A DNA stretch of 64,000 bases. Origin: Nannobrachium achirus. Its lineage: Eukaryota; Chordata; Actinopteri; Myctophiformes; Myctophidae. Numbering within the stretch: the stretch's first letter is position 1; every line of letters begins with the position of its first letter. Of this stretch, positions 1 through 64,000 are shown one piece after another. The notes below the pieces were generated by a model. It was not told the DNA's origin. It saw only the letters and a program-made list of their open reading frames with translations, and did not search any database. The stretch is from the NCBI GenBank assembly GCA_963921795.1, contig OY997659.1, forward strand, positions 54,234,311-54,298,310, in the 5' to 3' direction. The translations under genes were made by a program, and so were the position numbers.

Positions 1-1504
1 GGCCCTGTCTTTCCCTAATAGGACTGAGAGAGAGAGAGAGAAGTATAGAGCTAAGACTTAGCCACCGCTCACTTCAAACTTGCTTTGATTTTTTTTTTTT
101 TCAAAATGAAAATGCATTTCAACACGTGAGTTGTGTAATTAAATCAGATCTGTCTTTCACTCACTGTTTGACTGCAATGCATGCATGCAAGATGCACTGC
201 ATGGCTGCCCTGCCTCCCCCCCCCCCCCCTCCCTCTTGACTTGCCTTCACCAATAGCGTTGTCAGGTCACAGGTGCATCAGGCTTGTGCCACTTGTTTTT
301 TTTTTTGTGCCGATAAAGTATAATTAAAGCAAGACGGAGGCACGCCGTCTCAGGTGATCTTGAGCACTGTGGGACACCGCTGAGTGAGCGGCAGCGACCG
401 AGTGGCCGTGTCGAGCGGTGCGAAAGTTGCATGATGAGCCGACTCAGACAGATGGTGACTCTTAGTTGTGACCCAAGTGGTGCTGTTGTGCCACCGCTCA
501 CTTCAAACTTGGTTTGACTTTTTTTTCCTCCAAAATGAATTAGTTTGTTGGTGACACACACGCACCACCGCTCACTTCAAACTTGGTTTGATTTTTTTTT
601 TTTTTCAAAATGAATATGCATTTCAACACGTGTGTTGTGTCATATTAAATCAGATCTGCCTTTCACTCACTGTGACTGCAATGCATGCATGCAAGATGCA
701 CTGCATGGCTGCCCTGCCCCCCCCCCCCCCCCCCCTCTCCCTCTTGACTTGCCTTCACCAATAGCGTTGTCAGGTCACAGGTGCATCAGGCTTGTGCCAC
801 TTGTTTTTTTTTTGTGCCGATAATAAAGTATAATTAAAGCATGACGGAGGCACGCCGTCTCAGGTGATCTTGAGCCTGATGAGCCGACTCAGCGCCGCAG
901 ACAGATGGTGACTTAGTTGTGACCCAAGTGGTGCTGTTGTGCCACCGCTCACTTCAAACTTGGTTTGATTTTTTTCTTCTTAAATGAATTAATTTGTAGC
1001 CACCCGTGGACATCCGCTTCAGTGGCGTTTATGTCACACTGACGTCTGTTCAGGAGATTTACCATGAGCTTCATGAGAAATGGCTTCAGTAGCGTTTATC
1101 TCACACTGACGTCTGTTCAGGAGATTTACCATGAGCTTCATGAGAAAGTGGAAGTGTGAGGAGAGCGTGAACGGATGCCTGGTGGCGTGTCAACAAGCCA
1201 GTGGACCCAAATCTTCTAATGGATTAATACTGGGACCATGGACATCGTCTGAGACTTTTTTAATGTATTATATTATTTAAATGCCAGAAAAAAGGTAATT
1301 TAATCAATTTAATAAAATGTATTAAAAATATTTATAGAAAAACTTGGCAGGGAATGTATTAACTATTGGTAACCAAGCATTATAGGCTACGTCCTACATG
1401 TTGTAGTCTTTCTTAGTCTCTTGTGATTTTATCATTTAACCCTTTCTTTTATTTCATTTCAACTGTTTGCAGATCTTTGTTCCATTGTTATCCTTGGCTT
1501 TTAT
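1..1504. repeat. U1 head: non-coding block with internal duplications
   Basis: No gene is seen here. The motif CCACCGCTCACTTCAAACTT recurs near 62, 491, 565 and 942, each time followed by a T run. The segments at about 62-490 and 565-941 are diverged copies of each other, each with a TGCATGCATGCAAG stretch, a poly-C tract and the AGTATAATTAAAGCA motif. A GA tract lies at 27-41. Positions 1010-1165 hold two copies of a roughly 69-bp sequence ending in CATGAGCTTCATGAGAAA. Positions 1260-1500 are AT-rich and contain an acceptor-like pyrimidine tract (TTTATTTCATTTCA) near 1450. They could be LTR remains of the neighbouring gypsy copy, but no LTR ends were recognised. Confidence 0.7.
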
Positions 1505-3570
1505 TTATTTTATTTTTTGGGTGTGTGTGTCCCAGTTTGCACGTGACCTCTGGGAGAAAGCCCAGCCCTGTAACTCACGGTGTGGCGTGGCGCCAGTCTG
1601 CGAGGAAGACGGCGATGATCTCGGGGCTGATGTCCTTGGAGACTCCTCAGGGTCACCTCCCCCACTCACAGGCTGCTCTGGGGCCAAGTCTGGGTGAAGT
1701 GACGGCTGGGGAGGGGCCGCCTCTGCTGGTCGGAGGTCATTCCTGTCGATATGTGGTCCCATCCACGTGGACCAGATAGGACCGGAGTCCCAGCTGCTGC
1801 ACACACACGCCTCTCCTCCATGGGCCGTCCTGTCCCCTGGGAGTGTCTTCATCCTTATGGGCTGCATGGCCGACGCTCAGCTCCGGCAGATCCTTGGCAG
1901 ACCCGTCATAGACCAGCTTTGTTGCTCCATGCTTCGCTCTCAGCTTGTCTGGAATTCCCGTAACGACTTCAGGCATCAGCAGCTGGTCGGCCACAGGGAG
2001 AAGGGATCTCAGCCTCCGTGACATGAGCCGCTGTGCTGGGCTGCAATGCATGTTCTCAGTGGGCGTGTTTCGCCAATGCAAAATGGCCTTCCAGGGGTCC
2101 TCTTTGGCACGGTCAGCCTTCCTGCACAGGCTCTTTATGATCTTCACTGCTGGCTCTGCTTTGTCATTAGCCTTTGGGTGTCTGGGTGAGGACATGACAT
2201 GCTCGAAAAGAAACCCCACTCCCTCGCGAACAATCGGAACTCCCCACCAGCAAACTGGACTCCACAGTCTGAAATGGTCCGGTACGCCATGGCGTGCAAA
2301 CTGTGCCTTGCACCGCCGGATAGTGGTGTCCACAGACAGGTCAGGGAGCAGGTCTATCTCCCAAAAGTCTGAGTAGTGTTCCACCACAAGCAAGAAGTTC
2401 TGCGCTGCATAGCTGTAAAGATCCATGCTCACCAGCTGCCAGGGACGTGTGGGGAGCGGGTGCGACATCATAGTCTCCCTCTGTTGTTCGTGTGCATACT
2501 CATTACTCCTTGTGTTCTGGCCAGCCCTCCAGCACCACAGACTTCAGCATTTGAAGACACACGTCCTCCACAGTGTGTGCTGGAATCTGTGCCAGGCGTT
2601 GGCTGCTGACGTTTAGGTAGTCCGCCTGCTGAATGGCCGTGGCATCACACTGCTCCTGCTGAAGTGTGAGGAGCATGCTCTGAAGGCGCTTTGGCGCACT
2701 GAGGAGAGGCTTCTTGTCAGGGTCGGCCTTGAGGCCGTGGAAGCGGACCTCCTTCACTCCAAATGGCATCTTTTTCAGGCCCAGTCTCAGCTTCACTTCT
2801 CTGCACCTGTCCATCAAAGCAATGAGGTTCGTGTCATGGTCTCGATTGGCCTCCTCGTCTGTGTCCCCACCGGCCAACAATAAGGATATTGTCGGCTATA
2901 GGCTCGATCCCTGTCAGGCCCACTAGCAGCTCATGCTGCTTCCTCTGGTACAACTCCGGAGCAACTGACACACCGAAAGAGAGCTTCAGACAACGTTTTC
3001 TACCCCACTGTGTCCAAAATGTTGTCATCAGGCTGCTCTCTTCATCCAAGCGGCACTGCAGGAACGCATCGCGTGCATCCACCAGTGTGAATATATGTGC
3101 CTTATAGGCAGCTTATACAGCACATCATCCAATGTGGGCATCAGGTAATGGGACCGTTTCAGAGCTCGTTGAGGGGCTTTGAGTCAATACAAAGTGTCAA
3201 TTTATCTGGCTTTTTCACTATGACCAGGTTGCTAATCCAGTCTGTGGGTCGAGTGACTGTGGTTAAGTGCCCATCCTCTTCGTATCGATAGATAGATAGA
3301 TAGATAGATACCTTTATTATCCCAAGGGGGAAATTCAAGCTGCACTTTAACAGCTGCCTTGAGGGCCACTGGAACATTCCTGGGAGCACACTGAACCAGT
3401 GCCATGGTGCTGTCCAGCTCAAAGTGAACGGGCACAACATTTCATGGTAGGTGCTGACAAGATGCTCTGTAGTCAGGACCCCCTTCCTACAGTGCTCCAC
3501 CCACTCATTCTACTGTACTTCTGCACTATGGATGCCCGGTGAAGTTCGTTAACATTCTCCGGTAGTTCCA
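1505..3570 (-). mobile_element. U1 Ty3/gypsy pol remnant
   Basis: Read on the minus strand from high to low coordinates, this is a decayed LTR-retrotransposon pol. A reverse-transcriptase N-terminal part lies at about 3500-3160 (APRNVP..., then PTDWISNLVIVKKPDK). The RT core is at 3082-2834 (DARDAFLQCRLDEESS, FGVSVAPELYQ, IADNILIVG) and the thumb at 2880-2690. RNase H and the integrase zinc finger are deleted. The integrase core follows at 2471-1737 (PWQLVSMDLYSY, HPKANDKAE), then the C-terminal tail down to 1505. A short indel removes the second acidic residue of the DDE triad, and a 5-bp deletion near 1750 shifts the tail frame. An insertion carrying a (GATA)6 tract (3287-3310) interrupts the RT. 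The element is non-functional. Confidence 0.9.
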
Positions 3571-4813
3571 TGATGGAATGAGGGACAAGGTCATGATGGG
3601 TGGATTAGAATCTGCCCCCTTCAGAGTAGGTACTGGAGTGAGACAGGGATGTGTTCTCACACCGGTCCTGTTTAACATCTTCCTCCTGTGTGTAACAACA
3701 CTACTTCACAAGGAAAAGGAGGAGGGGAGTGGGGTGACCGGATGGGAACCTCTTCAACATCAGGAGGCTCCAAGCTACAACAAAGCTCCAGTCTGTAGGC
3801 ATACTGGAACTCCCTTGTGGCCACACACGCCAGAATCACTGCAGGCCACTCTGGCAGCCGCTGTGAGAGCCTACAGCAGAACGGGACTGTCTGTAAACAT
3901 ATCAAAGACAGAAGTCCTCTGCCAGTGGTCTTCAGAACCTCCACAGACACCACCAGCCTTCTCTGTTGCAGATTCACCTCTTAACATCGTTCCACATTTC
4001 AAGCACCTTGGGAGCATCCTGTCAGAAGACTGCAGCATCGATCAGGACATCCAAAACAGGATCAAACAGTCCTCGTCCTCCTTTGGAAAAGGTTCTTCAG
4101 CAACAGCAACCTCCACCTCCACACACAAATAGCAGTCTACAAGGCAATATGCATATCCACCCTCCTATACGGTTGTGAGTCATGGACCATCTACTCCCGG
4201 CATCTGAAGATGCTCGAGGCATTCCACATCAAATGCCTCCAACGCATCCTGAGTGCCAAGACTGTATATCACACTGCAGAACCAGCTGCAGGAGCATAGA
4301 GGTCACGCCCACGATTATGCAACACCAGCTAAGATGGCTTGGACATGATTACATGTCCAAGCCATCTTAGCTGGCGTTGGCCCAGGTGGAGTTGGCCATA
4401 TTACAAGGCAGGCGACTGGATGCCATCCAGTCGCCTGCCTTGTAATATGGCCAACTCCACCTGGGCCAACGCTCTGCAGGGGGACCCAAGAAGAGGCTGA
4501 AGGACCAACTAAAGACCTCCCTTAAAAAGTGTGGAATCGAGCCTGCTTCCCTTGAAGACACCGCTGTTTCTCCCGGTGTGGACTCTGCCAACAAGGAGTC
4601 CAACTGGCAGAGGAGAACAGAATAACACATCGCCTGGCAAAAAGGCAGAGGAGGAAGTTGGCCAAACCTGCACCTGCACCATCGGGTCAGATCTTCACTT
4701 GCCCTGTCTGTGACAGGCAGTGTGCATGGACTATAAGGTCATCAAAGGACCCACACATTATGGCAGAAGTCATGATAGGCCACGATGGACTAACTTAAGC
4801 AAGTAAGTAAGTG
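3571..4813 (+). mobile_element. U1 LINE reverse-transcriptase remnant
   Basis: This is a 5'-truncated non-LTR retrotransposon. The open stretch 3578-4132 shows the RT signature GTGVRQGCVLTPVLFNIFL and then SRTGLSVNISKTEVLCQ and FKHLGSILSEDCSIDQDIQ, which are typical of LINE RT and its thumb. The catalytic [FY]ADD box that should precede HTPESLQ is missing, so the copy is dead. Downstream the coding trace continues in broken frames to a C-terminal C2H2-like segment and ends with an (AAGT)n tail at about 4797-4813. I could not assign the clade. Two palindromes interrupt it at 4325-4471. It abuts the gypsy remnant in the opposite orientation. Confidence 0.85.
4325..4471. repeat. U1 paired perfect palindromes inside the LINE
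   Basis: Two inverted repeats stand back to back. The first has 23-bp arms at 4325-4347 and 4352-4374 with a 4-base loop (ATTA). The second has 48-bp arms at 4375-4422 and 4424-4471 with a single-base loop. I found no mismatch in either. In U5 (about 39113-39200) and U6 (about 49005-49090) the same LINE position reads straight through, with only the left arm of the first and the right arm of the second, joined by a few bases. The palindromes are therefore secondary additions. Confidence 0.95.
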
Positions 4814-5280
4814 GTATGTATAAGGGCCACGAGAGGGGCTGTCCATGCCCATAGCCAATCAGATGGGCATAAATGGGCACATGCATATATTCTTTTGTTA
4901 ATCCTCTGGAGATTGGAGATGAATGATTTCATTTGGTGGGGAGGAAGTGTTCATTACACATTGTTCTGAAACAGTTTTCTTTCCAGTGGTGGAAGAACTA
5001 CTCAACTTCTTTACCGTGTGACTTTCCTCTTCTATACCCTCCCTGTATTTGAACCCGGGTTCCCACGCACTTGCCAGCCTGCTTGCTCAGGGGAGGAATT
5101 ATATAATTATAATTATGCTCGGGATAAGATAAGATGAGGAACTCTGGAAATCTCAGTTGGAAGATGGATGGAGTGACCTCAATAAAGATGCAAGATGGAC
5201 TATCCACTCACTACTTATTAGAGTAGCATCGTTTTGTATTCTAGCACCGCTCCTTCAATGAAATTAACGTAATGCCTATT
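4814..5280. other. U1 linker between LINE and promoter, no gene
   Basis: This is non-coding sequence. It contains CCCATAGCCAATCAGATGGGCATAAATGGGC-type short direct repeats and a minus-strand B-box-like GGGTTCAAATAC around 5045-5060. The latter is the leftover of a tRNA-like sequence that is more complete in U5 and U6. No ORF with recognisable homology is seen. Confidence 0.6.
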
Positions 5281-5501
5281 TCTTCATCTGAGGTCACAAT
5301 TACTGCGTCAGCAATGGGCTTACGTCATCGATCAATGAGCTTACGTCATCGATCAATGCGTTTACGTCATCGGCCCGTAGTTTAAAATGAGATGCCTTTC
5401 AACGTAAGTCTCAGTGCCGTTATAGTTATATGGTTGTTTATCTTAAGGATAATTATTATTCAGTTTCATCACTTGTAACTTCAAGAGCAGATCAAAGCAC
5501 A
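5281..5501 (+). promoter_or_regulatory. U1 ADAM10-like gene promoter with three TTACGTCA sites
   Basis: Three TTACGTCA octamers lie at 5320-5327, 5341-5348 and 5362-5369, exactly 21 bp apart inside an imperfect 21-bp repeat. TTACGTCA is a known CREB/ATF-family binding form. An AP-1/MARE-like TGCGTCAGCA lies at about 5304-5313. A TATA-like TTTAAAA follows at 5381-5387, 12 bp after the last octamer, which would place the transcription start near 5410. A GTAAGT donor-like site at about 5405 could start a short 5' UTR intron, but that is only a possibility. The arrangement is kept in all units. Confidence 0.6.
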
Positions 5502-5538
5502 TTCAGCTGAATCAAACTCTCAGTTTGATTCAGCTGAA
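5502..5538 (+). promoter_or_regulatory. U1 perfect 17-bp hairpin abutting the start codon
   Basis: Arms 5502-5518 and 5522-5538 are exact reverse complements with a CTC loop. The right arm ends one base before the ATG at 5540. In the mRNA this would form a strong 5' UTR stem next to the start codon. In DNA it is a palindrome containing two CAGCTG E-box cores. It is present unchanged in all seven units. Confidence 0.85.
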
Positions 5539-5539
5539 A

Positions 5540-6877
5540 ATGGACTCATTCAAGATGAGATGTTTGAAGGTGTTGCTGGTCCTTTGCTTTCTACAGAGCA
5601 CTGTATGTCAGCTCAGAGACCCTCTGAACCTACACATCTGCCATCATGAAGGCCTGTCATATGACAGAGAGGCCCTGCAGAAGACAGCAGCATCTGAAGA
5701 CGGCGTCCTGATGCTGAACTTCAAGGCTTATGGAAGGTTCTTTAACTTGAAGATGAAGAGGGACAGCAGCCCGTTGTCTCCACACCTCACGCTGGAGGCG
5801 CCCAATGCCAGCGCTCACATGTACACCGTAGAGGTCTTGGGTGAGAATGGCACCGTAACTCATGGCACTGTGATCGATGGCCGCTTCGAGGGCCTGATCC
5901 ACACGGGTCAAGGCACATACCATGTGGAACGTTCTGAGACCTACTTCAATGTGAGTGTTCCCCATCACTCTGTCATCTTTCATGAGAAGGACACCAGCTA
6001 TCCTCATAGTGGCTCCCAGGAGGGTGGCTGTGCTGACCACTCACTCTCTGTGGAGGAGACGGCGTCCCAGCCATCAGACCCGATTAAAACGAGGTGGTGC
6101 GGCATGTACCTCCAGGCTGACCACCTCTACTTGAGGAAACACAAGACAGAGGAGCAGGTCGCGAAAATGCTAAACGAAAACATGAAGTTCCTCAACAAAG
6201 TGTTTGACGGGGTCACTTTTGAGGAATTCCTGGGTGGATCAACGAAACTCCAATTTTATGTGAAAAAGATGACCATCTACGGAGATTCAAACAATGACTT
6301 CAAGGATGAGCGCATGAATGTAATGCAGGTTTTGGATGTCCTCTCAAAACAGAATCACGACGACTACTGCCTGGCCTATTTGTTCACCAGCAGAAGGTTT
6401 AAGAGGACAGGGTCGATTGGCGAAGCTAGTCTTGGGCAGCCGGAGGTAGAGGCGGGAATCTGCGCAAAGAACTCGATGTCGTATCCAAATGACCCAACCC
6501 GACCCCCATTGAAAGAACTTTGGTCTAAGAACACAGGCGTTGTTACTGACCTAAACAAATGGGGTCAACCTCTCAGACCTATAACCACACATATCAACTT
6601 TGCCCATAATATTGGACACAGCCTTGGCTCCCCACATGACGATGTGGTACATGACGTCTGCAACAAGCTTGGCAAACACAATGACGAATGCAATAAGATG
6701 AAGTATGACTCATTCATTATGTATTATGGAAACACACCAGGGAACCGGCCAAACAACATCTTGTACTCACCATGCAGCAAGTGCAGCATGTATACTGTGC
6801 TAAACGGCTCTAGGTTAGCAACTGGCGAATTAGGAGAAAGACCAAGAAGATGCTTAAGCTTCAATAAACCTCGTTAA
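5540..6877 (+). CDS. U1 ADAM10-like secreted pseudoprotease (intact)
   Basis: This is an uninterrupted 445-residue protein. The ATG at 5540 has a strong Kozak context (A at -3, G at +4) and is followed directly by a signal peptide, about residues 1-24 (core LKVLLVLCFLQSTVC). The ADAM10-type prodomain follows (DPLNLHICHHEGLSY, VIDGRFEGLI, HSVIFHEKD) with the cysteine-switch segment GGCADHS at Cys164. The metalloprotease domain starts near residue 187 and includes QNHDDYCLAY. The zinc motif is H356-N-I-G-H360-S-L-G-S-P-H366, so all three histidines are present but the catalytic glutamate is Asn357. A Met-turn methionine (394) follows. There is no RxK/RR furin site before the catalytic domain. 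The protein stops where ADAM10 would enter the disintegrin domain, so it has no EGF-like, transmembrane or cytoplasmic part. Four N-glycosylation sequons are visible. Vertebrate ADAM10 has many exons, so the single exon suggests a retrocopy. An inactive regulator or decoy role is inference. Confidence 0.9.
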   Translation: MDSFKMRCLKVLLVLCFLQSTVCQLRDPLNLHICHHEGLSYDREALQKTAASEDGVLMLNFKAYGRFFNLKMKRDSSPLSPHLTLEAPNASAHMYTVEVLGENGTVTHGTVIDGRFEGLIHTGQGTYHVERSETYFNVSVPHHSVIFHEKDTSYPHSGSQEGGCADHSLSVEETASQPSDPIKTRWCGMYLQADHLYLRKHKTEEQVAKMLNENMKFLNKVFDGVTFEEFLGGSTKLQFYVKKMTIYGDSNNDFKDERMNVMQVLDVLSKQNHDDYCLAYLFTSRRFKRTGSIGEASLGQPEVEAGICAKNSMSYPNDPTRPPLKELWSKNTGVVTDLNKWGQPLRPITTHINFAHNIGHSLGSPHDDVVHDVCNKLGKHNDECNKMKYDSFIMYYGNTPGNRPNNILYSPCSKCSMYTVLNGSRLATGELGERPRRCLSFNKPR

Positions 6878-7131
6878 ATACCTCTGTTAGTATTCTTTAA
6901 AACTAATAGAGATGAGACGGTTGTGTGTCCTTTTGGTAGCTTTATTGACATCCACTCCACCTCTCCTGAGTGAAATGTCTGGAGCTGGAGTCTGGTGCAA
7001 CGCACAGGTCCTGGACCTGGTGAGACGTAGGAGGGGCCCGGACAGGAGTCAATCCACAGAGCCTGGTCCTTCCTTGCGCCAGATTTCCTCTCCCAGTCTC
7101 GGCAGAGTAGTTCCAGAGTGGTGGAGTGAGT
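6878..7131 (+). other. U1 tail with a small signal-peptide-like ORF
   Basis: An ATG at 6912 opens a frame beginning MRRLCVLLVALLTSTPPLL, a plausible signal sequence, followed by an Arg-rich stretch. It continues past 7131 into the next head (to 7196 here). A canonical donor-like GTGAGA lies at 7020, so the start could be a first exon. I do not recognise the product. The AATAAA of the upstream gene (6863-6868) lies inside its last codons, so transcripts may end just here. Confidence 0.35.
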
Positions 7132-8629
7132 GGCCCTGTCTTTCCCTAATAGGACTGAGAGAGAGAGAGAGAGAGAAGTATAGAGCTAAGACTTAGCCAC
7201 CGCTCACTTCAAACTTGCTTTGATTTTTTTTTTTTCAAAATGAAAATGCATTTCAACACGTGAGTTGTGTCATTAAATCAGATCTGTCTTTCACTCACTG
7301 TTTGACTGCAATGCATGCATGCAAGATGCACTGCATGGCTGCCCTGCCCCCCCCCCCCCCCTCCCTCTTGACTTGCCTTCACCAATAGCGTTGTCAGGTC
7401 ACAGGTGCATCAGGCTTGTGCCACTTGTTTTTTTTTTTGTGCCGATAATAAAGTATAATTAAAGCAAGACGGAGGCACGCCGTCTCAGGTGATCTTGAGC
7501 ACCGTGGGACACCGCTGAGTGAGCGGCAGCGACCGAGTGGCCGTGTCGAGCGGTGCGAAAGTTGCATGATGAGCCGACTCAGACAGATGGTGACTCTTAG
7601 TTGTGACCCAAGTGGTGCTGTTGTGCCACCGCTCACTTCAAACTTGGTTTGACTTTTTTTTCCTCCAAAATGAATTAGTTTGTTGGTGACACACACGCAC
7701 CACCGCTCACTTCAAACTTTGTTTGATTTTTTTTTTTTTCAAAATGAATATGCATTTCAACACGTGTGTTTTGTCATATTAAATCAGATCTTTCTTTCAC
7801 TCACTGTGTGACTGCAATGCATGCATGCAAGATGCACTGCATGGCTGCCCTGCCCCCCCCCCCTCTCCCTCTTGACTTGCCTTCACCAATAGCGTTGTCA
7901 GGTCACAGGTGCATCAGGCTTGTGCCACTTGTTTTTTTTTTGTGCCGATAAAGTATAATTAAAGCATGACGGAGGCACGCCGTCTCAGGTGATCTTGAGC
8001 CTGATGAGCCGACTCAGCGCCGCAGACAGATGGTGACTTAGTTGTGACCCAAGTGGTGCTGTTGTGCCACCGCTCACTTCAAACTTGGTTTGATTTTTTT
8101 CTTCTTAAATGAATTAATTTGTAGCCACCCGTGGACATCCGCTTCAGTGGCGTTTATCTCACACTGACGTCTGTTCAGGAGATTTACCATGAGCTTCATG
8201 AGAAATGGCTTCAGTAGCGTTTATCTCACACTGACGTCTGTTCAGGAGATTTACCTTGAGCTTCATGAGAAAGTGGAAGTGTGAGGAGAGCGTGAACGGA
8301 TGCCTGGTGGCGTGTCAACAAGCCAGTGGACCCAAATCTTCTAATGGATTAATACTGGGACCATGGACATCGTCTGAGACTTTTTTAATGTATTATATAA
8401 TTTAAATGCCAGAAAAAAGGTAATTTAATCAATTTAATAAAATGTATTAAAAATATTTATAGAAAAACCTGGCAGGGAATGTATTAACTATTGGTAACCA
8501 AGCATTATAGGCTACGTCCTACATGTTGTAGTCTTTCTTAGTCTCTTGTGATTTTATCATTTAACCCTTTCTTTTATTTCATTTCAGCTGTTTGCAGATC
8601 TTTGTTCCATTGTTATCCTTGGCTTTTAT
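7132..8629. repeat. U2 head, non-coding
   Basis: Same organisation as the U1 head, with the CCACCGCTCACTTCAAAC motif near 7197, 7627, 7702 and 8067. Differences are mainly in GA, poly-C and poly-T run lengths. No gene is seen. Confidence 0.7.
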
Positions 8630-10411
8630 TTATTTTATTTTTTGGGTGTGTGTGTCCCAGTTTGCACGTGACCTCTGGGAGAAAGCCCAGCCCTGTAACT
8701 CACGGTGTGGCGTGGCGCCAGTCTGCGAGGAAGACGGCGATGATCTCGGGGCTGATGTCCTTGGAGACTCCTCAGGGTCACCTCCCCCACTCACAGGCTG
8801 CTCTGGGGCCAAGTCTGGGTGAAGTGACGGCTGGGGAGGGGCCGCCTCTGCTGGTCGGAGGTCATTCCTGTCGATATGTGGTCCCATCCACGTGGACCAG
8901 ATAGGACCGGAGTCCCAGCTGCTGCACACACACGCCTCTCCTCCATGGGCCGTCCTGTCCCCTGGGAGTGTCTTCATCCTTATGGGCTGCATGGCCGACG
9001 CTCAGCTCCGGCAGATCCTTGGCAGACCCGTCATAGACCAGCTTTGTTGCTCCATGCTTCGCTCTCAGCTTGTCTGGAATTCCCGTAACGACTTCAGGCA
9101 TCAGCAGCTGGTCGGCCACAGGGAGAAGGGATCTCAGCCTCCGTGACATGAGCCGCTGTGCTGGGCTGCAATGCATGTTCTCAGTGGGCGTGTTTCGCCA
9201 ATGCAAAATGGCCTTCCAGGGGTCCTCTTTGGCACGGTCAGCCTTCCTGCACAGGCTCTTTATGATCTTCACTGCTGGCTCTGCTTTGTCATTAGCCTTT
9301 GGGTGTCTGGGTGAGGACATGACATGCTCGAAAAGAAACCCCACTCCCTCGCGAACAACCGGAACTCCCCACCAGCAAACTGGACTCCACAGTCTGAAAT
9401 GGTCCGGTACGCCATGGCGTGCAAACTGTGCCTTGCACCGCCGGATAGTGGTGTCCACAGACAGGTCAGGGAGCAGGTCTATCTCCCAAAAGTCTGAGTA
9501 GTGTTCCACCAAAAGCAAGAAGTTCTGCGCTGCATAGCTGTAAAGATCCATGCTCACCAGCTGCCAGGGACATGTGGGGAGCGGGTGCGACATCATAGTC
9601 TCCCTCTGTTGTTCGTGTGCATACTCATTACTCCTTGTGTTCTGGCCAGCCCTCCAGCACCACAGACTTCAGCATTTGAAGACACACGTCCTCCACAGTG
9701 TGTGCTGGAATCTGTGCCAGGCGTTGGCTGCTGACGTTTAGGTAGTCCGCCTGCTGAATGGCCGTGGCATCACACTGCTCCTGCTGAAGTGTGAGGAGCA
9801 TGCTCTGAAGGCGCTTTGGCGCACTGAGGAGAGGCTTCTTGTCAGGGTCGGCCTTGAGGCCGTGGAAGCGGACCTCCTTCACTCCAAATGGCATCTTTTT
9901 CAGGCCCAGTCTCAGCTTCACTTCTCTGCACCTGTCCATCAAAGCAATGAGGTTCGTGTCATGGTCTCGATTGGCCTCCTCGTCTGTGTCCCCACCGGCC
10001 AACAATAAGGATATCGTCGGCTATAGGCTCGATCCCTGTCAGGCCCACTAGCAGCTCATGCTGCTTCCTCTGGTACAACTCCGGAGCAACTGACACACCG
10101 AAAGAGAGCTTCAGACAACGTTTTCTACCCCACTGTGTCCAAAATGTTGTCATCAGGCTGCTCTCTTCATCCAAGCGGCACTGCAGGAACGCATCGCGTG
10201 CATCCACCAGTGTGAATATATGTGCCTTATAGGCAGCTTATACAGCACGTCATCCAATGTGGGCATCAGGTAATGGGACCGTTTCAGAGCTCGTTGAGGG
10301 GCTTTGAGTCAATACAAAGTGTCAATTTATCTGGCTTTTTCACTATGACCAGGTTGCTAATCCAGTCTGTGGGTCGAGTGACTGTGGTTAAGTGCCCATC
10401 CTCTTCGTATC

Positions 10412-10463
<52 letters not shown>

Positions 10464-10723
10464 CCTTTATTATCCCAAGGGGGAAATTCAAGCTGCACTT
10501 TAACAGCTGCCTTGAGGGCCACTGGAACATTCCTGGGAGCACACTGAACCAGTGCCATGGTAGTGTCCAGCTCAAAGTGAACGGGCACAACATTTCATGG
10601 TAGGTGCTGACAAGATGCTCTGTAGTCAGGACCCCCTTCCTACAGTGCTCCACCCACTCATTCTACTGTACTTCTGCACTATGGATGCCCGGTGAAGTTC
10701 GTTAACATTCTCCGGTAGTTCCA
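8630..10723 (-). mobile_element. U2 gypsy pol remnant
   Basis: Same internally deleted pol as U1: RT core 10207-9959, thumb 10005-9800, integrase 9596-8862, tail to 8630. RNase H and the zinc finger are missing. The GATA tract is expanded to 13 repeats (10412-10463). Confidence 0.9.
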
Positions 10724-11966
10724 TGATGGAATGAGGGACAAGGTCATGATGGGTGGATTAGAATCTGCCCCCTTCAGAGTAGGTACTGGAGTGAGACAGG
10801 GATGTGTTCTCACACCGGTCCTGTTTAACATCTTCCTCCTGTGTGTAACAACACTACTTCACAAGGAAAAGGAGGGGGGGAGTGGGGTGACCGGATGGGA
10901 ACCTCTTCAACATCAGGAGGCTCCAAGCTACAACAAAGCTCCAGTCTGTAGGCATACTGGAACTCCCTTGTGGCCACACACGCCAGAATCACTGCAGGCC
11001 ACTCTGGCAGCCGCTGTGAGAGCCTACAGCAGAACGGGACTGTCTGTAAACATATCAAAGACAGAAGTCCTCTGCCAGTGGTCTTCAGAACCTCCACAGA
11101 CACCACCAGCCTTCTCTGTTGCAGATTCACCTCTTAACATCGTTCCACATTTCAAGCACCTTGGGAGCATCCTGTCAGAAGACTGCAGCATCGATCAGGA
11201 CATCCAAAACAGGATCAAACAGTCCTCGTCCTCCTTTGGAAAAGGTTCTTCAGCAACAGCAACCTCCACCTCCACACACAAATAGCAGTCTACAAGGCAA
11301 TATGCATATCCACCCTCCTATACGGTTGTGAGTCATGGACCATCTACTCCCGGCATCTGAAGATGCTCGAGGCATTCCACATCAAATGCCTCCAACGCAT
11401 CCTGAGTGCCAAGACTGTATATCACACTGCAGAACCAGCTGCAGGAGCATAGAGGCCACGCCCACGATTATGCAACACCAGCTAAGATGGCTTGGACATG
11501 ATTACATGTCCAAGCCATCTTAGCTGGCGTTGGCCCAGGTGGAGTTGGCCATATTACAAGGCAGGCGACTGGATGCCATCCAGTCGCCTGCCTTGTAATA
11601 TGGCCAACTCCACCTGGGCCAACGCTCTGCAGGGGGACCCAAGAAGAGGCTGAAGGACCAACTAAAGACCTCCCTTAAAAAGTGTGGAATCGAGCCTGCT
11701 TCCCTTGAAGACACCGCTGCTTCTCCCGGTGTGGACTCTGCCAACAAGGAGTCCAACTGGCAGAGGAGAACAGAATAACACATCGCCTGGCAAAAAGGCA
11801 GAGGAGGAAGTTGGCCAAACCTGCACCTGCACCATCGGGTCAGATCTTCACTTGCCCTGTCTGTGACAGGCAGTGTGCATGGACTATAAGGTCATCAAAG
11901 GACCCACACATTATGGCAGAAGTCATGATAGGCCACGATGGACTAACTTAAGCAAGTAAGTAAGTG
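10724..11966 (+). mobile_element. U2 LINE RT remnant
   Basis: RT-containing open stretch 10731-11285 with one Glu-to-Gly difference from U1. The [FY]ADD box is missing. It ends in the AAGT tail. Confidence 0.85.
11478..11624. repeat. U2 paired palindromes
   Basis: Identical in structure to U1: 23-bp arms from 11478 and 48-bp arms from 11528. Confidence 0.9.
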
Positions 11967-12433
11967 GTATGTATAAGGGCCACGAGAGGGGCTGTCCATG
12001 CCCATAGCCAATCAGATGGGCATAAATGGGCACATGCATATATTCTTTTGTTAATCCTCTGGAGATTGGAGATGAATGATTTCATTTGGTGGGGAGGAAG
12101 TGTTCATTACACATTGTTCTGAAACAGTTTTATTTCCAGTGGTGGAAGAACTACTCAACTTCTTTACCGTGTGACTTTCCTCTTCTATACCCTCCCTGTA
12201 TTTGAACCCGGGTTCCCACGCACTTGCCAGCCTGCTTGCTCAGGGGAGGAATTATAATTATATAATTATGCTCGGGATAAGATAAGATGAGGAACTCTGG
12301 AAATCTCAGTTGGAAGATGGATGGAGTGACCTCAATAAAGATGCAAGATGGACTATCCACTCACTACTTATTAGAGTAGCATCGTTTTGTATTCTAGCAC
12401 CGCTCCTTCAATGAAATTAACGTAATGCCTATT
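11967..12433. other. U2 linker, no gene
   Basis: Counterpart of the U1 linker. The short AT repeat near 12250 differs by a few bases. Nothing else is seen. Confidence 0.6.
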
Positions 12434-12692
12434 TCTTCATCTGAGGTCACAATTACTGCGTCAGCAATGGGCTTACGTCATCGATCAATGAGCTTACGTC
12501 ATCGATCAATGCGTTTACGTCATCGGCCCGTAGTTTAAAATGAGATGCCTTTCAACGTAAGTCTCAGTGCCGTTATAGTTATATGGTTGTTTATCTTAAG
12601 GATAATTATTATTCAGTTTCATCACTTGTAACTTCAAGAGCAGATCAAAGCACATTCAGCTGAATCAAACTCTCAGTTTGATTCAGCTGAAA
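12434..12692 (+). promoter_or_regulatory. U2 promoter and start-codon hairpin
   Basis: TTACGTCA sites start at 12473, 12494 and 12515 and TTTAAAA at 12534. The 17-bp hairpin is at 12655-12691. All are unchanged although the gene behind them is broken. Confidence 0.6.
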
Positions 12693-13976
12693 ATGGACTC
12701 ATTCAAGATGAGATGTTTGAAGGTGTTGCTGGTCCTTTGCTTTCTACAGAGCACTGTATGTCAGCTCAGAGACCCTCTGAACCTACACATCTGCCATCAT
12801 GAAGGCCTGTCATATGACAGAGAGGCCCTGCAGAAGACAGCAGCATCTGAAGACGGCGTCCTGATGCTGAACTTCAAGGCTTATGGAAGGTTCTTTAACT
12901 TGAAGATGAAGAGGGACAGCAGCCCGTTGTCTCCACACCTCACGCTGGAGGCGCGCCCAATGCCAGCGCTCACATGTACACCGTAGAGGTCTTGGGTGAG
13001 AATGGCACCGTAACTCATGGCACTGTGATCGATGGCCGCTTCGAGGGCCTGATCCACACGGGTCAAGGCACATACCATGTGGAACGTTCTGAGACCTACT
13101 TCAATGTGAGTGTTCCCCATCACTCTGTCATCTTTCATGAGAAGGACACCAGCTATCCTCATAGTGGCTCCCAGGAGGGTGGCTGTGCTGACCACTCACT
13201 CTCTGTGGAGGAGACGGCGTCCCAGCCATCAGACCCGATTAAAACGAGGTGGTGCGGCATGTACCTCCAGGCTGACCACCTCTACTTGAGGAAACACAAG
13301 ACAGAGGAGCAGGTCGCGAAAATGCTAAACGAAAACATGAAGTTCCTCAACAAAGTGTTTGACGGGGTCACTTTTGAGGAATTCCTGGGTGGATCAACGA
13401 AACTCCAATTTTATGTGAAAAAGATGACCATCTACGGAGATTCAAACAATGACTTCAAGGATGAGCGCATGAATGTAATGCAGGTTTTGGATGTCCTCTC
13501 AAAACAGAATCACGACGACTACTGCCTGGCCTATTTGTTCACCAGCAGAGGCGGGAATCTGCGCAAAGAACTCGATGTCGTATCCAAATGACCCAACCCG
13601 ACCCCCATTGAAAGAACTTTGGTCTAAGAACACAGGCGTTGTTACTGACCTAAACAAATGGGGTCAACCTCTCAGACCTATAACCACACATATCAACTTT
13701 GCCCATAATATTGGACACAGCCTTGGCTCCCCACATGACGATGTGGTACATGACGTCTGCAACAAGCTTGGCAAACACAATGACGAATGCAATAAGATGA
13801 AGTATGACTCATTCATTATGTATTATGGAAACACACCAGGGAACCGGCCAAACAACATCTTGTACTCACCATGCAGCAAGTGCAGCATGTATACTGTGCT
13901 AAACGGCTCTAGGTTAGCAACTGGCGAATTAGGAGAAAGACCAAGAAGATGCTTAAGCTTCAATAAACCTTGTTAA
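12693..13976 (+). pseudogene. U2 ADAM10-like gene, two frame-changing indels
   Basis: A 2-bp GC insertion at about 12952 shifts the frame in the prodomain (intact units read GGAGGCGCCC here, this one GGAGGCGCGCCC). A stop follows at 12984-12986. A second lesion near 13549 is a 56-bp deletion between short AGAGG-type matches, removing the segment that encodes RRFKRTGSIGEASLGQPEVE in U1. The two changes add up to -54, so the zinc-motif region (HNIGHSLGSPH) and the C-terminus return to the original frame. The early stop still prevents a full-length product. Confidence 0.85.
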
Positions 13977-14230
13977 ATACCTCTGTTAGTATTCTTTAAA
14001 ACTAATAGAGATGAGACGGTTGTGTGTCCTTTTGGTAGCTTTATTGACATCCACTCCACCTCTCCTGAGTGAAATGTCTGGAGCTGGAGTCTGGTGCAAC
14101 GCACAGGTCCTGGACCTGGTAAGACGTAGGAGGGGCCCGGACAGGAGTCAATCCACAGAGCCTGGTCCTTCCTTGCGCCAGATTTCCTCTCCCAGTCTCG
14201 GCAGAGTAGTTCCAGAGTGGTGGAGTGAGT
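13977..14230 (+). other. U2 tail with signal-peptide-like ORF
   Basis: Frame from 14011. The putative donor reads GTAAGA here instead of GTGAGA, which keeps it splice-competent. The frame runs on to 14466 through the next head. Confidence 0.3.
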
Positions 14231-15722
14231 GGCCCTGTCTTTCCCTAATAGGACTGAGAGAGAGAGAGAGAAGTATAGAGCTAAGACTTAGCCACCGCTC
14301 ACTTCAAACTTGCTTTGATTTTTTTTTTTTTCAAAACGAAAATGCATTTCAACACGTGAGTTGTGTAATTAAATCAGATCTGTCTTTCACTCACTGTTTG
14401 ACTGCAATGCATGCATGCAAGATGCACTGCATGGCTGCCCTGCCTCCCCCCCCCCCTCCCTCTTGACTTGCCTTCACCAATAGCGTTGTCAAGTCACAGG
14501 TGCATCAGGCTTGTGCCACTTGTTTTTTTTTTTGTGCCGATAAAGTATAATTAAAGCAAGACGGAGGCACGCCGTCTCAGGTGATCTTGAGCACTGTGGG
14601 ACACCGCTGAGTGAGCGGCAGCGACCGAGTGGCCGTGTCGAGCGGTGCGAAAGTTGCATGATGAGCCGACTCAGACAGATGGTGACTCTTAGTTGTGACC
14701 CAAGTGGTGCTGTTGTGCCACCGCTCACTTCAAACTTGGTTTGACTTTTTTTTCCTCCAAAATGAATTAGTTTGTTGGTGACACACACGCACCACCGCTC
14801 ACTTCAAACTTGGTTTGATTTTTTTTTTTTTTCAAAATGAATATGCATTTCAACACGTGTGTTGTGTCATATTAAATCAGATCTGCCTTTCACTCACTGT
14901 GACTGCAATGCATGCATGCAAGATGCACTGCATGGCTGCCCTGCCCCCCCCCCCCCTCTCCCTCTTGACTTGCCTTCACCAATAGCGTTGTCAGGTCACA
15001 GGTGCATCAGGCTTGTGCCACTTGTTTTTTTTTTGTGCCGATAAAGTATAATTAAAGCATGACGGAGGCACGCCGTCTCAGGTGATCTTGAGCCTGATGA
15101 GCCGACTCAGCGCCGCAGACAGATGGTGACTTAGTTGTGACCCAAGTGGTGCTGTTGTGCCACCGCTCACTTCAAACTTGGTTTGATTTTTTTCTTCTTA
15201 AATGAATTAATTTGTAGCCACCCGTGGACATCCGCTTCAGTGGCGTTTATCTCACACTGACGTCTGTTCAGGAGATTTACCATGAGCTTCATGAGAAATG
15301 GCTTCAGTAGCGTTTATCTCACACTGACGTCTGTTCAGGAGATTTACCATGAGCTTCATGAGAAAGTGGAAGTGTGAGGAGAGCGTGAACGGATGCCTGG
15401 TGGCGTGTCAACAAGCCAGTGGACCCAAATCTTCTAATGGATTAATACTGGGACCATGGACATCGTCTGAGACTTTTTTAATGTATTATATTATTTAAAT
15501 GCCAGAAAAAAGGTAATTTAATCAATTTAATAAAATGTATTAAAAATATTTATAGAAAAACCTGGCAGGGAATGTATTAACTATTGGTAACCAAGCATTA
15601 TAGGCTACGTCCTACATGTTGTAGTCTTTCTTAGTCTCTTGTGATTTTATCATTTAACCCTTTCTTTTATTTCATTTCAGCTGTTTGCAGATCTTTGTTC
15701 CATTGTTATCCTTGGCTTTTAT
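14231..15722. repeat. U3 head, non-coding
   Basis: Same blocks as U1, with CCACCGCTCACTTCAAAC near 14292, 14718, 14792 and 15160. No gene is seen. Confidence 0.7.
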
Positions 15723-17787
15723 TTATTTTATTTTTTGGGTGTGTGTGTCCCAGTTTGCACGTGACCTCTGGGAGAAAGCCCAGCCCTGTAACTCACGGTG
15801 TGGCGTGGCGCCAGTCTGCGAGGAAGACGGCGATGATCTCGGGGCTGATGTCCTTGGAGACTCCTCAGGGTCACCTCCCCCACTCACAGGCTGCTCTGGG
15901 GCCAAGTCTGGGTGAAGTGACGGCTGGGGAGGGGCCGCCTCTGCTGGTCGGAGGTCATTCCTGTCGATATGTGGTCCCATCCACGTGGACCAGATAGGAC
16001 CGGAGTCCCAGCTGCTGCACACACACGCCTCTCCTCCATGGGCCGTCCTGTCCCCTGGGAGTGTCTTCATCCTTATGGGCTGCATGGCCGACGCTCAGCT
16101 CCGGCAGATCCTTGGCAGACCCGTCATAGACCAGCTTTGTTGCTCCATGCTTCGCTCTCAGCTTGTCTGGAATTCCCGTAACGACTTCAGGCATCAGCAG
16201 CTGGTCGGCCACAGGGAGAAGGGATCTCAGCCTCCGTGACATGAGCCGCTGTGCTGGGCTGCAATGCATGTTCTCAGTGGGCGTGTTTCGCCAATGCAAA
16301 ATGGCCTTCCAGGGGTCCTCTTTGGCACGGTCAGCCTTCCTGCACAGGCTCTTTATGATCTTCACTGCTGGCTCTGCTTTGTCATTAGCCTTTGGGTGTC
16401 TGGGTGAGGACATGACATGCTCGAAAAGAAACCCCACTCCCTCGCGAACAACCGGAACTCCCCACCAGCAAACTGGACTCCACAGTCTGAAATGGTCCGG
16501 TACGCCATGGCGTGCAAACTGTGCCTTGCACCGCCGGATAGTGGTGTCCACAGACAGGTCAGGGAGCAGGTCTATCTCCCAAAAGTCTGAGTAGTGTTCC
16601 ACCACAAGCAAGAAGTTCTGCGCTGCATAGCTGTAAAGATCCATGCTCACCAGCTGCCAGGGACGTGTGGGGAGCGGGTGCGACATCATAGTCTCCCTCT
16701 GTTGTTCGTGTGCATACTCATTACTCCTTGTGTTCTGGCCAGCCCTCCAGCACCACAGACTTCAGCATTTGAAGACACACGTCCTCCACAGTGTGTGCTG
16801 GAATCTGTGCCAGGCGTTGGCTGCTGACGTTTAGGTAGTCCGCCTGCTGAATGGCCGTGGCATCACACTGCTCCTGCTGAAGTGTGAGGAGCATGCTCTG
16901 AAGGCGCTTTGGCGCACTGAGGAGAGGCTTCTTGTCAGGGTCGGCCTTGAGGCCGTGGAAGCGGACCTCCTTCACTCCAAATGGCATCTTTTTCAGGCCC
17001 AGTCTCAGCTTCACTTCTCTGCACCTGTCCATCAAAGCAATGAGGTTCGTGTCATGGTCTCGATTGGCCTCCTCGTCTGTGTCCCCACCGGCCAACAATA
17101 AGGATATCGTCGGCTATAGGCTCGATCCCTGTCAGGCCCACTAGCAGCTCATGCTGCTTCCTCTGGTACAACTCCGGAGCAACTGACACACCGAAAGAGA
17201 GCTTCAGACAACGTTTTCTACCCCACTGTGTCCAAAATGTTGTCATCAGGCTGCTCTCTTCATCCAAGCGGCACTGCAGGAACGCATCGCGTGCATCCAC
17301 CAGTGTGAATATATGTGCCTTATAGGCAGCTTATACAGCACGTCATCCAATGTGGGCATTAGGTAATGGGACCGTTTCAGAGCTCGTTGAGGGGCTTCAA
17401 TACAAAGTGTCAATTTATCTGGCTTTTTCACTATGACCAGGTTGCTAATCCAGTCTGTGGGTCGAGTGACTGTGGTTAAGTGCCCATCCTCTTCGTATCG
17501 ATAGATAGATAGATAGATAGATAGATACCTTTATTATCCCAAGGGGGAAATTCAAGCTGCACTTTAACAGCTGCCTTGAGGGCCACTGGAACATTCCTGG
17601 GAGCACACTGAACCAGTGCCATGGTGCTGTCCAGCTCAAAGTGAACGGGCACAACATTTCATGGTAGGTGCTGACAAGATGCTCTGTAGTCAGGACCCCC
17701 TTCCTACAGTGCTCCACCCACTCATTCTACTGTACTTCTGCACTATGGATGCCCGGTGAAGTTCGTTAACATTCTCCGGTAGTTCCA
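15723..17787 (-). mobile_element. U3 gypsy pol remnant
   Basis: Integrase 16689-15955, thumb 17098-16890, RT core 17300-17052. A 6-bp loss near 17397 removes the TTGAGT present in the other units. The GATA tract has seven repeats (17500-17527). Confidence 0.9.
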
Positions 17788-19029
17788 TGATGGAATGAGG
17801 GACAAGGTCATGATGGTTGGATTAGAATCTGCCCCCTTCAGAGTAGGTACTGGAGTGAGACAGGGATGTGTTCTCACACCGGTCCTGTTTAACATCTTCC
17901 TCCTGTGTGTAACAACACTACTTCACAAGGAAAAGGAGGAGGGGAGTGGGGTGACCGGATGGGAACCTCTTCAACATCAGGAGGCTCCAAGCTACAACAA
18001 AGCTCCAGTCTGTAGGCATACTGGAACTCCCTTGTGGCCACACACGCCAGAATCACTGCAGGCCACTCTGGCAGCCGCTGTGAGAGCCTACAGCAGAACG
18101 GGACAGTCTGTAAACATATCAAAGACAGAAGTCCTCTGCCAGTGGTCTTCAGAACCTCCACAGACACCACCAGCCTTCTCTGTTGCAGATTCACCTCTTA
18201 ACATCGTTCCACATTTCAAGCACCTTGGGAGCATCCTGTCAGAAGACTGCAGCATCGATCAGGACATCCAAAACAGGATCAAACAGTCCTCGTCCTCCTT
18301 TGGAAAAGGTTCTTCAGCAACAGCAACCTCCACCTCCACACACAAATAGCAGTCTACAAGGCAATATGCATATCCACCCTCCTATACGGTTGTGAGTCAT
18401 GGACCATCTACTCCCGGCATCTGAAGATGCTCGAGGCATTCCACATCAAATGCCTCCAACGCATCCTGAGTGCTAAGACTGTATATCACACTGCAGAACC
18501 AGCTGCAGGAGCATAGAGGCCACACCCACGATTATGCAACACCAGCTAAGATGGCTTGGACATGATTACATGTCCAAGCCATCTTAGCTGGCATTGGCCC
18601 AGGTGGAGTTGGCCATATTACAAGGCAGGCGACTGGATGCCATCCAGTCGCCTGCCTTGTAATATGGCCAACTCCACCTGGGCCAACGTTCTGCAGGGGG
18701 ACCCAAGAAGAGGCTGAAGGACCAACTAAAGACCTCCCTTAAAAAGTGTGGAATCGAGCCTGCTTCCCTTGAAGACACCGCTGCTTCTCCCGGTGTGGAC
18801 TCTGCCAACAAGGAGTCCAACTGGCAGAGGAGAACAGAATAACACATCGCCTGGAAAAAAGGCAGAGGAGGAAGTTGGCCAAACCTGCACCTGCACCATC
18901 GGGTCAGATCTTCACTTGCCCTGTCTGTGACAGGCAGTGTGCATGGACTATAAGGTCATCAAAGGACCCACACATTATGGCAGAAGTCATGATAGGCCAC
19001 GATGGACTAACTTAAGCAAGTAAGTAAGT
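17788..19029 (+). mobile_element. U3 LINE RT remnant
   Basis: RT open stretch 17795-18349, differing from U1 by two residues. AAGT tail at about 19013-19029. Confidence 0.85.
18542..18688. repeat. U3 paired palindromes
   Basis: Same structure as U1, with one outer mismatch: the left arm of the larger palindrome begins CATTGGCCC against CGTTGGCCC in U1, and the base after the right arm also differs. Confidence 0.9.
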
Positions 19030-19495
19030 GGTATGTATAAGGGCCACGAGAGGGGCTGTCCATGCCCATAGCCAATCAGATGGGCATAAATGGGCACATG
19101 CATATATTCTTTTGTTAATCCTCTGGAGATTGGAGATGAATGATTTCATTTGGTGGGGAGGAAGTGTTCATTACACATTGTTCTGAAACAGTTTTCTTTC
19201 CAGTGGTGGAAGAACTACTCAACTTCTTTACCGTGTGACTTTCCTCTTCTATACCCTCCCTGTATTTGAACCCGGGTTCCCACGCACTTGCCAGCCTGCT
19301 TGCTCAGGGGAGGAATTATAATTATAATTATGCTCGGGATAAGATAAGATGAGGAACTCTGGAAATCTCAGTTGGAAGATGGATGGAGTGACCTCAATAA
19401 AGATGCAAGATGGACTATCCACTCACTACTTATTAGAGTAGCATCGTTTTGTATTCTAGCACCGCTCCTTCAATGAAATTAACGTAATGCCTATT
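19030..19495. other. U3 linker, no gene
   Basis: Counterpart of the U1 linker. Nothing additional is seen. Confidence 0.6.
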
Positions 19496-19754
19496 TCTTC
19501 ATCTGAGTTCACAATTACTGCGTCAGCAATGGGCTTACGTCATCGATCAATGAGCTTACGTCATCGATCAATGCGTTTACGTCATCGGCCCGTAGTTTAA
19601 AATGAGATGCCTTTCAACGTAAGTCTCAGTGCCGTTATAGTTATATGGTTGTTTATCTTAAGGATAATTATTATTCAGTTTCATCACTTGTAACTTCAAG
19701 AGCAGATCAAAGCACATTCAGCTGAATCAAACTCTCAGTTTGATTCAGCTGAAA
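19496..19754 (+). promoter_or_regulatory. U3 promoter and start-codon hairpin
   Basis: TTACGTCA sites start at 19535, 19556 and 19577 and TTTAAAA at 19596. The hairpin is at 19717-19753. One base upstream differs (GAGTTCACAATT against GAGGTCACAATT). Confidence 0.6.
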
Positions 19755-21092
19755 ATGGACTCATTCAAGATGAGATGTTTGAAGGTGTTGCTGGTCCTTT
19801 GCTTTCTACAGAGCACTGTATGTCAGCTCAGAGACCCTCTGAACCTACACATCTGCCATCATGAAGGCCTGTCATATGACAGAGAGGCCCTGCAGAAGAC
19901 AGCAGCATCTGAAGACGGCGTCCTGATGCTGAACTTCAAGGCTTATGGAAGGTTCTTTAACTTGAAGATGAAGAGGGACAGCAGCCCGTTGTCTCCACAC
20001 CTCACGCTGGAGGCGCCCAATGCCAGCGCTCACATGTACACCGTAGAGGTCTTGGGTGAGAATGGCACCGTAACTCATGGCACTGTGATCGATGGCCGCT
20101 TCGAGGGCCTGATCCACACGGGTCAAGGCACATACCATGTGGAACGTTCTGAGACCTACTTCAATGTGAGTGTTCCCCATCACTCTGTCATCTTTCATGA
20201 GAAGGACACCAGCTATCCTCATAGTGGCTCCCAGGAGGGTGGCTGTGCTGACCACTCACTCTCTGTGGAGGAGACGGCGTCCCAGCCATCAGACCCGATT
20301 AAAACGAGGTGGTGCGGCATGTACCTCCAGGCTGACCACCTCTACTTGAGGAAACACAAGACAGAGGAGCAGGTCGCGAAAATGCTAAACGAAAACATGA
20401 AGTTCCTCAACAAAGTGTTTGACGGGGTCACTTTTGAGGAATTCCTGGGTGGATCAACGAAACTCCAATTTTATGTGAAAAAGATGACCATCTACGGAGA
20501 TTCAAACAATGACTTCAAGGATGAGCGCATGAATGTAATGCAGGTTTTGGATGTCCTCTCAAAACAGAATCACGACGACTACTGCCTGGCCTATTTGTTC
20601 ACCAGCAGAAGGTTGAAGAGGACAGGGTCGATTGGCGAAGCTAGTCTTGGGCAGCCGGAGGTAGAGGCGGGAATCTGCGCAAAGAACTCGATGTCGTATC
20701 CAAATGACCCAACCCGACCCCCATTGAAAGAACTTTGGTCTAAGAACACAGGCGTTGTTACTGACCTAAACAAATGGGGTCAACCTCTCAGACCTATAAC
20801 CACACATATCAACTTTGCCCATAATATTGGACACAGCCTTGGCTCCCCACATGACGATGTGGTACATGACGTCTGCAACAAGCTTGGCAAACACAATGAC
20901 GAATGCAATAAGATGAAGTATGACTCATTCATTATGTATTATGGAAACACACCAGGGAACCGGCCAAACAACATCTTGTACTCACCATGCAGCAAGTGCA
21001 GCATGTATACTGTGCTAAACGGCTCTAGGTTAGCAACTGGCGAATTAGGAGAAAGACCAAGAAGATGCTTAAGCTTCAATAAACCTCGTTAA
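19755..21092 (+). CDS. U3 ADAM10-like secreted pseudoprotease (intact)
   Basis: A 445-residue frame identical to U1 except for one Phe-to-Leu change in the RRxKRTGSIG segment (RRLKRTG). It has the same signal peptide, cysteine-switch segment, HNIGHSLGSPH zinc site without catalytic Glu, missing furin site and stop after the metalloprotease domain. Near-identity to U1 points to very recent duplication or gene conversion. Promoter and hairpin are intact, so it could be expressed. Confidence 0.9.
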   Translation: MDSFKMRCLKVLLVLCFLQSTVCQLRDPLNLHICHHEGLSYDREALQKTAASEDGVLMLNFKAYGRFFNLKMKRDSSPLSPHLTLEAPNASAHMYTVEVLGENGTVTHGTVIDGRFEGLIHTGQGTYHVERSETYFNVSVPHHSVIFHEKDTSYPHSGSQEGGCADHSLSVEETASQPSDPIKTRWCGMYLQADHLYLRKHKTEEQVAKMLNENMKFLNKVFDGVTFEEFLGGSTKLQFYVKKMTIYGDSNNDFKDERMNVMQVLDVLSKQNHDDYCLAYLFTSRRLKRTGSIGEASLGQPEVEAGICAKNSMSYPNDPTRPPLKELWSKNTGVVTDLNKWGQPLRPITTHINFAHNIGHSLGSPHDDVVHDVCNKLGKHNDECNKMKYDSFIMYYGNTPGNRPNNILYSPCSKCSMYTVLNGSRLATGELGERPRRCLSFNKPR

Positions 21093-21346
21093 ATACCTCT
21101 GTTAGTATTCTTTAAAACTAATAGAGATGAGACGGTTGTGTGTCCTTTTGGTAGCTTTATTGACATCCACTCCACCTCTCCTGAGTGAAATGTCTGGAGC
21201 TGGAGTCTGGTGCAATGCACAGGTCCTGGACCTGGTGAGACGTAGGAGGGGCCCGGACAGGAGTCAATCCACAGAGCCTGGTCCTTCCTTGCGCCAGATT
21301 TCCTCTCCCAGTCTCGGCAGAGTAGTTCCAGAGTGGTGGAGTGAGT
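21093..21346 (+). other. U3 tail with signal-peptide-like ORF
   Basis: Frame from 21127 runs 177 codons to 21660 because the GA and poly-C tract lengths happen to stay in frame. Donor-like GTGAGA near 21235. Confidence 0.3.
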
Positions 21347-22430
21347 GGCCCTGTCTTTCCCTAATAGGACTGAGAGAGAGAAAGAGAAGTATAGAGCTAA
21401 GACTTAGCCACCGCTCACTTCAAACTTGCTTTGATTTTTTTTTTTTTCAAAATGAAAATGCATTTCAACACGTAAGTTGTGTCATTAAATCAGATCTGTC
21501 TTTCACTCACTGTTTGACTGCAATGCATGCATGCAAGATGCACTGCATGGCTGCCCTGCCTCCCCCCCCCCCCCTCCCTCTTGACTTGCCTTCACCAATA
21601 GCGTTGTCAGGTCACAGGTGCATCAGGCTTATGCCACTTGTTTTTTTTTTGTGCCGATAAAGTATAATTAAAGCAAGACGGAGGCACGCCGTCTCAGGTG
21701 ATCTTGAGCACCGTGGGACACCGCTGAGTGAGCGGCAGCGACCGAGTGGCCGTGTCGAGCGGTGCGAAAGTTGCATGATGAGCCGACTCAGACAGATGGT
21801 GACTCTTAGTTGTGACCCAAGTGGTGCTGTTGTGCCACCGCTCACTTCAAACTTGGTTTGATTTTTTTCTTCTTAAATGAATTAATTTGTAGCCACCCGT
21901 GGACATCCGCTTCAGTGGCGTTTATCTCACACTGACGTCTGTTCAGGAGATTTACCATGAGCTTCATGGCTTCAGTAGCGTTTTTCTCACACTGACGTCT
22001 GTTCAGGAGATTTACCATGAGCTTCATGAGAAAGTGGAAGTGTGAGGAGAGCGTGAACGGATGCCTGGTGGCGTGTCAACAAGCCAGTGGACCCAAATCT
22101 TCTAATGGATTAATACTGGGACCATGGACATCGTCTGAGACTTTTTTAATGTATTATATTATTTAAATGCCAGAAAAAAGGTAATTTAATCAATTTAATA
22201 AAATGTATTAAAAATATTTATAGAAAAACCTGGCAGGGAATGTATTAACTATTGGTAACCAAGCATTATAGGCTACGTCCTACATGTTGTAGAAAGGGTT
22301 AAATGATAAAATCATTTTAAATGATAAAATCACAAGAGACTAACTCTTGTGATTTTATCATTTAACCCTTTCTTTTATTTCATTTCAGCTGTTTGCAGAT
22401 CTTTGTTCCATTGTTATCCTTGGCTTTTAT
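21347..22430. repeat. U4 head, shortened
   Basis: The second copy of the internal duplication is missing: the motif near 21836 runs straight into the sequence that follows the fourth motif in U1, making this head about 400 bp shorter. That is consistent with recombination between direct repeats. No gene is seen. Confidence 0.75.
22291..22373. repeat. U4 nested inverted duplication
   Basis: Where other units read TGTAGTCTTTCTTAGTCTC, U4 has two successive inverted copies of the following sequence: AGAAAGGGTTAAATGATAAA and then AAATGATAAAATCACAAGAG. The forward sequence resumes at about 22344. The result is a compound hairpin. Confidence 0.85.
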
Positions 22431-24494
22431 TTATTTTAATTTTTGGGTGTGTGTGTCCCAGTTTGCATGTGACCTCTGGGAGAAAGCCCAGCCCTGTAAC
22501 TCACGGTGTGGCGTGGCGCCAGTCTGCGAGGAAGACGGCGATGATCTCGGGGCTGATGTCCTTGGAGACTCCTCAGGGTCACCTCCCCCACTCACAGGCT
22601 GCTCTGGGGCCAAGTCTGGGTGAAGTGACGGCTGGGGAGGGGCCGCCTCTGCTGGTCGGAGGTCATTCCTGTCGATATGTGGTCCCATCCACGTGGACCA
22701 GATAGGACCGGAGTCCCAGCTGCTGCACACACACGCCTCTCCTCCATGGGCCGTCCTGTCCCCTGGGAGTGTCTTCATCCTTATGGGCTGCATGGCCGAC
22801 GCTCAGCTCCGGCAGATCCTTGGCAGACCCGTCATAGACCAGCTTTGTTGCTCCATGCTTCGCTCTCAGCTTGTCTGGAATTCCCGTAACGACTTCAGGC
22901 ATCAGCAGCTGGTCGGCCACAGGGAGAAGGGATCTCAGCCTCCGTGACATGAGCCGCTGTGCTGGGCTGCAATGCATGTTCTCAGTGGGCGTGTTTCGCC
23001 AATGCAAAATGGCCTTCCAGGGGTCCTCTTTGGCACGGTCAGCCTTCCTGCACAGGCTCTTTATGAGCTTCACTGCTGGCTCTGCTTTGTCATTAGCCTT
23101 TGGGTGTCTGGGTGAGGACATGACATGCTCGAAAAGAAACCCCACTCCCTCGCGAACAACCGGAACTCCCCACCAGCAAACTGGACTCCACAGTCTGAAA
23201 TGGTCTGGTACGCCATGGCGTGCAAACTGTGCCTTGCACCGCCGGATAGTGGTGTCCAAAGACAGGTCAGGGAGCAGGTCTATCTCCCAAAAGTCTGAGT
23301 AGTGTTCCACCACAAGCAAGAAGTTCTGCGCTGCATAGCTGTAAAGATCCATGCTCACCAGCTGCCAGGGACGTGTGGGGAGCGGGTGCGACATCATAGT
23401 CTCCCTCTGTTGTTCGTGTGCATACTCATTACTCCTTGTGTTCTGGCCAGCCCTCCAGCACCACAGACTTCAGCATTTGAAGACACACGTCCTCCACAGT
23501 GTGTGCTGGAATCTGTGCCAGGCGTTGGCTGCTGACGTTTAGGTAGTCCGCCTGCTGAATGGCCGTGGCATCACACTGCTCCTGCTGAAGTGTGAGGAGC
23601 ATGCTCTGAAGGCGCTTTGGCGCACTGAGGAGAGGCTTCTTGTCAGGGTCGGCCTTGAGGCCGTGGAAGCGGACCTCCTTCACTCCAAATGGCATCTTCT
23701 TCAGGCCCAGTCTCAGCTTCACTTCTCTGCACCTGTCCATCAAAGCAATGAGGTTCGTGTCATGGTCTCGATTGGCCTCCTCGTCTGTGTCCCCACCGGC
23801 CAACAATAAGGATATCGTCGGCTATAGGCTCGATCCCTGTCAGGCCCACTAGCAGCTCATGCTGCTTCCTCTGGTACAACTCCGGAGCAACTGACACACC
23901 GAAAGAGAGCTTCAGACAACGTTTTCTACCCCACTGTGTCCAAAATGTTGTCATCAGGCTGCTCTCTTCATCCAAGCGGCACTGCAGGAACGCATCGCGT
24001 GCATCCACCAGTGTGAATATATGTGCCTTATAGGCAGCTTATACAGCACGTCATCCAATGTGGGCATCAGGTAATGGGACCGTTTCAGAGCTCGTTGAGG
24101 GGCTTTGAGTCAATACAAAGTGTCAATTTATCTGGCTTTTTCACTATGACCAGGTTGCTAATCCAGTCTGTGGGTCGAGTGACTGGTTAAGTGCCCATCC
24201 TCTTCGTATCGATAGATAGATAGATAGATAGATACCTTTATTATCCCAAGGGGGAAATTCAAGCTGCACTTTAACAGCTGCCTTGAGGGCCACTGGAACA
24301 TTCCTGGGAGCACACTGAACCAGTGCCATGGTGCTGTCCAGCTCAAAGTGAACGGGCACAACATTTCATGGTAGGTGCTGACAAGATGCTCTGTAGTCAG
24401 GACCCCCTTCCTACAGTGCTCCACCCACTCATTCTACTGTACTTCTGCACTATGGATGCCCGGTGAAGTTCGTTAACATTCTCCGGTAGTTCCA
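22431..24494 (-). mobile_element. U4 gypsy pol remnant
   Basis: Integrase 23397-22663, thumb 23806-23600, RT core 24008-23760. The GATA tract has six repeats (24211-24234). A 3-bp loss near 24185 (GACTGGTTAA) distinguishes it. Confidence 0.9.
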
Positions 24495-25737
24495 TGATGG
24501 AATGAGGGACAAGGTCATGATGGGTGGATTAGAATCTGCCCCCTTCAGAGTAGGTACTGGAGTGAGACAGGGATGTGTTCTCACACCGGTCCTGTTTAAC
24601 ATCTTCCTCCTGTGTGTAACAACACTACTTCACAAGGAAAAGGAGGAGGGGAGTGGGGTGACCGGATGGGAACCTCTTCAACATCAGGAGGCTCCAAGCT
24701 ACAACAAAGCTCCAGTCTGTAGGCATACTGGAACTACCTTGTGGCCACACATGCCAGAATCACTGCAGGCCACTCTGGCAGCCGCTGTGAGAGCCTACAG
24801 CAGAACGGGACTGTCTGTAAACATATCAAAGACAGAAGTCCTCTGCCAGTGGTCTTCAGAACCTCCACAGACACCACCAGCCTTCTCTGTTGCAGATTCA
24901 CCTCTTAACATCGTTCCACATTTCAAGCACCTTGGGAGCATCCTGTCAGAAGACTGCAGCATCGATCAGGACATCCAAAACAGGATCAAACAGTCCTCGT
25001 CCTCCTTTGGAAAAGGTTCTTCAGCAACAGCAACCTCCACCTCCACACACAAATAGCAGTCTACAAGGCAATATGCATATCCACCCTCCTATACGGTTGT
25101 GAGTCATGGACCATCTACTCCCGGCATCTGAAGATGCTCGAGGCATTCCACATCAAATGCCTCCAACGCATCCTGAGTGCCAAGACTGTATATCACACTG
25201 CAGAACCAGCTGCAGGAGCATAGAGGCCACGCCCACGATTATGCAACACCAGCTAAGATGGCTTGGACATGATTACATGTCCAAGCCATCTTAGCTGGCG
25301 TTGGCCCAGGTGGAGTTGGCCATATTACAAGGCAGGCGACTGGATGCCATCCAGTCGCCTGCCTTGTAATATGGCCAACTCCACCTGGGCCAACGCTCTG
25401 CAGGGGGACCCAAGAAGAGGCTGAAGGACCAACTAAAGACCTCCCTTAAAAAGTGTGGAATCGAGCCTGCTTCCCTTGAAGACACCGCTGCTTCTCCCGG
25501 TGTGGACTCTGCCAACAAGGAGTCCAACTGGCAGAGGAGAACAGAATAACACATCGCCTGGCAAAAAGGCAGAGGAGGAAGTTGGCCAAACCTGCACCTG
25601 CACCATCGGGTCAGATCTTCACTTGCCCTGTCTGTGACAGGCAGTGTGCATGGACTATAAGGTCATCAAAGGACCCACACATTATGGCAGAAGTCATGAT
25701 AGGCCACGATGGACTAACTTAAGCAAGTAAGTAAGTG
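24495..25737 (+). mobile_element. U4 LINE RT remnant
   Basis: RT open stretch 24502-25056 with two substitutions near the missing [FY]ADD site. AAGT tail to 25737. Confidence 0.85.
25249..25395. repeat. U4 paired palindromes
   Basis: Same as U1: 23-bp arms from 25249 and 48-bp arms from 25299. Confidence 0.9.
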
Positions 25738-26202
25738 GTATGTATAAGGGCCACGAGAGGGGCTGTCCATGCCCATAGCCAATCAGATGGGCATAAATGG
25801 GCACATGCATATATTCTTTTGTTAATCCTCTGGAGATTGGAGATGAATGATTTCATTTGGTGGGGAGGAAGTGTTCATTACACATTGTTCTGAAACAGTT
25901 TTCTTTCCAGTGGTGGAAGAACTACTCAACTTCTTTACCGTGTGACTTTCCTCTTCTATACCCTCCCTGTATTTGAACCCGGGTTCCCACGCACTTGCCA
26001 GCCTGCTTGCTCAGGGGAGGAATTATAATTATAATTATGCTCGGGATAAGATAAGATGAGGAACTCTGGAAATCTCAGTTGGAAGATGGATGGAGTGACC
26101 TCAATAAAGATGCAAGATGGACTATCCACTCACTACTTATTAGAGTAGCATCGTTTTGTATTCTAGCACCGCTCCTTCAATGAAATTAACGTAATGCCTA
26201 TT
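25738..26202. other. U4 linker, no gene
   Basis: Counterpart of the U1 linker. Nothing additional is seen. Confidence 0.6.
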
Positions 26203-26461
26203 TCTTCATCTGAGGTCACAATTACTGCGTCAGCAATGGGCTTACGTCATCGATCAATGAGCTTACGTCATCGATCAATGCGTTTACGTCATCGGCCCGT
26301 AGTTTAAAATGAGATGCCTTTCAACGTAAGTCTCAGTGCCGTTATAGTTATATGGTTGTTTATCTTAAGGATAATTATTATTCAGTTTCATCACTTGTAA
26401 CTTCAAGAGCAGATCAAAGCACATTCAGCTGAATCAAACTCTCAGTTTGATTCAGCTGAAA
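26203..26461 (+). promoter_or_regulatory. U4 promoter and start-codon hairpin
   Basis: TTACGTCA sites start at 26242, 26263 and 26284 and TTTAAAA at 26303. The hairpin is at 26424-26460. Confidence 0.6.
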
Positions 26462-27799
26462 ATGGACTCATTCAAGATGAGATGTTTGAAGGTGTTGCTG
26501 GTCCTTTGCTTTCTACAGAGCACTGTATGTCAGCTCAGAGACCCTCTGAACCTACACATCTGCCATCATGAAGGCCTGTCATATGACAGAGAGGCCCTGC
26601 AGAAGACAGCAGCATCTGAAGACGGCGTCCTGATGCTGAACTTCAAGGCTTATGGAAGGTTCTTTAACTTGAAGATGAAGAGGGACAGCAGCCAGTTGTC
26701 TCCACACCTCACGCTGGAGGCGCCCAATGCCAGCGCTCACATGTACACCGTAGAGGTCTTGGGTGAGAATGGCACCGTAACTCATGGCACTGTGATCGAT
26801 GGCCGCTTCGAGGGCCTGATCCACACGGGTCAAGGCACATACCATGTGGAACGTTCTGAGACCTACTTCAATGTGAGTGTTCCCCATCACTCTGTCATCT
26901 TTCATGAGAAGGACACCAGCTATCCTCATAGTGGCTCCCAGGAGGGTGGCTGTGCTGACCACTCACTCTCTGTGGAGGAGACGGCGTCCCAGCCATCAGA
27001 CCCGATTAAAACGAGGTGGTGCGGCATGTACCTCCAGGCTGACCACCTCTACTTGAGGAAACACAAGACAGAGGAGCAGGTCGCGAAAATGCTAAACGAA
27101 AACATGAAGTTCCTCAACAAAGTGTTTGACGGGGTCACTTTTGAGGAATTCCTGGGTGGATCAACGAAACTCCAATTTTATGTGAAAAAGATGACCATCT
27201 ACGGAGATTCAAACAATGACTTCAAGGATGAGCGCATGAATGTAATGCAGGTTTTGGATGTCCTCTCAAAACAGAATCACGACGACTACTGCCTGGCCTA
27301 TTTGTTCACCAGCAGAAGGTTTAAGAGGACAGGGTCGATTGGCGAAGCTAGTCTTGGGCAGCCGGAGGTAGAGGCGGGAATCTGCGCAAAGAACTCAATG
27401 TCGTATCCAAATGACCCAACCCGACCCCCATTGAAAGAACTTTGGTCTAAGAACACAGGCGTTGTTACTGACCTAAACAAATGGGGTCAACCTCTCAGAC
27501 CTATAACCACACATATCAACTTTGCCCATAATATTGGACACAGCCTTGGCTCCCCACATGACGATGTGGTACATGACGTCTGCAACAAGCTTGGCAAACA
27601 CAATGACGAATGCAATAAGATGAAGTATGACTCATTCATTATGTATTATGGAAACACACCAGGGAACCGGCCAAACAACATCTTGTACTCACCATGCAGC
27701 AAGTGCAGCATGTATACTGTGCTAAACGGCTCTAGGTTAGCAACTGGCGAATTAGGAGAAAGACCAAGAAGATGCTTAAGCTTCAATAAACCTCATTAA
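26462..27799 (+). CDS. U4 ADAM10-like secreted pseudoprotease (intact)
   Basis: A 445-residue frame differing from U1 by Pro-to-Gln in the prodomain (SSQLSPH) and by the last residue (His instead of Arg). All other hallmarks match: signal peptide, GGCADHS, HNIGHSLGSPH lacking the catalytic Glu, Met-turn, and no disintegrin or membrane part. Confidence 0.9.
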   Translation: MDSFKMRCLKVLLVLCFLQSTVCQLRDPLNLHICHHEGLSYDREALQKTAASEDGVLMLNFKAYGRFFNLKMKRDSSQLSPHLTLEAPNASAHMYTVEVLGENGTVTHGTVIDGRFEGLIHTGQGTYHVERSETYFNVSVPHHSVIFHEKDTSYPHSGSQEGGCADHSLSVEETASQPSDPIKTRWCGMYLQADHLYLRKHKTEEQVAKMLNENMKFLNKVFDGVTFEEFLGGSTKLQFYVKKMTIYGDSNNDFKDERMNVMQVLDVLSKQNHDDYCLAYLFTSRRFKRTGSIGEASLGQPEVEAGICAKNSMSYPNDPTRPPLKELWSKNTGVVTDLNKWGQPLRPITTHINFAHNIGHSLGSPHDDVVHDVCNKLGKHNDECNKMKYDSFIMYYGNTPGNRPNNILYSPCSKCSMYTVLNGSRLATGELGERPRRCLSFNKPH

Positions 27800-28053
27800 A
27801 TACCTCTGTTAGTATTCTTTAAAACTAATAGAGATGAGACGGTTGTGTGTCCTTTTGGTAGCTTTATTGACATCCACTCCACCTCTCCTGAGTGAAATGT
27901 CTGGAGCTGGAGTCTGGTGCAACGCACAGGTCCTGGACCTGGTGAGACGTAGGAGGGGCCCGGACAGGAGTCAATCCACAGAGCCTGGTCCTTCCTTGCG
28001 CCAGATTTCCTCTCCCAGTCTCGGCAGAGTAGTTCCAGAGTGGTGGAGTGAGT
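27800..28053 (+). other. U4 tail with signal-peptide-like ORF
   Basis: Frame from 27834, 176 codons, ending at 28364 in the next head. Confidence 0.3.
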
Positions 28054-29315
28054 GGCCCTGTCTTTCCCTAATAGGACTGAGAGAGAGAGAGAGAAGTATA
28101 GAGCTAAGACTTAGCCACCGCTCACTTCAAACTTGCTTTGATTTTTTTTTTTTTCAAAATGAAAATGCATTTCAACACGTGAGTTGTGTCATTAAATCAG
28201 ATCTGTCTTTCACTCACTGTTTGACTGCAATGCATGCATGCAAGATGCACTGCATGGCTGCCCTGCCCCCCCCCCCCCTCCCTCTTGACTTGCCTTCACC
28301 AATAGCGTTGTCAGGTCACAGGTGCATCAGGCTTGTGCCACTTGTTTTTTTTTTGTGCCGATAAAGTATAATTAAAGCAAGACGGAGGCACGCCGTCTCA
28401 GGTGATCTTGAGCACCGTGGGACACCGCTGAGTGAGCGGCAGCGACCGAGTGGCCGTGTCGAGCGGTGCGAAAGTTGCATGATGAGCCGACTCAGACAGA
28501 TGGTGACTCTTAGTTGTGACCCAAGTGGTGCTGTTGTGCCACCGCTCACTTCAAACTTGGTTTGACTTTTTTTTCCTCCAAAATGAATTAGTTTGTTGGT
28601 GACACACACGCACCACCGCTCACTTCAAACTTGGTTTGATTTTTTTTTTTTTTTTTTTCAAAATGAATATGCATTTCAACACGTGTGTTGTGTCATATTA
28701 AATCAGATCTGCCTTTCACTCACTGTGTGACTGCAATGCATGCATGCAAGAAGCACTGCATGGCTGCCCTGCCCCCCCCCCTCTCCCTCTTGACTTGCCT
28801 TCACCAATAGCGTTGTCAGGTCACAGGTGCATCAGGCTTGTGCCACTTGTTTTTTTTTGTGCCGATAATAAAGTATAATTAAAGCATGACGGAGGCACGC
28901 CGTCTCAGGTGATCTTGAGCCTGATGAGCCGACTCAGCGCCGCAGACAGATGGTGACTTAGTTGTGACGCAAGTGGTGCTGTTGTGCCACCGCTCACTTC
29001 AAACTTGGTTTGATTTTTTTCTTCTTAAATGAATTAATTTGTAGCCACCCGTGGACATCCGCTTCAGTGGCGTTTATCTCACACTGACGTCTGTTCAGGA
29101 GATTTACCATGAGCTTCATGAGAAATGGCTTCAGTAGCGTTTATCTCACACTGACGTCTGTTCAGGAGATTTACCATGAGCTTCATGAGAAAGTGGAAGT
29201 GTGAGGAGAGCGTGAACGGATGCCTGGTGGCGTGTCAACAAGCCAGTGGACCCAAATCTTCTAATGGATTAATACTGGGACCATGGACATCGTCTGAGAC
29301 TTTTTTAATGTATTA
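28054..29315. repeat. U5 head, left part up to the Helitron
   Basis: Standard head blocks, with the motif near 28114, 28542, 28616 and 28988. It is cut by the Helitron at the AATGTATTA target. The remainder of the head resumes at 36034. Confidence 0.75.
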
Positions 29316-30092
29316 TCTATCTATAAATGCGAGAAGTCTCTGCGTGTCTGTCTGTCTGTCTGCGTGTATGTAATCCGCGTATCTCGAGAACCGTTCGTCC
29401 CACCGGCTTCAGATTCGGCACGCACGTTCTCCGCCGCGGCGCGGAGTGCAGTGCCCGGCCTCGACCCGACCCGACGCGCGTTTTTTCCGAAACGGCGCAA
29501 ACCGTTCGGAATCTCCTTATGCGGAGCTGATTGTTGACATCAGGCTGTTCCGGAGGAAATCGGCGCAAGCGCTGACTCATTGTGACATCATTTCATAAAA
29601 GGCTCTGACATCGCGTACGCAACATGTTCAGGAGATTTACCATGAGCTTCATGAGAAAGTGGAAGTGTGAGGAGAGCGTGAACGGATGCCTGGTGGCGTG
29701 TCAACAAGCCAGTGGACCCAAATCTTCTAATGGATTAATACTGGGACCATGGACATCGTCTGAGACTTTTTTAATGTATTATCTATCTATAAATGCGAGA
29801 AGTCTCTGCGTGTCTGTCTGTCTGTCTGCGTGTATGTAATCCGCGTATCTCGAGAACCGTTCGTCCCACCGGCTTCAGATTCGGCACGCACGTTCTCCGC
29901 CGCGGCGCGGAATGCAGTGCCCGGCCTCGACCCGACCCGACGCGCGTTTTTTCCGAAACGGCGCAAACCGTTCGGAATCTCCTTATGCGGAGCTGATTGT
30001 TGACATCAGGCTGTTCCGGAGGAAATCGGCGCAAGCGCTGACTCATTGTGACATCATTTCATAAAAGGCTCTGACATCGCGTACGCAACATG
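29161..30092. repeat. 466-bp tandem duplication: host flank plus Helitron 5' end
   Basis: Positions 29161-29626 and 29627-30092 are almost identical; the one difference I saw is AGTGCAGTG against AATGCAGTG. Each copy holds about 155 bp of the unit head and about 311 bp of Helitron 5' end. The join at 29625-29627 (ACATG then TTCAGGAG) has a 2-base TG overlap. Confidence 0.95.
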
Positions 30093-30306
30093 AGTCAAAT
30101 ACAGAGATCTCCATATATGGGCATATGGGCAGATCTCCATATATGGGCATATGGGCATTCTGACATCACTGGCATTCTGACATCACTTCTGCTGACTCAT
30201 TCTGACATCACTCCTGTATATAAGACAGGCATCAGTCTGACATCACACTGCTGACCATTATAAGTAAGACAGGCATTATCTCAGAGATCAGATGCAAGCA
30301 GCTACA

Positions 30307-30393
30307 GAGGAGAGACCTCATCGCCTTCCCACCTTTGTTCAGGGTAACATGAGGAGAGACCTCATCGCCTTCCCACCTTTGTTCAGGGTAACA
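30307..30393. repeat. 44-bp tandem duplication before the Helitron ORF
   Basis: The sequence starting GAGGAGAGACCTCATCGCC is present at 30307 and again at 30351. Only the second copy leads directly into the transposase ATG at 30393. Confidence 0.9.
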
Positions 30394-33300
30394 TGCCTAA
30401 AGGAACAAGAGCCCACCGCAAACGCATGCGTGACACACTACAAAATGTACGGAAATGTGAATCACATGAAGCACGAGACGCACGCCTAGCTGCAAATAAT
30501 GCACGGAACAAACGTGCACGACAGGAGGAGACGCCGGACATGCAAGCACAGCGCCAAGCAGCAAATAACGCACAATCCAAACGTGCACGCCTGGAGGAGA
30601 CGCCGGACATGCAAGCACAGCGCCAAGCTGCAGATAACGCACAAACCAAACGTGCGCGCCTGGAGGAGACGCCGGACATGCAAGCACAGCGCCAAGCTGC
30701 AGATAACGCACAAACCAAACGTGCACGCCAGGAGGAGACGCCGGACATGCAAGCACAGCGCCAAGCTGCAGATAACGCACAAACCAAACGTGCACGCCAG
30801 GAGGAGACGCCGGACATGCAAGCACAGCGCCAAGCAGCAAATAACGCACAATCCAAACGTGCGCGCCTGGAGGAGACGTCGGATAGGCGAGCCGGGCGCC
30901 AGGCAAGGGACAGCGAGCACCAGCAGGAACTTCACCGTGCCCGACTGGAAGAAGTGCGCCATGCCAAACGGAATCTAGCACGGTATCAAGATACTGACTT
31001 ATTTCAAGAGGACGTTGATTCCAGACACACACTGAGCAAAACCTCACTGTTTCTATGTCCCGAATGCTCAGATTGCAAAGCCTTGGTATGGAAAGAGGAG
31101 AGAAAGGGTTTCTGCTGCAACTCAGGGAAGATTAACCTTACATATGACCCTGAAAATCACAAACCAGGCTCAATCCCACCAAAGCCTCCACAAGCTATGA
31201 TGGACCTTTTCCTTAATCAGAAATTTGTGGAGCATGCAAGACAGTACAACAATGCACTGTCAATGGCAAGTATCGGTTTATGAGAGATACCTATAAGTGG
31301 GTTCTTTCCTGGCCCACGCATTCAAGGCAAGATATATCATTACATTTCTTCTCCCCTTGCAGAGCAGGGTCAAACCCCAAAATTTGCTCAGATCTACTTC
31401 CACGATCCTGCCCATGAGCTAGAGTACCGTCGAGCCCATGCCTCGAACAGCGAGCTCAATGTTTCTTTTTTGGTGACCGCACAACAAGCCATTCGTAACT
31501 GCAACCACTACGTAAGGCAGTTCAAGTCAGCTATCGAGTACGTGGCCAATAATGACAGTACTAATGACCTTCAAATTGTCCTAACAGCTCGGACAAGGCG
31601 CAGAGACCTCCATCGTGGAACTATTAACCTTCCATCCTCAGATAGTGACGTGGCTGTCATTGCTCCTGGAGCTACCATGACCGAGCAGTTTGGAAGATTG
31701 TCTGTCGCTCTTCATGTCAGAGGAGGAGCAATTCAGACAATCGATGCTATGCATCCCGCATATGATCCATTATCTTATGTACTCCTGCTGCCTTACGGTT
31801 CCCAGGGTTACCACACTGAGCTGCCAGGAATCTCACCAACTGCCTTCTATTGCTATCATCTTCAAGTGCGTGACCCAGCTCATCACTTCAATTTACTGCT
31901 CCGTGGTGGGAAACTGACACACCAGTATGCATGTGACATGATGGCTAAAATTGAATCACACCGCCTCAACTGGGTCCGCCACAACCAGAAGTCCATCAAG
32001 GCTGAAAAGTACAACGTTATTGTTGATGCCCTCAACAGTGACGCTGAGGTGTTACCTGGACGCCTGACCATCCTGCCACCTTCAATTTATGGATCTCCAC
32101 GGTGGTTTGCCAAGCAGTTCCAGGATGCAATGGCATTGGTCCGAGTCAAGGGAAAGCCTGACTTCTTTTTGACAATGACATGCAACCAAGAGTGGCCAGA
32201 AATCAAGGAATCGATTCTTCCAGGTCAGCAACCCTTTCAGAGACCAGACATCATCGCTAGAGTGTTCCACATGAAGACGGAAGGATTACTCACAGACATC
32301 CTCAAGCATGACATCTTGGGCCACGTGGACGCCTATGTAATGGTGAAAGAAACGCACAAGCGCCATCTTCCACATATTCACATGCTCCTGACCATGGCAG
32401 CCCGCGACAAGCCCAGGAACTCAACTGATATTGATCGTGTGGTCTCTGCCGAAATTCCTAACAAAGACACAAATCCAGAACTACATCGGATTGTCACAAA
32501 ATGTATGATTCATGGTCCATGTGGACACTTGAACCCTGACAGTCCTTGCATGGCAAACGGGAAATGTACAAAGGACTATCCCAAACCCCTGCGACAGAAC
32601 ACCAGCTTTCCTGAGAACTCCTTTGCTCTCTACAGGAGAAGGAGTGAAGGAGCACCCGGTGCTCCCACCACAAAGAACCTTTTTTGCCCTGAAAAGGGCA
32701 AAAAAATTCCTGTAGCTGTCAACAATGCATGGGTTGTACCTTACAATCCATACCTCACGCAGCGGTACAATTGCCACATCAACCTCGAAATTGTGTCTAC
32801 TGTCGCGAGTGTTAAGTACATCTACAAATATATTGAAAAGGGACCAGATCAGTGCCTGGTGAGACTGGACATTCCGGAAGAAGCAAAAGAGGATTTGCGA
32901 CATGATGAAATGACACGTTACGAACTAGGACGATACATTACTGCATCCGAGTCATTCTGGCGCATCTATAACTTCCCCATTCAACGCAAACATCCACCTG
33001 TCGAGATGCTAGCAATTCATCTGGAGGATGAGCAGATCATCATGTTCAATGACCAGGGTGACGCACAGAATGTGGTGGACTCAGGGGCCCCTGCAACCAC
33101 ACTCACCGCCTTCTTTAATGCCATGACTGAACACCCACATATGCGACATGTTTTGTATCCTGATGTATTTCAACACTTCACTTACAAGACAAAAGCATTC
33201 CACTTGCGGACGAAAAAAATGACTTCTCGGGAAGACCATATGGCTGACACTGTTGGACGACTCCCCATGATTGCCCTCAACCCTCACACTGCTGAGCTGT

Positions 33301-35210
33301 ACTATCTCCGCATCCTACTCTACCGTGTACCTGGCCCAATATGCTTCCAGGACCTCCGACGTGTTGGTGATAGGGTCATGGACACCTATCTGGCAGCCTG
33401 CATTGCGCATGGCATTGTTGAAGATGACCAAGAGATGGATTTTGTTATGGATGAGGCTGCAAATGTCAATTTTGGCCCAGCACTGCGTGAAGTGTTTGCC
33501 ACCATGCTCATCTTCGTTCTCAGAGGGAACCAATTGAACTTTTGGGAAAGACACAAACGTGTTCTGTGCGAGGATCTCATGCGTGCAGCACGTGTCAATC
33601 AGCCAGATGAAAACATTGTGAATCAAGTGCTCCTTGAACTGAAGGACCACGTTGAGAGGCAGGGCTTTACGCTCAGCCGTAACTTTGGTCTCCCTGAGCC
33701 AGATCCACTAAATGTTCAGCCACACAACTCTCGCATTATCCAGTACGAGACACAGCACGACCAATCAGAGCTTCTGGCTCATATCGCTGAAACAGAGGAA
33801 CTTCTCAATGACGAGCAGCGCGTTGTTGTCGACACAGTAATGGAAAGTGTCGAAAAGGGACTTGGCAAGATGATCGCAGTTGATGCAAGTGGTGGAACTG
33901 GGAAAACATTCACATTGTCTTTCATCCTACATAAACTTAGAGCACAAGGCAAAGTAGCTCTGGCAACAGCAGCAAGTGGCATTGCAGCTACCTTGCTGCC
34001 TAAAGGAACCACTTTTCATAGCAGGACCAAGTGCCCTCTCATTCTCACCGATGACTCCATGTGCAACATCAGCGAAAACGATGACACTGCAAAACTGATC
34101 AGAATGACACATGTCATGGTGGTTGATGAAGTCTCAATGATGGATCGCCGTGCATTGGAAGCAGCAGATCGGACATTCCAGCATCTGCGCAACTCGAAGG
34201 ATCCATTCGGGGGCATCACAATGGTATTCAGTGGTGACTGGAGACAGATACTTACCGTTGTGCCACATGGTTCACGTCTTGACATAGTGGGGAGGTGTTT
34301 GAAGTGGTCCTACCTGTGGAAGAAAGTCAAGATTCTTCGGCTGACTCAAAACATGAGGATCACACACGCTGCTGGAGATGACCATGACGAGAAAGAACGT
34401 TTTGCCAAATTCCTGCTGGACCTTGGGGAGGGAAAGCTTCCTGTTAAACCCGAGGAGGGTGAATTTACGATTGAGCTCGATCAATCGCTCACACTTTCAG
34501 GGGAAACACTTGACGACATGGTCAGTTGGGTGTATAAGGACATTCAAAACAACATTGCCAACCCTGAGTGGCTATGTCAGCGTGTCATACTGTGCCCAAC
34601 CAACTCTGAAGTTGACATGGTCAACGAATACATGACAAAGATGTTTCCAGGAGAGGAGCATGTTTGTTGCAGTGTGGATACTGCAGAGTCTGAGGGTAAC
34701 TATGTGTTCCCACCTGAGTTGCTAAATACCCTTTGCCCATCTGGTATGCCACCCCATCGCATCACTCTAAAGGTGGGCATGTTGATCATGTTACTTAGAA
34801 ACTTTGACCAGCACAATGGACACTGCAATGGATCAAGGTACATCATTGATCAGATCCTGCCTCATCTCCTGGTTGTAAGATCTGTGGTTGGCGTCAATGC
34901 GGGACGCACACTCCTCATTCCACGTATCACCATGTGCCCATCCGAGAACACCTTCCCATTCACCATGCGCCGCCGCCAGTTTCCAATCAGACCCTGCTTC
35001 GCCATGACTGTGAATAAGTCTCAGGGCCAGACACTGCACAGAGTTGGGATCTTCTGCACTGGAGACTTCTTCAGCCATGGCCAGTTCTATGTGGCAGCCA
35101 GCAGGGTTGGCAAAGCAAGCAGGCTGCGTATTCTTGCTCTAGATGAAGAAACCAAAAGAAAGCGCCACTTTCTCAACAATGTTGTCTTTCCTGAGGTCCT
35201 GACAATATAA
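30393..35210 (+). pseudogene. Helitron Rep/helicase transposase with one in-frame TGA
   Basis: The frame is open for 1605 codons except for a single TGA at 31281-31283 (codon 297). Residues about 44-165 are six 23-residue Arg/Glu/Gln-rich repeats (EETPDMQAQRQAA). A Cys-rich segment CPECSDC is at about residue 226. Past the TGA the same frame continues without a shift (SGFFPGPRIQGKIYHYISS), then comes the Helitron_like_N region. The HUH motif HLPHIH is at 658-663, the Rep tyrosine motif YIYKYIEK at 809-816 and Walker A GGTGKT at 1167-1172. DEVSMMD, GDWRQIL, NKSQGQTL and YVAASRVGK of a Pif1-type helicase follow. Catalytic motifs look intact. The TGA would leave a 296-residue N-terminal product, or a product starting at an internal codon. 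It mediates rolling-circle transposition when intact. Confidence 0.9.
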
Positions 35211-36033
35211 ATGTATATCACATTTCAGGTCTTTGGTCTGAAATAGAGATCTCCATAATGGGCATAAAGGGACACAGACAGACAGATACAGAGATCTCCA
35301 TATATACCGGTACGGGCATAAAAGGGACACAGACAGACAGAGAGATCTCCATATACGGGCATAAAAGGACCGCAACCGGTACTGTGTGTGCAGAGATCTC
35401 CATATATGGGCATAAGGGGACAAAGGCAAACAGATGGTCAAAACGGGTCCTATGACAACAGGTATATTGGGGTTTGCATTAAAGGGTGGGGCATTCATGG
35501 GGTCCGCTCCAAAAAAGAAAAAGAAAATAAAAGAGACAAAGACAAACATAAGACAAGCAACAAAGCGTGGGACTGGGGGGATGACTTGAATGATGCAGAT
35601 TTAAGCAGGCTGCGTATGCTGCTTAAAGAAGAAACAAACAAAAAGCAACAGAGATCTCATATATGGGCATAAAATGGACGCAGGTAAACAGATATCATAA
35701 AGGGACACAGACAGACAGATACAGAGATCTCCATATATGGGCATAAAATGGACGCAAATAGACATATCTCCATATATGGGCATATATGGGCATAAAATGG
35801 ACCCAGAACTATATCTGCAGTGATCTCCATATATGGACATAAAATGGACGCCGACAGACAGATACAGATATCTCCATATATGGGCATAAATGGACACAGG
35901 CAAACAGATGGTCAAAACGGGTCCTATGACAACAGGTATAATGGGGTTTGCATTAAAGGGCGGGGCATTCATTCCCTATTTACATCTTCCCGAGTTGGCC
36001 AGGTCGCCGACTAGACGCTGGGCCGCCCTTCAG
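35211..36033 (+). repeat. Helitron 3' region: duplicated ends and CCATATATGG repeats
   Basis: A block starting AACAGATGGTCAAAACGGG occurs at about 35429-35497 and again at 35902-35970. Between them, 35600-35650 resembles the end of the transposase frame (SRLRMLLKEETNKKQ here against SRLRILALDEETKRKR in the ORF). It therefore looks like the decayed tail of a second related element. AGATCTCCATATATGGGCAT-like repeats with ACAGACAGACAGATA spacers recur throughout. An NLS-like KKEKENKRDKDK is encoded near 35510 in an unassigned ORF. Confidence 0.7.
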
Positions 36034-36267
36034 TATTATTTAAATGCCAGAAAAAAGGTAATTTAATCAATTTAATAAAATGCATTAAAAATATTTATAG
36101 AAAAACCTGGCAGGGAATGTATTAACTATTGGTAACCAAGCATTATAGGCTACGTCCTACATGTTGTAGTCTTTCTTAGTCTCTTGTGATTTTATCATTT
36201 AACCCTTTCTTTTATTTCATTTCAGCTGTTTGCAGATCTTTGTTCCATTGTTATCCTTGGCTTTTAT
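36034..36267. repeat. U5 head, right part
   Basis: AT-rich end of the head, continuing from the Helitron 3' junction into the gypsy remnant. It contains the 36136-36204 segment that has been copied to 38554. Confidence 0.8.
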
Positions 36268-37986
36268 TTATTTTATTTTTTGGGTGTGTGTGTCCCAGTT
36301 TGCACGTGACCTCTGGGAGAAAGCCCAGCCCTGTAACTCACGGTGTGGCGTGGCGCCAGTCTGCGAGGAAGACGGCGATGATCTCGGGGCTGATGTCCTT
36401 GGAAACTCCTCAGGGTCACCTCCCCCACTCACAGGCTGCTCTGGGGCCAAGTCTGGGTGAAGTGACGGCTGGGGAGGGGCCGCCTCTGCTGGTCGGAGGT
36501 CATTCCTGTCGATATGTGGTCCCATCCACGTGGACCAGATAGGACCGGAGTCCCAGCTGCTGCACACACACGTCTCTCCTCCATGGGCCGTCCTGTCCCC
36601 TGGGAGTGTCTTCATCCTTATGGGCTGCATGGCCGACGCTCAGCTCCGGCAGATCCTTGGCAGACCCGTCATAGACCAGCTTTGTTGCTCCATGCTTCGC
36701 TCTCAGCTTGTCTGGAATTCCCGTAACGACTTCAGGCATCAGCAGCTGGTCGGCCACAGGGAGAAGGGATCTCAGCCTCCGTGACATGAGCCGCTGTGCT
36801 GGGCTGCAATGCATGCCCTCAGTGGGCGTGTTTCGCCCCCTTCCAGGGGTCCTTTTTGGCACGGTCAGCCTTCCTGCACAGGCTATTTATGATCTTCACT
36901 GCTGGCTCTGCTTTGCCATTAGCCTTTGGGTGTCTGGGTGAGGACATGACATGCTCGAAAAGAAACCCCACTCCCTCGCGAACAACCGGAACTCCCCACC
37001 AGCGAACTGGACTCGCACCGCCGGATAGTGGTGTCCACAGACAGGTCAGGGAGCAGGTCTATCTCCCAAAAGTCTGAGTAGTGTTCCACCACAAGCAAGA
37101 AGTTCTGCGCTGCATAGCTGTAAAGATCCATGCTCACCAGCTGCCAGGGACGTGTGGGGAACGGGTGCGACATCATAGTCTCCCTCTGTTGTTCGTGTGC
37201 ATACACATTACTCCTTGTGTTCTGGCCAGCCCTCCAGCACCACTGACTTCAGCATTTGAAGACACACGTCCTCCTCAGCGTGTGCTGGAATCTGTGCCAG
37301 GCGTTGGCTGCTGACGTTTAGGTAGTCCGCCTGCTGAATGGCCGTGGCATCACACTGCTCCTGCTGAAGTGTGAGGAGCATGCTCTGAAGGCGCTTTGGC
37401 GCACTGAGGAGAGGCTTCTTGTCAGGGTCGGCCTTGAGTCCGTGGAAGCGGACCTCCTTCACTCCAAATGGTATCTTTTTCAGGCCCAGTCTCAGCTTCA
37501 CTTCTCTGCACCTGTCCATCAAAGCAATGAGGTTCGTGTCATGGTCTCGATCGGCCTCCTCGTCTGTGTCCCCACCGGCCAACAATAAGGATATCGTCGG
37601 CTATAGGCTCGATCCCTGTCAGGCCCACTAGCAGCTCATGCTGCTTCCTCTGGTACAACTCCGGAGCAACTGACACACCGAAAGAGAGCTTCAGACAACG
37701 TTTTCTACCCCACTGTGTCCAAAATGTTGTCATCAGGCTGCTCTCTACATCCAAGCGGCACTGCAGGAACGCATCGCGTGCATCCAGTGTGAATATACGT
37801 GCCTTAGGCAGCTTATACAGCACGTCATCCAATGTGGGCATCAGGTAATGGGACCGTTCAAGAGCTCGGTTGAGGGGCTTTGGGTCAATACAAAGTGTCA
37901 ATTATCTGGCTTTTTCACTATGACCAGGTTGCTAATCCAGTCTGTGGGTCGAGTGATTGTGGTTAAGTGCCCATCCTCTTCGTATC

Positions 37987-38046
<60 letters not shown>

Positions 38047-38307
38047 CCTTTATTATCCCAAGGGCGAAATTCAAGCTGCACTTTAACAGCTGCCTTGAGG
38101 GCCAATGGAACATTCCTGGGAGCACACTGAACCAGTGCCACGGTGCTGTCCAGCTCCAAGTGAACGGGCACAACATTTCATGGTAGGTGCTGACAAGATG
38201 CTCTGTAGTCAGGACCCCCTTCCTGCAGTGCTCCACCCACTCATTCTACTAGTGTACTTCTGCACTATGGATGCCCGGTGAAGTTCGTTAACATCCTGCG
38301 GGTTCCA
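36268..38307 (-). mobile_element. U5 gypsy pol remnant
   Basis: Integrase remnants lie at 37206-36919 and 36862-36500 and are further deleted near 36835 and 37015. RT core and palm are at 37901-37539 (TLCIDPKPLNRALERSHYLMPTLD present), thumb 37585-37380. GATA tract of 15 repeats (37987-38046). It lacks RNase H like U1-U4. Confidence 0.9.
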
Positions 38308-39249
38308 TGATGGAATGAGGGACAAGGTCATGATGGGTGGATTAGAATCTGCCCCCTTCAGAGTAGGTACTGGAGTGAGACAGGGATGTTTTCTCACACC
38401 GGTCCTGTTTAACATCTTCCTCCTGTGTGTAACAACACTACTTCACAAGGAAAAGGAGGAGGGGAGTGGGGTGACCGGATGGGAACCTCTTCAACATCAG
38501 GTGGCTCCAAGCTACAACAAAGCTCCAGTCTGTAGGCATACTGGAACTCCCTTCCAAGCATTATAGGCTACGTCCTACATGTTGTAGTCTTTCTTAGTCT
38601 CTTGTGATTTTATCATTTAACCGCCAGAGTCACTGCAGGCCACACTGGCAGCCGCTGTGAGAGCCTACAGCAGAACGGGACTGTCTGTAAACATATCAAA
38701 GACAGAAGTCCTCTGCCAGTGGTCTTCAGAACCTCCACAGACACCACCAGCCTTCTCTGTTGCAGATTCACCTCTTAACATCGTTCCACATTTCAAGCAC
38801 CTTGGAAGCATCCTGTCAGAAGACTGCAGCATCGATCAGGACATCCAAAACAGGATCAAACAGTCCTCGTCCCCCTTTGGAAAAGGGTCTTCAGCAACAG
38901 CAACCTCCACCTCCACACACAAATAGCAGGCAATATGCATATCCACCCTCCTATACGGTTGTGAGTCTTGGACCATCTACTCCCGGCATCTGAAGATGCT
39001 CGAGGCATTCCACATCAAATGCCTCCAACGCATCCTAAAGGTGGCAAGACTGTATATCACACTGCAGAACCAGCTGCAGGAGCATAGAGGCCACGCCCAC
39101 GATTATGCAATACCAGCTAAGATGGCTTGGACATGTAAACGGGATGCCATCCAGTCGCCTGCCTTGTAATATGGCCAACTCCACCTGGGCCAACGCTCTG
39201 CAGGGGGACCCAAGAAGAGGCTGAAGGACCAACTAAAGACCTCCCTTAA
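38308..39249 (+). mobile_element. U5 LINE RT remnant, left part
   Basis: RT signature at 38315-38560, then broken by a 69-bp templated insertion (38554-38622) and resuming at 38657-38926. It keeps the ancestral form without palindromes near 39113-39200 and is split at 39246 by a TTAA element. The right part resumes at 41453. Confidence 0.85.
38554..38622 (+). repeat. 69-bp templated insertion copied from the U5 head
   Basis: This is identical to 36136-36204. It replaces about 12 bp (GTGGCCACACAC) of the LINE seen in all other units. There are no transposon ends or target duplication, so it looks like a template-switch patch. Confidence 0.9.
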
Positions 39250-41448
39250 AGGACCTACACCATGAATTTTCACTTTTTCTAAAACCTTTTTTTGGGGTCC
39301 CACTGGCACCTTCTATCCTCACAAAGTCCTATTTCTGACCGTTGTGTCTTTCTCTGGTTTTGGGCAGTCAGTGATGAAAAGCTTTCCACGGGTTCTCAGA
39401 ACATTGCTGTTCTGAGAGTTGACGCATGTGACGTAACACACGTTTCCCCCCCCCCCCCCCCCCCCCCCCGCCCTTCGGGTAAAAACCAGAGCTCCTCTTC
39501 TAAACCCAGCCCCTCATTTGTTTCTAATTTGCTTAGCCTCCACTTCCATCTGCAACTGGTTTACTGTTCTGGGGCTGCTCACTCAGTGCTCTCACTCACT
39601 TTTATTCTATGAACATTTTTGCTATCAACATGTCCAAGGAGAAGTCTTAACGTTCCTGGATTGCACTATAAATGTGACGTTATAGACTGCGAGGACCCAA
39701 GCTTCGTCCCTTCTAACAAGGAAACAAAAGACCTATTTTTAATGATCCGAGGCCTTCTGAAGCCTGGGCCTAAATTTTCCGCGGTGGCCGGGTGGGAGCG
39801 AGCCGCGGAGCGAGCCGCGGTGGCCGGGTGGGAGCGAGCCGTGGTGGCCGAATCCACCGCGATTTCTTAACCAAGTAGCTGCTTGTCGCGGCCGGGACCG
39901 CCGCAGCTCCGACCCGGTGGACAGAGCGGCTGCCCCGGTCGCGACAAGCAGCTCCGACCCGGTGGACAGCGGCGGTCCCGGCCGCGACAAGCAGCTCCGA
40001 CCCGGTGGACAGAGTGGCGGTCCTGGCAGCGACAAGCAGCTCAAGCAGACTGTCCCGGTCCTCCCTTCACTCTCCCCGGCTATAGAGAGCTTAAACACGC
40101 CGCCTCTTCTATCACTGTCCCCGGCTAGAAAGAGCTCCACACCCCGCCTCTCCTCTCTCTATCCACGGCTACACGGGGCCGCTGCTGCCCGCTGCGCTGC
40201 AGAGCGAGCCGCGGTGGCCGAATCCACCGCGATTTCTTAACCAAGTAGCTGCTTGTCGCGGCCGGGACCGCCGCAGCTCCGACCCGGTGGACAGAGCGGC
40301 GGCCCCGGTCGCGACAAGCAGCTCCGACCCGGTGGACAGCGGCGGTCCCGGCCGCGACAAGCAGCTCCGACCCGGTGGACAGAGCGGCGGTCCTGGCCGC
40401 GACAAGCAGCTCAAGCAGACTGTCCCGGTCCTCCCTTCACTCTCCCCGGCTATAGAGAGCTTAAACACGCCGCCTCTTCTATCACTGTCCCCGGCTAGAA
40501 AGAGCTCCACACCCCGCCTCTCCTCTCTCTATCCACGGCTACACGGGGCCGCTGCTGCCCGCTGCGCTGCAGAGCGAGCCGCGGTGGCCGAATCCACCGC
40601 GATTTCTTAACCAAGTAGCTGCTTGTCGCGGCCGGGACCGCCGCAGCTCCGACCCGGTGGACAGAGCGGCGGCCCCGGTCGCGACAAGCAGCTCCGACCC
40701 GGTGGACAGCGGCGGTCCCGGCCGCGACAAGCAGCTCCGACCCGGTGGACAGAGCGGCGGTCCTGGCCGCGACAAGCAGCTCAAGCAGACTGTCCCGGTC
40801 CTCCCTTCACTCTCCCCGGCTATAGAGAGCTTAAACACGCCGCCTCTTCTATCACTGTCCCCGGCTAGAAAGAGCTCCACACCCTGCCTCTCCTCTCTCT
40901 ATCCACGGCTACACGCCGCCTTTTCTATCGCTCTCCCCGGCTATAGAGAGCTGGCCACCCCGCCTCTCCCTTCACTATCTCCGGCTAGAAAGAGCTCCAC
41001 AAACCGCCTCTCCTCTCTCTATCCACGGCTACACGGGGCCGCTGCTGCCCGCTGCGCTGCAGATGAAAACGCTCCAAGCCTCCAACCAGGAGGAAGAGGA
41101 TTTGACAGTAGGCTTATATCATACAACATAGGCCTACAGTAGGCTATAATCAGAGCTGGAACATTATCCTATTTTTGTATTGGCCCAATATTACATTATT
41201 TGTTGTCGACAACGTTGGAGAGGAGAGGAGGGGAGGGGGAGGGGGAGGGTGGAAAAACCCCACTAGATGCGCCACTGAGCAAACAAAGGCCGTTTTGGTA
41301 TTGCAGCTGCAGGGCCTAATAATAGCACAGCTATAAGAAACAAGAGGAATGGTCAGGGTGTGTGTTGGGGGTTAAGACCTGTCTAAGACTCAATTTTGAG
41401 CATATATTTATACAAAAAATATAGTTTTAAAAGCATGGTGTAGGCCCT
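39250..41448. mobile_element. TTAA-flanked DNA transposon (Kolobok- or piggyBac-like), non-autonomous
   Basis: TTAA lies at 39246-39249 and 41449-41452, and sister units have a single TTAA at this point (CTCCCTTAAAAAGTGTGG). The ends are inverted: AGGACCTACACCATG on the left, and on the right the complement of AGGGCCTACACCATG. No transposase is seen. The interior holds a C-tract (39448-39469), a GC-rich satellite (about 39780-41060) and AT-rich right-end sequence. TTAA targets are shared by piggyBac and Kolobok; the AGG terminus leans toward Kolobok, but that is uncertain. Confidence 0.85.
39780..41062. repeat. 370-bp GC-rich satellite inside the TTAA element
   Basis: The phrase GTGGCCGAATCCACCGCGAT starts at 39842, 40212 and 40582, a period of 370 bp; the third copy is extended by a partial duplication to 41062. 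Each unit contains shorter sub-repeats around CGACAAGCAGCTCCGACCCG of about 45 bp. Frames are open on both strands only because of the periodicity and base composition. I do not call a gene. Confidence 0.9.
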
Positions 41449-41452
41449 TTAA

Positions 41453-41739
41453 AAAGTGTGGAATCGAGCCTGCTTCCCTTGAAGACACCGCTGCTTCTCC
41501 TGGTGTGGACTCTGCCAACAAGGAGTCCAACTGGCAGAGGAGAACAGAACAACACATCGCCTGGCAAAAAGGCAGAGGAGGAAGTTGGCCAAACCTGCAC
41601 CTGCACCATCGGGTCAGATCTTCACTTGCCCTGTCTGTGACAGGCAGTGTGCATGGACTATATGGTCATCAAAGGACCCACACATTATGGCAGAAGTCAT
41701 GATAGGCCACGATGGACTACCTTAAGCAAGTAAGTAAGT
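41453..41739 (+). mobile_element. U5 LINE RT remnant, right part
   Basis: Continues from 39245 after the TTAA insertion: the C-terminal region with C2H2-like HQRTHT coding trace and the AAGT tail. Confidence 0.8.
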
Positions 41740-42229
41740 GGTATGTATAAGGGCCACGAGAGGGGCTGTCCATGCCCATAGCCAATCAGATGGGCATAAA
41801 TGGGCATATGCATATATTCTTTTGTTAATCCTCTGGAGATTGGAGATGAATGATTTCATTTGGTGGGGAGGAAGTGTTCATTACACATTGTTCTGAAACA
41901 GTTTTCTTTCCAGTGGTGGAAGAACTACTCAACTTCTTTACCGTGTGACTTTCCTCTTCTATACCCTCCCTGTATTTGAACCCGGGTTCCCACGCAAGTG
42001 CTGACCTTTTTACCATTGAGCTAATAGAGCCAGCCTGCTTGCTCAGGGGAGGAATTATAATTAATGCTCGGGATAAGATAAGATGAGGAACTCTGGAAAT
42101 CTCAGTTGGAAGATGGATGGAGTGACCTCAATAAAGATGCAAGATGGACTATCCACTCACTACTTATTAGAGTAGCATCGTTTTGTATTCTAGCACCGCT
42201 CCTTCAATGAAATTAACGTAATGCCTATT
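41740..42229. other. U5 linker with tRNA-like SINE head
   Basis: Linker as in U1, but it retains the segment lost from U1-U4. No gene is seen. Confidence 0.6.
41967..42032 (-). mobile_element. tRNA-derived SINE-like head (U5)
   Basis: On the minus strand it reads GGCTCTATTAGCTCAATGGT, with a good A box (TAGCTCAATGG). Forty bases on comes GGGTTCAAATAC, a B box. The acceptor stem cannot close, so this is a SINE head or tRNA pseudogene, not a working tRNA. U1-U4 lack about 30 bp including the A box. Confidence 0.6.
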
Positions 42230-42488
42230 TCTTCATCTGAGGTCACAATTACTGCGTCAGCAATGGGCTTACGTCATCGATCAATGAGCTTACGTCATCG
42301 ATCAATGCGTTTACGTCATCGGCCCGTAGTTTAAAATGAGATGCCTTTCAACGTAAGTCTCAGTGCCGTTATAGTTATATGGTTGTTTATCTTAAGGATA
42401 ATTATTATTCAGTTTCATCACTTGTAACTTCAATAGCAGATCAAAGCACATTCAGCTGAATCAAACTCTCAGTTTGATTCAGCTGAAA
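42230..42488 (+). promoter_or_regulatory. U5 promoter and start-codon hairpin
   Basis: TTACGTCA sites start at 42269, 42290 and 42311 and TTTAAAA at 42330. The hairpin is at 42451-42487. One base differs in the leader (TCAATAGCAG against TCAAGAGCAG). Confidence 0.6.
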
Positions 42489-43399
42489 ATGGACTCATTC
42501 AAGATGAGATGTTTGAAGGTGTTGCTGGTCCTTTGCTTTCTACAGAGCACTGTATGTCAGCTCAGAGACCCTCTGAACCTACACATCTGCCATCATGAAG
42601 GCCTGTCATATGACAGAGAGGCCCTGCAGAAGACAGCAGCATCTGAAGACGGCGTCCTGATGCTGAACTTCAAGGCTTATGGAAGGTTCTTTAACTTGAA
42701 GATGAAGAGGGACAGCAGCCCGTTGTCTCCACACCTCACGCTGGAGGCGCCCAATGCCAGCGCTCACATTTACACCGTTATGTGAAAAAGATGACCATCT
42801 ACGGAGATTCAAACAATGACTTCAAGGATGAGCGCATGAATGTAATGCAGGTTTTGGATGTCCTCTCAAAACAGAATCACGACGACTACTGCCTGGCCTA
42901 TTTGTTCACCAGCAGAAGGTTTAAGAGGACAGGGTCGATTGGCGAAGCTAGTCTTGGGCAGCCGGAGGTAGAGGCGGGAATCTGCGCAAAGAACTCAATG
43001 TCGTATCCAAATGACCCAACCCGACCCCCATTGAAAGAACTTTGGTCTAAGAACACAGGCGTTGTTACTGACCTAAACAAATGGGGTCAAAATATCAGAC
43101 CTATAACCACACATATCAACTTTGCCCATAATATTGGACACAGCCTTGGCTCCCCACATGACGATGTGGTACATGACGTGTGCAACAAGCTTGGCAAACG
43201 CAATGACGAATGCAATAAGATGAAGTATGACTCATTCATTATGTATTATGGAACCACACCAGGGAACCGGCCAAACAACATCTTGTACTCACCATGCAGC
43301 AAGTGCAGCATGTATACTGTGCTAAACGGCTCTAGGTTAGCAACTGGCGAATTAGGAGAAAGACCAAGAAGATGCTTAAGCTTCAATAAACCTCGTTAA
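42489..43399 (+). pseudogene. U5 ADAM10-like gene, 427-bp internal deletion
   Basis: The prodomain start is intact up to CACATTTACACCGT (42778). It is then joined to TATGTGAAAAAGATG, skipping the equivalent of 5830-6256 of U1 (427 bp), which removes the rest of the prodomain and the start of the protease domain. The length is not a multiple of three and a stop follows at once. The 3' part (42782-43399) is still open and keeps HNIGHSLGSPH. It has GQNIRP where U1-U4 have GQPLRP. Confidence 0.9.
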
Positions 43400-43653
43400 A
43401 TACCTCTGTTAGTATTCTTTAAAACTAATAGAGATGAGACGGTTGTGTGTCCTTTTGGTAGCTTTATTGACATCCACTCCACCTCTCCTGAGTGAAATGT
43501 CTGGAGCTGGAGTCTGGTGCAACGCACAGGTCCTGGACCTGGTGAGACGTAGGAGGGGCCCGGACAGGAGTCAATCCACAGAGCCTGGTCCTTCCTTGCG
43601 CCATATTTCCTCTCCCAGTCTCGGCAGAGTAGTTCCAGAGTGGTGGAGTGAGT
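43400..43653 (+). other. U5 tail with signal-peptide-like ORF
   Basis: Frame from 43434, 186 codons. One Gln-to-His difference (SLRHISS), shared with U6. Confidence 0.3.
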
Positions 43654-45355
43654 GGCCCTGTCTTTCCCTAATAGGACTGAGAGAGAGAGAGAGAAGTATA
43701 GAGCTAAGACTTAGCCACCACTCACTTCAAACTTGCTTTGATTTTTTTTTTCAAAATGAAAATGCATTTCAACACGTGAGTTGTGTCATTAAATCAGATC
43801 TGTCTCTCACTCACTGTTTGACTGCAATGCATGCATGCAAGATGCATGCATGGGGGGGGGGGCAGGCTGCCCTGCCCCCCCCCCCCCCCCCCCCTCTCCC
43901 TCTTGACTTGCCTTCACCAATAACGTTGTCAGGTCTCAGGTGCATCAGGCTTGTGCCACTTGTTTTTTTTTTTGTGCCGATAAAGTATAATTAACTCATT
44001 GAGTGCCAGCGCCCTCTAGGGGCCATAGAATGCCAGCGCATCTCTCATAGGCGAGCGCTTTAGCTTCCAGGACCTCACCTTCCAGGACCTCACGTGTGCA
44101 CGTTCATGCACGTCATGGAAATGTCCCGGATGATAATGCTAACAGAATGGCTATTCCCATTTTGTCATCTAAAAGATCATTTTTGGGCGATTTCGCCGTA
44201 AATAAACCTAGCGCCGCTTCCCTAAAGACACAATCCAGAGATATAAGCCTTCAAAGATGCGGTCTTTCATTGGATTAGGCGGAGATTGGCGATTGCGTTC
44301 GCAAATAACGTCCGGCCGGGACGTTGCTAGCTTTCGGCTAGTAGCTAGAAAAATCAGGCCAGGCTTCAGAAGGCCTCGTATCATTTTATTCCATTTCATT
44401 AAATATCCCGGACTAGTTCGGGATAGGCACCCTGGAATACGTCGCGCCGCTTACAATGAACATTGGGTGAACATTGGGGGGGGTCTAAACTTTATTTTAA
44501 ACCATTTTCAATGGAATAAATCGTCGGAGCATCTAGCGTCTCTCGTTGGTGAGCGCTGGGCAAGCCGGGACCACCCACGTTGCTCCAAGCAGCTCGGGGT
44601 AAGTAAAATAGCAAATAAAAAATTGTTTTTGATCCCGAATATCCCGGACTAGTTCGGGATAGGCACTGTATGAGTTAAAGCATGACGGAGGCACGCCGTC
44701 TCAGGTGATCTTGAGCCTGATGAGCCGACTCAGCGCCGCAGACAGATGGTGACTTAGTTGTGACCCAAGTGGTGCTGTTGTGCCACCGCTCACTTCAAAC
44801 TTGGTTTGATTTTTTTAGTTTTTTCGTAAATGAATTAATTTGTAGCCACCCGTGGACATCCGCTTCAGTGGCATTTATCTCACACTGACGTCTGTTCAGG
44901 AGATTTACCATGAGCTTCATGAGAAATGGCTTCAGTAGCGTTTATCTCACACTGACGTCTGTTCAGGAGATTTACCATGAGCTTCATGAGAAAATGGAAG
45001 CGTGAGGAGAGCGTGAACGGATGCCTGGTGGCGTGTCAACAAGCCAGTGGACCCAATTCTTCTAATGGATTAATAATGGGACCATGGACATCGTCTGAGA
45101 CTTTTTTAATGTATTATATTATTTAAATGCCAGAAAAAAGGTAATTTAATCAATTTAATAAAATGTATTAAAAATATTTATAGAAAAACCTGGCAGGGAA
45201 TGTATTAACTATTGGTAACCAAGCATTATAGGCTACGTCCTACATGTTGTAGTCTTTCTTAGTCTCTTGTGATTTTATCATTTAACCCTTTCTTTTATTT
45301 CATTTCAGCTGTTTGCAGATCTTTGTTCCATTGTTATCCTTGGCTTTTATTTATT
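43654..45355. repeat. U6 head, interrupted by a TTAA element
   Basis: The motif near 43714 carries one change (CCACCACTCACTTC). The second copy of the internal duplication is missing, as in U4, and the TTAA element lies at its AGTATAATTAAAGCATGACG site. The rest of the head follows from 44679. Confidence 0.75.
43995..44674. mobile_element. 680-bp TTAA-flanked Looper/piggyBac-like element
   Basis: TTAA lies at 43991-43994 and 44675-44678, and sister units have one TTAA there. The inverted ends are CTCATTGAGTGCC on the left and the complement of CTCATACAGTGCC on the right. The near-palindrome ATCCCGGACTAGTTCGGGAT followed by AGGCAC occurs at about 44405 and again at 44641. No transposase is seen. 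The short open stretch at 44257-44652 has no recognised homology. Confidence 0.85.
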
Positions 45356-47940
45356 TTATTTTTTGGGTGTGTGTGTCCCAGTTTGCACGTGACCTCTGGG
45401 AGAAAGCCCAGCCCTGTAGCAGACTGGCGTGGCGCCAGTCTGCGAGGAAGACGGCGATGATCTCGGGGCTGATGTCCTTGGAGACTCCTCAGGGTCACCT
45501 CCCCCACTCACAGGCTGCTCTGGGGCCAAGTCTGGCTGAAGTGACGGCTGGGGAGGGGCCGCCTCTGCTGGTCGGAGGTCATTCCTGTTGTGTCGATACG
45601 TGGTCCCATCCACGTGGACCAGATAGGACCAGAGTCCCAGCTGCTGCACACACACGCCTCTCCTCCATGGGCCGTCCTGTCCCCCGGGAGTGTCTTCATC
45701 CTTATGGGCTGCATGGCCGCCGCTCAGCTCCGGCAGATCCTTGACAGACCCGTCATAGACCAGCTCTGCTGCTCCATGCTTCGCTCTCAGTCAGGAATTC
45801 CCGTAACGACTTCAGGCATCAGCAGCTGGTCGGCCACAGGGAGAAGGGATCTCAGCCTCCGTGACATGAGCCGATGTGCTGGGCTGCAATGCATGCCCTC
45901 AGTGGGCGTGTTTCGCCAATGCAAAATGGCCTTCCAGGGATCCTCTTCGGCACGGCACAGGCTCTTTATGATCTTCACTGCTGGCTCTGCTTTGCCATTA
46001 GCCTTTGGGTGTCTGGGTGAGGACATGACATGCTCGAAAAGAAACCCCACTCCCTCGCGAACAACCGGAACTCCCCACCAGCGAACTGGACTCCACAATC
46101 TGAAATGGCCCGGTCCGGTACGCCATGGCGTGCAAACTGTGCCTTGCACCGCCGGATAGTGGTGTCCGCAGACAGGTCAGGGAGCAGGTCTATCTCCCAA
46201 AAGTCTGAGTAGTGTTTCACCACAAGCAAGAAGTTCTGCGCTGCATAGCTGTAAAGATCCATGCTCACCAGCTGCCAGGGACGTGTGGGGAGCGGGTGCG
46301 ACATCATAGTCTCCCTCTGTTGTTCGTGTGCATACTCATTACACACAGAGCACTGCTGTACATAGTCTTTGAGCTCACCTTGCATGCCGGGCCAGTTAAG
46401 TGTATCACAAGCTTGTCTGTAGCACGCGTCCCCCCACCCCACGTGGTTGTAGTGGATCCGTCTCAGCATTGCCTGACGCAGAGCTTTTTGGTTGATGACG
46501 CACTGACTTCTGGAGAGCACGCCATCCCGTACACTTTTATTTCATCTCTGACAGCCCAGTAGTCCCTGACGGCCACGGGGGTCTCCTCCTTGTGTTCTGG
46601 CCAGCCCTCCAGCACCACTGACTTCAGCATTTGAAGACACACGTCCTCCTCAGTGTGTGCTGGAATCTGTGCCAGGCGTTTAGGTAGTCCGCCTGCTGAA
46701 TGGCCGTGGCATCACACTGCTCCTGCTGCATGCTGCAGACCATCTCTCGTCGGTACAGTGTGTCGGTTCTCTGTGGCGGGGTAGTGGCTCTGCTGAGCGT
46801 GTCACTTATGTACATTTCAGGGCCTGGCTCTTATGCCACCACAAGGCAGTATTTTGAAGTGTGAGCAGCATGCTCTGAAGGCGCTGTGGCGCACTGAGGT
46901 GAGGCTTTGTGAAAATAGACTCCCTTGGGCGGTGGGCGGTCTCTGCAGTGACATCACCCCTCCCATTGCTTTGATGGACAGTCGTGACCCGCGTAGAGCG
47001 TAGTTTGGCTCTGTTTGGGTCAGTGCACGGGAGGAGAATGCAACAGGCTGTTCCCCATGAAGCAAGCAGCAGCCCAGACCCGCCTGACTGGCGTCGCTCT
47101 GAATGGTGACCGGTTTGCTGACATCATAATATCTTAGGACTTCACGCCACCATGAAGGAAAGGCGCTGGTCACGGCGTTGCCATGTTTGGGCTGCCAGTG
47201 CCACGGCACGTCTTGGTCCAGCAGTCTCCTCAGTGGTTCACACACCTCTGACAAGCGTGGCATGAATCTGGACAGGTAGTTCACAAACCCGACCGCTGGA
47301 CCACCTCTGCGTCAGTGGGGTTCGGCATGTCCAGAACCGCCCTGACCTTGTCAGGGTCGACCTTGAGGCCCTCCGTGGACAGCACATGGCCGTGGAAGCG
47401 GACCTCCTTCACTCCAAATGGCATCTTTTTTCAGGCCCAGTCTCAGCTTCACTTCTCTGCACCTGTCCATCAAAGCAATGAGGTTTGTGTCATGGTCTTG
47501 ATCGGCCTCCTCGTCTGTGTCCCACCGGCCAACAATAAGGATATCGTCGGCTATAGGCTCGATCCCCGTCAAGCCAGCTAGCAGCTCATGCTGCTTCCTC
47601 TGGTACAACTCCGGAGCAACTGACACACCGAAAGAGAGCTTCAGCCAACGTTTTCTACCCCACTGTGTCCAAAATGTTGTCATCAGGCTGCTCTCTTCAT
47701 CCAAGCGGCACTGCAGGAACGCATCGTGTGCATCCACTAGTGTGAATATATGTGCCTTAGGCAGCTTATACAGCACGTCATCCAATGTGGGCATCAGGTA
47801 ATGGGACCGTTCCAGAGCTCGGTTGAGGGGCTTTGAGTCAATACAAAGTGTCAATTTATCTGGCTTTTTCACTATGACCAGGTTGCTAATCCAGTCTGTG
47901 GGTCGAGTGACTGTGGTTAAGTGCCCATCCTCTTCGTATC

Positions 47941-47976
<36 letters not shown>

Positions 47977-48239
47977 CCTTTATTATCCCAAGGGCGAAAT
48001 TCAAGCTGCACTTTAACAGCTGCCTTGAGGGCCACTGGAACATTCCTGGGAGCACACTGAACCAGTGCCACGGTGCTGTCCAGCTCAAAGTGAACGGGCA
48101 CAACATTTCATGGTAGGTGCTGACAAGATGCTCTGTAGTCAGGACCCCCTTCCTGCAGTGCTCCACCCACTCATTCTACTACTGTACTTCTGCACTATGG
48201 ATGCCCGGTGAAGTTCGTTAACATCCTCCGGTAGTTCCA
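45356..48239 (-). mobile_element. U6 gypsy pol remnant, most complete copy
   Basis: This copy keeps parts deleted elsewhere. RT lies at 48166-47351 in one long frame (NLVIVKKPDKLTLCIDSKPL, LVDAHDAFLQC, IADDILIVG), with only a GATA insertion (nine repeats, 47941-47976). RNase H is at 47284-46817 (TIQSDASQAGLGCCLL, FSSRALTQTE). The integrase zinc-finger region is at 46520-46330 (HYNHVGWGDACYRQACDTL, CSVCNEY). The integrase core is at 46320-45787, with ISDCGVQFAGGEF and NGKAEPAVKIIK, so the DDE acidic residues are visible. The tail runs to 45356 with no 5-bp deletion near 45592. Several frameshifts still make it defective. Confidence 0.9.
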
Positions 48240-49419
48240 TGATGGAATGAGGGATAAGGTCATGATGGGTGGATTAGAATCTGCCCCCTTCAGAGTAGGT
48301 ACTGGAGTGAGACAGGGATGTGTTCTCACACCGGTCCTGTTTAACATCTTCCTCCTGTGTATAACAACATTAATTCACAAGGAAAAGGAGGAGGGGAGTG
48401 GGGTGACCGGATGGGAACCTCTTCAACATCAGGAGGCTCCAAGCTACAACAAAGCTCCAGTCTGTAGGCATACTGGAACTCCCTTGTGGCCACACACGCC
48501 AGAGTCACTGCAGGCCACTCTGGCAGCCGCTGTGAGAGCCTACAGCAGAACGGGACTGTCTGTAAACATATCAAAGACAGAAGTCCTCTGCCAGTGGTCT
48601 TCAGAACCTCCACAGACACCACCAGCCTTCTCTGTTGCAGATTCATCTTTTAACATCGTTCCACATTTCAAGCACCTTGGAAGCATCCTGTCAGAAGACT
48701 GCAGCATCGATCACGACATCCAAAACAGGATCAAACAGGCCTTATCCTCCTTTGGAAAAGGGTCTTCAGCAACAGCAACCTCCACCTCCACACACAAATA
48801 GCAGTCTACAAGGCAATATGCATATCCACCCTCCTATACGGTTGTGAGTCTTGGACCATCTACTCCCGGCATCTGAAGATGCTCGAGGCATTCCACATCA
48901 AATGCCTCCAACGCATCCTAAAGGTGGCAAGACTGTATATCACACTGCAGAACCAGCTGCAGGAGCATAGAGGCCACGCCCACGATTATGCAACACCAGC
49001 TAAGATGGCTTGGACATGTAAACAGGATGCCATCCAGTCGCCTGCCTTGTAATATGGCCAACTCCACCTGGGCCAACGCTCTGCAGGGGGACCGAAGAAG
49101 AGGCTGAAGGACCAACTAAAGACCTCCCTTAAAAAGTGTGGAATGGAGCCTGCTTCCCTTGAAGATGCCGCTGCTTCTCCCGGTGGGGACTCTGCCAACA
49201 AGGAGTCCAACTGGCAGAGGAGAACAGAACAACACAACGCCTGGCAAAAAGGCAGAGGAGGAAGTTGGCCAAACCTGCACCTGCACCATCGGGTCAGATC
49301 TTCACTTGCCCTGTCTGTGACAGGCAGTGTGCATGGACTATATGGTCATCAAAGGACCCACACATTATGGCAGAAGTCATGATAGGCCACGATGGACTAC
49401 CTTAAGCAAGTAAGTAAGT
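48240..49419 (+). mobile_element. U6 LINE RT remnant without palindromes
   Basis: RT open stretch 48247-48801. The site at 49005-49025 reads directly from ...GGCTTGGACATG through TAAACAG to GATGCCATCCAG, the ancestral form. It ends in the C2H2-like HQRTHT trace (to 49382) and the AAGT tail. Confidence 0.85.
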
Positions 49420-49908
49420 TGTATGTATAAGGGCCACGAGAGGGGCTGTCCATGCCCATAGCCAATCAGATGGGCATAAATGGGCATATGCATATATTCT
49501 TTTGTTAATCCTCTGGAGATTGGAGATGAATGATTTCATTTGGTGGGGAGGAAGTGTTCATTACACATTGTTCTGAAACAGTTTTCTTTCCAGTGGTGGA
49601 AGAACTACTCAACTTCTTTACCGTGTTACTTTCCTCTTCTATACCCTCCCTGTATTTGAACCCGGGTTCCCGCGCAAGTGCTGACCTTTTTACCATTGAG
49701 CTAATAGAGCCAGCCTGCTTGCTCAGGGGAGGAATTATAATTATGCGCGGGATAAGATAAGATGAGGAACTCTGGAAATCTCAGTTGGAAGATGGATGGA
49801 GTGACCTCAATAAAGATGCAAGATGGACTATCCACTCACTACTTATTAGAGTAGCATCGTTTTGTATTCTAGCACCGCTCCTTCAATGAAATTAACGTAA
49901 TGCCTATT
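49420..49908. other. U6 linker, no gene
   Basis: Includes the tRNA-like segment at 49647-49712 (minus strand), with A and B boxes as in U5 and one substitution (CGCGCAAGTG). Confidence 0.6.
49647..49712 (-). mobile_element. tRNA-derived SINE-like head (U6)
   Basis: Same as the U5 copy, with the A box TAGCTCAATGG and B box GGGTTCAAATAC on the minus strand. Confidence 0.55.
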
Positions 49909-50167
49909 TCTTCATCTGAGGTCACAATTACTGCGTCAGCAATGGACTTACGTCATCGATCAATGAGCTTACGTCATCGATCAATGCGTTTACGTCATCG
50001 GCCCGTAGTTTAAAATGAGATGCCTTTCAACGTAAGTCTCAGTGCCGTTATAGTTATATGGTTGTTTATCTTAAGGATAATTATTATTCAGTTTCATCAC
50101 TTGTAACTTCAAGAGCAGATCAAAGCACATTCAGCTGAATCAAACTCTCAGTTTGATTCAGCTGAAA
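49909..50167 (+). promoter_or_regulatory. U6 promoter and start-codon hairpin
   Basis: TTACGTCA sites start at 49948, 49969 and 49990 and TTTAAAA at 50009. The hairpin is at 50130-50166. Confidence 0.6.
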
Positions 50168-51488
50168 ATGGACTCATTCAAGATGAGATGTTTGAAGGTG
50201 TTGCTGGTCCTTTGCTTTCTACAGAGCACTGTATGTCAGCTCAGAGACCCTCTGAACCTACACATCTGCCATCATGAAGGCCTGTCATATGACAGAGAGG
50301 CCCTGCAGAAGACAGCAGCATCTGAAGACGGCGTCCTGATGCTGAACTTCAAGGCTTATGGAAGGTTCTTTAACTTGAAGATGAAGAGGGACAGCAGCCC
50401 GTTGTCTCCACACCTCACGCTGGAGGCGCCCAATGCCAGCGCTCACATGTACACCGTAGAGGTCTTGGGTGAGAATGGCACCGTAACTCATGGCACTGTG
50501 ATCGATGGCCGCTTCGAGGGCCTGATCCACACAGGTCAAGGCACATACCATGTGGAACGTTCTGAGACCTACTTCAATGTGAGTGTTCCCCATCACTCTG
50601 TCATCTTTCATGAGAAGGACACCAGCTATCCTCATAGTGGCTCCCAGGAGGGTGGCTGTGCTGACCACTCACTCTCTGTGGAGGAGACGGCGTCCCAGCC
50701 ATCAGACCCGATTAAAACGAGGTGGTGCGGCATGTACCTCCAGGCTGACCACCTCTACTTGAGGAAACACAAGACAGAGGAGCAGGTCACGAAAATGCTA
50801 AACGAAAACATGAAGTTCCTCAACAAAGTGTTTGACGGGGTCACTTTTGAGGAATTCCTGGGTGGATCAACGAAACTCCAATTTTATGTGAAAAAGATGA
50901 CCATCTAGGGAGATTCAAACAATGACTTCAAGGATGAGCGCATGAATGTAATGCAGGTTTTGGATGTCCTCTGACGACTACTGCCTGGCCTATTTGTTCA
51001 CCAGCAGAAGGTTTAAGAGGACAGGGTCGATTGGCGAAGCTAGTCTTGGGCAGCCGGAGGTAGAGGCGGGAATCTGCGCAAAGAACTCGATGTCGTATCC
51101 AAATGACCCAACCCGACCCCCATTGAAAGAACTTTGGTCTAAGAACACAGGCGTTGTTACTGACCTAAACAAATATGGTCAAAATATCAGACCTATAACC
51201 ACACATATCAACTTTGCCCATAATATTGGACACAGCCTTGGCTCCCCACATGACGATGTCGTACATGACGTCTGCAACAAGCTTGGCAAACACAATGATG
51301 AATGCAATAAGAAGGAAGACTCATTCATTATGTATTATAGAACCACACCAGGGAACCGGCCAAACAACATCTTGTACTCACCATGCAGCAAGTGCAGCAT
51401 GTATACTGTGCTAAACGGCTCTAGGTTAGCAACTGGCGAATTAGGAGAAAGACCAAGAAGATGCTTAAGCTTCAATAAACCTCGTTAA
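50168..51488 (+). pseudogene. U6 ADAM10-like gene, nonsense plus frameshift
   Basis: It is intact through the prodomain and first third of the protease domain, then TAC becomes TAG at 50906-50908 (MTI-stop where others read MTIYGDSN). A 14-bp deletion at about 50973 (CCTCTGACGAC) shifts the frame further. A 3-bp loss occurs near 51313. HNIGHSLGSPH is still legible downstream, as is GQNIRP shared with U5. A truncated secreted prodomain product of about 246 residues is the most that could be made. Confidence 0.9.
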
Positions 51489-51742
51489 ATACCTCTGTTA
51501 GTATTCTTTAAAAGTAATAGAGATGAGACGGTTGTGTGTCCTTTTGGTAGCTTTATTGACATCCACTCCACCTCTCCTGAGTGAAATGTCTGGAGCTGGA
51601 GTCTGGTGCAACGCACAGGTCCTGGACCTGGTGAGACGTAGGAGGGGCCCGGACAGGAGTCAATCCACAGAGCCTGGTCCTTCCTTGCGCCATATTTCCT
51701 CTCCCAGTCTCGGCAGAGTAGTTCCAGAGTGGTGGAGTGAGT
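51489..51742 (+). other. U6 tail with signal-peptide-like ORF
   Basis: Frame from 51523, 89 codons, ended early by a different GA-tract length. Confidence 0.3.
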
Positions 51743-53237
51743 GGCCCTGTCTTTCCCTAATAGGACTGAGAGAGAGAGAGAGAGAAGTATAGAGCTAAGA
51801 CTTAGCCACCACTCACTTCAAACTTGCTTTGAAAATGCATTTCAACACGTGAGTTGTGTCATTAAATCAGATCTGTCTTTCACTCACTGTTTGACTGCAA
51901 TGCATGCATGCAAGATGCACTGCAAGGCTGCCCTGCCCCCGCCCCCCCCCCCTCCCTCTTGACTTGCCTTCACCAATAGCGTTGTCAGGTCACAGGTGCA
52001 TCAGGCTTGTGCCACTTGTTTTTTTTTTGTGCCGATAAAGTATAATTAAAGCATGACGGAGGCACGCCGTCTCAGGTGATCTTGAGCACCGTGGGACACC
52101 GCTGAGTGAGCGGCAGCGACCGAGTGGCCGTGTCGAGCCGTGCGAAAGTTGCATGATGAGCCGACTCAGACAGATGGTGACTCTTAGTTGTGACCCAAGT
52201 GGTGCTGGTGTGCCACCGCTCACTTCAAACTTGGTTTGATTTCTTTTCCCCCCAAAATGAATTAGTTTGTTGGTGACACACACACGCACTACCGCTCACT
52301 TCAAACTTGGTTTGATTTTCTTTTTTTCAAAATGAATATGCATTTCAACACGTGTGTTGTGTCATTAAATCAGATCTGTCTTTCACTCACTGTGTGACTG
52401 CAATGCATGCATGCAAGATGCACTGCATGGCTGCCCCCCCCCCCCCCCCCCCCCCTATTGACTTGCCTTCACCAATAGCGTTGTCAGGTCACAGGTGCAT
52501 CAGGCTTGTGCCACTTGTTTTTCCGCCACCACGAACAACTTTTTTTTGTGCCGATAAAGTATAATTAAAGCATGACGGAGGCACGCCGTCTCAGGTGATC
52601 TTGAGCCTGATGAGCCGACTCAGCGCCGCAGACAGATGGTGACTTAGTTGTGACCCAAGTGGTGCTGTTGTGCCACCGCTCACTTCAAACTTGGTTTGAT
52701 TTTTTTTTTCTTAAATGAATTAATTTGTAGCCACTCGTGGACATCCGCTTCAGTAGCGTTTATCTCACACTGACGTCTGTTTAGGAGATTTACCATGAGC
52801 TTCATGAGAAATGGATTCAGTAGCGTTTATCTCACACTGACGTCTGTTCAGGAGATTTACCATGAGCTTCATGAGAAAGTGGAAGTGTGAGGAGAGGGTG
52901 AACGGATGCCTGGTGGCGTGTCAACAAGCCAGTTGACCCAAATCTTTTAATGGATTAATACTGGGACCATGGACATCGTCTGAGACTTTTTTTTATGTAT
53001 TATATTATTTAAATGCCAGAAAAAAAGGTAATTTAATCAATTTAATAAAATTAATTAAAAATATTTATAGAAAAACCTGGCAGGGAATGTATTAGCTATT
53101 GGTAACCAAGCATTATAGGCTACATCCTACATGTTGTAGTCTTTCTTAGTCTCTTGTGATTTTATCATTTAACCCTTTCTTTTATTTCATTTCAGCTGCT
53201 TGCGGGCCTTTGTTCCAGTGTTATCCTTGGCTTTTAT
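51743..53237. repeat. U7 head, non-coding
   Basis: Full head with both internal copies, more diverged than U1-U4. A CCGCCACCACGAACAA-type insertion interrupts the T run near 52523, and the poly-C tract near 52434 is long. No gene is seen. Confidence 0.7.
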
Positions 53238-54358
53238 TTATTTTCTTTTTTTTGGGTGTGTGTCCCAGTTCGAACATGACCTCTGGGAGAAAGCCCAGCC
53301 CTGTAACTCACGGCGTGGCGTGGCGCCAGTCTGCGAGGAAGACGGCGATGATCTCGGGGCTGATGTCCTTGGAGACTCCTCAGGGTCACCTCCCCCACTC
53401 ACAGGCTGCTCTGGGGCCAAGTCTGGGTGAAGTGACGGCTGGGGAGGGGCCGCCTCTGCTGGTCGGAGGTCATTCCTGTTGTGTCGATACGTGGTCCCAT
53501 CCACGTGGACCAGATAGGACCAGAGTCCCAGCTGCTGCACACACACGCCTCTCTTCCATGGGCCGTCCTGTCCCCCGGGAGTGTCTTCATCCTTATGGGC
53601 TGCATGGCCGCCGCTCAGCTCCGGCAGATCCTTGGCAGACCCGTCATAGACCAGCTTTGCTGCTCCATGCAGGGGTCCTCTTTGGCACGGTCAGTCTTCC
53701 TGCACAGGCTCTTTATGATCTTCACTGCTGGCTCTGCTTTGCCATTAGCCTTTGGGTGTCTGGGTGAGGACATGACATGCTCGAAAAGAAACCCCACTCC
53801 CTCGCGAACAACCGGAACTCCCCACCAGCGAACTGGACTCTACAGTCTGAAATGGCCTGGTCTGGTACGCCATGGCGTGCAAACTGTGCCTTGCACCGCC
53901 GGATAGTGGTGTCCACAGACAGGTCAGGGAGCAGCTCTATCTCGCCTGCCAGTGCTTCCATTATTACTCATTGCTTTGATGGACAGTCGTGACCCGCGTA
54001 GAGCGTAGTTTGGCTCTGTTTGGGTCAGTGCACGGGAGGAGAATGCAACAGGCTGTTCCCCATGAAGCAAGCAGCAGCCCAGACCCGCCTGACTGGCGTC
54101 GCTCTGAATGGTGACCGGTTTGCTGACATCATAATATCTTAGGACTTCACGCCACCATGAAGGAAAGGCGCTGGTCACAGCGTTGCCATGTTTGGGCTGC
54201 CAGTGCCACGGCACGTCTTGGTCCAGCAGTCTCCTCAGTGGTTCACACACCTCTGACAAGCGTGGCATGAACCTGGACAGATAGTTCACAAACCCGACAT
54301 ACCGCTGGACCCCCTCTGCGTCAGTGGGGTTCGGCATGTCCAGAACCGCACTGACCTT
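53238..54358 (-). mobile_element. U7 gypsy pol remnant, RNase H fused to integrase
   Basis: RNase H at 54380-53960 (NYLSRFMPRLSEVCEPLRRL, IQSDASQAGLG) is joined near 53955 to the integrase core (53961-53722). Another deletion near 53670 follows, then the C-terminal tail 53546-53238 in the undisturbed frame. RT and the zinc finger are gone, and the right edge runs straight into the ADAM10-like promoter. Confidence 0.85.
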
Positions 54359-54656
54359 GCACCGCTCCTTCAATGAAATTAATGTACTGCCTATTTCTTC
54401 ATCTGAGGTCACAATTACTGCGTCAGCAATGAGCTTACTTCATCGATCAATGAGCTTACGTCATCGATCAATGCGTTTACGTCATCTGCACGTAGTTTAA
54501 AATGAGATGCCTTTCAACGTAAGTCTCAGAGCCGTTAAAGCTTATATCAGTGTTACTTTTGGAGGATAATTTCTATTCAGTTTCATCACTTGTAACTTCA
54601 AGAGCAGATCAAAGCACATTCAGCTGAATCAAACTCTCAGTTTGATTCAGCTGAAA
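54359..54656 (+). promoter_or_regulatory. U7 promoter and start-codon hairpin
   Basis: The first octamer is TTACTTCA (54435); the other two are TTACGTCA at 54456 and 54477. TTTAAAA is at 54496. The leader is diverged (TATCAGTGTTACTTTTGGAG) yet the hairpin (54619-54655) is identical to the other units. Confidence 0.6.
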
Positions 54657-56017
54657 ATGGACTCATTCAAGATGAGATGTTTGAAGGTGTTGCTGGTCCT
54701 TTGCTTTCTACAGAGCACTGTATGTCAGCTCAGAGACCCTCTGAACCTACACATCTGCCATCATGAAGGCCTGTCATATGACAGAGAGGCCCTGCAGAAG
54801 ACAGCAGCATCTGAAGACGGCGTCCTGATGCTGAACTTCAAGGCTTATGGAAGGATATTTAACTTGAAGATGAAGAGGGACAGCAGCCTGTTGTCTCCAC
54901 ACCTCACGCTGGAGGCGCCCAATGCCAGCGCTCACATTTACACCGGAGAGGTCTTGGGTGAGAATGGCACCGTAACCCATGGCACTGTGATCGATGGCCG
55001 CTTCGAGGGCCTGATCCACACGGGTCAAGGCACATACCATGTGGAACGTTCCGAGACCTACTTCAATGTGAGTGTTCCCCATCACTCTGTCATCTTTCAT
55101 GAGAAGGACACCAGCTATCCTCATAGTGGCTCCCAGGAGGGTGGCTGTGCTGACCACTCACTCTCTGTGGAGGAGACGGCGTCCCAGCCATCAGACCCGA
55201 TTAAAACGAGGTGGTGCGGCATGTACCTCCAGGCTGACCACCTCTACTTGAGGAAACACAAGACACAGGAGGAGGTCGCGAAAATGCGAAAAAGCGAAAA
55301 CATGAAGTTCCTCAACCAAGTGTTTGACGGGGTCACTTTTGAGGAATTCCTGGGTGGATCAACGAAACTCCAATTTTATGTGAAAAAGATGACCATCTAC
55401 GGAGATTCAAACAATGACTTCAAGGATGAGCGCATGAATGTAATGCATGTTTTGGATGTCCTCTCAAAACAGAATCACGACGACTACTGCCTGGCCTGTT
55501 CACCAGCAGAAGGTTTAAAGTGACAGGGTCGATTGGCGAAGCTAGTCTTGGGCAGCCGGAGGTAGAGGCGGGAATCTGCGCAAAGAACTCGATGTCCTAT
55601 CCAAATGACCAAACCCGACCCCCATTGAAAGAACTTTGGTCTAAGAACACAGGCGTTGTTACTGACCTAAACAAATATGGTCAACCTCTCAGACCTATAA
55701 CCACACATATCAACTTTGCCCATAATATTGGACACAGCCTTGGCTCCCCACATGACGATGTAGTACATGACGTCTGCAACAAGCTTGGCAAACACAATGA
55801 CGAATGCAATACGATTAAGTATGACTCATTCATTATGTATTATGGAAACACACCAGGGAACCGGCCAAACAACATCTTGTACTCACCATGCAGCACGTGC
55901 AGCATGTATACTGTGCTAAACGGCTCTAGGTTAGCAACCGGCGAATTAGGAGAAAGACCAAGAAGATGCTTAAGCTTCAATAAACCTTGTGTAAATACCT
56001 CTGTTGGTATTCTTTAA
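54657..56017 (+). pseudogene. U7 ADAM10-like gene, 4-bp deletion frameshift
   Basis: This is the most diverged copy, for example HIYTGEVLG where the others have HMYTVEVLG, and MRKSENMKFLNQVF. A 4-bp deletion at about 55497 (GGCCTGTTCACC) shifts the frame, and a stop follows at 55521-55523 after about 288 residues. The rest (55520-56017) stays open in the new frame and keeps HNIGHSLGSPH. Two extra bases before the usual stop would extend the C-terminus to NTSVGIL. Confidence 0.9.
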
Positions 56018-56248
56018 AACTAATAGAGATGAGACGGTTGTGTGTCCTTTTGGTAGCTTTATTGACATCCACTCCACCTCTCCTGAGTGAACTGTCTGGA
56101 GCTGGAGTCTGGTGCAACGCACAGATCCTGGACCTGGTGAGACGTAGGAGGGGCCCGGACAGGAGTCAATCCACAGAGCCTGGTCCTTCCTTGCGCCAGA
56201 TTTCCTCTCCCAGTCTCGGCAGAGTAGTTCCAGAGTGGTGGAGTGAGT
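56018..56248 (+). other. U7 tail with signal-peptide-like ORF
   Basis: The ATG at about 56032 starts the same MRRLCVLLVALL frame, open to 56382. It reads LSELSGAGVW where the others have LSEMSGAGVW. Confidence 0.3.
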
Positions 56249-57060
56249 GGCCCTGTCTTTCCCTAATAGGACTGATCCTAGGTAGCTACTGGGACTTAAG
56301 TCGAGACTTGATCAACCCTGTCTTTGTCACCCAAGTGAGGGGTGAGACCCGAAACCCCGATGAGCTTGGGCTACATCACTGAGGATACATCCCAGGTGCA
56401 TGCATGCCATGTTTTCTTGAGCGGTGCAAACCGTAGCCTTTTTCCTCAGCGTTTTGCCATAGCAAAACGTGTGTGTGTGTGTAGCATAGCCTGTACATCC
56501 TAGACTCAAATCCTAGTCTGAAGACGTTAAGCACGACCACCGCTCACTTCACATTGGGTGTGATTTTTTTGTTACAACTGTGCGTTCTGACATTTGAAGC
56601 AAACCACCTGGTAACTCAAGCTGATCCAACCTACCTTGGAGTGGCCCTTGACAGGACACTATCCTTCAAGGAACATTTAAAGGGGACGGCAGCTTAAGGT
56701 CCAAGTCAAGAAATAACTGTTCTGTAAGTTCACTGGTGCAAAATGGGGGCGGCCGCTCCACCCTGCACACCTCAGCACTGGCCCTTGCATCTGCAGCAGA
56801 ATATTGTGAACCAGTCTGGTCCTGGTCATCCCACACACACACACACCATGTGGACACCCAGATCAACACTACCAGTGGTCCTGGTCATCCCACACACACA
56901 CACCATGTGGACACCCAGATCAACACTACCAGTGGTCCTGGTCATCCCACACACACACACCATGTGGACACCCAGATCAACACTAGCATGAGAACCATAA
57001 CCGGGCCATTTGTCTCAACACCATGCACTCCCCTGGCTGAAAGGTTTCTCAAATGGGGGT
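56249..57060. other. Array exit, non-coding
   Basis: Unit similarity stops at about 56274. Positions 56405-56575 are a dispersed repeat: the TTTTTCCTCAG(C/T)GTTTTGCCATAGC and GACCACCGCTCACTTCACAT stretches occur inverted at about 59610-59790. Positions 56818-56988 are a minisatellite of three copies (59, 57 and about 55 bp) starting GGTCCTGGTCATCCCACACA. No gene is seen. Confidence 0.6.
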
Positions 57061-57636
57061 CGCACTGAGGAGAGGCTTCTTGTCAGGGTCGGCCTTGAGG
57101 CCGTGGAAGCAGACCTCCTTCACTCCAAATGGCATCTTTTTCAGGCCTAGTCTCAGCTTCACTTCTCTGCACCTGTCCATCAAAGCAATGAGGTTTGTGT
57201 CATGGTCTTGATCGGCCTCCTCGTCTGTGTCCCCACCGGCCAACAATAAGGATATCGTCGGCTATAGGCTCGATCCCCGTCAAGCCAGCTAGCAGCTCAT
57301 GCTGCTTCCTCTGGTACAACTCCGGAGCAAATGACACACCGAAAGAGAGCTTCAGACAACGTTTTCTACCCCACTGTGTCCAAAATGTTGTCATCAGGCT
57401 GCTCTCTACATCCAAGCGGCACTGCAAGAACGCATCGCGTGCATCCACCAGTGTGAATATACGTGCCTTATAGGCAGCTTATACAGCACGTCATCCAATG
57501 TGGGCATCAGGTAATGGGATGGTTCCAGAGCTCGGTTGAGGGGCTTTGAGTCAATACAAAGCTTTCACTATGACCAGGTTGCTAATCCAGTCTGTGGGTT
57601 GAGTGACTGTGGTTAAGTGCCCATCCTCTTCGTATC

Positions 57637-57696
<60 letters not shown>

Positions 57697-57940
57697 CCTT
57701 TATTATCCCAAGGGGGACATTCAAGCTGCACTTTAACAGCTGCCTTGAGGGCCACTGGAACATTCCTGGGAGCACACTGAACCAGTGCCACGGTGCTGTC
57801 CAGCTCAAAGTGAACGGGCACAACATTTCATGGTAGGTGCTGACAAGATGCTCTGTAGTCAGGACCCCCTTCCTGCAGTGCTCCACCCACTCATTCTACT
57901 GTACTTCTGCACTATGGATGCCCGGTGAAGTTCGTTAGGC
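57061..57940 (-). mobile_element. Gypsy RT fragment right of the array
   Basis: RT core 57448-57200 (DARDAFLQCRLDVESS, IADDILIVG), thumb 57246-57061, N-terminal RT 57886-57551 with a 15-repeat GATA tract (57637-57696). No LINE or ADAM10-like gene follows, so this is a partial eighth unit or the ancestral element. Confidence 0.85.
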
Positions 57941-58106
57941 ACCACCAGACTTCTCTGTCCTTCTCTGCACAGACGTTCAAAAACATCCTCGTCGCCACTG
58001 TAATATACTGGGACTCAATAACCAGACTTGGGTGAGCTCTCAAACATAGGTCTTTACTGGTACACTTCTCATGTAGAACTGAAACAGACAGCACACTTCA
58101 GAGGCT

Positions 58107-58322
58107 ACAAACAGGTGCAGGGGATAATAGTAATTAACACAGGTGTACAAACAGGTGCAGGGGATAATAGTAATTAACACAGGTGTACAAACAGGTGCAG
58201 GGGATAATAGTAATTAACACAGGTGTACAAACAGGTGCAGGGGATAATAGTAATTAACACAGGTGTACAAACAGGTGCAGGGGATTAATAGTAATTAACA
58301 CAGGTGTACAAACAGGTGCAAC
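58107..58322. repeat. 40-bp minisatellite, about five copies
   Basis: The unit ACAGGTGCAGGGGATAATAG plus TAATTAACACAGGTGTACAA repeats every 40 bp; the fifth copy has one extra T. Confidence 0.95.
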
Positions 58323-59300
58323 TAGGGTTCCTAATCAGCTGCTGTTCTACAACACAGTCACCCTATCACAGGGACACTTTACAAAAATAAAATACAAATA
58401 AAAAAATAACTACCTGAATTTACTACCTGTATTGTGAATGAAAAAAAAATGAATGAATGAATGAATAACCTGCTTAACAAAACCTGCTTAACAGACATTA
58501 GAAATAAAAAGGGACACAAAAAAGTGAAAAATAAAAATAAAGGCAAAAAAATACTTGAAACAGTATTGTGAATGAATGAATAAAAGAAATGAATGAATAA
58601 ATAAATACATAAATAAACTAGAAAGATGCAATTGGAAATTGCAGACGTGACTGCAGACGTGCCTGTGGTGTTAGCTCAATACTCGAGCTAACACCACTCC
58701 CATTGATTACCCATTGATTCTCCATTGATTCCTCCTCCCATTGATTACCCATTGATTATCTATTGAATCCCCTATTGATCCCCAATCCCATTGATTCCCC
58801 TCCCATTGATTCCCTATCAAAACCCATTCAAAAGAATAAATTCAAATAAAATAAAAATAAAAATAAAGTTGATCTATAATAAATAAAGTTTCCCCAGGAA
58901 TTATAAATAAATCAAATGAACTCTCCATTCCAGTGATTCCCTCCAGGGGGCGCCACTGTCCTCTCTCACACTGACTAACTCCATGGAAATAAAAACTAGC
59001 CTGCACTCTGCCGAGGTGCCAACTCGCACCTTGTGCACTCATGGCCATGTAACCAGTGGGGGACCACCATCTCCATCAACACCTGATATAACCTGACTTT
59101 ATTCTACAGTGGAGGACCCCCTGATATAACCTGACTTTATTCTACAGTGGAGGACGATATAACCTGAATTTATTCTACAGTGGAGGACCACCATCTCCAA
59201 CACCTAATATAACCCCACCTGACTTTATTCTACAGTGGAGGACCACCATCACCATCACCACCTGATATAACCCCACCTGACTTTATTCTACAGCAGGGGT
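58323..59300. repeat. AT-rich region with GAAT, CCCATTGATT and TGATATAACC repeats
   Basis: GAAT tracts lie at about 58450-58470 and 58565-58600. A perfect 12-bp hairpin (TGGTGTTAGCTC, loop, GAGCTAACACCA) lies near 58665-58695. CCCATTGATT-like decamers recur about eight times at 58708-58815. A 45-60-bp minisatellite with CTGA(C/A)TTTATTCTACAGTGG recurs five times at 59080-59292. No gene is seen. Confidence 0.75.
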
Positions 59301-59919
59301 TTTCAAAGTGGGTGACTGGGCACCCTGGGGTGGCTTGACGGCACTCCAGGGGTGCCACGAGATCATTTGATAATATTTGGAATTGGACACTTGAAAAAAA
59401 TATTTAGTATCATTGTAAACTTGAAGTACAAAGTTATGTTCAGTCAATTCTAACCAAAATGGCTGTTATCTCAACGTTTTCCTTGCATCATAATCACTAA
59501 AATATCGTCACTGTCGGGCAGAAACCTCGTACCTCCAAGTTTCAAATGTGTATGTCTTGGTAAAAAAAAATAAAAAAAAAAATAAAATAAAAATCCCCAG
59601 GACTACAGTGTGATAAAGAAATCACACCCAATGTGAAGTGAGCGGTGGTCGTGCTTGCATAACGTATTCAGACTAGGATATATGTCTAGGATGTAATTGG
59701 TGATGTAATACAGGCTACACACACACACATTGCTATGGCAAAACACTGAGGAAAAAGTGGCTACAGACACACGCACAGCCAATCTATAAAGCGGTTTACC
59801 ACCGCTCAAAAATAAAAAATATTTTTTTAAATAAAAATTATAATACGCACGAACACACGCACACACAAAGTACAAATACCTTAAAATGATCTAATCCAAC
59901 TCTCTAAAGGGCTAGTGAA

Positions 59920-59920
<1 letters not shown>
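59294..59920. other. Non-coding; hAT-like terminus and inverted dispersed repeat
   Basis: CAGGGGTTTTCAAAGTGGG at 59294 resembles a hAT terminal inverted repeat. Positions 59610-59815 are the inverted counterpart of 56405-56575. No coding sequence is seen. Confidence 0.45.

Positions 59921-59996
<76 letters not shown>
59921..59996. repeat. GT dinucleotide tract
   Basis: About 37 uninterrupted GT repeats, followed by a GGTGTT hexamer run. Confidence 0.98.
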
Positions 59997-59997
<1 letters not shown>

Positions 59998-60420
59998 TTG
60001 TGGTGGTGTTGGTGTTGGTGTTGGTGGTTCTGTGTGTTTCTTTATCCTGCATAGTGTGCAATCCTCACACTGTGTTTCATTGGTATGTGTGGGGCTAAAT
60101 ACAGGCTTTTCAAGAACCCACCCAATCTTCTCTGTTTAACACACGCACAAAACGCACCCTTAAACGGCGCCCCCGGTCCTGATTTTTCGCAGGCCTGCTT
60201 CCTGGGACCCCCCAATTCCCTCGGAACAAACCCCGTCCTTTTTGGTGTCCGGGAACAGCGGAACCAAAAAATTGACGAAATCCAGAGTTGAACTCCACAT
60301 GACCTCCAGAGAACGTGCTGTTGAGGGCATGGCATATGCAAATGAGCCATGTGCTTTTTATTCTAATTAGCCATGTGTTCCTGTGGGTCCGTGGACCGTG
60401 TCTATACTGCAGAGAACTAC
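59997..60420. other. Non-coding, nothing recognised
   Basis: A GC-richer patch (60150-60260) lies between AT-rich flanks. Short overlapping frames occur on both strands without recognisable domains. An octamer ATGCAAAT is present near 60333. Confidence 0.4.
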
Positions 60421-60800
60421 TCTGTTACTCTGTAATTCCAAATGTACTTGAGTAAAAGTAAAGTATTGGGATCAAGTACCAAAAGTATAAGTACAAAATG
60501 TTTGAAAATAGCAGATCTACAAGCTCACAACTTGTAGATCTGCTATTTTCAAATAGCTTTGGTATAAAATAGGGCTAAAGTGGTTTATGTATGTTTTATA
60601 ATATCATAATTTATATTTGCAAAGTAACTAGTAACTAACATTTTCAAATAATTGTAGGGGAGTAAAAGTACAATATTTGGATCCCAGATGTAGTGAAGTA
60701 GAAGTAAAAGTATTGGAAACTGGAAATACTCAAGTAAAGTACAAATATTATCAAAATTGTACTTGAGTCCTTTGTTACTTTACACCACTGACACTGTAAA
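60421..60800. repeat. Dispersed fish repeat rich in AGTAAAAGTA, with a perfect hairpin
   Basis: ACTTGAGTAAAAGTAAAGTA-type words recur at both ends in opposite orientation, and the block ends in TTACTTTACACCACTG, a style common in fish interspersed repeats. Inside it, 60501-60523 and 60531-60553 form a perfect 23-bp hairpin with loop CTCACAA. Diverged copies of the hairpin arm recur at 63199-63294. Confidence 0.65.
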
Positions 60801-62630
60801 TAATTGCAAAACAGTGCACATGTCTTATTTTAAGTTGTAAAGATATTTCTTATATTAAATTATGCTCTGCAGTGGCACAAGAGACTCCCAGTGTGGCAAC
60901 CCAAAGACAATAAAAGAGTATGGCCACAGCCAAGCGACCCTGGGTGGCAGGTGCCTTGACTTAGAGCTTGTACAGAGCGCTGACAGACATTGACACCAAG
61001 GCTTGTCCACCTGCATTTTGAGCTACAGTCTATGATTTTGAGAGGGGACGTAACAGTCTATAAACACAACACTAGACCTCTGTCTAAACACCTGAACGTG
61101 GCCATGGTGTCTTCTGGTCTGTGGAATGCAAAATAAGAGCACATTTTACCTATGCTGTTTGTACTGTTGCTACGCTTAAAAATGTAAAATAACAAGTGGA
61201 GACCATAGACATTCAATAATAGCTATGTAGGTATTTGGATTTGGAAATATTGAGGTACAGTATGACATTTTTTTATCTCACAGCCCCAGAAAGAAAATAA
61301 TTAAGTGTTCATTTGAGCGGTATATAGTTCCTATCATTTTATAATGGACAATTTACTTTTCGGGCAAGTGGGCATGACCTTTGGGCAAGTAGAACATGAC
61401 CTGTGCTACCCTTTTTCTTTTTTTACACATGCACTTTATAATAAAAGATGTTAAAAGAAAAATTCAAAGACTCTTATTCCCTTAATTCAAAGAAAAAAGA
61501 CATGAGAGAAATCAGAGTGTAATTTACTATATTTTGAGAGAGACAGACAAAAGTTAACAGTACAGAAAACATCCAATCCGTTTCATGGTTGGAGATCTCT
61601 CACAAGATGGTGGTCAGTAGCTGGTCAGACATTCGTATATAAATAATACAGTATATGACAGTTAGGTTCCTGTTAATATGACGAGGTTGCCACATCCATC
61701 AAAAACACGTGGGGGTCGTCCTAGTAGATTTCCACAAAGGCAGTTAAACTGTTGTTTTGGGGCCACAGTTGATAAGGCAGAGCGTCCTCATTTCCACCAG
61801 ACAGTGACCTGGCCTTGTGGGTGCAGGTGGCATGGCACAATATGGTATATTGATTGAATTCAATTATTTCTATCGATAAATAAACAAATCAAAACACTGA
61901 TGAAAGTAATTTCTTCAATAACACTTAAAAAAAAGGACCTGTAATTTTTCCATTAGGGTTAATGAGAACACACTGCATGTGTACTGTATATGTGTCTGTG
62001 CAAAAATTGTGTGCATACTTGTATTACTGTGTGTGATTCTGTAACTAACACTGTCCGAGTTGAGGGGAAACCTTGAAATGTAAAGGTTTGAGAAACACTG
62101 GTATAGACATTGAGCAATTGTCCTTAGGCTTACAATTAGTAATAGATTCAGCCCTGGGTTAGGATTACGATAAGGCATTCAAAGGTTAGATGTAGGGGTC
62201 AGGGTTAGCGTTATGTCTGATGTATACATGGGCAGCCTATAACTAAGGCTTTAGACTTAGGGGTTATAATGGCCCCCAAAAAAATAAATAAAATTGTCGT
62301 CCTAAAATATTATTGTCCAATAATCCTAGACTCTATGATGATGATGATGATGGTGACGGGCGATGCGGAGACGTGCGGGGACATCCAGATACGTAGGGTT
62401 CTTCAGGTCACCAGGCTTCCTCGGGTAGTTTTCCTACAGGCAGAGAACCGTAAATATGTAAATGTAAATATTACAACAGGACATCTGTGACAGTAGGTCG
62501 TTTTCAGCACTGTGCGGAGTTGCACCCCATATACGGTTGCATATACAGTGCTTTGATAATACCTTGCCACACCTTGTCTAGTTATGTGATTGTGAATATG
62601 AAATAGCCAATCTATTCGGGGTTATACAGG
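60801..62630. other. Non-coding, no gene recognised
   Basis: AT-rich single-copy-looking sequence. A hAT-like end AGGTTTGAGAAACACTG is at about 62084-62100. A GATGATGAT run lies at about 62336-62352. The open frames are short and show no domain. Confidence 0.45.
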
Positions 62631-63010
62631 GTCCTCCCTATGTTCCAGGTTCTATGTTCCCCACTTCCCCCCCAAAAAAGGTTCTATGTTCCCCACCCAC
62701 CCACCACCAAAAAAGGTATGTTCCCTGCCCAACCAAAAAAGGACTTATGTTCCCAATACCAATTCCCAATTTTCACAACTCAAATGCAGGGACATCTGGG
62801 CACTAAGAACATGTGGGCAATCCTAATTTAAGTGCCTACTCGTCCAGGTGCTCATAGTGCCCAGATGTCTCCACCCCTAAGTGCCCACTTTTCCAGGTGC
62901 CCACTCGTCCAAATGCCCACATTAACCTACCTAGTGCCCAGATGTCCAGGTGCCCACTCGTCCAGATGCGCCCAGTCATAACACAAATATGGTGCCCAGA
63001 TGTCCCTAGT
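62631..63010. repeat. Two low-complexity minisatellites
   Basis: GGTTCTATGTTCCCCAC-like copies with A/C-rich spacers lie at 62640-62760. GTGCCCAGATGTCC / AGGTGCCCACTCGTCCA copies lie at 62840-63010. Confidence 0.75.
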
Positions 63011-63026
63011 TCCCCCCTGACCTATT

Positions 63027-63027
<1 letters not shown>

Positions 63028-63108
<81 letters not shown>

Positions 63109-63127
63109 GGGGGGGGGGGGGGGGGGG
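63028..63127. repeat. GT tract followed by a long G run
   Basis: About 37 GT repeats run directly into GGGTGGGG and about 19 consecutive G. Frames through it (poly-CV or poly-HT) are artefacts of the repeat. Confidence 0.95.
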
Positions 63128-64000
63128 AGAGACATAGAACCTGGGGAACATAGGTACGGTCCCTCACATACAAATAATGAACACAACAATAACAGCCATT
63201 TGAAAATAGCTGATCTACAAGCTCAAAACAGTGTGAGCTTGTCCATCTGCCATTTTCACAATGTTGTGAGCTTGTAGATCTGCTATTTTCAAAACAATAC
63301 ACATCTTGCATGGGCAGAGATAGATGGAAATTAAATCATGTTATGCCCTTTTGCATCTGACTCTGAGCAGCAAGCTGAACCTAGAGGCTAGTTTCTGATA
63401 CATCATACAACCTCACTTATCCCCACTCCAAATGGACATTAAACATGTCACCTACTGTCCCATTTATTTACAACATCAATGACTCTCTAACCGAGGCATT
63501 TTTGGGATGTAAATGGCTATCCAGAAGCCTGTATGACTCCATTTAAGGTACATATACATAGACGCTAGCGAAACATGCTAACGGAGGCTAACAGACAAAC
63601 TTTATGATAGCTAAATGGAATCTGCACCAAATGCGTTATTTATAATTGTCAGGGCTTCACATAAGACCTGGCTGATAAAGACAGTAAACTTTGATGTGTT
63701 TAGGGCACTTGCCAATATTATATGATTTTATGAATTCTCCTCTCTTTGTGTGCCCTGTCACTTGGGCCATAATTAAATTAAAAAAAAGAAAAATAAGCAA
63801 CACATGCACTCCAAACTCATTTCGATTTCCTAACTAAGCCTTGGCTAATGAAAATGTTAACTTTGTTGATTTAGAAGCACTTACCAATGTGTTAATCCTC
63901 TGAGTACTGCACAAAATACAGAAGATGAGAGAACTCCATGAAAAAAGCACCAAAACGTCAGTTTTCTCCAGTCTTTATCTAACCCTCAGCAGATAAAAGA
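63128..64000. other. Non-coding, no gene recognised
   Basis: Contains three diverged arms of the GAAAATAGC(A/T)GATCTACAAG hairpin repeat (63199-63294). Two partly similar stretches lie around 63655-63690 and 63830-63870 (both with AAGCC/AGACCTGGCT-like words and AACTTTG). No ORF of interest is seen. Confidence 0.4.

Follow-up and report, generated by a model that had tools for sequence, protein, structure and literature searches.

What is a tandem row of ADAM10-like genes lacking the catalytic Glu for in the genome of Nannobrachium achirus? The whole stretch of DNA analysed (64,000 nucleotides, hereafter the window) had been read in a preliminary description as a direct tandem of seven single-exon copies, three of them intact frames for a secreted ADAM10-like pseudoprotease of 445 residues. 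This reading stands. Blastn finds the seven copies in the window, and the 445-codon frames are intact at exactly 5540–6877, 19755–21092 and 26462–27799, differing only by P78Q, F287L, R445H and one silent change. The layout of leader, ADAM10 prodomain, metalloprotease fold and stop is borne out and predicts a secreted type of product. The motif reads HNIGHSLGSPH in all seven copies, with Glu changed to Asn. The array and the parts of copy 1 lie as follows.

1 to 57937, no strand: tandem-array DNA, with self-alignments of at least 700 bases at 92.8–99.6% identity
5283 to 5539, forward strand: promoter part of the shared cassette, copy 1, with CRE-like sites (TTACGTCA) at 5320, 5341 and 5362, then TTTAAAA at 5381
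5540 to 6877, forward strand: copy 1, intact 445-codon ADAM10-like pseudoprotease (open frame, Pfam and PDB matches)
5540 to 6076, forward strand: leader and ADAM10-type prodomain of copy 1, codons 1–179, the coding part of the shared cassette
6092 to 6814, forward strand: metalloprotease-fold body of copy 1, codons 185–425, with HNIGHSLGSPHD at codons 356–367
6863 to 6868, forward strand: AATAAA, a candidate poly(A) signal overlapping the coding end, six bases 5′ of the stop codon
12693 to 13976, forward strand: copy 2, broken by a 2-nt insertion and a 56-nt deletion (blastn, copy alignment)
19755 to 21092, forward strand: copy 3, intact, F287L
26462 to 27799, forward strand: copy 4, intact, with P78Q, R445H and one silent change
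42489 to 43399, forward strand: copy 5, broken by a 427-nt deletion, of array B type at residues 344–345
50168 to 51488, forward strand: copy 6, broken by a stop at codon 247 and 14-nt and 3-nt deletions, of array B type at residues 344–345
54657 to 55993, forward strand: copy 7, broken by a 3-nt insertion and a 4-nt deletion

In this array (array A), most gene units follow one another at a spacing of about 7 kb, and the DNA also contains simple repeats and, as judged by eye, Ty3/gypsy-like remnants. An eighth copy sits just left of the window at C22:54232717, and five of the eight are broken. Neither Rfam (gathering threshold) nor a tRNA scan gave any hit in the window.

Structurally, copy 1 is predicted to adopt the M12B reprolysin fold (Pfam, 1.5e-19), and its PDB search ranks ADAM10 top (5.3e-31) and ADAM17 next. 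ADAM9 is absent from these matches at 0.001, and the family tree had no ADAM9 row. Like ADAM10, the window protein has the GGCADHS prodomain, the metalloprotease fold and the IMY Met-turn. The prodomain is its most ADAM10-like part, with 49% versus 36% against human ADAM10. Unlike ADAM10, it has no catalytic Glu, boundary furin site, disintegrin, Cys-rich or transmembrane part, or tail.

The furin site was not found at the boundary between the prodomain and the protease domain of copy 1, where RxxR occurs only at residues 286 and 434. The human ADAM10 sites are 48–51 and 211–215 in the available text of PMC9863580. A tblastn of the window with the ADAM10 tail gave nothing better than E 2 for the disintegrin, Cys-rich and transmembrane parts, and the idea of an overlooked downstream disintegrin exon was dropped on this result. 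Each intact copy is one open frame, and no introns are seen in the DNA.

The array is also part of a chromosome-wide family, which was invisible from the window and so to the preliminary description. The whole-genome search gives 63 matching pieces. A second tandem array on C22 (array B) lies 2.1 Mb from array A with 19 copies, 16 of them open, and the same chromosome carries six single genes of the cassette family. The family's metalloprotease-fold bodies have HN, HQ and HA motifs, plus one complete HE motif. HNIGHSLGSPH, in place of HExxHxxGxxH with its Glu, recurs in each frame of array B, C145 and C487 that spans the motif.

Among the single bodies, that of L010 has HEVAHSVGAPHD and a GPI-like tail, the GPI signal being judged by eye, and that of L009 has HQ. 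The L043 body has HA with the third His changed to Asp, shares its tail with L010 (100% over 80 nt) and finds no PDB match at 0.01. The L045 and L046 bodies are of trypsin fold, as paired dead trypsin-like domains, and both fusions bear lesions, one in-frame leader stop in L045 and a frame break in L046. L044 joins the cassette to an orphan body. In the tree, the C22 clade has 100/99 support, and the remaining intronless copies fall with human ADAM10. A literature search, covering few subscription papers, recognised no published report of this cassette pseudoprotease family.

The shared cassette of about 0.8 kb consists of the CRE-bearing promoter, the leader or signal peptide (judged by eye) and the ADAM10 prodomain. 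Its DNA is about 90–98% identical between gene types with otherwise different bodies, and its common 3′ edge falls at codon 179, which in the single genes sits at a 51-bp minisatellite linker. The promoter stretch 5283–5545 occurs at at least 34 places in the 1.66-Gb genome, 34 of 34 directly upstream of a cassette gene, and precedes 34 of the 35 cassettes. All 18 family genes with at least 300 upstream bases have CRE-like octamers no more than 500 bases from the ATG, the array copies not being independent, and none was found upstream of the ADAM17-like L002.

Synonymous divergence between copy 1 and its sister gene L010 is 0.034 in the prodomain and 0.63 in the body (Fisher 2e-15), so the front half, at 0.03 over leader and prodomain, was recently exchanged. 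Purifying selection was rejected as the source of the cassette identity because the synonymous sites are just as alike, and exchange is required to explain it.

As to origin, intronless ADAM10 genes occur on three other chromosomes, two of them full-length, and have a CRE promoter common among themselves. L001 and L005 carry the disintegrin and Cys-rich domains and the membrane anchor. One promoter block recurs in L001, L004 and L005, which lie on three different chromosomes (each of the three pairs: 0 of 500 shuffles). Taken by itself, the window promoter is not distinctive against L001, L003, L004 or L005, as 43–459 of 500 shuffles reach its score, and its link to the other intronless copies runs via L010, borderline at 4–6 of 500. 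In the negative control against L002, 411 of 500 (copy 1) and 399 of 500 (L005) shuffles reach the score.

Loci on C7, C11 and C1 match the window protein exon by exon, with best exon identities of 68%, 56% and 43%, respectively. ADAM10-like is an ADAM10 paralogue in Xenopus and zebrafish, the Xenopus one being 43% identical to human ADAM10 (available text of PMC3055250). It and the window protein are both ADAM10-related, but the window gene is intronless and truncated. The window protein also fits the C7 and C11 exons above the divergent C1, which would be the ADAM10-like locus, so the known ADAM10-like is a less likely source.

We give a probability of about 0.5 to the reading that this is a lineage-specific family of secreted or GPI-anchored pseudoproteases with a constant leader and a variable body, probably acting by binding. 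The ADAM10-derived intronless family would probably have begun as a retrocopy. A truncated, catalytically dead member of it would have undergone two tandem amplifications, of which one lies in the window. The cassette on C22 has been homogenised by recent exchange in front of old, differing bodies. The prodomain probably stays attached to the mature protein, since the boundary RXXR is absent in copy 1. Driven by one promoter, the leader and prodomain would fold and escort the body along the secretory pathway. The product, soluble from the arrays or GPI-anchored from two genes, may bind instead of cutting, and the diversification would be located in the body. More weakly, the CRE promoter suggests CREB/CREM-driven expression, with germ-line tissue as the natural first guess.

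Rather unlikely is that the array is a decaying repeat, left behind by tandem amplification within transposon-rich DNA and yielding nothing useful. Decay would suit the five broken copies in eight, the integrase-like and further transposon-like frames inside the array A units, and the similar identity of coding and flanking DNA. The array changes look neutral as well, with 31 distinct nonsynonymous (one nonsense excluded) and 12 synonymous changes in array A over sites of about 1053:282 (hand count). By itself, the window array shows no sign of selection. The near-identity of the intact copies was dropped as evidence of constraint, since their flanks are nearly as alike.

Against decay, array B is open in 16 of 19 copies and the promoter is retained with the cassette. 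Moreover, the body stays open over an old divergence, with an omega of 0.45 between copy 1 and L010 (p 0.0002). None of 1000 neutral runs, simulated with 0.315 substitutions per site, left a 240-codon body open. The cassette is too poor in nonsynonymous changes, with 21 to 16 synonymous over 9 sequences, L045 excluded (P 0.005–0.035 for the deficit), which weakly suggests purifying selection on the prodomain or cassette. The comparison of rates among units, proposed earlier as a check, is near neutral for array A. The ancestor of the arrays was constrained, and array A taken singly may by now be in decay.

The array body has 29:4 nonsynonymous to synonymous changes over 11 haplotypes or copies, broken copies excluded, and differs from the cassette (Fisher 0.007). 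This excess has P 0.04–0.14 and includes several multi-base codon changes, possibly single events. When only the arrays are considered, codons 1–179 versus 180–445 give Fisher 0.054. The L009 and L010 bodies, one of 8 body pairs, have an omega of 4.1 (p 0.0017), and Fisher, on slightly different sets of columns, gives only 0.028 and 0.046. For copy 1, the body omegas are 2.1–2.8 (p 0.26–0.40) in comparisons with array B or the two short contigs. We regard these as weak signs of positive selection on the body.

The preliminary description had offered two roles, a prodomain-type inhibitor and a tetraspanin decoy. The former, in which an abundant, never-cleaved ADAM10 prodomain acts in trans on ADAM10, seems improbable. 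Recombinant ADAM10 prodomain is a potent competitive ADAM10 inhibitor (available text of PMC9863580, citing Moss 2007), and the prodomain here is the most ADAM10-like part, keeps the GGCADHS cysteine and belongs to a cassette under mild purifying selection. However, half of its aligned residues are unlike human ADAM10, and the attached metalloprotease fold would be expected to compete for its own prodomain. This prodomain also precedes the trypsin-like and orphan bodies, so a shared leader or chaperone fits better.

The decoy, a secreted protein competing with ADAM10 for TspanC8 partners, is very improbable and is not supported in spite of the descent from ADAM10, because the disintegrin and Cys-rich parts, the presumed tetraspanin site, are absent from the array genes and the product has no anchor. 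In the ADAM10-Tspan15 structure, TspanC8 tetraspanins reportedly bind at those parts. That TspanC8s act through the ADAM10 Cys-rich region is only speculation in the available text of PMC8268256.

This family, constant in its leader and variable in its body, can be set beside known systems. The group I testicular ADAMs of amniotes are intronless and retroposed with later tandem duplication, some testicular ADAMs being pseudogenised, and come from Adam9/9-like (available text of PMC4550289), whereas the window genes come from ADAM10. Like them, the window genes are tandemly duplicated and, from the DNA alone, intronless. Unlike them, the C22 genes are secreted or GPI-like by layout and have a promoter-prodomain cassette in common with other folds.

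Hatching enzymes belong to the astacin family. Their teleost retrocopies are metalloprotease genes without introns that lie at several loci and have kept a conserved promoter (available text of PMC6385490), and the intronless L001, L005 and L004 likewise share one promoter at several loci. These enzymes are active and body swapping is not reported for them in that text, whereas the bodies are swapped in the C22 family. At one locus, the REST seminal-vesicle genes pair a leader region that stays constant with bodies that are unrelated or change fast (available texts of PMC7556508 and PMC3209443). The C22 family similarly conserves the leader, here also the promoter, while its bodies differ. The REST leader is a separate exon in those texts, whereas the C22 leader lies in a single exon with the whole prodomain, and the C22 bodies are mostly protease folds.

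More tentatively, and as a possibility that we would not yet favour, an ADAM10-derived cassette is being copied along one chromosome before bodies of two unrelated protease clans, M12B and S1, and an orphan body, giving combinatorial secreted and GPI-anchored dead proteases. Exchange would keep the front uniform, the bodies would diversify under binding selection as in reproductive or host-parasite arms races, and both arrays would have raised the dosage of a single combination that succeeded.

The sheddase ADAM10 is deeply conserved, and lineage-specific relatives keeping its prodomain but not its catalysis, activation site or anchor would reveal a re-usable part. The replacement of the catalytic Glu by Asn, Gln and Ala beside one full-motif member provides a natural experiment on the purpose of a pseudoprotease. 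Unrelated folds behind one promoter and leader in a single exon make a clear case of secreted-gene building by cassette exchange. Should the genes prove to be transcribed, they would be candidate recognition proteins of fish with a fast rate of evolution.

The window carries seven head-to-tail copies of the single-exon ADAM10-like gene on the plus strand by self-comparison. The three intact 445-codon frames of the preliminary description are open at exactly 5540–6877, 19755–21092 and 26462–27799 by frame scan and alignment, and the remaining four are each broken differently. The layout it claimed, a signal peptide, an ADAM10-type prodomain and a metalloprotease fold before the stop, is borne out by a leader (hydrophobic by eye), the prodomain and an M12B reprolysin match (Pfam).

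The best PDB match of the product is ADAM10. Against human ADAM10, copy 1 has identities of 49% (72/146) in the prodomain and 36% (80/223) in the protease part. The zinc motif is HNIGHSLGSPH in all seven, with three His present and the catalytic Glu gone, and copy 1 lacks the boundary furin site. The disintegrin, Cys-rich and membrane parts of ADAM10 matched nothing in the whole window better than E 2. AATAAA lies six bases upstream of the stop codon. Integrase-like frames also occur within the array units, and other features of the region are as follows.

1737–2471, 8862–9596, 15955–16689 and 22663–23397 (−), left half of the array: four occurrences of one 244-aa frame resembling an integrase, named by eye, with no match in a Pfam scan
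30393–31283, gap from copy 4 to copy 5: frame of 296 aa in which a Gln/Glu-rich motif recurs, ahead of the Helitron
31470–35210, same gap: Helitron with an open 1246-aa frame, Helitron_like_N and PIF1 helicase
47351–48166 (−): RT-like frame of Ty3/gypsy type, named by eye
57640–57700 and 58100–58310, right array edge: simple and minisatellite repeats, where G+C falls from ~51% to 39%

In the 1.66-Gb assembly, where the window occupies C22:54234311–54298310, the window protein finds 63 matching pieces, a count including exons and broken copies. Array A totals 8 copies, one of them left of the window. Array B (C22:52.047–52.129 Mb) holds 19 copies at a spacing of mostly 3.85 kb: 14 frames of 445 codons, nine of them identical, open end copies of 441 and 472 codons, and three other copies, broken. 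Two short contigs (C145 and C487) have one open copy apiece. Distant from both arrays, L021 (C22:16.992 Mb) is a solitary, decayed ADAM10-like body interrupted by stops, with 65% identity to the window protein across ~150 residues. The same front half heads six single C22 genes.

L009: 568 aa, motif HQVGHSVGAPHD
L010: 651 aa, motif HEVAHSVGAPHD, hydrophobic GPI-like end after a Ser/Thr stalk
L043: motif HAVGHSMGSLDD, end as in L010
L044 (103–1569 of L044, −): cassette running in frame into an Asp/Glu/Gln-rich orphan body
L045: two trypsin-like stretches (Pfam), active Ser and His motifs replaced (by eye), one in-frame stop within the leader
L046: two trypsin-like stretches (Pfam), active Ser motif replaced (by eye), frame break behind the linker

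Among the cassette genes seen, only L010 keeps a complete HExxHxxGxxHD. The L044 body has no Pfam match over the cut-off and no second genome match at E 0.01, and was possibly built from local non-coding DNA.

Over the DNA compared, the cassette genes are ~90–98% alike from ~260 bases upstream of the ATG through codon 179 and divergent beyond; L009 and L010 are 89% alike over a stretch taking in the linker. A 263-base promoter piece occurs at no fewer than 34 genome places, all 34 directly upstream of a cassette; one of the 35 cassettes, array B's last copy, lacks it. Copy 1 and L010 have a synonymous divergence of 0.034 over the prodomain against 0.63 over the body (Fisher 2e-15), hence a recent exchange or replacement of the front. 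The cassette of the single genes ends 3′ at a minisatellite linker of 51 bp, which may plausibly be where exchange takes place.

Trypsin-like bodies of the L045 type, apparently intronless, lie at eight more places (C22:46.7, 52.2, 52.4 (two) and 54.6 Mb; C10:14.96 Mb; C17:44.57 Mb; C18:14.99 Mb). Most (6/8) are open frames of 655–720 aa, with 35–40% identity to the L045 body, and no cassette was found at any of the eight. Since these bodies occur without it, the L045 fusion joined two families.

Array A by itself shows no selection: its seven copies carry 31:12 distinct nonsynonymous to synonymous changes (hand count), near the neutral ratio, and its flanks are about as alike as the coding part. 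Among copies 1, 3 and 4, pairwise differences number 1 to 4 over 1338 bases, 2 to 8 over ~1500 upstream bases and 3 to 6 over ~500 downstream. Copies 5 and 6 have array B's residues 344–345, a sign of inter-array exchange or common ancestry.

Across the family, omega is 0.45 (p 0.0002) for the copy 1 and L010 bodies and 0.41 for the full-length genes L001 and L005. A simulated neutral 240-codon body stayed open in 0/1000 runs at 0.315 substitutions per site and in 13/1000 at 0.2. Thus, the lineage leading to the arrays was long coding, though inactive now.

The cassette (nine sequences, L045 excluded) has 21 nonsynonymous and 16 synonymous changes (P 0.005–0.035 for too few nonsynonymous). The array bodies (11 haplotypes or copies) have 29 to 4 (P 0.04–0.14 for too many, depending on the assumed transition bias). 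The two differ (Fisher 0.007), but in the arrays by themselves front 15:8 and body 29:4 give Fisher 0.054; the counts are not independent and include several multi-base changes within one codon. The L009 and L010 bodies give omega 4.1 (p 0.0017; simple Fisher tests 0.028 and 0.046), one among 8 body pairs, and copy 1 against array B gives 2.1 (p 0.29). These values hint at, and fall short of proving, diversifying selection on the body.

Full-length single-exon ADAM10 genes with active-site motifs, disintegrin, ADAM10 Cys-rich part and TM segment (by eye) stand on C23 and C16, and two shortened ones with active-site motifs on C11. A 12-row protease-part tree, which has no row for a fish ADAM10, unites the C22 genes in a single clade (100/99) and places the other intronless ADAM10 genes with human ADAM10; L043 and the ADAM17-like row sit on long branches. 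An open intronless ADAM17 copy is present in the genome as well: L002 (751–2823 (−); C3:14.097 Mb), an ADAM17-like single-exon gene of 690 aa, carries HELGHNFGADHD together with a disintegrin and an ADAM17 membrane-proximal domain.

The single-exon ADAM10 genes L001, L005 and L004 have in common a CRE-bearing promoter block (0/500 shuffles for each of three pairs). The L010 promoter's score against these is reached by 4–6 of 500 shuffles; the window copy promoter alone shows no clear excess similarity in four pairs (43–459 of 500). In 18/18 family genes with at least 300 upstream bases available, CRE-like octamers occur no further than 500 bases from the ATG (seven window copies, B, C145, C487, L009, L010, L043, L044, L001, L003, L004, L005), the array copies not being independent and L045 and L046 left out for too little upstream. 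L002 has none in 756 bases upstream. Teleost hatching-enzyme genes are described as a precedent for intronless copies keeping a promoter (PMC6385490).

Intronless, tandemly duplicated ADAMs of amniotes are reported to derive from Adam9/9-like (PMC4550289). Xenopus is described as having an ADAM10-like paralogue, homologues of which occur in zebrafish and a few mammals (PMC3055250), and a teleost adam10-like gene adjoins lpl genes (PMC12111056); a zebrafish survey of 2007 lists ADAM10a and ADAM10b under ADAM10 (PMC1867822). The third multi-exon locus here, on C1, may be this paralogue, and the window family is nearer the C7 and C11 loci in the protein search of the genome. A constant leader with a changing body is reported for REST genes (PMC7556508; PMC3209443). 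In searches of an open-licence library we found no account of an ADAM10 cassette fused to dead bodies from two protease clans.

At the sequence level, the layout, catalytic motif loss, common front, exchange and long coding history are shown. The earlier proposal of a prodomain-type inhibitor could hold with ADAM10 as the target, because recombinant ADAM10 prodomain is reported to inhibit ADAM10 (PMC9863580). The other proposal, a decoy for tetraspanins, is unlikely since the product is without disintegrin and Cys-rich parts. From the CRE sites, CREB/CREM control is a fair guess and germ-line expression a guess. In the working proposed here, the common front would provide production, folding and export from the cell under one promoter, and the body, released from cutting, would bind a partner.
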